Of a DNA stretch of 64,000 bases, positions 1 to 64,000 are shown piece by piece. Made by a program: the position numbers and the translations under genes. Where the stretch lies: the NCBI GenBank assembly GCA_024516035.1, contig CM044961.1, positions 15,117,756 to 15,181,755 on the forward strand. The letters are read 5' to 3'. The DNA is from Bactericera cockerelli (Eukaryota > Arthropoda > Insecta > Hemiptera > Triozidae). Numbering within the stretch: position 1 is the first letter of the stretch; every line of letters begins with the position of its first letter. The notes under the pieces were generated by a model. The model did no database searches, was not told the origin of the DNA, and was given only the letters and a program-made list of their open reading frames with translations.

Positions 1-210
1 ATTAGGTCGGGGGTTTTACCCTCCATTCGCTGGGAATCGTACCAGCTACCCACATTAACCTCACCCAGCCTGGGTAGGGCCGGAAATGCCAGCCTCACAT
101 GTATGGAGGGAACAGAATTTTCTGTGTGAAAAATCTGCTCCGACCAAGGATCGAACTGAGGATCTCTGGACTACGGGCAGTAGTCACAACCGTTACGCCA
201 CGGAGGCTGG
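1..210 (-). mobile_element. SINE-P (tRNA head plus core), partial
   Basis: On the minus strand it has a tRNA-like head (ccagcctccgtggcgtaacg, ttcgatccttggtcgg), then the shared core caggctgggtgaggttaatg and gaatggagggtaaaaccccc. The 3' end is beyond the window edge. Confidence 0.88.
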
Positions 211-221
211 AATTAATAGAC

Positions 222-356
222 TAAGGGCGGAATTAATAGACATCATCAATAACTTAAGTCGTTGGTAAGCGTCGATTTTCCCTATCTTACACAGTACGCA
301 ATCCGTGACTTAACGCCACAGAGGTATTACAAAAACGTCTATTAATTCCGCCCTAA
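222..356. mobile_element. TAA-flanked MITE M1, copy a
   Basis: 129 bp between TAA repeats (222-224, 354-356) with ends gggcggaattaatagac and gtctattaattccgccc. A TAA target repeat suggests a PIF/Harbinger-like origin. Confidence 0.85.
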
Positions 357-406
357 ATTTTGCACTCAGTGGGATCCCGACTTCACTTACCATATTTTCT
401 TTCCAG

Positions 407-705
407 AGTTCATCGTGTCTCTGGAGGCTCAGAAAAGCAAATCCGCATCCAATGGCAACAGCTCATCCGGATCAGATGTGGCCAAATCCGGATCCGAAGT
501 GGCCAGATCCGGATCCGTTGTCCTTCAGCCTCTGCTAGAGCTGCGGATGGCGGACTTTGAGCTTCGTGTGACGCAAAAGACGTTCGACATGATCGCGTTT
601 GTGCGGCTGGGTGGCTTGGGGCTGGTGCAGTTCTACAAGAAGAACGAGATCCAAGTTCTGTCCACCCCCGTGGAGGAGGCGCTGTTCAGTGTTGAGTACA
701 ATCAG
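407..705 (+). CDS. Vps13: VPS13 exon 1 of window
   Basis: Begins after ttccag with two bases finishing a split codon and ends in phase 0 before gtgcgt. It reads [12 protein letters not shown], then a Ser/Gly-rich linker with near repeats ([17 protein letters not shown]), then [19 protein letters not shown] and [12 protein letters not shown]. The linker is probably a disordered loop between rod repeats. Confidence 0.88.
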
Positions 706-1040
706 GTGCGTTTCATAGTAGAATCAGACCCTTATACTTGAAGTCTCAAGTAAAAGTATTCTTCGTTGTAAATAAAAAGCAAAAAAGCATTCTTAGAGCT
801 CAAAGTAAAAACGAAAAGTTTTCTACGTATATATATATCCACATTTACTGGCTTGTCCTATCACAGAACAGGCTTCTATCTAAAATAAAAAGACTTAGTT
901 CTCGTGACGCTGGCTTTTCCCGGCCCCACTCAGGCTGGGTGAGGTCAATGTGAGTAGCAGGTTTGTGAGTTTCCTGCGAATGGAGGGTAAAACCCCCGTC
1001 GTGATATGACCATGGCAGTTGAAAGCGACGTTAAACCCCA

Positions 1041-1076
<36 letters not shown>

Positions 1077-4000
1077 CTTAGTTGAAAGCGACGTTAAACC
1101 CTACAGTATATTTTTAATTTAAATAACGATTTTTTTGTTTGTAATTTTTTGTAATTTTATTAATGTGATAAAATGGAACATTGTTCCGTAAATTTATTTA
1201 AAAAGAAAAGAAAAAAGTAATGACTAGCTAACGAGGGCGTGACTAGTTTTCTCTATTTATAAATTCACATAGTCTCTGACGCAGTAAAAGTATTTAGTCG
1301 AAGTTTTTTTGAAAAATCTATACAAAGTATTAGTAAAAAAATATTTTTTCCTCAGATAAACCGAAAATCTCCCGAGTTTCGAACCAAGTACAACTCATGT
1401 CTTCAAGTGCTGGACGTGAATTTCTCCAAGCTGGTGGGCATCATCCATCAGGAGGCCTTGCTGGAAATGTGGAGGTGGATTAGTGATGTGCTGCAGGTGG
1501 TCAACAAGTTGAATGAAGAGAAGAATGCCCAGGTAATGAATAGTGATGAGAGTAATGAGAGTATTCATCAGGAGGCTTTGCTGGAGATGTGGAGGTGGAT
1601 TAGTGATGTGCTGCAAGTGGTCAACAAGTTGAATGAAGAGAAGAATGCCCAGGTAATGAATAGTGATGAGAGTAATGACAGTAGTAGTGGGCGTTATTCA
1701 TCAGGAAGCGTTGCTGGACGATTATTAAATATACGGGGGCGTTTCCATAAAACTTAGTGGAAAATTTGGCTCGTTCCAAAGCACATATTTCTATGTGCGA
1801 TGAACTAGCATCAGAATTTGAGCTTTGTCTTTTTATTATTATTATTATTAAACATGTTGAATCAAGTTATATTTACAAATGACATAGAATAAATACATAC
1901 AAAGATATTGAAATGAATAAAACAAAACTTGATCAAGGGCGGTGCTAATGCCAACGGCATTCTCTTCCGCACCACCCTTGATCCGTCTTTATAAGTTATT
2001 GAACGCTTTGGACACTGCAAGCTAGCCTCGCTTGTCTTTTAACTCATCGTTGGTTTCATTGAGGGTGATATTTATTTTCTTCCTACTCCCTAGACAATGG
2101 ACAAGCTAGGGGTTCCCAAACTGGGGCCTGGCGCGGCCAGGAGCCCCGGCGGCCTCACTGCGGAGAAGGTGTTGAAGAAGAAGTCGGTGGTGGAAGCGTT
2201 CACCTCGCGGGTGGCCAGTGCGGGGGCCGCCGATAGTGAAGACACCGAGGCCGACGGCCTGCAGGACAAGAGGAAAACGTTCAAGAAGGTGGCCACAGCC
2301 ACCAAGCTCCTGAGTGGAGCGAGGCTCAAGAAGGAACTGGGTAAGATTGTACTTTCTTTGTTTCATAGAAGGGAACTGGGTGAGCTTTTACTTTCTTTCT
2401 TTGACAGAAGGGAACTGGGTGAGCTTTTACTTTCTTTCTTTGACAGAAGAATTGTCTAAATCTAAGGTTTCCTGTTTTATTATCTGACCTGGTTACAGGG
2501 TTTTCAGTGAAACCCTTACAATTAACACTGCGACTTAATTGGATCTATTGTGACCAGTTGATTCTATTCGGTTTTAACGTCCTGATTTGAGATAGTCAGG
2601 ACGGGGGTTTTACTCTCCATTCGCTGGGAATCGTACCAAGGAAAGGTTTCCTGTTGATTGATTTAAAAATTATTGATTGAGATCGATTGGTAGTCAAGTG
2701 GTGAAGGCGATAGTCTGGTAATCAAGGTAGCGTTGGGATCCGTTGGTTTGAATCCCACCCAATGCATGAATTCATTTATTTGAGTATGGGACCACATAAT
2801 AATAAGATTCTGAGTTTTAGGTGGTAAAAATTGCTTTAAACATTAACTTCGCCTGTTGGTTACCTTCCATCCTTTCATCAATAAAAAAAGGTGTAGAAGA
2901 GATTTAGCTACTAATCCAGACGAAGTGACAAAGATAGCTAATTTTAATTTTAAATTTAATTTATTTTTAAGTGCAATACAATACAGATGTATGTCAATTA
3001 CAATGAAATTTGACATACACCCAATAAAATTATAATACACTGTTTTTTTTATAATATTTTATAATAAAAATTAACCCAGATGGGGCTGACGTCCTTCCAA
3101 AAGGACGTCCTTCTGGAAGGACGTCAGCCCCATCTGGTGAAAGGTAATACGTTGTGGATTTTTCTAATTAATTCAGCTTGTTGAGGTTAGTTGGCGACAC
3201 CTTAAGCTCTTTGTTTTGAGTCCGAGTGATAAGTTGACAGCACTTATTTTGATTCAGGACTCAATTTATATCACTCCAAAAAAATAAAACAAAAAATTTC
3301 ACCGCGTTATCTGGGTTAAAGACATTATAACAAAAAAGTAGAAGAACATGGTTTTAGCTCATAGAATAAGCATATGGACGTTAGTATGGTATTTGTTATG
3401 TTTGTGTTGCAGAGGATAAGAAGCGGGCGGAGGCTGCTAAGGAAATCACAGATCTCCGTATTACCCTCAACATGGGAGACCTGAACTTCTCCCTGCATAG
3501 CGAGAGGTAAGGACCAGGTGTAACAACTAAATAATAATAAGAATACATAACCACGCCCTTTAGTTAGGACATTTATTATGTATATACATTTTTTTTTCTT
3601 TTTTTTTTCTTCTTCTCTTTTATTGTATATTCATTTTTAATTATCTGTGTTGTATACAGGGTGTCCCGTATACAGATGCAAATATTTTGAGGGTAGGTTC
3701 AGCCCACCGTGAACTATCATATGAGCGAAACTTGCAGTGGGGCATTTTGCTTCGTTAAAGAGTTATGGCCAAATCCCTGTTTTTCCCACAGGTCTAGAGG
3801 TCACTTGGATCGATGCACGTTTTTAAAGAAATGATAGCCAGTAGTTAAGTTTTGACTTCATGTATGGATAGTCATGCATATTTCCCTTCGAATGCAGTTG
3901 GTTGCATGAAAAAATATTGAAAGACCAGAGAGATATTTAATCATAAGTTCAATACTTTTCTAAAATTTGATTTTTCCCTTTCGTGAATTTAAAGTACTTC

Positions 4001-5908
4001 TACAATTGCAATTCTGCGTATCACTAATTAAAAAAATACCCTATTATGTTTAGTTTTAGAAAAAAGAAAGCTCATTTATATCACTTTAAAGATCATGGAA
4101 CGCAAGACACACAAAGCTCAAAAAACACTTCTGAATCATGATGGAAAATTCAAAGTAGGCTGAATTTTAACAGAATTGGCGCGTGATTTGAGGTATAAAT
4201 ACACTGCTCTGGGATGTTTCACAGAAGGAAATTGATCATTCACAGTGGTCGGTCGGTGTGAACTTTTATGTGAATGGGGTTTCGGGGTCACAGGGTTATC
4301 GTGAGGAAAAATGAGAGAGGCTGCAACAAAAGCAGCAACCAGAGGTGTAATTATGGACAAAGAATACATAATAATATGGAGAAAGACTCTGCACTAACAA
4401 CAAAACTTGTGATTTTATTTTTAGAATTAAAATTAAAATTATCATTTTTGTGCTTATCACAATCATGATATCAAAAACATAACAAAAAAGTGCCGAGAAT
4501 TAAACTTGGGTAAAACTCGAACATCCAACCTTCAGATTACTATTATTATTATTATTAATACTTTATTGATAAACTACAAACATGATACATTCTGCAAAAC
4601 AGGACATGAAATGAAAAGAACCCAAAAGAAGCTTGTGGCTTTCTCTTCCACCGAACATATTTCTAAGTTTTTTTTAAATTATTGTTTTCCTTGTTGATGA
4701 TTGTTTTGTAAAAATAAATAAAGTGTAAAAAAAAAAAAAAAAAAAACAAATTGATCGCCTTGTTATTTTAATTATTAGATTTGATTGATATAGTTGGTTC
4801 ATAGAACTATTTGTACTCAGAAAATTTTCATTTATAACTTGCAGTTGGCACAAAAATGGTCACACAGACCGCTTCAGGCATCGAGTGTTCTTCAAAATGC
4901 AATAGCGCCAGATTCAAAATTTGAAAGATGTGTTTCTCTCCTTCTGGTGCCGTTTAATAGGTCGTATCTCATCTGTTCCTTCACGCGTCTGGAAGAACTT
5001 GGAATTTATTAAAACAAAAAAGCAGAGGGTATTTTCTAACTAGTGATACGCAAAATTGCAATTGTAGATGTACTTTAAATTTACGAAAGGGAAAAAAGGG
5101 AAAAATCAAATTTCAGAAAAATATCGAACTTATGATGAAATATCTCTCTGGTCTTTCATTATTCTTTCATGCAACCAACTGCATTTGCAGGAAAATATGC
5201 ATGACTATCCATACATGAAGTCAAAACTTAACTACTGGCTATCATTTCTTTAAAAACGTGCATCGATCCAAGTGACCTCTAGACCTGTGGGAAAAACAGG
5301 GATTTGGCCATAACTCTTTAACGAAGCAAAATGCCCCACTGCAAGTTTCGCTCATATGATAGTCTACGGTGGGCTGAACCTACCCTCAAAATATTTGCAT
5401 CTGTATACGGGACACCCTGTATAATATGTCCAATTAATAAAGTGTAAATAAATAGATAAAATAATATGTAACTAGTATTCAACATTTTGCTTTAGGTATA
5501 GCAACACGTTGTTTGTCTTGTGTGAGTTATATGAACAAAAAGAGACATTTTTTTTTTTTTTTTTTTTGGCTTAACGTCTTTTTGATATGTATTTATTTAT
5601 TTATGCTTTTTTTTACAAAACAATCATCAATACAAAACAATCAATTATTAAAAACAAATGTAAAAAAAAAAAAAAAAATGTACAAGAAAATATGGAACAT
5701 TATTAATTATTATTTATTATTAACAATTTTTTTTTTAAGTTTCCATGTATTTATATTTCACAAATAAACATCTTCAACAAATAATGAGAGTATACCCACC
5801 TTCAAAAGATAAAAATCTTGTACTGAAGGTGGTTTGTAATCCGGGGCGAAGTAGATTTTAAGTCATTCGAACTAGTTATTATCTTTTGTAAAAACTATCT
5901 TTTATTAT

Positions 5909-5943
<35 letters not shown>

Positions 5944-8900
5944 TAAGAACATAACATTGTTTCAAAAATTCTTAGAACTATAAATTGAAACAACAATACC
6001 AATGTTCACATTAAAATAAACTAATTAAGAACTTAAAACTATAGCGAACTAAAAACTAATTGTCTTACATTTGCTTTAAAAGCTTCCTTAGACAGTAAAA
6101 AGTCGTCTGTACTTAGGTGTACTTCATTACATAGAGTCATTGCTCTGTTCAGTGGCGATTCATGAAGTTTAGTAAGTCTAGGATGAGGGACTGTGAAGAT
6201 TTCAATATTTGTATTTCTTAAAATGGGGTTTGGTGTTTTTTCCACTATTTTTTCTTTGAGTTCTAGACATGTAATATTATTGTTTACAAGATTATAAATT
6301 AACATCACTAGGTCTACTTTACGTCTTATTTCAAGAGAATTAATATCAAGCATTTCTAGAAGGGTGTTGTAGGAAATAGCTTCCGGGTATTTTGGATAAA
6401 AACCCGTTTTCTTTTTTAAATAGGTATCTAACAAATGTGGACTGAATTTTTTCAATTGTTTTTGATTCTAATTTCGAGTTTGGATCCCATAATATTGATC
6501 CATACTCCACAGTAGATCTCACTAGTGATAAAAATAGCGTTCTTAAAACATCAATATCTTTAACGTGTTTTCCGAATCGAATAATGAGGCCAAGTTTTCT
6601 ATAAGCTCGTTTTAGCATGTTTGCACGATGTTCGTTAAATTTATGTTCACTGTCAATTATAATACCCAAGTCTTTATGAGAATTTACTTTTTCTATACAG
6701 ATGTCACCCATTTTGTAGTTATAGTTTATATTGACTTTTTTTCTTGTGATAGTGATTTGTTTTGATTTGGATGGATGGAAATTTAGCCCAATCAAGTGAA
6801 GTTTATCTCTAACTATGTTGAGATCTTCCTGCAATTTTTGGCAGTCATTTATGTTTGTTATTTTTCTAAAGATTTTGAGATCATCTGCGTAGAGGAGTAT
6901 TTTTGATTCAGGGCTGATATCTTTGCACACTTCATCATAGGTTAAAATGAATAGTAAGCTACTTAATTTTGAGCCTTGAGCAATGCCTGATGTTGGGGTA
7001 AATGGTTCTGATGTAATGTCCATATATTTTACCTGAAGGTTTCTATTGGTGAGGTATGAGACAAATAATTTTGCTGACTTAAATCCTATGCTGTATAATT
7101 TCTTTATGATTGATTCATGTGAGATTTGATCAAATCCCTTCATGACATCTGTGAGAAGGACATCCGTTTGATAGCCTTCCTGTAAGGTAGCACATACATA
7201 TTCTGAAAATTCAGTGAGATTTGTAACTGTCGAACGTCCTTCCACAAAGCCATGCTGAATATTTCTAACCCTAGAAAAAACTTGGCCTGCTATAGATTTG
7301 TATAATAGTGCCTCATATAGTTTGGCAAAAGAATTGAGGTTAGCTATTGGTCTGTGGTCCTCAACACAGCCAGATTCATTTTTTGGTACAGGTGTTATTA
7401 TTGTATCTTTAAGTCGATCAGGAAACACATTTGATTGCAAACTTAAATTAAATAAATAAGTAAGAGGTTTGGCGAGTGATGGAGCGCAATCTCGCACTAT
7501 TTTGGGGGGTATTCCATCCCTTCCCGCGGGCTTATTTGGGTTTATATTCATAGCTTCATCCAGGACCTGTTGCTCTGTGAACAAAGGTATCTCTATACTG
7601 GTAGAGAGATCGTTCAGCGAACAGATTTTATCTAAGTCCACAGAGCATGGTTTGTATGAGGTAATGAAGTGATCTGCAAAGGAGTCAACAATCTCTTTTT
7701 GAGAGTTTAACTGCTGCCCCTTAACCCAGATAACGCGGTGAAATTTTTTGTTTTATTTATTTGGAGTGATATAAATTGAGTCCTGAATCAAAATAAGTGC
7801 TGTCAACTTATCACTCAGACTCAAAACAAAGAGCTTAAGGTGTCGCCAACTAACCTCAACAAGCTGAATTAATTAGAAAAATCCACAATTTAGTACATTT
7901 TCACCAGATGGGGCTGACGTCCTTCCAGAAGGACGTCCTTCTGGAAGGACGTCAGCCCCATCTGGGTTAAAGATTATGTTTGTCGATTTACCCTTAGATC
8001 TTTCCTTTTTTACGTATTTCCAGAAATTTTTACTGTTATGTTTGAATTCAGTGGATAACTTCTGGATGTAGGATTGATAGTTGGACTTAATCTCTTTTTT
8101 AATTTGTTTTCTTAAATGTTTATAGTGTTCAGATTGTTGCTGTGTTTTGTTTTGCGTTTTGCGCAATTTTTCTTTTGTTTTGAAAATGTGTCTTGTATTT
8201 GCGCTCCACCACTCGGGGAAATTTTGTGATCGCTTGCTTACATTGTAAAGGGGAACATTTTTCAAAAATATTTCATTTAACTTTACATAAATATTATTAA
8301 GGAAGATGTTTGGACATGTGATTAGATTTAAGTCATCTTCCCAGCAGATTTTTTGTATTTCACCATTTAGTTTTTCAGCGTCAATTTTGTGGAAGGCAAA
8401 ATATTTTGTCTTTTCTTTAGAATCTACTTTATATGGTGTTTGCTTAATTTTAATTTTATTTTGATACTTGATCATTATTTCTAATGCAGGATGGTGACTG
8501 TCTTCCTTTACTAATCCCTGAGTTTTCAAGATATCTACATCAACTTGTTTATTCTTAGATAAAAATATTTCACTTATGTTCGTCAGACATAGATCTAGTA
8601 TTCTATTATTTTTATTTCTTATATGGTTTTTGGATTCTAGGAGGTGAAAATTGGTAAATTCTCTAAACTTGGAAACTGAACGAGGAGGGTCTACATTTAA
8701 TTCCTCAGAGAAATCGGGCAAATTTAAATCACCAATAAGGATGAAATTTTCATTTTGTAAGTTTCGCTCTGATATTGATTCTGAAAGGAATTTCACAGCG
8801 TCATATTTTTTTGACTCTTGATGTGGTGGTAAATAAATCAAACAAAGATAGATTATTTCCCCTATTAGTGTCAATCGAAACCACATGAGCTCAAGAATAT

Positions 8901-11900
8901 TATTACACATGTCCCAATGTACAATTCTAGTCAAGGAAATTTCTCGTTTTGAAGCTAAAATTAGGCCACCTCCTCTTTTTTTGCCTGTCTTCTTTTCGTC
9001 CCTATCTTGCCGAAATATTGTATATCGAGAGTCGAAAAGTTCATTTGTATTTACATCTGGACTTAACCACGACTCAGTGATAGCCACTATGTCGTATTCT
9101 TCTGAGAGGAGATTTAAATAAAATTCTTTCGTTTTAGTTTTCAAACCTCGAGTATTCTGGTAAAAAATGTTGATTACTTTTTTCCTACTAGTATTGTTAT
9201 TAGAGGATGATTTGTTTTTTCCTATCTGTCCTGATGTCTGTACAATGTCAATATTATTATGTTTACTGGTCAGATTACCAGTAGGTGAAACATGATCGCT
9301 TCTTATTTCTAAACTTAAATCTATGTTTTTTGAGAACTTGTTCTCATTGTAAATCGGGCGATTTGAAGCTGTATCGCTAACATTGTCGGGGGAAGCCAAA
9401 AATATGGCTCATGTCACTGTTTACATAGGGTGGTATTGTTGAATGTGGTGGTAGGCCGTGCTGGGGAGTAGGAACTACACTGGATTGTATATATGGGGCT
9501 GACGATGGTGGCATACTCATAAAAGATGGTAATTGGTAGTGCTGTTCTTGTTGCTGATAGTGTCTGTGAAGTGTGCCCAACAATTGCTGTACTTGATGTT
9601 GTAGCATCATTTTTTGTTGACTGAGAATTTGTGACTGACTCATCTGATTTGTGTACGCCCATTGGAGTTCATTTGGTTGCTGTACTCGTTGTTGCAGTGG
9701 CGTTTGTTGTTGTGCTGTTGGTTGTTGTGGCAAAATTTGCTGACGAGGATCCAGCTGTGCTGAGGGTAAAGAGTGCCGGGACGTTGATGGTTGTAACAAA
9801 GAAGAATGATTCATCTGTGCTGCGTACGTACATTGCAGTTCCGTTGTTTGCTGTACTCGTTGCAGTGGCGGAGTTTGTTGTTGTTTTGTCGGTTGTTGTG
9901 GCAAAGTTTGCTGACAAGGGTCCGGCTGTGCTGAGGGTAAAGAATGCCGCAATGTTAATTTTTGCGATGAAGCATGATATTGTGGAGCCGTGTGGTGTTC
10001 AGGAAAAATATGATGCTGTGGCGACTTCGTATATTGCTGAGTTGTTGGATGACTTGCAGATCCATCGTGCTGGGTTGATGGTGTTTGTGATGATCTATGA
10101 TATGGTGTTTTTGACTTTGCGATGGGCCTGCCTTGCCGACTAGGAGCTCTTTTTTTTTGAAGTAGATTGGAACTTCATTCTATTTCAGATACCCTCTTGC
10201 TTCATTCGACATAGATGGTATCCATCTAGCGGTGGTGTTGAAGCGGTCCTGCACCAAACTCAAAGTCACGCTGGATAACCTGGCCATGTTCAGCTCTCTG
10301 CCAGACTCGATCTACACTCAGGTAATACTTACAGAATATTGCTGACATATATTCATATGTCATATAGTTCACTATCTTCGTGGTGTCTTGCGAGATGTAA
10401 TCTCAACATTTTAAGAAATATAAAAGTTCTAAGGAATAAGAAAACGCGGGTCCGAAACCTAGCCGTGACATGATAATAATAATTACTAATAACACTCTTT
10501 AGTGGAAGGTATCGGAAGGTAACCACCAGGCGAGGTCAATGCCGAAAGCATTTTCTACCACCTAACCCTCAGAGTCTTATTATTACGTGGTCACAAACTC
10601 AAATTAATGATGAAAAATTCATGCACTGGGTGGGATTCGAACCAACGGATCCCTACGCTACTTGGATTACCAGACATGACCAGTTAACCACTCGACATGA
10701 CCAGTTTTCCTCACATTTTGACAACATAATAATATCGCCTTGTTTATAATGCCCGATTAGGACTATTCAAGTCCCATTATTCCAGCATTAAGCCCAAGAC
10801 ATATTATTATGTGGTAAAAATCCCAATTGGGAGGATAACATGTCATGTCCCAGCTGGGTTTCGAACCCACGACCTCTGGAGTCTTTGGATTCACAGAGTG
10901 TCGCCTTTACCACTGAGCTACCAGGACAGACTTGTCCTGGTAGCTCAGTGGTCTTGGAAAAACTGCTGGAATAATAAAGGACTTATTAGTCCTAATCGGG
11001 CTGTGTAAATAAGGTAATATTATTATTATTTTATCGACCTGGGTGTAACAGTCTTTGTTCGCTTCCAGATTCTGTCCGTGCCGGAGAACCTGGAAGCACT
11101 GAAAGCGGACATCACCCTGTATAACTCAGAGGACGGACTCACGGAGGTAGAGGCGTCCATTGCGCAGTGCCGGCTCGTGTTTCTCAACCGCTTCACCACG
11201 GCACTGCTCGAGTTCATCAACCAGTTCCAGGCCGGCAAGCAGGCCATCATCGAGGCCTCACAAGCCGCCGTGGCTTCCGCCAAGCAGAACCTACAGGTGA
11301 GCCGCCTTCCTACTGTTTCACGCCCCTGGAGTACGAAAAGTTGGGTTGGGTGGAAGAGATTGCCATAGGCAATAACCCCGCCCTTTAGTTAGGACATATG
11401 TATATATTTTGTTTATTTTTTCTTGTGTATATTATTAATGTTGTCAATTTTTATATTTAATTTTTACCATTTTTTGTCTGTATATATTATATGTTCTACT
11501 AATAAAGAGTTTCTAAATAAATAAAATAATAAATAAAAAGTCATTTCAAAATTGTCTGCGCTGTGAAACGTCCCATCTTTTGTGAAAAGTGTCTAGCTGG
11601 GGGACATTGAACCAGTGTCTCGTTAGAGGACTATAAACAGAGGAGAGAAGAGCCAACCCTATCAAGCAAGGCTAGTTAAAAGAAAACAATTCTAGCTTGC
11701 AGTTCCCCAAGGGTTTAATGGATTATAAAAAAAGGCCCTAGTTCTCATGATGGTTGATTGCACATAGAAATATATGGTTCAGAACGAGCCAATTTTTCAA
11801 CTAAAAGACCATCACTTCTGCAGTTGTAGCCAAGCTGGTTACAACAACACTCGGCGTCTAAAGTCACATCTTTTTATTTAACAAAACTAAACTTCTTACA

Positions 11901-14053
11901 AATAGAATATCTCTTCCATTGGCTCAGTGGAAGGTAAAGAGCCTAATACACTCGCACTGTTTCCTCGCTGAATGGCTAAGGATAACCTTTCAACCAGGAA
12001 ACAACGCGAGCGTGGCTCTTTACCGTTGTCATGGTTACAGGATATGTACGCTGCAGCCAGCAAGGTGTCCCTGGACATCAGCATAGCAGCTCCCGTGCTG
12101 GTCATTCCCGCCTCCTCAACCAGCCTGGATGCCATAGTCATGGACTTCGGTAACCTCACCATGAAGAACCAATTCGAAACCTTGGCTGTCAAGAACGTTA
12201 AAGGTATTTTTTTCTTCTTTTTTTCAAGTTTTCTTTTATGTCACGAATCAAAACTTCTCATCCTCTGAGCCAGGTGGCCGATTTTCAGGCTGAAATTTTA
12301 AGGTAATTTCTCAAGATGACCTCCGAATTCATTAGAAAAATATTGAAAACTTTGGCATTGTTTATGAAGGGAGACTTGTTAGTAAAGGTAGGATCACACT
12401 ATATGGCATAGATGCCATATTTTCTATGGCGAGAAAAAAAACGAATGGCACATATAATATATGGCAATCACACGATGCCATATAATGAGGCAAAAAACTC
12501 TATGGCATTGTATGTCTTACCCCTTGCCATAGACAAGCCTGCCAGTCGTCACCATATCATATTGTAGACCATGTGTGTGATGAAGCACTCACACGAATGC
12601 CATAGGTCCTGCCATACGTCTATGGCACCATAGAAAAAACTTGTCGCCATAGACCCAAATAGTTCTATGGTCATGTAAACAAAGACCGATCACACGCTAT
12701 GGCAAGAGAGATTGCCATATTATATATCGCTCTGCCATATCGTGTGATCCTACCTTTACAATATGTGTTATCATATTATTTAAAACTATCTAGAAATCAA
12801 AACAATTGTGCATTGATTATGTCTCTGCAAAAACATCAGCTCAATGATAGTGGAATTTATGTGCAGCAGTGTACTTAAGTGCAATTACATAATTACAGCT
12901 TACAGATGCGTGTTCCTCATCCCAATGCTAATAAGAATAAGTAGTGACTGTGTGTATGCCCGCCATTTTTCGACACCATTTTTTTTTAAAAAAAAAAAAG
13001 ATCAGTGCTCAATCGGTTTTACTTCCGATAAATTTCTAATATTAGAAATCCGAAGTATTGTGTTCGTTTTTTAATTTGGGTTTAACGTCGATTTCAACTG
13101 CATGATCATATCATTCAATTAGTCTGGAATTCCAGGTAGCGTAGAAATCCGTTGGTTCGAATCCCACACAGTGCCTGAATTTTTTCTCATTTATTTGAGT
13201 TTGTGACCACATACTAATAATACTCTCTGAATTTTGTGGTAAGAAATGCTTTGAGCATTAACCTCGCCTGGTGGTTACCTTCAACTAAAAAGTATTATTA
13301 TTCGGTCCCGGTAGCTCAGTGGTAAAGGCGGCACTCTGTGAATCCAGAGATTCCAGAGGTCGCGGGTTCAAAACCCAGCCGGGACATGACAAGTTATCTT
13401 TCCCATTTGGGATTTTTACCACATAATAATACGTCTTGGGCTTACTGCTGGAATAATGGGACTTAATAGTCCCATTATTCCAAATGGGTTGGGTGGAAGA
13501 GATTGCCACAGGCAATAACCCCGCCCTTCAGGTAGGACATTATTGTTATTTTTTTTTTATTTTTTTTTTACTTATTTATTTTGTCATTTGTTTGTTTTTT
13601 TTTTCCTTTCTTTTCTTAATTTTATACTGTTGCCTGTTTGTCCTCCTAATAAAGTTAAAAAAAAAAAAAAAAAAATAGTCCTATTCGGGCAGTATATATT
13701 AGGCGATATTATTATTATTATTGAAAGCAATGCTTGCTGGTCTCGCCTCGCAGGTCACCCAGCCGTGCTGGACCACTGCCGTATGGAGCTGGATAACATG
13801 ACCATGTCCCGCGTCCTGTATGCTGACAGCAGCCTCACCACAGTGGAGGATATCGTGCTCATCCGACCCATCAACTTCTCTCTGCTCATCATCAGGAACC
13901 TGTGCGCGGGCTGGCACAAGTAGGTTCTTAAAAAAAAAGATAAGGTTGAAAAAAAAAAAAAAAATGAGTGTTTCACAGCCTTTTTTATTTTGAAGTCATG
14001 AAACAGGAGGTACTGTAGACGCTTGTGGTCTGTGCTGAACCGGTAACCCCGGT

Positions 14054-14100
<47 letters not shown>

Positions 14101-17100
14101 TGAGTGTTTTCACAGTTTTTTTTATTCTTTCTTTTTTCTATATATAAAAAAGATGAGTATTTCACACCCTTTTTAATTTCGTAGCCATGAAACAGGAGCT
14201 ACTGTAGACGCTTGTGGTCTGTGTCGAACCGGTAAACCCGGTGTTTTTTTTATTTATTTTTTAAAGATGAGTGTTTCACAGTCTTTTTTATTTTGTAGCC
14301 ATAAAACAGGAGCTACTGTAGACGCTTGTGGTCTATGTTAAACCGGTAAACCCGGTGTTTTTCTTAAGATGAGTATTTCACACCCTTTTTAATTTCGTAG
14401 CCATGAAACAGGAGCTACTGTAGACGCTTGTGGTCTGTGTCGAACCGGTAAACCCGGTGTTTTTTTATTTATTTTTTAAAGATGAGTGTTTCACAGTCTT
14501 TTTTATTTTGTAGCCATAAAACAGGAGCTACTGTAGACGCTTGTGGTCTATGTTAAACCGGTAAACCCGGTGTTTTTTTTTAAGGTGAGTGTTTCACAGT
14601 CTTTTTTATTTCGTAGCTATGAAACAGGAGCTACTGTAGACGCTTGTGGTCTATGTTGTAGCCTGCCCATCCCGTAGTATGCCTCTCTTCTGATGGACGA
14701 GATGTGACACAATACTTCCCATTTAGGTGCTGGGTCAACACGAGCGCACCGGAAGGTATCCCTTACAAACTGTACATAATTATGTCTTTTCATATCTAAT
14801 AAAGTGTTTAGTAATAATAATGACTCAGGGATCTGAGACTTTCTCTATTACAAAGAGTTAAGTGGCAGAGAATGCCTAAGGCATTAACTTCGCCCCGGAT
14901 TACAATACATTGTACATTTAAATTTATTATTTTTTTTCCATATCTTATTTTGTAAATACCTATTGTTAATTTTTTTTTTTTATCTTTGTTAATAATTTAT
15001 TGTTGTATGTATTGTATAAAAAAATAAAGTGTAAATAAATAAAAGAGTTTTCTATTATATCCCGTTCTATTATTTCCATTTTTTTTTATTATAATAACTC
15101 AAATTAATACATTTATTTTTAAAAGATTACTAAAATTAATAAAACATGTAACAATATTTTAAAAGGGTACTATTGCTCCATCTTCGATTAAACCATAACT
15201 GCGTGAGTATTATCTTGATCCACGAAGCCTCAAAGATACCGCTCGAATTATGGCGAATTGAATTTTTGTTTTAATCCAACCAACAACTTGCGAGTATGCT
15301 TTTTTCCACTTTTTTTTCCACAAAACCAATTGATTGAATGGATGCTTTCAGATCTGTCCCAGACCTCAGTTCTATTATTTCCAAGTTCGACTGTAAAACC
15401 AATCCATAAAATGGATGCTTTCAGATCTGTCCCCGACCTGAACGTGTCGGGCCAGTTCCAGACCATCAACCTGAGTGTGAGCAGGGAGGACTACGCCACT
15501 CTCATGCGGATATCCAGCGGGAACCTAGCCGAGGGGGCGCCGCCAGTGGCTCCCGAGTCCGCCGGGGGGTATGACTACGCCGCTGAGCCGGGGGTGGCCT
15601 TGGGTGCCGCGGTGAGTGTTGAGGACGTTGTTTTTTAACGAGATTCAAAACGGATGTTATAAGCTGGAGATAAAAAATCGCGCTAGGAAAATTCTGTTAA
15701 AAATCCCGTTGTGTTTTATTAAACAAGTTGGATCAAGTTTAATTTACAAAATAATGACATAGAATAAATACATACATAGATATTAAAATTAAGAAAACAA
15801 AACTTGATCAAGGGCGGTTCTAATGCCAACGGCATCAGCACCGTTTTAGGGTTAAAAGTCCAAATAAATTGAAATTGATATGTTTTAGAACAGTAAAACT
15901 TTTCTTATCTTTTTTCATTGAACTTTGGGTATTATGTGATCAGTTGATCACTGATCACTTATACAGTTATACCTCATGAATCTCATGATTAACAATGAGT
16001 GGTTACTTCGACTTTAGCAACAAGCATTGACGAAATTATTGCCAATATTCTATGCTATTCACTTCAGTTTGAATATAATATTAATTTATTTATTATTAGC
16101 TCAGTAGTAAGATACGGGCTTGTAGTGCGGAAAGTTCTGGGTGCTAACCCCAGAGCCATTTTTTTAAAATTTGGTTTCAGTTGCTTCTAAGAGACACGTT
16201 CCGGTGCGCTCATGTTGACCCACCATCTAAATGGGAAGTATTGTGTCACTTCTCACCCATCAGAGGGGAGGCATACTACGAGATTTGCAAGCTAGAACAC
16301 AGACCACAAGTGTCTACAGTAGCTCCTGTTTCATAGCTTCGAAATAAAAAAGCCTATGAAAACTCATCTTTTTTTTTAATTGTTTTTTCCAGGACCTTGC
16401 AAGCATCAGTCCAGATTCTGTGCAGTCTCCCGAAGACCCCAACACTGCCGTGCTAGTTACCCCAACCACAGCACAGAAATCGCCCACCATGTACGTATAT
16501 AAGCAGTGCTCTATTAAGAGTGGAATTTATAGAGTTTTTTAGCCCCCATGAGTCTTCTAGGGTTGATAAGTTTTGAACTTTCTAGTCAAATTTGAGCATT
16601 CTGTTTAAGGCAGGCCTAATAGCAGATGGCAGGTAAATTGATTCACTTGGTACATTTTTTTTTTTTTTTACCAAATCCTGTAGTGAAAATTTTGTCGACA
16701 TCGAAACTACCGCTCGGGAAATACATTCAAAATCAACCTTTGGTGCGCGATCTGACCTTTGGTGCGCGATCTGAAGAAAGGAAGGCAAATTTCCATTTTT
16801 GTGAGAAAATGAACTCCCCAAACTCCCTAAATTATGTGCTATGTCCCTTAATAACACTTTATGCAACAAACATCCTGACATCGACATTTTTCATGAACAT
16901 CTTGATTCCATGAAAACCAAATTATGCAAACTTTCTCCCTTACGCCAGGACTAGAGATTCTATTCAATTTACATATTTTTTTTTTTTTTTTCATTTGACA
17001 TTTACTTAGTTTAAGTTTTATTTTATGTTTATTTGTCTAACTTTAAGTTCTAAGGGTGCTATGCAGAGTCCTCACTGTAGGGATGCCTGGGTCATTTGTC

Positions 17101-17275
17101 CCTTCAGCTGATTTTGTTATGCAGAGACGTTTGTTTAAAGTGTCTGTGCGCATGCGCATTTAGATGTTTCATTAATAAATAATTGTCAAGGTCGAAGTAT
17201 TCCCTATAGCAAGCTCGGGACCACCCTATAGTGAACCCTATAGGGATTACAAAAATGTCTCTGCATACCAGCCTA

Positions 17276-17309
<34 letters not shown>

Positions 17310-20300
17310 CCTTTGTAGGGCCAATTATTGTAAAATGGGTTAGATCCCGTAGATATTCTAAATAAATAAATTGGTTTCTAGACCATGTGGTTTCAGCATT
17401 TTCGTTCCACCATGTTCTGTCCCCAGCCCAGATGACCCACACGCAAGTCCATGGTGTTCGCCTTCTCCATGGACTCTCTCGTGCTAGAGCTCCGGGCCCA
17501 GGCCGCGTTCACACTCAGCGCGCTCAACATCGAGGGGGAGATGTACGCTGACGCCAGCATCAAGACCCGGGTGGTGCTCAAGGACTGTCTCCTGGACGAC
17601 ACGCGAGTGCTCAAGAAAGCCAAGAAGGTAAATGAAAACTGCTGATCTAGAAAAAAAATGTCCAGAAATTGGATTGTTAAGGAATACGGGGTTAAGTGGC
17701 AGAGAATGCCTAAGGCATTAACTTCGCCCCGGGTTACAAAACAATTGTAAATAAAAATTAATATTGATCTTTATTATTTTTTTGTACATATTTCTAAGTT
17801 TTTTAAATTATTGTTATTAATTCTTTGCTGATGATTGTTTTGTAAAATCAAAGTGTAAATAAATAAATAAAGAAATATGATAAAAATTGAAAACGGAGCA
17901 AAAAAATATTTTTTTTTTACAAAAACGAGCACAATACTTCCGATTTCCACTACACAATACTCCGATTTCCGAAGACAATACTTCTGATAATATTAGAAAT
18001 TTATCAGAAGTAAAATAGGAAGTAATTTAGAAGTGTCACAAACAATAGAAAAACAGAGGTCATGCTTAGTTATACTGAGAAGGAATGCTTTGAGCATATT
18101 GGATATTCTCAAGGGATATTGGATTGGATATTGGTTATGCTCAAAGGAATTCATCTATAAAAAAAAACCCAACACATAATTATTATATTTCTCACAGTTA
18201 TTTAGAACAGGAATTTTAACTGGATCCCCCTTCAACATATCACAAATAATAATAATACTAATAATATCGCCTTATTTATACTGCCCGATTAGGACTATTA
18301 ACACGTTCGTTACCGAACGGCCATATGTGGATGTTTTTGTGTTTTTCTTTGGGACCGAAACACACATGTGGCCGTTATCAAAATTTTAACGAGCGACCGG
18401 ACATCCATATATGGCCTTTTTGAGGTAGGTTGTTAGTATTAGAACAGATATAGGATCGATTCTTGTACAAATACGATGCCAAATATGCAAAAAAATCATT
18501 TTGGTACCCAGAATGCAACAGCGACTTTACCGCCTGGTCCCTACGTAAAACTTGAAAAAATTGGCTTGGTAACGAACGTGTTAAGTCCCATTATTCTAGC
18601 AGTAAGCCCAAGACGTATTATTATCTGGTAAAAATCCCAAATGGGAGGCTAACATGTCATGTCCCGGCTGGATTTCGAACTCGCGACCTCTGGAATCTTT
18701 GGATTCACAAAGTGCCGCCTTTACCACTGAGCTACCGGGACAGACAAAAATATAATACCTCTCACAGGTATTCAGGTGAGAAAATTCAGTTGGACCACCC
18801 TAGTAACTAACACAAGTCTGTCATGTTTGTAATCTTTACTAAAAATAAAGTGGCTGTATGGGCTTATTTTTGGCCCGCTGCCAATCTTCTAAAAAAAAAA
18901 GAAAAAAAAAAAAAGTCTGTCATGTCTCACAGGTATTCAGGAGAGAAAATTCAGTTGGACCACCCTAGTAACTAACACAAGTCTGCCATGTCTCTCAGGT
19001 ATCTCGCTACATGGAGAGGAAGCGGGTGTCAGGCACGGACATGGAGCACATGATAGAGGTGCTGGTCCACCAGAGTGCAGGCAAGATGAACACGGACCTG
19101 AGGATCTGCAGCTTCAACCTCATTCTCAACCTGGACTTCATTCTCAAGACTCTGGACTTTGTGACCGTGCCTGCCGACGCATCCAAGGTAAGTTATTTTT
19201 TTTTAGGCTTTAATGACTTGCTTACTTCCTATCAATACAGGGGTACCTCAAGGCAGTATCTTAGGGCCACTATTATTTTCCATATTTATCAACGATGTAT
19301 CGTCAATTTTTAAATACTGTAAATATCATCTATATGCTCAACTAGAAGAGATTCAAGTTGGGGGAAGAACTGCCAAAAGGCAATAACCCGCCTTTAGTAA
19401 GGACATAGTATATATTTTGTTTATTTATTCTGTTTATAATATTAATATTGTCAATTTTATATTATTTTTACATTTTTTGTCTGTTATATTTCTACATATT
19501 AAATTTTCTAAATAAATAAATAAAACTAATGTCGAGTTCTATTACAGCTGCGCCGTGCCTTCAAGTCTAAGACCACCCTCAGTAAAACCACCCCTGCCCC
19601 CGCCAGGACAACGTAATGACCTTAAAGTCATGTCTATACCCCAGTAAGCCCCCCGGCCCCTCGCTAAGGACCGCAGCCCACCCCCTCCAGTAAACCCGCC
19701 CCTGCCCCCGCCCAGGACAACGTAATGACCTTGAACCCATTCTATTACAGGTGCCGCCCGGCGCCCTCGTGTCCAAGGCCGCGCCCACCCCCTCCAGTAA
19801 ACCCGCCCCTGTCCCCGCCCAGGACAACGTAATGACCTTGAACCTCAGGCTGGAAAAGCCCGACCTGATTCTGGTGGAGAACCTGGATGACCTTGACACG
19901 AACGCCATCATCATGAACACGGAGATGACGTGCAAGGTGGTGCTGCACGGGCAACGCCAGGTACGCGAAATGCACACGGAGTGTTTTTTTGGGGGTTTTT
20001 TTTCCCCCTCGAACTACACATGGAATGTTTTTTTGGTTTTTTTTTCTCTCGAACTACACATGGAATGTTTTTTGGGTTTTTTTTTTCTCTCGAACTACAC
20101 ATGGAATGTTTTTTTGGGTTTTTTTTTTCTCTCGAACTACACATGGAATGTTTTTTGGGGTTTTTTTTTTCTCTCGAACTACACATGGAATGTTTTTTGG
20201 GTTTTTTTTTTCTCTCGAACTACACATGGAATTTTTTTTGGGTTTTTTTTTCTCTCGAACTACAAATGGAATGTTTTTTGGGATTTTTTTCTCTCGAACT

Positions 20301-22357
20301 ACAAATGGAATGTTTTTTGGGGGATTTTTTTCTCTCGAACTACAATGAAATGTTTTTTGTGGGTTTTTTTCCGGAACCTATTTATCAAGGTGGTGCTGCA
20401 CAGCCAAACGCCAGGTACGCGATATGCACACGAATTGTTTTTTTTTTTTTTTTTTTTTTGGGGTTTTTTTTTCTCTCGATCTACACATGGAATGTTTTTT
20501 GTGTTTTTTTTTTTTCTCAATTGCACACGGAATGTTTATAGGGGTTTTTTCCGGGAACCTATTTATCAAGGTGGTGCTGCACAGCCAACGCCAGGTACGC
20601 GAACTGCACACGGAATGTTTTTTTTGGGGGGTTTTTTTTTCTTCTCGACCTACACATGGAATGTTTTTTGTGGGTTTTTTTTTTTCTCAATTGCACACGG
20701 AATTTTTTTAGGGGTTTTTTTTCGTGGTGCTGGACAGCCAACGCCAGGTACGCGAACTGCACACAGAATGTTTTTTTTTTTTCTCTGGGAACCTATTAAT
20801 CAATGTGTTGCTGCACTGCACAGTATGTGCCAGGTACGCGAACTGCACACAGAATGTTTTTTTTTTTTTCTCTGGGAACCTATTAATCAATGTGTTGCTG
20901 CACTGCACAGTATGTGCCAGGTACGCGAACTGCACACAGAATGTTTTTTTTTTTCTCTGGGAACCTATTAATCAATGTGTTGCTGCACTGCACAGTATGT
21001 GCCAGGTACGCGAACTGCACACAGAATGTTTTTTTTTTTTCTCTGGGAACCTATTAATCAATGTGTTGCTGCACTGCACAGTATGTGCCAGGTACGCGAA
21101 CTGCACACAGAATGTTTTTTTTTTTCTCTGGGAACCTATTAATCAATGTGTTGCTGCACTGCACAGTATGTGCCAGGTACGCGAACTGCACACAGAATGT
21201 TTTTTTTTTTTTCTCTGGGAACCTATTAATCAATGTGTTGCTGCACTGCACAGTATGTGCCAGGTACGCGAACTGCACACAGAATGTTTTTTTTTTTTCT
21301 CTGGGAACCTATTAATCAATGTGTTGCTGCACTGCACAGTATGTGCCAGGTACGCGAACTGCACACAGAATGTTTTTTTTTTTCTCTGGTAACTTATTAA
21401 TCAAGGAAGTGCTGCACAGAAAACGCATGGTATAATATTAATTGGTATAATAGTCCAGCTGTAAGATTTTTACCAACAGGAAGTAGATAAGTAGTCTAGC
21501 TGGCACGGGTGCATTATAAAAAAGGAGTGTACCATAATTATAACTTTTTACTTTGAATAATTAAACAGGTAGAAGACCGGATAACTAATGAACCAGTCCA
21601 CTTGGAATTAATTGATGTAGTTTTTACCGTTCTAAAGAGGTGATCAAAAGATTCAATTTCAATATAGTTGTTACACATTGTATAACCTCCCCCTAACACC
21701 CTGTATTCAAGTCGAAGACAAGGCTCAACTTCGTTGTAGCAGTCTCTCGAGCTGCCAGTATCAAAAGTCTGCCCTTAGTACACCTCTAACAGTCAATATT
21801 AGTAAGTGTAAGTGAACGGAACAATATTAATAGCCCCATCATAGTCCAATTAGTCCACTGCTCAAACCAAGAAAGCTAACTATCTAAACGTAACGGATTT
21901 TATACAGTCCTCCGTGTCTCCTTTCCCGTGCTACCGAACAATAATCATACTATAACGTTCATTTCCAGGTGATAGATGGCACAATCAAGGATCTTCAAAT
22001 CTACTCCTGTATTTACAATCCTCTCAAGCGAGATGAAACCATGTCTCAGATTCTACGTCCTGTCACCATATCTCTCGCAGGTAACTATCACAGACCCTAC
22101 CTATGCTTTCTAAATAGGAATTTTCAGTCCCTTCAGATCCCAGCTCTTAGTATGATTTTTATGTCGTCAAACTAAAGCTTATCTCTCTAGGTTTTCCTTC
22201 TTATAAATCATTGCAAACAAGGTCAGCTTTGCTAATGGAATCTCTCTCTTCACTTGTATCTCCCCCTTATTTGGGATGAAAAAAATGTTCTAACTGTCGA
22301 CACAAATTTTAGAATGTTTCTGTGGTTTTATACAGAAAAAAATCGTCAAACTATCTA

Positions 22358-22401
<44 letters not shown>

Positions 22402-25400
22402 TTTTCATTTGTTTTAGATATTTGACAATCAGATTTATTTATATATTTACGATGTAAAAAAAGATCATGTTGAGAGAATAATGTCTGTGTTCCTCAGGGT
22501 CCACCCCGGAAGCCAAAGGTCTCCACCTGGAGGTGTGCGCTACCCCCCTGCTCATGAGTGTCTCCCCCGCCACCATAGAGATGCTCAACCGAATCAACTC
22601 CACCATATTCACCACGCAGGTAATTGCGAACGAAGAACTTAGCTTAGGAAAAGAACCTTTGTAAAAATCCAATATTGTTAGTAAACAAATAAAATGTTTA
22701 AAACGTTAAATGTTAAATAAAAGAGTTTGGATCACATAATGATAAGCAACATCGAGCTAGACTAAGAAATGGGTTGAATCTATTTAACGCAATAAAAAAT
22801 GCAATTTTTTTTCTCAATCGAGCTGATATTTTCAGGGTGTGTTCCATACATGCTTGGAATTCGATGTGTATTTTTTTAATCACACCATGTTAAGAAACGT
22901 TGAGCTGGACCAAAAAATGGAAATAATGGCCATCTGAAGTGATCTCTGATCAGTTTGATCAACTAGTAGCTACCAGTAATTGTAGGTACTGCTGATTGTA
23001 ATTGCTTCTAGTGGTTCTTCAACACATAGAACCACATAATAATTCGTCTTGGGCTTAAATAAGTCATAATCTATTTACGATTAGTTTATTCTACCCCTTC
23101 GCGTGGCTACTCCACTCCCCCACAGGAGCAAAAAAAGACGGCGCTGGAAGAATTGAATCATTCAGAGCTTCTGATTCCAGGATCCCACTGTCGTATTGAC
23201 CTCTAATTTAGCATGTAACTCATTGATTATCTTCCCATCTATCTTGTGGCTATCTCCCACAGGAGCAAGAGGAGGCAGCACTGGAAGAATTGAACCACTC
23301 AGAGCTGCTGATTCCAGGATCCCACTGTCGTATTGAGCTCTAATTTAGCATGTAACTGAGTCTGTCCCGGTAGCTCAGTGGTAAATGCGGCACTCTGTGA
23401 ATCCACAGGTTCCAGAGGTCGTGGGTTCGAAACCCAGCCGGGACATGACAAGTTATACTCCCATTTGGGATTTTTACCACATAATAATACGTCTTGGGCT
23501 TACTGCTAGAATAATGGGACTTAATAGTCCTAATCAGGCAGTATAAATAAGGCGATATTATTATTAATAACTTCTCATCTGTCTTGTGTCTATCTCCCAC
23601 AGGAGCAAGAGGAGGCGGCTCTGGAGGAGGTGGATCACTCAGAGCTGTGGACTCAGAAGCAGTTCGCCGAGACCGACTATTGGTTCCTCAAGACAGAGCG
23701 AGCAGTGGAGGCGCTTGAGGAATTGACCGGGGGGGTCATTCCTCTGGACGAGATATGCATCGTGTCTATGCCCCGCATTGTCATCACACTTGAAGCAGGT
23801 AGCAAAGCGTGTAGAAATTAAGAAACGAACCCCAGTTGGATGGAAACCGTTACATATTATTATTATTACTATACAACGCTTTATTAGGTATAAATGGACA
23901 TTATGTACGTAGAAATAATTAATTTAACAATGAAAAAAATGGAAACAATATATACAATGAAAATGAAAAAGAATAGAAAATATAAAACAAAAACATAAGT
24001 CCTAACTAAAGGGCGGGGTTATTGCCTATAGCAATAACCCCGCCTGTGTCGATATGTACTGTTTATGTTTACATTTGATACGGGGTAATAAATTTTGTGA
24101 GGGACGATGAGAGGAGACTCCTTTGCGATACTAGCGCTGAGGACCCACGATGTATGTCGGCGGGGCGTGTTTTCCACACTTTTTAATTCTACACGCTATG
24201 CAGGTAGGATGTGAAAGACACTGATATTAACCAGTTTTCTTTTATAATTAAAAATATATATTTAATTAATACTATGTGTGGCCGTAGGACTGTAGAGTCT
24301 CTTTTCACTAGTAGTTTTAAAAAGTCTGGTTTCATTTATTATACAAATGTAAATACTCTCCTTGTAATCGCAGGTCGATGGTTAAGTCCCAAGTTAAGCA
24401 AATATTTAGTAAAGCTATTGTGAGTATTTGTGATATCACGATTGTGATTAACACAAATATAATAACTACTATCCATAAATAAATATGTGGGTTCAATTGA
24501 ATATGATAAATAAGGCAAAGCTCATCAACCCTCTGTATACGGCTCAAATATTTATGGTTATATTGAAGTGCCTTTTTATCCAGCAATATTATGATCAATA
24601 GGTTCGATTATTTCATTATAGGAATATTATAGGTTCTGTTATTATGTAGTAATAGCCTCAGGTGAACGAGGAAAAAAATGGCTTTAACGGCAGGATTCTC
24701 ACACTGTGAGCTCTTCCACCCAACCGAAAAAATCAATACATGGAATGGGATATGAACTCACTAATACCCACGCATCTTATACGATTTCCAGGTCTGCCCA
24801 TGATTCTCACCCAGCTTTCGTTCCAAGCCAAAGCTCGCAACTGGTCCTCAAAGCTGGCCGTGGAATCTGTGTCTACACTGCAAGTCCGCTACTACAATCT
24901 GGCCCGCGCTCTTTGGGAACCGATGATTGAACCTGTCGAACGAAATCCCTTCTGTATAGGTAACTCTTCGGCTCTTTACTTTTTTGAGGTTGTTGTAGAG
25001 GGGACGACGACCAGTGGCGGCATGACGAGACTGATTTTGAATGATGATGCTTGGTTGGAGATTTGATACATTAGAGAGAGAGAGAGAAAGAAAGTAAAAT
25101 TTATTCACAAACAACTGACATCACTATCGATTCTTGCCATAAGACTCAGTACTCTTGTTACATGTGTTTTGAAGTAGATAATGGCGATGGTTATTTTCAG
25201 GATGGTTTAGTTCTCGTAATGTCGATGCTACCCACTAAAAATTGTGACATAATAATACAAATAACTAGTTCTTTATCAGCCGACCTCAGTAGCTTGATAA
25301 ATAAGTGGTTCAAGTTCCAAGTTCAGCAAAGATTTAGTAAGACGAGTTTGAGCAGTTGTGAATCCTCAAAAATTACACGAAGTCTTCGTGTGGAAAAAAG

Positions 25401-28400
25401 GGAGAAGTTTCTGGGAGAAACGCCCGTTTTGCTTGACGTTGTGATATCACGATTGTGATCAACACAATATGATAACTTTTTAACTAGTTCTTTAAATTTT
25501 TAAATACCTACCAAATTTTGAGACATATTTTTAAAATTGAAAGGTTTTAAGTACATTATTTCAACACACTATACAAGTATACATATTATACATACACCAT
25601 ACACTTCACTCTTGACACGGAAGGAGCCCAGGTCACTGGTTCTGGGCGTCCAAAAGGTTCACCCAAATCAATCCTTCCAATACCATAACATTACATGTGA
25701 AGAGAATGCCGAAGGCATTATCACCACCCTTGATCAGGCTTTGTTTATATTTATGTCTAACTTGTTACCATGTTCATTGTATATAAAAGATGTAAATAAA
25801 GCTTGATCCTAATGTTTTTAAATAAATAAATTACACATGGACACGGAAGGAAGCCAGAAAAATGGTTCTGGGCGTCCAAAAGGTTCACTCAAATCAATCC
25901 TTCCAACACCATGTCATCACACATGGACATGGAAAGTATAATCAGTATAAACAGAAAATTGAGAAGTTCTACTAGATGTACATGAACATCAGAACATACC
26001 TGGACACCTGGACAGCTGTTTCGAGCTTATTTGCTCTCATCAGCAGGTAACAGTTCTCAATATCCATGCCATCAACTAACCTCTCTATTTAAATCAGTAT
26101 AATCTCCTAATCTCCCTTTTTTTTGTTTTTTTTTTGTTTTTTGTTTTGTGACTTGTTTTTAATTTTTTAATTTTAGACCATAAAGTTTGCATAAAGCAGC
26201 ACCTATCTATATATGATTTTATCTGCCAGTCCACATTGATATTTTTTATTTATTTTTCCATCTTGTCTATGATAGGTACCAAAATTTTCAAAAATGGACC
26301 TTAAATATGTTGATTGTTTGACATGGTATATTGACATCAGGGTTTATGTTTTTCTTGGGGCCTTTATCCTTCTTTTTTTTATGTTTGTGGTGAGGTGACC
26401 CTTCTTTTGAGGTATGTGTGTACTTAAAATAACATTGTTTACTTATATATTAGGTATATTGACATCAGGGTTTATGTTTTTGTTGGGGCCTTTATCCTTC
26501 TTTTTTTTATGTTTGTGGTGAGGTGACCCTTCTTTTGAGGTATGTGTGTACTTGAAATAACATTGTTTACTTATATATTAGGTATATTGACATCAGGGTT
26601 TATGTTTTTGTTGGGGCCTTTATCCTTCTTTTTTTTTATGTTTGTGGTGAGGTGACCCTTCTTTTGAGGTATGTGTGTACTTGAAATAACATTGTTTACT
26701 TGGATATTAGGTATATTGACATCAGGGTTTATGTTTTTGTTGGGGCCTTTATCCTTCTTTTTTTATGTTTGTGGTGAGGTGACCCTTCTTTTGAGGTATG
26801 TGTGTACTTAAAATAACATTGTTTACTTAGATATTAGGTATATTGACATCAGGGTCCTAATCTCCCTTTCGACCGTCACACTACGCACTCCGATTGGTAT
26901 AAACAGAAAAGTGAGAAGTTGTAAGTAAGTAACTAGTTGTTTTATCTTTCTATCTTTGTCTCCAGGGTCTCACGCCCCCTGGGAGGTGGAGATGACCATA
27001 GAGACCAACGACAACCGCCACGTGGACACGGAGGAGGAGTTCAAGACGGCGAAACCTGGCAAGATCATCAACATCACCTCCAAGCAGAACATGGAGATCA
27101 CCATCACCAAGACCTGCCTCAATGTTCTCACTGATTTAGGTGAGAATTACAAGTTCCCACAAATTTAAAACGTCAAAACCTGGCAATTCAGATTGGAAAT
27201 TTAGTTTCCTTAAGTTGTCTGAATGTATAATAACATAATACGAATGTTCAGAGAAAAAAAATCGCAGTGGGAGTTTTTCTTTTTTTTTACAATTTGAAGT
27301 GGCAATATAATATACAGTATGTTTCAGAAAAGGTGGCCACCCCCTCGTAACTTTTGAACGCGACGGAATTTTTCAATTCTGTAAAGTCCTAGGTATAGGA
27401 AGTGCCCTATGGCCCATCCTGTGGTCATATTTATTTTTGGCCCCGGTCGGCCCTTCCGGCTTTTAGGCCATATTTTTTCATTTTTCTCGCGAATTTTAAA
27501 TGGAATGCTATATTTTTTATTCCTGTTAATTGAAGTCCAAGTTAGGCTGAGTATAATGAGCTTTTAAAATTTTCAAAAACCTTATCAGGGGCGGAGCTAG
27601 TAGGGTGCAAGTTTCAAAATTGTTACACCCTGTATTTCAGCGTTAGTTAGATTTTTTAGTACTTTTTTTATGTTCATAGGTTCAAAATATTGTTTTACAC
27701 CATATGAAATCAAAAAAATATTCTTGTGTACTTCTAATCAGGGTCATAGTAAGGTTTTTGTAAAAGTACTTTTTTTCTCACGTCAATTTTTCCGTAAATT
27801 AATGATATTCTCGAAATTGGCATTTTTAGAGGTGAAAGTCTGCAGTGACATATGTTTTTTATGCTTGAAATCGAAAGAAAACTTAATGCAAAAGCGATTA
27901 AGATCATAAAAAAAGCCATTTAACCTGCTAGTTTTTTCACGACAGTGTCCGGTAAAGTGGGTGAATTTCGTATTGGATTTTTTTTGTTGTTGAGGAAACA
28001 CAATTGGCATAGAAAATAAATAATATCTAATAAGGGAATATTACTTCAATGAACATAACTAAATGCGAAATTAAATGAAAATTATTTCTTCTAAATCAGT
28101 GCCGGATATTTTTTTTTTTTTTTCTCTCTCTCTTTTTTTCACTTTTCAAAGTTCAAGTTGTATCAAAAATAATTATCGGATAATGCTGCTTCTAAAGTCG
28201 GCCTAGGGGTCCCCTCTTGAGACAATTTTAGTTGGTAAGTTGGTAAAATCTGTAGAAAACACATTGTCAATAATTCTGGAGTCAGTCCGATGGCGCTTTG
28301 AATGCAACGATTCTTGTAGGATCACCGAAGTTAAGCAACGTCCAGCGAGGAGAAGATTTCGTGATGCTGGCATTCCGGCCTAACCCAGGCTGGGTGAGAT

Positions 28401-31400
28401 AAATGTGTTTAGGAGGTTGGTGAGTTTCTTGCGAATGGAATGTAACACCCCCGTTATGATATGACCATGCAGTTGAAACGCGATATTAAACCCAAATTTT
28501 AAAAAAAATCATACTGGTGTTGCTAGTAATGAATACCAGGTCTCTAAATAAAAATCTAATAATCTCGAAATTCAAGAGAAAAAAAGACCAGGTCAAGTAC
28601 CAAACTCTTAAGGGTGAAAATTAAACCAATTCAATTATTTTAAAGAGGCGAAAAGAGAGAGAGAAAGAGAGAGAGAAAAAAAAATATCCGGCACTGATTT
28701 AGAAGAAATAATTTTCATTTAATTTCGCATTTAGTTATGTTCATTGAAGTAATATTCCCTTATTAGATATTATTTATTTTCTATGCCAATTGTGTTTCCT
28801 CAACAACAACAAAAAAATCCAATACGAAATTCACCCACTTTACCGGACACTGTCGTGAAAAAACTAGCAGGTTAAATGGCTTTTTTTATGATTTTAATCG
28901 CTTCTCCGTTAAGTTTTCTTTCGATTTCAAGCATAAAAAACATATGTCACTGCAGACTTTCACCTCTAAAAATGCCAATTTCGAGAATATCATTAATTTA
29001 CGGAAAAATTGACGTGAGAAAAAAAGTACTTTTACAAAAACCTTACTATGACCCTGATTAGAAGTACACAAGAATATTTTTTTGATTTCATATGGTGTAA
29101 AACAATATTTTGAACCTATGAACATAAAAAAAGTACTAAAAAATCTAACTAACGCTGAAATACAGGGTGTAACTATTTTGAAACTTGCACCCTACTAGCT
29201 CCGCCCCTGATAAGGTTTTTGAAAATTTTAAAAGCTCATTATACTCAGCCTAACTTGGACTTCAATTAACAGGAATAAAAAATATAGCATTCCATTTAAA
29301 ATTCGCGAGAAAAATGAAAAAATATGACCTAAAAGCCGGAAGGGCCGACCGGGGCCAAAAATAAATATGACCACAGGATGGGCCATAGGGCACTTCCTAT
29401 ACCTAGGACTTTACAGAATTGAAAAATTCCGTCGCGTTCAAAAGTTACGAGGGGGTGGCCACCTTTTCTGAAACATACTGTATACAAATGAGATTAAATG
29501 AAAAATATGAAAGTTATTATAGCCTTTTCAGCATAATAATTAAAATTAAGGTCCACATTATGAAGCAGGATTAAAGTTAATCTAAGCTTGACACGCCCTC
29601 AAATCGGAGTTTCCAACCAATCACAGCGCACTATAGCCCAAGTTAAGGGACAGTGTCCTCTTAGGTTAAATCTAATCCTGTTTTATAATTCAACCCTAAA
29701 ATTCCAACTCTACTTGGAGGATCTGTGGCTCGTTCCAGAAACACTTTCTACTCTCCGAATCATCTTTCAACTGTCACACAACGCACTCTGATTGGTTAAT
29801 TTGAACAAATCACAGTGCGTTGTTAATTGAAAAGGAGATTTGGAGAGTAGAAAGTGTTTCTGGAACAGCCCACTGGTTCTGAAGTTATGAGCTGACCAGA
29901 CTAGGGATGACCACCTCAGGTCACTTCTACTTCTTTAATATTCTACTTTTAACAGCTGCTTTTACAACATAACCTAGAAGAAATCATTTTGATGTGATCA
30001 AATATTTACTCGAAATTTCGTGTTGTTTAGAAATTCTAGGTTATGTTGTAATTTTGAAATTACAACATAACCTAGAAAAAAACATTTTGATGTGATCAAA
30101 TATTTACTTGAAATTTCGTGTTGTTTTGAAATTCTAGGTTATGTTGTAATTTCAAAATTACAAAATAACCTAGAAGAAAACATTTTGATGTGATCAAATA
30201 TTTACTTAAAATTCCGTGTTGTTTTGAAATTCTAGGTTATGTTGTAATTTCAAAATTACAACATAACCTAAAAGAAAACATTTTGATGTGATCAAATATT
30301 TACTCGAAATTCCGTGTTGTTTTGAAATTCCAGGCAAAGCTTTCAATGAAGCCATCAACGTGAAGCCTTGCAGCAAATCTCAGCATCAGCAGAATCCTCC
30401 CCAGTTCATCATAGAGAACTATCTGGGTAAGAATACCCCAGCATCCCATCAGTACAAAGTTAGAAAGTGCTGATATTTCAACCCACACTGGACATGGAAA
30501 GAGCCTAGACTCTCTGTCCAGAAAGCACTCTCACTCTCATAATCCCCGAATCTCTCTTTCAACCGTCACACAACGCACTCTGATTGGTTAATTTGAAAGC
30601 AATAACCAATCGGAGTGCGTTGTGAGATGGTTCGTTTCCACATCGTTTTTGTCAGTTGCATGCGTCAGCTTTAGAAAACACGTTCGTATCCTCCGTGTTC
30701 CATGCTTCTTAAGATGACATTCAGGTGGCATCCCAGACGGCACAGAAAGTGTTTAAAAAGATTTTAAAAACACTTATTTTGACAAGATTCAAACATTTTA
30801 TAAAGCTTATTTTGACAAGGCTTAACATTTTAGAAACACTTTTATAAGCTTACTACTTCCTCCCCCTGAGCATTTTATTAAGCTTATTTTTACAAGGTTT
30901 TGGAAATTGCATACCTACTTAATAATTAAGGGGCTCCATATTGAATTTCATACCGCCGCCATTGCCCGGGAAAATTTGAAAATTGTGATTTCACAGGTAG
31001 GGCCAGGAAATTTTTAAAATTAATTTGGATTTGATTAAAAATATACCATTTCAAGGCAATTTGGTCTACAATGATGAAAAGCTGTAGATGAAATGCTAAC
31101 ATTAATAAATAAGTAGACAATTTGTGTTTTTCAGTTTTATATTTTTCCATTTACATGGTAAAAGAATTCAAAGCAAAAATATGTAACAAACAAACACATG
31201 AAACAAACAGAATATAATACATAGAATCAGCAGATAAATTAAGCCAAGTGGACTTAATTAATCTAAATCTATTATACATATAGGTAATTAAGAGAGAGAT
31301 ATGCTGAAATGTCATCTTCCTGCCCAGCAGCAGGCTGCCCAAAGACAAAGAATACCAGAACAGAAGTTGAGATTATTGAAGATGAAATTAGGACATAGAA

Positions 31401-34400
31401 CCCAGAGAGAATTTTGACTATAACATGGCATTCATAAAAAAGAACAGTCTTCCAGATTTTTTTTTTTTTGTTTGTTTAAAGTGGGTTTAACCTCAATTGC
31501 ATAGTCATATCATGACCGAGGTTTTACCCTCATTTGCAGGAAACTCACAAACCTGTTACCCACATTAAGCTCACCGAGCCTGGGTTGGGCCATTTTATTC
31601 TGAATTTACTGGGAATAGTACCAGGTAGCCACATTAACCTCACCCAGCCTGATAAATGCTGTGTATACACATGCCAGCTTCATATTTTCAAAAGAAGGAG
31701 AATTATCTGTTTCACAACAACAAAAATGAACCAAAATCTTTGTATTACGGGCAGTAGTCAAATCCTGAATAATGCAAGCTACTGTTTTAAAAATTAAAAT
31801 TAATGAACACATTATAGTAAAACATGTACTTATTACAAGTAAAAAACTGTCTAAATTTGCAACACTTAATACTTCTTCTTAACTTACAATATTTTTTTTT
31901 TTTTTATGTTATAGCTGGTTGAAGATCCATGAAAAACCCCTGTCCTGATTTGAGATAGTGAGGATGGGAATTTCATTCTGAATTTAATGGGAACAGTACC
32001 AGCTACCCACATTTACCTCACTCAGCCTGAGTAGGGCTAGATATACCAGCCTCACATTTTCAGAGAACAGATTTATTTATTTAAAAAAAAATGGGGGTTG
32101 TATACTGAATTTACTGGGAATAGTACCAGCTACCCACATTCACCTCACTCAGCCTGAGTAGGGCCTTTAGAGCCTTTAGCTAGTCAGTTCTCTGTTTATA
32201 GTTGTTTAGCAAAACACTGGTCTTCTCCCTGTTTAAAATCCCCCAGTCAGACACCTGTTAAGAGTGTGATTCTGATTAAGTGGAATATCTGGAACAGGTT
32301 AATCTCCAGCATTTCCACATGCATATCCTGGTTTGACTATAAAACAATGTAAGATATTGTTTAGCTATTGCTTACCCCACTAATTGGAGTGTAAAACTCC
32401 CTTATGATTAATGCGTGGAAATTGGTACACTTTAGAACAGTAAACTTTTTAAAGTAGAGAAAAATTTCTTTTTAGTTACACCCTAAAACTGTGATGTAGG
32501 AACTTTAGAAGAGTCAACTTGTTGGACTTTTATCAGAAATTGTTAGATATAATTATATTGAGTCAACTTGTTGGACTTTTATCAGAAATTGTTAGATATA
32601 ATTATATTGTTAAATCATCAATAAAATTTGTAGTCACTTTCACTTATCCGGTGTTGGGTTCAATATGTTTGAGGAGGGAGGCAGCTTGAATAAGTTTCTT
32701 CAGATTGAAGCTATGTTGGATTGGATGCACAATACATGTAAACAGGTGGAAAATATCATGTGGATTTCCTTCATAGATCATATTTTAAATGCTAGGATCC
32801 AGTTTAAAAAGATATTATGTTTGCAGACATATTGACCATCCTGACCTCAGTTGGTCAAAAATTGTTCATGCTCTCTAAGGTAAAAGTTTGTAAAGAGCTC
32901 CAGTATTCAGTCAGAGCATTGGATCACTAAAAACAGAACTATTTTAAGTTACAATACTAATATAACAAATAAATTAAAAGTGTTTTGCGACTTGATAAAC
33001 TTTTCAGTTATTTAATTTCAAAAATTCAATATGGAGTCCACAGACCATTGATGAAGAGAGACATATTGCATACACAGTCACACATTTATTTTTTAAGGCG
33101 TTTTCTCTATTCCGATGTCTTGCGAAAAAAAATATTAAAAAAACTTATAAAAGATTGCGGAAACCTTTCCAAAGTGTTTATAAACCTTGCCTAAGTAAGT
33201 TTTCCGCAAACTTATTATTTCATACTTTTTTATACTTTTTTAAATCTTGTGAAGTAAAGGTTATTTTTACAAGGAAAAAATCCATACTTTTTTTATACTT
33301 TTTAAACCTTGTGAAGTAAAGCTTATTTTTACAAGGAAAATTCAGAGTCTATAAAGCTTGTGTAACCTTTTGTGCCGTCTGGGATCCTTCAAAGGGTGAC
33401 AGGAACATATAAATATGAACAAGAAAATTTGTCCGGATATGAATGGGTTAAATCAAATCCACCAGAGGAACATAGGTCGCAAATATTGGCCTTCTATCAA
33501 ATAACATTCTGGATACAGTAATTAGTGCGTTACTGAATAACAAGTGAATGATTTTTTTCCTTTCAACAGTAATATCGCCCTCGGTATTAACTTTGATTTA
33601 ATTTATAAAAAATGAAGAAATAGACCCAAGCACCAGCTTTTTGCTGAAATGGGTCCATAAAACTCATTATTATTTTTCTGGTACTAATTTTATTAATTGT
33701 ACGTATTATGTTTAGTTTTGGAAGGAAGAATCTGTTTGTCACTGTTATCTGTTTGTACCAAAATTTAAAACTAAATATATATTTGAGTATGTAAAAAAAA
33801 AAACCTTTTTTTTCACTTCCTCAGGTATTCCTATCATAATCGACATCAAGGCGCTGAACTGCACAGCGACCCGCACGTGCGCCGCAGCGTCCAGCGACCA
33901 AACTAGCGACCCAACTAGCGACCACAAAGTAGAACTCAACCATCTGGAGACCGTGGAGTTGAATCTGAACTCCGTGGAGGAGGCGAGGGATCTGGTGCTA
34001 GCCCTGGAGAGTGATGAGCTAGTGGAGCAGTATATCCAGGTGGAGATTCCAGGACGTAACCAATGTAGCCAGGTGAGAGTTAGCTCTGGAGAGTGATGAG
34101 CTAGTGGAGCAGTATATCCAGGTGGAGATTCCAGGACGTAACCAATGTAGCCAGGTGAGAGTTAGCTCTGGAGAGTGATGAGCTAGTGGAGCAGTATATC
34201 CAGGTGGAGATTCCAGGACGTAGCCAATGTAGCCAGGTGAGAGTTAGCTCTGGAGAGTGATGAGCTAGTGGAGCAGTATATCCAGGTGGAGATTCCAGGA
34301 CGTAATCAATGTAGCCAGGTGAGAGTTAGCTCTGGAGAGTGATGAGCTAGTGGAGCAGTATATCCAGGTGGAGATTCCAGGACGTAATCAATGTAGCCAG

Positions 34401-35196
34401 GTGAGAGTTAGTCAAGTGATAGCTCCTAGCCCTGGAGAGTGATGAGTGATGAGCTAGTGGAGCAGTATATCCAGGTGGAGATTCCAGGACGTAGCCAATG
34501 TAGCCAGGTGAGAGTTAGCCCTGGAGAGTGATGAGCTAGTGGAGCAGTATATCCAGGTGGAGATTCCTGGACGTAACCAATGTAGCCAGGTGAGAGTTAG
34601 CCCTGGAGAGTGATGAGCTAGTGGAGCAGTATATCCAGGTGGAGATTCCAGGACGTAACCAATGTAGCCAGGTGAGAGTTAGCCCTGGAGAGTGATGAGC
34701 TAGTGGAGCAGTATATCCAGGTGGAGATTCCAGGACGTAATCAATGTTTGCCAGGTGAGAGTTAGTCAAGTGATAGCTATTAGAGGTTTGAAGGGATCTG
34801 TTCCAGAAACTCTCTCCACTCTCAAAATCCCCGAATTTTCGTTTCTTGAAACTTGACGTTCCAAACCTACGGCTTTAATTTTTGATATTATATCTATTTA
34901 AATTAAGAAATATAAATCTGCCTTGCCTTTATCCCATGTTAGCTTATGTTGCTATTGGGGTCGACATTGTTCATTTAAAAAAAAAAATACTTTACATTTA
35001 TTACAAATATTTTACAAAAATACCACTTAAGCTGAACAATTAAAAAAAAAGCGCCGGGGAATATTTCAGGCAACGGCTTAGTTTCGCTGTTCAGAGAGGT
35101 AATGTTGCCTCAGTGCTGAGCACACTGCCTCGGGAAGATGTCCTGGGCGAAGTCTTTTATATTTTGTAAAAATAAAACAATTAACCTTTAAAATTC

Positions 35197-35231
<35 letters not shown>

Positions 35232-38200
35232 AACCCATGTATAGTTTATCGATTCTCTGGCATTGATAAATTGGTAATGTCTAATGTACTGTGTGTGTTT
35301 TTTTGTTTTGTCTGAACCAACTCTACTTGGTACATACGGGTATTTCATAGACCTCTAAGCCAAATCAGTCATATAATTTAAAACGTCCCCCTGGCTCTTG
35401 TGTCGTACAGGATTCTCTGCAAATCCCTGTGTCCAAGGCTGACAAGCGCTACTACCCACTCAAAAACAACTGCAATGGCTGGGCTGTGGTCTGTGATATC
35501 AACATCCAAGATGCCACTAGTATTGTCAAGCTTAGAAGTAACGTTCAAGTGTTCAACCATTTAGGTGAGTAAAACATCTTCACTTTTTATGTATGTGTGG
35601 TTGGGTTATTTCTATTATTATAGGATTTATTTCAACATTTCTTAAATCGTCTCTTTTAGTGATGAAAATCCCTTTAAGTACTTTTGTACTTTTAGGGATT
35701 CTAACAGGGAAAGGAGCCAGCGTCGATTGAATGTACCTGTTCTCGTAGTATCACCGAAGTGAAGCAACGTCCAGCGAGGTGAAGACTTCGTTATGCTGGA
35801 ATTTCGGCCCCAACTCAGTAGCTACTTTAGACGCCTGTGGTCTGTGTTGTAGCTTTCCCATCCCGTAGTATGCATCCCCTCTGATGGGCGAGAAGTGACA
35901 CAATACTTCCCATTTAGGTGCTGGGTCCATACGGACGCACCGAAAGTTATCCCTTAAAAATAAATGTAACTAAATTTTGAACACATTTATTTTATCAACT
36001 GGTATTTGTAACAAAAAAAAAATCGTCCCTAAAACTCGGCTCTGTGTTTTGAATTTTAAGGTGTTCTCTCATACATACCTCGTCAGGATAATTTAGAAGC
36101 TATTTGCGTGGAGCGGGCAGTGACGACATTACGAGCGAGCCATGAATTACCTACATGTACAAAAAAACAACGGATTTTTCTAGGTGTTTCAGAATGCTGT
36201 GTTTGTGCGATAATACTACAAAGAAACCACATCAGAATAAATCCATGCAAATTATTTATTAAATTAAACAAAAAGTTTTGAATTTCGCTTTATATTTCCT
36301 TGACACACGCATCGATGATAGCCCTGACAGTCAGGATTGTAGGGGAATCTGAAGGTACTCGTATAAATAATCACTTCTAAGTAGTCACTGTGGCAGAGTG
36401 AGTTAGCGTACTAGGCATTGCACACATGGTGACCTGGGTTCGATCCCCAGCGGAGTAGGAATTTTTCTGCTCTGTACTTGGATGTTCGGGGTCCACTCAT
36501 ACCTCGTGAGGAAAAATGAGTAGCTGCTTTGATGTGTAACAGCGACCAGTGGCAGAATCATAGGCAAAAATATAGTTAAAGATATTGTAAATTAAAGTGG
36601 TAAAGTCCTATGATTCTGCGCTACCCACCAAAATTGTGACATTCCCGAAACAACATATTAACACAAAGAAAAAGCATTATTTATATTTTTTTTTTGCTAA
36701 GCTTTATTAGATAGAACAAAAAATATATACAGTACAACACAATGAAATATAAAGAAAAACAAAAAGATTAAACAAATATACAAGAAGGAAAAAAGAGAGA
36801 AATGTCCTACCTTAAGGGCGGGGTTATTGCCTGTGGAAATCTCTTCCACCCAACCCCTTTATTATAATTACATCTGTTATTTATTATTCCCCAGGCATTG
36901 ACATCAACCTGTTCACCCAGCCTGACCCGGGCAGTGATCCCGTCCTGAGCATTCCCGCCGACCAGCACGCCTCGCTCCCTCTTCCCCACCTCACTTCCTG
37001 TCTCTTCTTCTCCACACACGGGTCACTCATTTCCTCCCCCGAGTTCCGGTGGACCCAGCTGCAGAACGCGCCCTCCATTCACGAGCTCGTACGATCCGAG
37101 CCGAAGAATATCGAAGACTCGGACCCGACCTTCCTCAACTTAGACGGCGAGCTCGAGCAGATTTACTTCGAGAATACCAACAAGTTTACCATGGTAATAA
37201 TAATAATAATAAAGTAGTGAGGCATGTCCTCATGAAAATTCTGTTGACATACCTAATGGTTCATAATGTGACCAAGTGGTTGTTCGGATCTATCCGTACC
37301 CCCCAAAGTGTTTTCCTATGGAAAAATCCATTGGACCACCAAGGGTGATAGCCACGGGAGAGAAAAAGATGGACTACACAAAGTCCATCTTAAAATCACC
37401 TCCCCACATTATGAACCAAACAACTTCAGGAGACTAGATCTTCGGATCCGCTCCTGAAGTTAAAACACCAGGAGACTTGATCATATGATCCGCTCCTGGT
37501 GTACTACCCATTGAAGGGTAATAATTACCCTCCAAGGAGAGAAAGTGGTATAATAATAATAACTCTTTATTGACAAGAATAATATTGACAAAGGGCGTGA
37601 TTATTGCCTGAGGCAATCTCTGCCATCAAACCCATAGTGAGTTAATCACCTGAGGTTTCTTTTACGAATGGTCTTGACAGTGATATGAGACCAGTTAGAA
37701 AAAAGATATTGATAGTCTACCAAATAGACATTTGTAATTTATTTGCATTAATAATTATACATAATAGGTATAATAGGTAACATATATTTAATGCAACAAA
37801 CCCACACTAAGGGGATGCAGTCCTCTTGTTTTGTGGGGTAGTTTCACCGACCTCAGTAGCTTGATCGATAAGGCAGCGGACTTGTAACCTGGAGGTTGGT
37901 GGTTCAAGTCCCGGTTTCAGCGTAGATTTAGTAAAGCTAGATTGAGTAGTTGTGATATCACGAAAGTGAATAACACAAATATGATAACTTTTTAACTTTT
38001 TTTTTTAAATTACCTAAGGTTTCTTTTACGAATGGTCTTGATAGTGATATGAATGACCTGTTAGGAAAAAAAAAAAGATATGGATAGTCTACCAAATAGA
38101 CATGGAAGTTAAGGTTCCCTGATCTGTGGATCGGATCCAACCCAATGCTTGGATTTGCCTCATTTATTTGAGTATATGACCACATGATATTAGACTCTAA

Positions 38201-41200
38201 GTGCGCGGTCACAACGAGGACCCTGGCCTATACCCTAGTTACCCTACCCCTACAGTCCCTACACCCTCTACCCTGGTACCTACAGCTTGATACAGACAAT
38301 TTTCGGGACTCCGTTGTGGCCGCTTACATTCAATGGAGTCTCGAAAATCTTCTATATCAAGCTGTAGGTACCAGGGTCTAGGGTATAGGCCAGGGTCTAT
38401 ATCAAGCTGTAGGTACCAGGGTCTGGGGTATAGGCCGTATAGGGTATAGGCCAGGGTCCTCGTTGTGGCCGTCTACTAAGGGTGCAACATTGTGTGCCAA
38501 AACATTTTATGTTTAATCTTTAATTTTAAAAATATATTGGTCCAGTATCTCAAACAGCTATGAGAAACTGGATCAGTATTTATGGTTGGCTGGAAGAGCT
38601 TCTTGAAGGAGAATCCTGCCATATAAAAGAAAGCCCCCCCCAAAAAAAAAATCTTGCGAAGGTTGTGATCCAGTCATTGGAATTTTATCTCATTGGATTC
38701 AGAAAAGACAGAGCTGACATCCTTTCGCAATTTTGCGAGACAAAATGTTTCACTCAGTGAGATCCCGGCCTAAACAACGTGCACTGGTAGTCAAGTGGTT
38801 AACGCGCTAGTCTGGTAATCCAGGTAGCGTAGGGATCCATTGGTTCGAATCCCACCCAGTGCATGAATTTTTCCTCATTTATTTGAGTTGGTAACCACAT
38901 AATAATAAGACTCTGTGGGTTAGGTGGTAGAAAATGCTTTTTGCATTAACCTCGCCTGGTGGTTACCTTCCACTAAAGAGTGTTATTATTATAAAATGTT
39001 TCACTCAGTGAAATCCTGGCCTAAACGAGAGTATCTCCCCGGCAGGTCTCAAACAACTACAAGATCACGGTGCGGCCCACTGTGGTCATCAAGAACAACC
39101 TCCCCTGCCCATCACCCTCCTCATGCAGGGCGTGTTCGAGTCGTTCAGTCTGCCGCCCGGCCAAACCAAGACGCTGGTGAACGTCGAACCCGGGACCTCG
39201 AGTCTGGTGACCCGCATAGACGACTACCTGGAGAAGCGCTGGATCTGCAAGAAGTTCCTGGAGAAGACTCCGGAGCAGTTCAACGTGTGGCGCTTTGAGT
39301 CCTTCGACAGCGCGGAGGCGATGGCGCTTAATCTGGGTGAGACTCGTTGTCATCTTCTAAACTCTAAGGCTGGTATGAAGAGACGATTTTGTAATCCCCA
39401 AAAGGTTCACTGTAGGGTGGTCCCGAGCTTGCTATAGGGAATACTTCGACCTTGACAATTATTTATTAAAGAAACATCTGATTGCACATGCGCACAGACG
39501 CTTTCAACAAACGTCTCTGAATAACAAAATCAGCTGAATGGACAATTAATGACCCAGGCATCCCTACATTGAGGACTCTGCATACCACCCTAAAGCATAG
39601 CCTTGTTGTAATCGACATTTTTTGTTCAACATTGTTATTTAAAAAAATACTTTATTTTTATACAATCTAAAAAACTTCTCAAATACAGTCTTCCTTATGC
39701 CACGATAGCATGCCACGCACCGATGCCTGCTTATCGATCCTCTTCTCCTGAACCAGAACTATAAAGGGTTGGTTGGAAGAGATTGCCAAAGATAATAACC
39801 CCACCCTTTAATTAGGACATATGTATAAATTTTCCGTTTTCCCCCCTGTTTTTCTTTTATATTGTTTCCAATTTTGTATATTAATTTGTAATTTTCTGAT
39901 TGTATATATGTCCTTATTAATAAAGTGTATATACCTAATAACTAACAATAAAGAAAGAGCACAAGACCGAAATCAATGGAGGCACGCTGTGGATCAGGCA
40001 TTTGGTCGACTAGGCCCAAGCCACGGATAAGTAAGTAAGTAAGTATATAATTACTCTGGATATAGATTTAAAAAATTAAAAATACTCTCGTACTGTCCCT
40101 TGCAGGCATGCACGTGACCTACTCCCACTCCACTCTCCTCATGGACCTGTACTGTCCCTTCTGGATGATCAACAAGACAGAGCTCATGCTGACCTACAAG
40201 CCACTGGATGACAGCGGACATGTGCTCTACCATCCTCCTTCCTACAAAGGTATGAGTATGAATAGAAGTAAATGTTGAATGTTCGTGATGCTGGATTTTT
40301 ACGACTCAACCAAGGCTAATAATGGAACTTCTTGTCTGGAGCCCACAGTCTAAATAAAGCCCTACTATACTATACTATTTCTCGATTAAAAAAAAGAAAA
40401 AAAAAAATCTTATATTTTGTTATAACCTCTAGTATTAAAAAGACGTGTTGGTCACAACATAAAAGTAGGTATACAAAAGAAAAAGAAATCTACTGTCCCA
40501 AAACTAACATACATTATTTTGTCTTCATCTTAAATGACATTCGTCTTTCCAAGACTCTGAGTTCTTTGGTGGAGTTCCAAGACTCTTCAGTTCCTTGGTG
40601 CATCAAAGTGGATAATGGAGACTGGAGTGACAAGTTCTCTCTAATGTAATGTAATGTTCCAGGCACCATCATGTTCTCCCTACAAGGAGAAAGCTTTCTT
40701 CGGCAAGAAGAAAGCCTGCATCAAGGTGGAGATTGGAGACTGGAGTTCTCTCTAATGTAATGTAATGTAATGTTCCAGGCACCATCATGTTCTCCTACAA
40801 GGAGAAAGCGTTCTTCGGCAAGAAGAAAGCCTGCATCAAGGTGGAGAATGGAGACTGGAGTTCTCTCTAATGTAATGTAATGTAATGTTCCAGGCACCAT
40901 CATGTTCTCCTACAAGGAGAAAGCGTTCTTCGGCAAGAAGAAAGCCTGCATCAAGGTGGAGAATGGAGACTGGAGTTCTCTCTAATGTAATGTAATGTAA
41001 TGTTCCAGGCACCATCATGTTCTCCTACAAGGAGAAAGCTTTCTTCGGAAAGAAAAAAGCCTGCATCAAGGTGGAGAATGGAGACTGGAGTGACAAGTTC
41101 TCTCTAATGTAATGTAATGTAATGTTCCAGGCACCATCATGTTCTCCTACAAGGAGAAAGCATTCTTCGGCAAGAAGAAAGCCTGCATCAAGGTGGAGAA

Positions 41201-44200
41201 TGGAGACTGGAGTGACAAGTTCTCTCTAATGTAATGTAATGTAATGTTCCAGGCACCATCATGTTCTCCTACAAGGAGAAAGCGTTCTTCGGCAAGAAGA
41301 AAGCCTGCATCAAGGTGGAGAATGGAGACTGGAGTTCTCTCTAATGTAATGTAATGTAATGTTCCAGGCACCATCATGTTCTCCTACAAGGAGAAAGCTT
41401 TCTTCGGAAAGAAGAAAGCCTGCATCAAGGTGGAGAATGGAGACTGGAGTGATAAGTTCTCTCTAATGTAATGTAATGTAATGTTCCAGGCACCATCATG
41501 TTCTCCTACAAGGAGAAAGCTTTCTTCGGAAAGAAGAAAGCCTGCATCAAGGTGGAGAATGGAGACTGGAGTGATAAGTTCTCGCTGGATGTTGTGGGCA
41601 GCTCGGGCTGTGTGGACTGCACGTACCGCGGCAAGGCAAGTATTCTCAAACGGAAGATTGCTGGTTCGTATACTGATGTAGTCAACTGCACTGGTAGTCA
41701 AGTGGTTAACGCGCTAGTCTGGTAATCCAGGTAGCGTAGGGATCCGTTGGTTCGAATCCCACCCAGTGCATAAATTTTTCCTCATTAATTTGAGTTTGTG
41801 ACCCCATATTCCCCATAATAATAAGACTCTGAGGGTTAGGTGGTAGAAAATGCTTTGAGCATTAACCTCGCCTGGTGGTTACCTTACACTAAAGAGTATT
41901 ATTATGTAGCAGACATTTAATTGAATCGAAATTAGTTCATCAGGAGTCGAATCAGTAAACCTATAGAAAAAAACCGAATATTAAAAATAGTAATGGACAT
42001 TTCTTATAATCCTCAATTGGGATTAAAAAGTCCTATGTTTCTAGCAGTTTTTTGATAGTCTTATTATATGACCCAAGTCTCGAATTTGTGAGTTAAATAC
42101 ATACATTGGGTGGGATTTAAATCTGATGCTGCATTGGGTGGGATTCGAACCTGATTGATGCATTAGGTGGGTTGAAGCTTCCTGGACCTTTCCATGTATG
42201 AAGTTTGTCTTATCTGTTTGCAAGTCACTTACGAGAGCTTTTGAACCAAAGCTTTGTAGGTCCTAGCTATCATGTTGGAAATTTCGACAGAAGTAACCTT
42301 TTGCAATAATTTGCCAAAAAATATTTTATAGAAAAATACGGAATAATTTGAAATCAATCATATTTTTTTCGCTCATGTTAAGTGGAAAAGTCATGGATTT
42401 TTTTTTTTTTGAAAACTTTAAATTAAAATCCTATGAATTGGTTTCGCCTTCAGGTGTACCACGTAGGAGTCCACATCAACCTGACCAGCAACTCTCTCAC
42501 CAAGGTGGTTCTCTTCACACCCTACTACGTCATCATCAACAACTGCTCCTTTGATGTGGAGTTCACGGAGGTAGACAAGGTATGGTGGAGATGTATAATA
42601 GACGCCCCTCTCTAGAGCCTCTGTATCTAACCTGGTTTTAGAGTTTTCAGTGAAACCCTTACAATTAATACTGCGACCTAATTACATTTATTGTAACAAC
42701 AAAGGCTCTGTAGGAATTCTGAATTTATTAGTGAATAAAGTTATAACTATTGCATTACTTATTGTGAAGGTTCGCTCTTATTAAATTTTAAGACGGTTTC
42801 AAATGTTATTTCTCACTTAGATTTCACATTTGTCACAAATCTGATTCTCTAAGGCCCGAATAAATTAACGACAATAAAGCGAAGATTGTTACTATAGTGT
42901 TGCTATTACCATGGTAACAGACAATCAGATAACTGAAATCAGATACTATAGTAACAGTGTCCACCACAGCAGCGTTTATAAATTCAGGACATAAATGGCT
43001 AAGATGTACCGGAAAACTCTCTATGGATAAAATAAATGCCTTATCCATCGAGCTACTCAAGTAGGTTTACCTCTTGTAAAAGGTAATAATTAGATATTTA
43101 CCTTGCATTTTTTCCATTACCTTCGAAAACCAAGGTGGGTTTTAACCTCGTGTACATCATGTCTCTATGTTCTCCAATACAACTCTCCTTTTACAGTGAT
43201 TCTCATTAATTTTCTGATATATATAAGTACTTCATCAATCAAGATAAAATATTTCTATTATATCAAAATCTTTTCATCTGGTAGTGACCCAAGGATGCAT
43301 GCAGCATTCAATACCCTTATAAATGTCCAGGCCAATTCCCTGGGCGAGAAATTGTTTAGATCGGGGTTCACCCTTACATCTAAACAATGTCTCACCCTAT
43401 TGTCCAAGCCATTGCTTCGAAGCAACATTTTTTTTTTTTTTTAACATCCCATCAAATTCTTTTTCTTCACATTCTCCCCTCAATTAAATACTAAATCTTT
43501 ATTATAAACACCAGAACAGCCTGTCACTCTCCACCACCTTCAACTCATTTCTTTGCTCCCTCTCTGATATTGAAAATTAATTACCATTTTTTCCCCATTT
43601 CTTTCATCTCTTTAAAAACTTGGTGACTAAATTTTGCACTATATAAATACATATGTATTTGTTTTAATGTAATATTTTCAAATAAATGTTATTTTAGAAA
43701 CCGTAGCGATAAGTTTTACTATGTAATTATCTTTAATCCAATAAGCATGAAGCATTTTCTTAACTTCCTCTGTCTCTCTTTTTCCATCTCTTTTCGAGCA
43801 TCTATAGTCTACACTATTTCTTCATATCCATTTAAGTAGGTATGAGAGTAATTCCTCATCAATTTCATTTCATGACTGCCTGTCACTATAAACTCTTGAT
43901 TTTCCACTTACGATTTTTATACATATAGCATTAAGTTTTTCTTTTTGTCTAAATTAATATTAATATTATTCTTATGCCTAATTGTGTACATACATGTTGT
44001 ATTAATATGCACAAATAAAATACATTACATTACATTAATTTATGTATAATGTATTGTAAAAATATGACATAAATAAACAATTAAGGGTTGGGTTTAAGAG
44101 ATTGCCATAGGCAATAACCCCGCCCTTTAGTTAGGACATAATATGTTTTCAAATGTATTTTCTATTCTTTTTCATTTTTATTGTATATATTGTTTTTTCA

Positions 44201-47200
44201 TTTTTTCACTGTTAAAATTGTTATTTATATGTACATAATGTCCTTTTGTATCTAATAAAGAATTGTATAATAATAATAATAATAATTAAATTAAATTAAA
44301 CATTCCACGCACCCACTTGAATCGAATCACTTGCTTCCTCTCAAGGACCACCTGGACAACACAGACATGAAGCCGGTGCTGGTGCCCTCCCACGGGTGCA
44401 CCAGCTACTGGCCCCCCACCCAACACCCGGGCAAAGACAAGAAAGTGGACCCGGGGAAGAAAATGCGAGTGAGAGTTGTGGAGTGCCCCGAGTTTAGTCC
44501 GCCCTTCCCGTACAGGTGAGTTGAGGGTGCAATTTTGTGTTCTCTATTACTTTTAATTAACTATTAAAGAATTACTTTTGAGAATTCGAGAGAAAACATG
44601 GGGTATAAGGGTATACCCTCGTTCATTTCTGAGAATTAACGGAAGAGCTCACTCCAGTGAGAATCCCTGCTATAATAAAGAAAGCCTAAAAAAAATGAAA
44701 AAAGTATATAAAAAACATTATTTGGAGAGGATAGAAAAGGGTTCTTTTCTAAATCATTAATAATTCAGCTCATTTCTGAGGCATTTTCAAGAGAATCAGC
44801 AGTACTTCTTTGTTTCTCTCTGTGAGATCTTATGTCTGCATTTTATTATAAGTCTGAATTAATAAACAAAATGAGGATCACAAGTTTGAGTTAGAACGTA
44901 CTATTCCCCATGTAAAACAATAAGCTAAGGGCGAAATTAACAGACAAAATCTATAACTCGCGTCAATGCAAAGCGTCGGTTTTCCCTATGTTACACAGTA
45001 CGCAATCGTCTATTGATTCCGCCCTAAATCTAGACTTTTAAGTCCACAGAGGTTTAACATGATAAAACAGAATTAAAGATAAGATAAGTTAGGATCAGAT
45101 TAATCTAATGAAAAACAGGACTAACTAAATCACGCCCTCTAGTGGGAATTTCAACCCGTCAGATCCCATTCATATCAGCTGTTAAGTGATAGTGTCCTCT
45201 TGGTCTAATCCTGTTTCATAATTCTAAGTGGAGACAATGAATTGACTATAATGCACTGTGATTGGTTGAAATCCCCACTAGTGGGCATGTTACGGGATAG
45301 TGTCCAATTAGATTTATCAATCAATCAATCAAATATAATTGTATTTATTCAAATTGAATGTTACAATGGTTGATCTTAAAAGTTTATCCAAGCCCATTTC
45401 GTAAGTCGGTCATAAGTGTCTATTAACACGTTGATCGCCACGTCAGGTGAATTCACCTGACACTAACCTTTCCCAGCTGGCCCCGTCAGGCATATTCACC
45501 TGACGGGTAGTTGTTCACTTTTTCATTTGAGCCCCTGAGGAAATGTAACTCTATAGCGTTGGCGATCAACGTGTTAATTTAACCCTGAATATTCCTCCAC
45601 CCTCTAGTGTGGAGTTCAACGACCTACTGAAGTTTAAGAACCGCTTCGGTGCCGTCAACGCAGAGGTCCACGTCACTGAAAGCTCCGCCTACATCACGTT
45701 CAGTGAGTACAGGAACGGCATGGCACCCCTGCTCATCATCAACCACACGAGTGAGGATATCGACGTTCATGAGAGGTAAGCGAAACGGGAGAATTAATAG
45801 ACAACATCAATAACTTAAGTCAATGGTAAGTGTCCATTTTCCCTATCTTACACAGTACACAATCCGTGACTTAGCGCCACAGAGGTATTACAAAAACGTC
45901 TATTAATTCCGCCCTAATTGTGTCAAGCACGAATGATTGTCACATTTTTCGTTCGCAAAAATATAATAGTAATAATAATATCACTCTTTAGTGGAAGGTA
46001 ACCATCAGGCGAGGTTAATGCTCAAAGCATTTTCTACCACCTAACCCTCAGAGTCTTATTATTATGTGGTCACAAACTCAAATTAATGAGGAAAAATTCG
46101 TGCACTGGGTGGGATTCGAACCAACGGATCCCTACGCTACCTGGATTACCAGACTAGCGCGTTAACCACTTGACTACCAGTGCACTCTATCAAATATCAA
46201 TAACAATATCAATCACAAATCACAAATCCTATATTAACAGCCTAGCATCTAAATTTAAATCGAATAGTAAACACTTCTGGAAATATGTCAAACAAGAAAG
46301 GTCAAAGGGTAAAAATACAAATATGTCGTATAAAGGGCTGCAATTGAAGTCTCAAAAAGAAATAGCAGATGCTTTTGCTGACCATTTCTTGTGCTCATTT
46401 AAACCCAGCTCTCTTAATATCCAAGACACCTTTGATAATGACAACTCTGCTAGTTTAGAAATACCCGTATTCACAGAACAGCAGGTTTTGGATGAGGCTT
46501 TAAAGTTAGATAAAAGTAAACCAGCTGGTAGAGATGGAATACCTCCAAAAATAATCCGTGATTGCGCTTCGTCACTCGCCAAACCACTGACCTGCTTATT
46601 TAACCTAAGTTTAAAAACAAACATATTTCCCGATAGATTAAAAGACACAATAATAACTCCCGTGCCTAAGACTGAGTCGGGGTGTGTTGAAGACCACAGA
46701 CCTGTGGCTAATTTAAATGCTTTTGCGAAGCTTTTTGATGCACTTTTATATAATACCATATCGGGCCAAGTGTTCTCTACTATTGATCGTATCCAGCATG
46801 GCTTCGTGGAAGGACGCTCGACCACCTCCAACATTACTGAATTCTCACATTATGTATGTACAGCCTTACAGCAGGGCTATCAGACCGACGTTCTTCTAAC
46901 CGATGTCATGAAAGGATTCGATCAAATCTCTCATGAGGCAATAGTAAACAAATTAAGAAGTGTAGGTTTACCTTCTACAAAATTCTTCCTCTCATACCTA
47001 TTAAATAGAAACTTACAAGTAAAGTACATTGACGAAGCATCCAAAACTTTCACCCCTACTTCAGGAATTGCTCAAGGTTCAAAATTGAGTAGTTTACTAT
47101 TTATTCTGACCTATGATGACGTCTGTAAAGATATCAGTGCGGATTCGAAAATACTATTATATGCCGATGATTTAAAGATTTTTAGAAAAATTACATGCAT

Positions 47201-49034
47201 CAGTGATTGCTATCAACTACAGCAGGATCTCAATTTAATCAAAGAAAAACTTCACCTCATAGGGCTAAGTTTCCATCCTTTAAAATCAAAACAACTCACC
47301 ATAAGCCGTAATAAATCTAATAATTTAGACTTCACCTACAAAATGGGAGACATAGATATTGAAAAAGTTAGTTATCACAAAGATTTGGGATTCATTATAG
47401 ATGAGGATTTTATATTCAAAAAACATCGAGCCGATATGGTAAAACGTGCATTTAAAAAGCTTGGCCTTATAATCAGATTTGGGAAGTATGTTGAGGATAT
47501 TGATGTACTTAGGACTCTATTTCTATCTTTGGTGAGATCTACAGTGGAGTATGGTTCTGTAGTCTGGGACCCTAGCTCAAAAGAAGCATCAAAATCAATT
47601 GAAAAAATCCAGTCAACTTTTATAAGATATCTATTTAAAAAAGAAAATGGGTTTTATCCCAAATATCCTGAAGCTATCTCTTATAAAACACTTCTTGAAA
47701 TGATTAATTTAAGCTCCCTTGAAACAAGACGTAAACTAAATTCAATCATGTTGGTATATAAACTACTAAACAATCATATTCAATGCTCTAATTTACAAGA
47801 GATAATAGAAAAGAAAACGCCCAACCCTTTGCTTAGAAATAGGACTATTGAGCCATTCACAGTGCCTCACCCAAGGTTTACAAAATTGCATGAATCTCCC
47901 CTCATTAAGGCAATGACACTGTGCAATTATCTTCACATTGACATCAGTGAATTCTCACTGCCAAAAGAAATGTTTAAGATGAAATGCTTAGACTACATAC
48001 AACAAGAAAATTAGAGATATTTTGTCACTCATATGGTAGAATATATGCATTAGATACCCTTTATATTTTGATAACTTGTAAAACTATTTATAAGTATAAT
48101 AGTGAACATTAGTATTGTTGTTTTCAATTGTAATTTTTGTAAACAATGTTATGTTCTTTTTTTTAAAAAAAAAAAAAAAACAAAGTTAATTTTTAGTCAT
48201 AAGCAGGACTTAAAACCCAAGCTCCCAGGTTAAACTATTCTGTGCTAACCACTTGACTACTGTGAAGGTGGTAGGTTTTTGACAGAAAATTTAGCACAGA
48301 GTGATAAAGTTATTTATGAGAAATTTGAAAAGGAAAAAGAAGCTTGAAATTTACAAGAAAAGAGGGAGATTTTTCCATCTGCTTCTTTTCTAATCAAAAT
48401 ATGAAAAAATCTTATAATAATCCATTTTTATTATATCTATTTTCATGAAGAGATAACAATAAATTGAGTATTGAGAATAGGCTTTAAGCAACCATGTAAA
48501 TTGTTAAAATTTATTCAGTGATTGTAAATGTGGGAAGCAAATTTGGTAGAGATTGAAGGGTGAAAGATACAGAACTTCTTCATATTTTTAGGAATACAAG
48601 GGAGGAAGCACTGATAGGAAAATGCACAATGCATCAAAACAACTCACAAACGTAATCAGAAAAGAATGACCTTGACAAGTAGGGTGAGGGAACCCCGCTA
48701 CTACCTGAGATGACGTCATCACGAATCACCCTATTTACATCATCAATCTCCATAGTTACATTTTCTCACTGAAACGCGAAGTTTCCAAAATTTGTCAACT
48801 TTGCAGTGCAATTTCGACAATTTAACTTCAATTCAGACAAAAATGGTTTCACTTTTTCGAAAGATCACAAAATTATTTATTCAAATCCTTCAAAAAATAT
48901 TTGTCTTTATTATAGTAACTTTTTTAAAGAATCCAGATTGAAAATATCGATGGCTTGCGTTTTGTGATTTTTTGTGTGAGAGTAAATTGAAATACCCGAT
49001 AGTTTTCACCATGTTTTCGTACTGCTTCGGCAGT

Positions 49035-49074
<40 letters not shown>

Positions 49075-50911
49075 GGCCCCTGCGCAAGGATGACACGCAA
49101 AATCGTGAAGCGTTCCACATTTTTTTGGCGAAATTTTATCTGAAAATTTGATTTTCAGCGGAGTTCAAATCAGCAAAAAAATTACATGATTTTAAAAAAT
49201 TTGCTGTCCAATGTCTATTTTTTTTTTTTTTTTTTTTTTTTGCACGTTTTTTTTTACATCTCATGAAATGAACATCTAGCCAAACATTGATAGTATTCGT
49301 TTTTGTTGTTCATTTATTTTAATTACTATACATCTCCCTTGCCTTTTATCCCATATTAGCTTATGTTGCTATTGGGGTCGGCATTGATCAACTTCATAGT
49401 TGAGGTTGTTAGGGTGGAGCACGTTTTTTTTTTTTTTTTTTTTGGCTGGATACTCTTCCTAACGCCAACGATTTATTTTACGGAGGCAGATTTATTTTAA
49501 TCATTATAGTTTGCAAATATACCAGATAACTATTGGTTTTCCCTTGATAGATTCACACATTCATGATGTCATGGTATTACGAGTATTATTATTTTCTTGT
49601 ATTGGGACCAACGAGTATTATTATTTTCTTTTTTTATCGTAGATGGGGGTTGTGACATACCAAATCCAATGATTTTGAGTTGCTGATTACGAATTTGCCA
49701 TTAATTTTTACCTAAATGTCATATTTGATTCACCAGTGGCTTTTGGTCCTGTCTCCTGTTCCCATTCCTAATATGATAAGGAAAGTCGTGTGATGTTTAT
49801 ACCAGATTTATTTTTTTATTGTATTGCTATAATTGTAGAGAAATTTAGATGGAAAATGATTAACCCATTGCCTACCAAGCCATTTTTATGAAACTTGCCC
49901 TGGGGACCAAGAGTATTTTCCTCAAAATCACCTGTCTAACTATGTGCAACATGCGGTTCCCCAGACTAAAAAACCCATATTTCCTTGTCACTAGGGAAAT
50001 TGTCTTGCATATATGCTATACATGGTACCCAAGAAGGCTCAACCGTGTCTAGCATATATGCAACCCCGATACCCCAGGCAATATTAGTTTCTTGCAAATG
50101 TGCTACCCATTTATCCCATAAAATATATAAGACCTGTTTGACTGCTGGAGTAAAGGGACTTTTCAGTCTTACCTCGGCAGTATAAACAAGGTATATTCTA
50201 TTCTATTCTACCCATGGTAGGCAATGGATTAATAATAATAATGATGATCTCCGCAGGTACAGCGAGGAGGAGCGAGTGGACGTGAAGGCGGGGCATAAGG
50301 TGTACTGGGCGTGGTCCCAGGGGGCGGGCAGGTGGAGGGGGAGGAAACAGACAGGAGCAGTCTGGTGTGGGCCAAGCGCAAGGTGATGGCAGACGGGCGG
50401 CGGGACGGTCTGGGAGAGTTCTTCCTGGACGACGACTTCAAGAAACCCGCCTACTGGACCTGCTTCCTGGACGGTAATATTTTTACTTTCGACCAATTTC
50501 TAATAATAGAAAAAACAAAAAAATAGCCATGCGCCTGTATGGCTGCAATTTTCAAATTTCCTCTCAAAATTCTTTTAAGTATTTTCAAAAATTTAAACTT
50601 AGTTTAGAATTCATCCATGTCAAGCTTTTTGGTTTGTTTTAGTGTTAACTTAGTGTTTTTTTAAGTTTTTAATTAAGATACCTGCACAAAACAACAAAGA
50701 AGTACAATATTTCAATGATCCCAAGAAGAATGTTGGACGAGGAAGATACCGATGATGCATTGTTACTCTTTTCCAGAAAGAATTGCAGAACATTGTTCTA
50801 AAATAAGTTTAAAAAAGGCAATTAGAATGCGAAATAAGTGTCTAATAATATTAGAAATCGGAATTACTGTGTTCGTTCTTGGAATTTTTTTTTTTATTTA
50901 TTATTCCGATT

Positions 50912-50945
<34 letters not shown>

Positions 50946-53900
50946 CCTTATCAGTAAGGAAAGTATTGTATTCGTCGAAAATTTGACCTACCCAGTTTTT
51001 CACATTTCTGGACGAATCATAAGCCTCAAGATTACTACCAAAAAAGTTCTTTTCGGCCATTGGTCCGTCCGTGTGTAAACACGATATCTCGAACACGGTA
51101 AGAGATACAGACTTAAATTTTGGTCTGGAAGTTGATTTTATATTCTATCTACGAATATAATTTTATACCTTTCTCGACACAGTTTTTTAAGGAACTTTTG
51201 AGAAAGGGTGCCATTCTATAATTTGAAATTCTGAATAATTTAATGTAATAAATATATAAATGGAATTGATTTTTTAAAAAATATTCACGCCACTAATCTG
51301 ATAAATATAATTTAAGATAAAGGGTTGGGTGGAAGAGATTGCCACAGGCAATAACCCCGCCCTTTAGGTAAATCATTAGTGTTATTTTCTTTTTTAACTT
51401 ATTTATTTTGTCATTTGTTTGTTTTTTCTTAATTTTATACTGTTCACATTGCACTCTGTCCTCTTAATAAAGCATACTATAATAATAATAATAAGTGATT
51501 TAAGCAGTGTCTATTCTATTGTATTGTTTTCTCTTCTACTCAGGCATCCAGCGAGTTCTGCTCATAACTGAGGATGCCCTCGTGTTCACGGATGTCAGAG
51601 CCTCGGGTAACTACGAGCTGTTCGACCAGGAGATAGTGCTGAGCATGCACAGGATAGGAGTCAGCCTCGTGGACAATGAGCGAGGCTACGAGCTCTTGTA
51701 CCTGAACATTACCAGGTGAGAGGCCAATGATGTCTGGCTGGGGGACGTTAAACAGGGAGAAGGCCAGTGTCTCGCTAGAGGACTATAAACAGAGAACGGA
51801 CTAGCCAACCCTTACAAGCCAGGCTAGCTTGCAGTTTCCTGCAAGCTTTAATGGCTTGTACAAAAAAGTCCAAGTCCTCATGATGGTTGATCGCACATAG
51901 AAATATGTGGTTCAGGACGAGCCTACTTTGAAATAAAGTTGGCTGGAGACCATCATTCACCCCTTCAGCTGTAACCAAGCTGGCTACAACAACACAGGCC
52001 AATGACCAAGTTTGGTGTGTGTCACACTTGTCACAGCTTTATTAAGAGCCTTATCACTTCTCTGAGTATCTAAATTGTACGGGAACTTGTTGTGAGGTCT
52101 GTAAGCAACATCTTATTTTTCCGTACGACGAGTAGACTTTCGAGTTTTTGAGTAGGCTTTCGAGTTGGGTGGAAGAGATTGTCATAGGCAATAACCCCGC
52201 CCTTTAGTTAGGACATATTATTTATCTATTTTTTCCATTTTATTGTGTATAGTGTTACCATTTTTTAAAAATAATTATTTGTACTCATATATGTGTCTTT
52301 GTATCTAATAAAGCATTTAATAATAAAAAAAGTTTTAAAAAAATATGGAACATATTTACCTCTCTGCATTACTTCCTGAAGTAATCTCTTTCGACCAAGT
52401 CTTGTATGATTCCTTTTTAGTATACTGCGACTTATTGTACGCTAGAGATAAACTTGAGTCTCGCTCTTGTGAAACTACTGTTTTTTTTCTACGAGACGAG
52501 CGAGGAAGCTGTTTTTTTTAGAATTTATCATTCCGTCTTTTAAAATGAGACGAGAGCCACAGCATAAATCTGTTTCCATCTCAATGGCTATTACTATGGA
52601 AGTCCATCTCAATGGAACACTCCCTGTCCTCTGTCCCCAGCTCGGGCATCATCTGGGAGAGCCAGAAGTCGGAGGGAAAGCGGTTCAAGCAGCTGAGCAT
52701 CGTGGACAGCAACGACCTGGAGAACGCCTTCATCATGTACAACAACCAGCTGGTCCTGCAGGAGACCGTGTCTCCGCTGGTCAAAGTCAGCCCCGAGATG
52801 GAGGTGGGTGGCCTTATCCTACCAATTTGTTTGATATGTGACAGGCCTGAGGTATTCCGAGTTCTCCATTCTTTTTCCTCCATGATTGTGGCTACTATGA
52901 GAATGGAGGTGGGTGGCTTTTCCTACCAAGCCAGCCACACATGTACACGCGTACATGCATGCATGAATGGGCGTGACTGCCATGCATGCATAGGCGTGAC
53001 TGACATGCATGCATGAATAGGCGTGACTGCCATGCATGAATGAATGGGCGTGACTACCATGCATGTATGAATGGGTGTGGCTGGCATGCATGAATAGGCG
53101 TGACTGGCATACATGCATGAGTGTGACTGACATGCATGTATGGATATGCGATTAAGCAAGTTTCAACACGTTCACTCCCACAGGTCAACAATAGAACTTT
53201 GCTTAATGTTTCAACACGTTGACTCTCACAGGTCAACAATAGAACTTTGCTTAATGTTTCAACACGCTCACTCTCACAGGTCAACAATAGAACTTTGCTT
53301 AATGTTTCAACACGTTGACTCTTACAGGTCAACAATAGAACTTTGCTTAATGTTTCAACATGTTCACTCCCACAGGTCAACAATAGAACTTTGCTTAATG
53401 TTTCAACACGTTCACTCCCACAGGTCAACAATAGAACTTTGCTTAATATTTCAACACGTTCACTCGCACAGGTCAACAATAGAACTTTGCTTAATGTTTC
53501 AAGACGTTCACTCCTACAGGTCAACAATAGAACTTTGCTTAATGTTTCAACACGTTCACTCCCGCAGGTCAACTTCGTGGCATTCACAATGCTGAAGCCC
53601 AACAAGCGTCGGCTGCGCCGCGTGTACAACTCGGGCCTGTGGCTGCAGATGCGGAGTTCCAGCGTCAGCTCGCAGCTGCACATCAAGCTGCATCGGCTGC
53701 AGATTGACAACCAGCTGCAGGACGCCATCTATCCTGTCATCATGGCCCCCGTGCCGTTGCCGAAGACGATCGCTGCCAACCATGGTGAGATGAAGCTCGG
53801 GGCGGCAATGGGTTAATGGTTGCCAACCATGGTGAGATGAAGCTCGGGGCGGCAATGGGTTAATGGTATCGCTGCCAACCATGGTGAGATGAAACTCGGG

Positions 53901-56900
53901 GCGGCAATGGGTTAATGGTATCGCTGCCAACCATGGTGAGATGAAGCTCGGGGCGGCAATGGGTTAATGGTATCGCTGCCAACCATGGTGAGATGAAACT
54001 CGGGGCGGCAATGGGTTAATGGTTTGAGTCATTCGTAATTATATGCGTTTCCTGAGTCTCTCATAGGCTAATAAAATTGCATTGTGTGCTATTCAAAAAT
54101 TTCGAGGGCCATATTAATAGAAGTGTAATTCTTTGGTCGAAATTGATTGCTAATTTAGAAGAGGAACTCTTGAGATTTTTTAGTCCTTTGTCCGCACTAT
54201 AAAGAAGAGTATTTGTACATAAACTAGGTATTGCAATTTTGCGTATTCTTTCAAATGGCAATTTGGTTTTTTTTTCAACTTTGCCAATAATATTTTTCTT
54301 CATGACAGAGGGCCGAATTATAACATAGGGCTACAACAAAAATAAGCCAGGCCATTCCTCAACTTGGAGTAAAGTGCGCTGTGATTGGTTGAAATTCTGA
54401 CTTAAGGGACTTGGGCCTGAATTGATGAACGACGCTAGAGCAGAGACTATTTAAGTTTATTTATTTATTTTCTTTATAAAGAAACATTTATACAAAGGTA
54501 CTCCTCCTAAGCTTTGAAGGGCTGTTAACTATAGTGTTGTTTTTACCATGGTTTCAGCCAATCAAATGGCTAAAATCCGATACTACAGTAACAGTGTCCA
54601 CCACAGCAGCGTTAATTCATTCGGACCTTGGTCTAAGCATTTTTTTGCTGTATTTTTTTTTTATATCTATTGTACTATTTTATAATTGAGGCGTAACACT
54701 CAGGGTTGTATGCAGAGTCCTCACTGTAGGGATGGCTGGGTCATTTGTCCTTCAGCTGATTTTGTTATTCAGAGACATTTCTTTAAAGCGTCTGTGCGCA
54801 TGAGCAATCAGATGTTTCTTCAATAAATAATTGTCAAGGTCGAAGTATTCCCTATAGCAAGCTCGGGATCACCCTACAGTGAACCCTATAGGGATTACAA
54901 AATCGTCTCTGCATACTTTTTTTATTTATTTATTTAGACTTTATTTTTTTATACAATACAAACAACAATAAATTATTAACAAAGATAAAAAAAAAAAAAT
55001 TAACAATATTTACAAAAAAATGTATAGAAAAAAAATATTTAAATTTAAATGTACAATGTATTGTAATCCAGGGCGAAGTTAATGCCTCAGGCATTCTCTG
55101 CCTCAATGTGCTTCCCCAACTCCCAGCTCAATGTGCTTCCCCAACTCCCAACTCAATGTGCTTCCCCAACTCCCAACTCAATGTGCTTCCCCAACTCCCA
55201 ATTCTCTGTGCTTCCCCAACTCCCAATTCAATGTGCTTCCCCAACTCCCAACTCAATGTGCTTCCCCAACTTCCAATTCAATGTGCTTCCCCAACTCCCA
55301 ATTCAATGTGCTTCCCCAACTCCCAATTCAATGTGCTTCCCCAACTCTCAATTCAATGTGCTTCCCCAACTCCCTCAGTTCTGAAGCCGTTCGTGGAGGT
55401 GAGCATTGTGCAGCGCCTCAACGTGAACTCGCAGGTCCGCCAGTACAAGTACTACAAGGTGCTCATCCAGGAGTTCCATGTCAAGGTGGAGCTGAGCAGC
55501 GTCACCGCCCTGGGGGAGTTCTTCGCCTCCCAGCAGACCAGCAGGGAGGCGGTGCTCGCCGCGTTTCAACAGGTACATATAATCATCATATCATCATAGG
55601 GTGGCGTCAGCGTGAAAGATAGTAGCCAGACAGTGGAGGAATGACTCAACACTTCTATCACTGTCTTTACAAGGAGGCTAATAATTGACAAGGGCCCCCA
55701 GAACCAACCCAGTGCTGATCTACTCCCTGTTTATAGTCCCCCAGCCAGACTGCTGGTCTACTCTCTGTTTATAGTTTCCCAGCCAGACTGCTGGTCTACT
55801 CCCTGTTTATAGTCCCCCAGCCAGACTGCTGGTCTACTCCCTGTTTATAGTTCCCCAGCAAGACTGCTGGTCTACTCCCTGTTTATAGTCCCCCAGCCAG
55901 TACATATAATAATTCCGTGTCCGTGAGTTAGGTATTGATACCTAAGTCACGGTGGTGACTTGGTGAGAGGATTTTATGGACGCCCAGATTCAATGTCTAG
56001 GCTTCTTTCATGTCATACACAACACATACACGGGCTGTAAACTCGTGCTTCGCTACGCTCACTACCAAAAAGTTTGTGAAAGTGGCGTTTTCTCTCGCGG
56101 CTGGCGTGCTAGTTGGAATATTACAAAGTACCAGCACGGAGAAAAATAGATATAAGTGAGTTTTAGGTGATTTGCTATTATAAGAAATAATTATTGTTTT
56201 TTTTTTAAGTAATTGTGCCCCGGAACCGCTTTCGCATTACTTCAGGGCACTTTACCTTTACATCCATGCCATTCCAGAAACGGAAAACTCTGTTTGTTAG
56301 AATTTTCCGCTCCGGCTGGGATTCGAACCTGCAACCTCTGGGTCAGCAACTAATGCTCTTAACCACTGAGCCACGGAGGTTAGCACTATTTCTTATAATA
56401 GAAATTATCCGCTTCGTTCTAGAAAGCACTCTTAACTCAAAATCCCCAAATCTCGCTTCCAACTGTCAAATTTCGTACAAATAACCTAATCAGAGTTTGT
56501 TTTTTAACAGTTGAAAGATAGAGTTAGGGAAATCTGAGAATGAAAGTGAATTTCTGACTCATCTCTGTCCATCACAGGACATCAAGAAAATCGAGACTCC
56601 CCTCCTAGACCACGTGGCGCTACACACTGTGGCCGAAGTCAAGAACTTCTACGACACTCTCCACTTCTCGCCCTCAAGATTCACGTCAGCTTCACGGCAC
56701 AGGTGAGTCATTGCTTATGTGGGATGCATACGATGGTATTTTACTAACAGGAAACCCCTTCAATTTTTGGTACGTTCGAAGCACCGTTTTTTTTGTGATT
56801 TTTGTGGACAACATTTGTCAAAATAGCTTATTAAAAATCCTTGTCCTGATTATGTTGTTGTGTTTTTGCCTCACTACAGAGAAATACATAATTTTACTAT

Positions 56901-59900
56901 CTGTTTCATTTTTGAAGTTTTTACCTCACCACAAATTAAAACAAATTGAAGGGGTTTTTAGTATAAATTGGTATAAGGAATATTTAACTTTTGAAGGGAC
57001 TACTTGGTTATACTTTTGAAGGGGTTTTTAACTTTATCAAAAGGTGGTTACTACAGATTAATTACTACAGCTTTCATGTTTTTTAAGACACAAGTTTAAA
57101 ATCACTTTAATCTTTGTGACGCTATGCTTCTGATACATAGTACTGTTTGGTTATACTTTTGAAGGGGTTGTTAGCGAGACAGTATGCTTCTGATACATAG
57201 TACTGTTTGGTTATACTTTTGAAGGGGTTTTTAGCTAGACGGTATGCTTCTGATACATAGTACTGTTTGGTTATACTTTTGAAGGGGTTTTTAGCTAGAC
57301 GGTATGCTTCTGATACATAGTACTGTTTGGTTATACTTTTGAAGGGGTTTTTAGCCATATCAAATCTTTTTACCTGTACTGTGACTCTACCCCCAGGGTT
57401 CAGACACCTCAGCTCTTCCCGAGTTCCTCAGCATCCTCATGCAGTCCATAGGAGTCACCCTCACAGACGTCCATGACGTCATCTTCAAGCTCTCCTACTT
57501 TGAGCGAGAAAACGTGTTCCTCAACCAGAGCATGCTTGTCTCGGAAGCCACCAGTCACTACACAGGTAACCTAACATAAAACCAGCCACTACACAGGTAA
57601 CCTAACAGAAGCAATGAGGTCCTCGTCTACCATGCATAATATCCCGGGTTCGATCTCCAGAGCCGACGAAAAATTGTATTAATTATTTGATAAGATTTAT
57701 GTGTGAGGGAATTGAGGGATACCTTCGTGTTTTTTTTATTTTATTTTTTATTTAGATAGATAGTTATATTTTTACAATTTATAAAAAAACTTCTCCAAGG
57801 ACATCTTCCCGAGGCAGTGTGCTCAGCACTGAGGCAACATTACCTCTCTGAACAGTGAAACTAAGCCGTTGCCAGAAATATAACTTCGTGTTGACCTTGC
57901 ACCTCAATGGAAAGAGAGGCATTTTACGGGATGGACTAACTACAAGACAGATCACAAGCGTAGAAAGAAGCTGTTGTTTCATGGCTACAAAATAAAAAGG
58001 CTGTGAAACACTAAAAACACACACAGGGTGTCCCACGAACAGATACAAATATTTTAAGTGTGGGTTCAGCACACTCGCCAGAGTTACCTCACAGACATCA
58101 ACGGACAGAGAACGGTCTCGATCTGTGGGAAAAACAGGGATTTGGGCCTAACTACTGAACAAAGCAAATGTCCCACTCCAAGTTGGATTTATAATATTAT
58201 GATAGTTTATAATATCATAATGTGCTGAACCTACCATTGAAATAGTTGCATCTGTTCCTGGGACAACCTGTTTAGTGCTTTAGAAATGTTGGACAAGTAC
58301 TTTTTACTAGTTTGTCTGATTGTAAAGGATTGGGTGAAAGAGATTGCCACAGGCAATAACCCCGCCCTTTAGGAAGGACTTTAGCTTCATTCTCTGTTTT
58401 GTTCTTGTTTCTTTGTTCAATCTGTTTATTTTTTCTTTATAATTTCATTGTATTTTACTGTATATATTTTGTCTTACCTAATAAAGCATACTATAATAAT
58501 AATTGTAACTTTGTCTGCAACATAAATGTTTGAATTGGTAACAGGCCTGGACATAGAGGTATTTATTTATTTACACTTTATGTTTTTTACAAAACAATCA
58601 TCAACAACGAGCAAAAAATAACAATAAATTTAAAAAAAAAACTTTAGAGGTATGTACAAAAAGAAAGCAAGATCAATATTAATTTTTAATTACAATTGTT
58701 TTCTAATCCGGGGCGAAGTTAATGCCTTAGGCATTCTCTGCCACTTAACCCCGGATTTATAGAGGTACATTATCCCGTCCCCTTGTTATACCTCCCTCAC
58801 TCCTGTCTGATTCCAGGCCAGTTCCTGAAGCAGGCCTACGTGCTAGTTCTCGGCCTGGATGTGTTGGGCAATCCCTATGGGCTGGTCACAGGCCTGGCCA
58901 CAGGGGTGGAGGATCTCTTCTATGAACCCTTCCAGGGGGCGATTCAGGGACCGGGAGAGTTTGCAGAGGGCCTCATGATAGGTGCGCGCAGCTTTTTCGG
59001 ACACACGGTAAGTCATTTTTTTTTTTAAGTTTCTATGTATTTATATTTCACAATAACATCTTCAACGAACAATGAGGGTATACGGTATACCCACCTTCAA
59101 AATATAAAAAATATTGGGAGCTATGAAGGGATGATTAAAAAAATAAAATCTTAAGATGCTTTAGTATGAGAAAAGTCACCAGGGATACCTACAAAAATTG
59201 CGTAATTCTACAATCGTGAGATAGTTATTTTCGTAAAATATGTTCTATGTACAAATGTAAATATGGAATTCTCCACATCCTCGTGTCATACATAATGGAA
59301 TTCTCCACATCCTCGTGTCATACATAATGGAATTCTCCACATCCTCGTGTCATACATAATGAAATTCTCCACATCCTCGTGTCATACATAATGGAATTCT
59401 CCACATCCTCGTGTCACACAGGTGGGCGGGGCGGCAGGGGCGGCCTCACGGATCACAGGGGCCATGGGCAAGGGCATCGCGGCCCTCACCTTCGACAAGG
59501 AGTACCAGAGGAAGCGGCGGCTGCAGACCACACGGCAGGCCACGCTGCATGAGGACCTGGCCGCAAGTGGCAAGGGTGAGTGGCACATTATTAAACATGT
59601 TGGATCAAGTTTTATCTCTATACAGGGTGTCCCGTATACAGATGCAAATATTTTGAGGGTAGGTTCAGCACACCGTGGACTATCATATGAGCGAAACTTG
59701 CAGTGGGGCATTTTGCTTCGTTAAAGAGTTATGGCCAAATCCCTGTTTTTCCCACAGGTCTAGAGGTCACTTAGATCGATGCACGTTTTTAAAGAAATGG
59801 TAGCCAGTAAGTAATTTTTGACTTCATGTATGGATAGTCATGCATATTTCCCTTGAAATGCAGTTGGTTGCATGAAAAAATATTGAAAGACCAGAGAGAT

Positions 59901-62900
59901 ATTTAATCATAAGTTCAATATTTTTCTAAAATTCGATTTTTCCCTGTTTTCCCTTTCGTGAATTTAGAGTACTTCTACAATTGCAATTCTGCGTATCACT
60001 AGGTAAAAAAATTCACTTTGCTATTTTGTTTAAATAAATACAAAGTTCTTTCAGACGCGTGAAGGAACGAATGAGATACGCCTTATCAAACGGCACCAGT
60101 AGGAGAGAAACACATCTTTCAAATTTTGAATCTGGGCGCTATTGCATTCTGAAGAACACTCGATGCCTGCAGCGGTCTGTGTGAACATTTTTGAGCCAAC
60201 TGCAAGTTATAAATGAAAATTTTCTGAGTAGAAATAGTTCTATTAACCAACTATATCAATCAAATCTAATGGTTAAAATAACAAGGCGATCAATTTGTTC
60301 GGTGGAAGAGAAAACCACAAGCTTTAAACCTCGCCCTTGGATCGCTACATATTCTTTTGGGTTCTTTTCATTTCATGTCCTGTGTTGCAGAATGTATCAT
60401 GTTTGTAGTTTATCAATAAACTACAAACATGTATCACTGTATCACCACCCTTGATCAGTCTTTGTTTATATTTATTTCACAAATTGTTACCATGTTCATT
60501 GTAAAAAAAAAAAAAAATGTAAATAAAGCTTGGTCCATTTGTTTATAAAATAAAAAAACACTGCCAATTATGGACACAAAACTTCCTCGTGATTGCTTCA
60601 CATTGTAAACACGTGCCAATTTTGAGATTTTATAGAAAATTACTTGTATCTCCAAAACGGCTCAACCGATTTTCTTCAAATTTGTTTTATATGGTAGAAT
60701 ATCATTTTTTCTACATTCTAGATTCCACAAAAAATTCTGTATCGGCAAGTCGTAGTCCTTATTTTTTTACTTTTTTGTCCAAAATTTCGGAATTTCTTAA
60801 ATATCAGAGTTAAATTATAATTATTTTGAAAATAAATATAAATAACCTTTGTAAAACAATAATATGCATATTCTTACAAAATTTCATCGAAATCGGGTGT
60901 ACCGTTCACGAGATATAAGCGTTTAAGTAAAAAGTTAGTGGTCAGGCGCATGGTCTCTTTCACCTAGAACCGCTGGTATGAATTCGATGAATTTAAAATG
61001 GGACCATCTACAGAATATCTCCTAGATATGTGCAAAATTTCATTAAAATCGGTCGAGTAGTTTCCGAGATTTGCGCGTTACAAGGAATCGTTTTAACAGA
61101 CCGACGGATCGACAGACCGACAGACGGACACAAAACCAAATTTACTCAGTAGGTTATGAAACGTCCAGAAATATGAAAAAAATTGAAATCGGAGCAAAAA
61201 AATATTTTTTTTTTAGAAAAACGAACACAATACTTCCGATTTCTAATATTAGAAATTTATCGGAAGTAATAAAGTATTAATAATAATAGTAACCTTAAGG
61301 TTGGATGTTCGAGTTTTACCCAAGGTTAATTTTCGACACTATTTGTTATGTTTTTGATATCATGATTGTGATAAACACAAAAATGAATCATATTTAATTT
61401 TACTTCTAAAAATAAAATCATAATTTTTGTTAGTAGCGCAGAGTCTTTCTCCATGTGTATTCTTTTTCCATAATTACACCACTGGTTGCTGCTTTCGTTG
61501 CAGCCTCTCTCATTTTTCCTCATGATAACCCTGTGATTCCGTAACCCCATTCACATAAAAGTTCACACCGACCGACCACTGTGAATGATCAATTTCCCTC
61601 TGTTAAACATCCCAGAGCAGTGTATTTATACCTCAAATTACGCGCCAATTCTGTTAAAATTCAGACAACTTTGAATTTTCCATCATGATTCAGAAGTGTT
61701 TTTTGAGCTTTGTGTGTACTGCGTTCCATGATCTTTAAAGTAATATAAATGAGCTTTCTTTTTTATAAAACTAAACATAATAGGGTATTTTTTTAACTAG
61801 TGATACGCAGAATTGCAATTGTAGAAGTACTTTAAATTCACGAAAGGGAAAACAGGGAAAAATCAAATTTTAGAAAAGTATTGAACTTATGATTAAATAT
61901 CTCTCTGGTCTTTCAATATTTTTTTATGCAGCCAACTGCATTTCAAGGGAAATATGCATGACTATCCATACATGAAGTCAAAAATTACTTACTGGCTATC
62001 ATTTCTTTAAAAACGTGCATCGATCCAAGTGACCTCTAGACCTATGGGAAAAACAGGGATATGGCCATAACTCTTTAACGAAGCAAAATGCCCCACTGCA
62101 AGTTTCGCTCATATGATAGTCCACGATGGGCTGAACCTACCCTCAAAATATTTGCATCTGTATACGGGACACCCTGTATATAAAACAGAAAAAAGGACTC
62201 TACCTATGTTTGTTTGTCCGGAGTTGTTTAGCCAAAACGGTAAGAGATAGCGAAAAATGTCTCAGAATTGATCCCCCCAAAACCATTATCGCTTTGTCCA
62301 GAAAAATTATAAAAAGTTCAAAAAGGCATTGCTGTTCAGCAGTACGGCCATGCCTTAGTAAATTTGAAATTTAGTCCCGTTGCAAAGCACGGGCAAACGG
62401 CTAGTTTACAATAAAGTAGGTACATAGAATATTTACATAGAAATTGAAATAAAACAAAACTTTATCAAGGGCGGTGCTAATGCCAACGGCATTCTCTTGT
62501 CCAAACTTCATAGGTTCCGGCTGGGAGGACGCTAAGACCAGTGTGTCGCTAGCGGATTATAAACAGACGAGCCAACCCTAACAAGCCAGGCTAGCTTATA
62601 GTTTCTCAAGGGTTCAATGGGTTCTTCTTCTTCTTCTTTTACTCTGTCTTATCCCGCTCAAGCAGGGTCGACGTTGTTCAACCTCATGGTTGAGGTTGGT
62701 TGGTTTTGGTACATTTTTTTTTCTTCAATGGGTTATAAAGTAAAAAGCTAAGTTCTCATGATGGTTGATCGCACATAGAAATTATTAGAAATATGTGCTT
62801 CAGAACCAGTCAACTTTTCAACTTATGTTGCATAGAGACCATCACTTCCCCAGTTGTAGCCAAGCTGTCTACAACAACAACAATCCAATTAGATTTATTT

Positions 62901-63530: not shown

Positions 63531-64000
63531 GTAAGTGATGGGGAACAGGGCATTGATAAGGTCTTTTCAAAAGCTAGTTATATATTCATGTAGATATCAA
63601 GTTATTGGGATACTTAATTTTTTTTTTTTTTTTTTTCATTTTTTAAATAGGTTTTTGACTGGGTAATGTTAGTCACTTCCATGAAATATTGAGCATGCAC
63701 AAGAAGTGAATCACAAGAAATATGTTGCATCTCTGGTGGTTTTGTATACAGTTTCTTGTAAATCAATAAAGTTTATTTCTTTATTAAAAAAAGATTTTTT
63801 TATCATATTTCAACTATATTACTAAGATATTTTTTAAAGAATTGGAATTGAAACCTACTTTTTTTCTATCGACCTCCAGAACTTCAGATAAGACATGTTT
63901 TACAGTTATGAGGATATTACAAACTGTGCACAAGGGAGGGTCTACCCTATCAAGTAAAAAAAAACACTGCCAATTATGGACACAATACTTCCTCGTGATT
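63531..64000. other. Intron 38 start
   Basis: T-run at 63618-63638, AT-rich sequence, then at 63956 the start of a copy of the G2 insert. No further exon before the window end. Confidence 0.7.

What the first reader, a model, noticed from the sequence alone, without database searches (positions are those of the whole stretch)
1356..59421. Splice-site-bearing exon edges are tandemly amplified at about fifteen exons of one gene
Exons 2, 3, 9, 12, 13 (both sides), 16, 19, 20, 25, 31, 32 (both sides), 33, 35 and 37 are flanked by tandem copies that begin or end at the exon boundary. Most include the splice site. Unit lengths (24-122 bp) and sequences differ, so these are independent events rather than one dispersed repeat. 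Intron-interior arrays away from exons also exist (26.3 kb, 14 kb) but are a minority. Something may favour duplication at exon edges: GC-rich exon/AT-rich intron transitions, replication slippage, R-loop breaks, or tolerance of redundant splice sites.
Basis: partly seen in the sequence, partly recalled or inferred. Interest (0 to 1): 0.86.

Follow-up and report, generated by a model that had tools for sequence, protein, structure and literature searches.

The report
Exon edges amplified into tandem arrays
In the genes sampled from a likely psyllid (plant-sap insect) genome, short DNA repeats pile up at exon ends about three times more often than random placement gives, often copying the splice site many times over; the extra copies are probably spliced out harmlessly, which would make this a natural test of how cells choose splice sites.

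Summary
The window holds 38 exons of an animal VPS13A/C gene. The finding names 14 exons (16 edges); 13 have duplicated edges much as described, and at exon 35 the upstream array stops 41 bp short while the donor is duplicated. The window's own genome (565 Mb) was held, so I tested other genes. In 14 gene segments (103 exons, 89 introns), 26 of 52 intronic arrays cross or come within 15 bp of an exon edge, against 8.2 expected for random placement in the same introns. Outside the window: 15 of 30 against 4.1 (p<=1e-5); loci fetched after the test was fixed: 5 of 11 against 1.3 (p=0.003). The excess lies in arrays of three or more copies. A coverage test over 264 kb shows none; its null lets arrays cover exons. 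Edge units are unrelated to one another. Donor-side arrays carry 127 strong extra donor sites (59 in one array), acceptor-side arrays 18. Array-bearing edges have ordinary splice sites. Best reading: amplification is favoured at exon ends and tolerated because splicing uses the copy next to the exon body. The cause is unresolved. Splice-site arrays are known from human genes and intron-gain cases; this density I did not find in print.

The parts
1446..1683 (+). 120-bp unit x2 across the donor of exon 2 (exon 1356-1532)
   Evidence: TRF; copy of the donor with identical score at +120
2329..2449 (+). 39-bp unit x3.1 across the donor of exon 3 (exon 2094-2340); by eye the later units also have an acceptor-like TTTGACAG, leaving an 11-nt mini-exon
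15322..15439 (+). 45-bp repeat, two copies 73 bp apart, second across the acceptor of exon 9 (exon 15425-15611)
   Evidence: self-BLAST; decoy acceptor
18760..18991 (+). 67-bp repeat, two interrupted copies ending 8 bp before exon 12 (18999-19187)
19537..19844 (+). 107-bp array (x2.5) over the acceptor side of exon 13 (19751-19960)
19933..21432 (+). 41-bp then 85-bp arrays over the donor side of exon 13, three strong decoy donors
23116..23647 (+). two extra copies of the acceptor and first codons of exon 16 (23603-23798), not contiguous with it
29962..30334 (+). 98-bp unit x3.8 ending 1 bp inside exon 19 (30334-30426); unit found only at this locus in the genome search
33999..34778 (+). 82-bp unit x9 across the donor of exon 20 (33825-34072); eight further donors of equal score, each leading to a stop if used; unit found only here in the genome search
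40599..41586 (+). 115/122-bp unit x8.3 carrying the intron end, AG and first 94 nt of exon 25 (41490-41635); seven decoy acceptors of equal score, each leading to a stop
52790..52960 (+). weak second copy of the donor of exon 31 (52641-52803) at +105
53160..53573 (+). 48-bp unit x8.6 across the acceptor of exon 32 (53568-53784), eight decoy acceptors
53769..54023 (+). 52-bp unit x5 across the donor of exon 32, four decoy donors
55103..55374 (+). 25-bp pyrimidine-rich unit x10.9 ending 4 bp before exon 33 (55379-55572), no strong decoy
57118..57355 (+). 60-bp unit x4, stops 41 bp short of exon 35 (57397-57565); not counted as touching
57540..57610 (+). 31-bp duplication across the donor of exon 35
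59263..59420 (+). 32-bp unit x4.9 ending 1 bp before exon 37 (59422-59575); by eye only the last copy makes the acceptor AG
407..63530 (+). exons 1-38 of a VPS13A/C orthologue

Best explanation
In the genes sampled from this genome tandem arrays are concentrated at exon edges, where they likely grew by repeated tandem duplication of segments spanning a splice junction and are probably tolerated because splicing would use only the copy next to the exon body. Shown: the excess over random placement in the same introns, its extension to genes outside the window, the peak of array ends at the junction, the larger copy number at edges, the unrelated units, the many intact extra donor sites and the fewer intact extra acceptor sites. 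Inferred: (a) duplication or amplification is favoured where the unit reaches the exon end, because array ends just inside the intron (15-100 bp) are no denser than deep ones; (b) copies wholly inside exons are removed by selection; (c) exon definition and early transcription of the true donor make donor copies harmless, while acceptor copies transcribed before the true acceptor are more often harmful, so acceptor-side arrays tend to stop near the AG. Why exon ends amplify more is not known.
For: Loci fetched after this test was fixed: 5 of 11 against 1.31, p=0.003 (110 bp: against 2.0, p=0.03); one array per intron: 23 of 40 against 7.1, outside the window 13 of 23 against 3.35, both p<=1e-5. 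Unlinked loci L023-L031: 10 of 21 against 2.9, p=9e-5. Exon-facing array ends per kb: 0.24-0.45 at 100-2000 bp into the intron, 0 to 0.32 at 15-100 bp, 1.7-3.4 at 0-15 bp, 2.25 in the first 20 bp of exon, 0.3-1.1 at 20-110 bp of exon. Array ends in -15..+20: 14 at 178 real edges, 1 to 5 at 170 pseudo-exon edges in each of seven placements. Arrays of 3 or more copies: 19 of 29 against 4.3; outside the window 10 of 15 against 1.5; median copy number 5.6 at edges, 2.4 inside, p=0.003, outside the window p=0.038. Strong decoys: 127 in 16 donor-side arrays (59 of them in one array), 18 in 14 acceptor-side arrays; arrays with any: 13 of 16 against 5 of 14, p=0.024. Unit lengths of edge arrays modulo 3: 10, 9, 7, as for sequence that is not translated. 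Where psyllid proteins cover them, no array unit appears in the protein at the array edges.
Against: A coverage test shows no enrichment: 14 of 140 boundaries lie in local duplications, 12.5 expected (p=0.38); its null lets arrays cover whole exons. Plain overlap in the window is not significant (8 of 19 against 5.7, p=0.17). Duplications below three copies are only weakly enriched (7 of 23 against 3.9, p=0.055; outside the window 5 of 15 against 2.5, p=0.073), so the first step is less clearly biased than later amplification; this split was made after the fact. In 9 of 42 extra junction copies in the window, use would insert residues in frame without a stop, so some copies might be used. No RNA data were available. 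Exons outside the window were predicted by my own scorer, which also calls some exons on the wrong strand of the window.
Confidence: 0.6

Rival explanations
1. Duplication is uniform along the gene and edge arrays are simply the ones that catch the eye; this genome is just very rich in tandem arrays.
For: Arrays cover 9.5% of non-exon bases in 264 kb. Boundary coverage equals background (14 of 140 against 12.5). Duplications below three copies are barely enriched.
Against: Placement test and its extension outside the window, the peak of array ends at the junction with only 2 ends in about 15 kb at 15-100 bp, the pseudo-exon control, and the excess among arrays of 3 or more copies.
Confidence: 0.2
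2. Old sequence survives next to exons, while intron interiors are renewed by transposons and deletions, so arrays are kept longer near exons.
For: About half of the Bactericera cockerelli genome is transposons in a re-analysis (PMC12203342, section 7 read), if this genome is alike. Introns here hold reverse-transcriptase-like frames and tRNA-like copies.
Against: It predicts a broad zone, yet array ends at 15-100 bp are as rare as deep in the intron and the peak is within 20 bp of the junction. Copy identity is not lower at edges than inside (94 against 92%, p=0.33), so edge arrays do not look older.
Confidence: 0.08
3. Selection keeps the extra splice sites because they strengthen recognition of the exon or back up the true site.
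For: Copy number is higher at edges; 127 strong donor copies remain.
Against: Array-bearing edges have splice sites as strong as others (acceptors p=0.29, donors p=0.79); nine of 14 acceptor-side arrays carry no strong copy.
Confidence: 0.08
4. The arrays are assembly errors.
For: Four of 38 exons carry frame breaks, as imperfect reads would give; the flanks have N gaps.
Against: Copies differ from one another, edge arrays run to 33 copies, no N lies in the window, and a tandem insert ends at an exon junction in the predicted protein of another psyllid.
Confidence: 0.04

Closest known systems
Internal tandem repeats at exon-intron boundaries of human genes in segmental duplications (PMC2812944, passages read)
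   Same: Minisatellites (on average about 30 bp x4) including some on exon-intron boundaries; 27 intron modifications after manual inspection, some forming new introns
   Different: There a set of recently duplicated primate genes with variable copy number; here ordinary conserved genes, half of the intronic arrays sampled, up to 33 copies, mostly predicted to be spliced out unchanged. No edge-versus-interior test appeared in the passages I read
Intron gain by tandem duplication crossing an intron-exon boundary, potato RdRp gene (PMC4974935, passages read)
   Same: The duplicated segment spans the acceptor with intron end, AG and exon start, as in exon 25 here
   Different: An event that made a new intron and inserted exon sequence; here arrays of many copies with no sign, in the psyllid proteins that could be compared, of a changed exon
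Tandem repeats forming introns in fission yeasts (PMC3629103, passages read) and novel intron positions in Drosophila (PMC2891723, passages read)
   Same: Repeat units carrying proto-splice sites and introns made of such units
   Different: Units come from coding sequence (AGGC/AGGY motif); here units hold or adjoin an existing junction

Membership tests
VPS13A/C gene family | VPS13 middle region and VAB adaptor domain | tested here: inconclusive
   Single-exon hits below the curated cut-off: VPS13_M E=8.9e-9 and 0.002, VPS13_VAB E=0.0012
VPS13A/C gene family | collinear similarity to a known VPS13 | tested here: met
   Human VPS13C E=6e-28 for exon 36 and 3.5e-68 for exons 2-9; psyllid predicted proteins 72-82% identical, in the same exon order
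Minisatellite arrays | head-to-tail units of about 10-100 bp, imperfect copies | tested here: met
   TRF; some units are longer (to 122 bp at the named edges)
Minisatellite arrays | copy number varies between individuals | not testable with these tools
   one assembly only
Intron gain by tandem duplication (Rogers model) | unit carries splice signals | tested here: met
   22 of 30 edge arrays hold at least one junction copy, 18 of 30 a strong one
Intron gain by tandem duplication (Rogers model) | intron absent from relatives | not tested
   no genome of a relative was available; proteins alone do not show introns
Human exon-boundary internal tandem repeats (PMC2812944) | array overlaps an exon-intron boundary | tested here: met
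Human exon-boundary internal tandem repeats (PMC2812944) | transcript evidence that the array changes the gene structure | not testable with these tools
   no RNA data

The most novel reading that the evidence does not exclude
Exon ends are hot spots of tandem amplification in this lineage: a mutational process tied to the exon-intron junction, perhaps to transcription or splicing, keeps copying splice junctions into introns, so that a large share of genes carry rows of equivalent splice sites from which only the innermost is used, a standing supply for new introns and shifted exon boundaries.
Probability: 0.4. Interest if true: 0.87.

Novelty: new variant of a known kind. Interest (0 to 1): 0.74.

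Why it matters
It makes two old questions testable in one organism. First, how a spliceosome chooses among equivalent sites: exon 20 has nine donors of equal score in a row and exon 25 eight acceptors of equal score, and use of any outer one would bring a stop codon. RNA reads alone would measure the choice. Second, how introns arise and grow: junction-spanning duplication has been described in single cases and one human gene set (PMC4974935, PMC3629103, PMC2812944); here it appears as a routine event. It also warns annotators: gene predictors can mistake array copies for exons, as mine did at exon 25 at its lowest threshold and as the Diaphorina citri protein model may have done at exon 28. 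I found no report of an edge preference at this scale in ten searches of an open-access library, judged from listings and, for five papers, outline, section or passages; that is not proof of absence.

Tried and rejected
GC-rich sequence as the driver: interior arrays are not visibly GC-rich (listing), exon ends with arrays are not significantly GC-richer (0.583 against 0.550, p=0.25), GC steps at far array ends are marginal. Compensation for weak splice sites: rejected. Age or survivorship: copy identity alike and no broad zone. Coverage and rotation tests were run first and showed no or weak enrichment; I then changed the null to placement inside the same intron, because the first null lets arrays lie over exons. 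The change was made after seeing the window, its neighbourhood and loci L023-L026. A dispersed element as source: rejected for two units and, by comparison with each other, for the edge units; some interior units are shared between arrays or loci.

Rows dropped before counts: predicted exons judged to be array copies or repeats (four in the neighbourhood, one each in L025 and L027), one weak exon in L029, one opposite-strand exon in L023; predicted neighbourhood exons not grouped with others of a gene were not used in the placement test. Arrays not lying between two exons of a group were not counted; among these are edge arrays at the CK1 24650 acceptor, the USP 56712 acceptor, both sides of the VPS13 exon after 38, and the last donors of L024, L025 and L026. 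Locus L028 gave no predicted exon and no array. L031 gave two exons and no counted array. Exons 11 and 29, with frame breaks, were kept with their outer edges.
Full report
What the region is. The window is one strand of a large animal gene. I located 38 exons by open frame, splice consensus and agreement of phase. Exons 2-9 match human VPS13C (E=3.5e-68) and exon 36 matches VPS13C and VPS13A, so it is a VPS13A/C orthologue. The closest proteins are predicted proteins of two psyllids, Diaphorina citri (82% and 74% identity for two parts of the gene) and Cyamophila willieti (72%) (taxonomy). The genome is therefore likely a psyllid. Its size, 565 Mb, lies close to the 567 Mb given for Bactericera cockerelli in PMC12203342 (passages read), but I could not establish the species. 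The exons follow the psyllid proteins in order. Those proteins cover exons 1-18 (exon 10 unaligned) and 24-38; at the array-bearing edges they cover, no array unit is seen, only differences of up to about 7 residues.

The observation. The finding names 14 exons and 16 edges. The extra copies often hold a complete splice site. In the window I counted 42 extra copies of the junction at the 16 edges tested. If used, 29 would bring a stop codon in the lengthened exon, 4 would shift the frame without a stop there, and 9 would insert residues in frame. Exon 20 has eight extra donors and exon 25 seven extra acceptors with the same score as the true site.

First tests, weak or negative. With arrays thrown at random over the window, 8 of 19 overlap a boundary against 5.7 expected (p=0.17); with 10 bp of slack 11 of 19 against 6.0 (p=0.011). 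Over 264 kb, 14 of 140 boundaries lie in local duplications against 12.5 expected by rotation (p=0.38), and coverage is roughly flat through the intron and falls inside exons. The genome is simply rich in tandem arrays: 9.5% of non-exon bases here.

Why another null. A null that lets arrays cover whole exons overstates the chance of overlap, since selection should forbid most such arrays. The better question is where an array lies inside its own intron. I therefore placed each array uniformly in its intron, letting it run into the flanking exon by up to one unit (or 110 bp), and asked how often it comes within 15 bp of the junction or crosses it. I made this change after seeing the window, its neighbourhood and the first four outside loci.

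Extension to other genes. From the same genome I took 100 kb on either side, eight 10-kb loci chosen by myosin-head matches and one by a dynein match, so chosen without regard to arrays. Exons there come from a scorer trained on this gene. On the window itself, its training data, it gave at threshold 30 36 predictions on the right strand, all on true exons, 33 exact, and 9 on the wrong strand; elsewhere I used thresholds of 28 to 32 with a further filter on coding score. Outside the window the predicted peptides read as an ACE-like peptidase, casein kinase 1, a ubiquitin-hydrolase-like gene, a hexosaminidase-like gene, myosins and dynein; these names are recalled from the look of the peptides, except myosin and dynein, which are Pfam matches.

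Result. In 14 gene segments (103 exons, 89 introns, 144,287 bases of intron), 26 of 52 arrays touch an edge against 8.2 expected (p<=1e-5). The window gives 11 of 22 against 4.1 (p=3e-4), the rest 15 of 30 against 4.06 (p<=1e-5). Lower and higher score cut-offs agree, the weakest being the window at cut-off 60 with 110 bp (p=0.022). Loci unlinked to the window: 10 of 21 against 2.9 (p=9e-5); linked neighbours: 5 of 9 against 1.2 (p=0.001). Loci fetched after the null was fixed: 5 of 11 against 1.31 (p=0.003; p=0.03 with 110 bp). Taking one array per intron: 23 of 40 against 7.1, outside the window 13 of 23 against 3.35, both p<=1e-5. Pseudo-exon edges placed inside introns collect 1 to 5 array ends per 170 edges, real edges 14 per 178.

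Shape of the excess. Exon-facing ends of arrays are at 0.24-0.45 per kb from 100 to 2000 bp into the intron, 2 in about 15 kb between 15 and 100 bp, 1.7 to 3.4 per kb in the last 15 bp, 2.25 per kb in the first 20 bp of exon and 0.3 to 1.1 per kb from 20 to 110 bp of exon (window included). A broad zone of old or protected sequence would not look like this. The excess is carried by arrays of three or more copies (19 of 29 against 4.3; outside the window 10 of 15 against 1.5); those below three copies give 7 of 23 against 3.9 (p=0.055). Edge arrays have more copies (median 5.6 against 2.4, p=0.003; outside the window p=0.038), similar copy identity (94 against 92%) and similar unit length. The split by copy number was made after the fact.

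Donor and acceptor sides differ. Of 30 edge arrays (laxer cut-off), 16 are on donors and 14 on acceptors. Donor arrays hold 127 extra donors within 2 bits of the true one, of which 59 are in one array of L027; acceptor arrays hold 18 extra acceptors. Arrays with at least one strong copy: 13 of 16 against 5 of 14 (p=0.024). Donor arrays reach more than 15 bp into the exon in 11 of 16 cases, acceptor arrays in 3 of 14 (p=0.014). Counts of copies allow up to 6 mismatches in 20 and include sub-repeats: L027's array has 30 units by TRF but 61 copies. This fits the idea that an extra acceptor, transcribed before the true one, does more harm than an extra donor, transcribed after it. That idea is inference from general knowledge of co-transcriptional splicing and exon definition.

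Independence. Consensus units of edge arrays gave no match to one another. Two units searched in the whole genome, those of exon 19 and exon 20, were found only in their own arrays; the search skips very common words. Some interior units are shared between arrays or loci.

A sister species. The D. citri protein model has a 21-residue tandem insert that ends at the junction of exons 28 and 29, an edge without an array here. It suggests the same kind of event at another edge in a relative, wrongly or rightly annotated as coding. It is one case, in a predicted protein.

Mechanism. The excess at the junction, the low density just inside the intron, and the rarity of arrays wholly inside exons (one with score 80 or more in 19,193 exon bases, 21 bp and so in frame) suggest that exon ends are favoured for amplification and that selection removes copies inside exons. 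Tolerance at the splicing level would explain why they persist and why acceptor arrays tend to stop near the AG. What favours exon ends is open. GC steps are at best a minor factor. Transcription- or splicing-linked breakage is possible and untested.

Known parallels. Tandem repeats at exon-intron boundaries are described for human genes in segmental duplications, where they can form new introns (PMC2812944, passages). A tandem duplication across an intron-exon boundary made a new intron in a potato gene (PMC4974935, passages). Fission yeasts and Drosophila supply further cases from coding repeats (PMC3629103, PMC2891723, passages). The psyllid genome paper does not use the word tandem in its main text. 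None of the passages I read tests an edge preference; the whole papers were not read. So the kind of event is known, and its density and the donor/acceptor asymmetry are what seems new here.

Limits. One assembly, no RNA, about 354 kb of one genome, exon calls partly my own, a null chosen after first looks, and modest numbers for the asymmetry.

Noticed in passing
exons 11 (17427-17627), 23 (39046-39336), 29 (50257-50473), 34 (56578-56702): Frame breaks in four of 38 otherwise open exons, several beside runs of one base; likely assembly errors, a decaying gene not excluded.
   Followed up: partly
41635/41636: The donor of exon 25 reads AAG|GCAAGT, a likely GC-AG intron.
   Followed up: no
49019-49124: A full-length U6 spliceosomal RNA match (117 bits) inside the intron between exons 28 and 29.
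   Followed up: no
38780-38864, 41687-41771, 46100-46183: Three tRNA-Thr(GGT)-like sequences in introns, probably heads of SINE elements.
   Followed up: no
6039-9408 (-) and 46158-48014 (+): Long reverse-transcriptase-like open frames, likely two non-LTR retrotransposons (recalled from their look), in introns.
   Followed up: no
about 27310-28170 and 28680-29480: Two long arms in opposite orientation (near-identical open frames on both strands), a fold-back element upstream of exon 19.
   Followed up: no
465-517: In-frame 21-bp coding repeat inside exon 1, the only exon-internal array of score 80 or more among 103 exons.
   Followed up: partly
L013:1070-1546: 57-bp unit x8.4 on the donor side of the VPS13 exon after exon 38; the units are open in frame, so a gene finder reads them as coding, while the D. 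citri protein has one copy.
   Followed up: partly
L027:2485-3310: A myosin exon with a second, partly matching copy of much of it in the next intron, a larger exon duplication.
   Followed up: no
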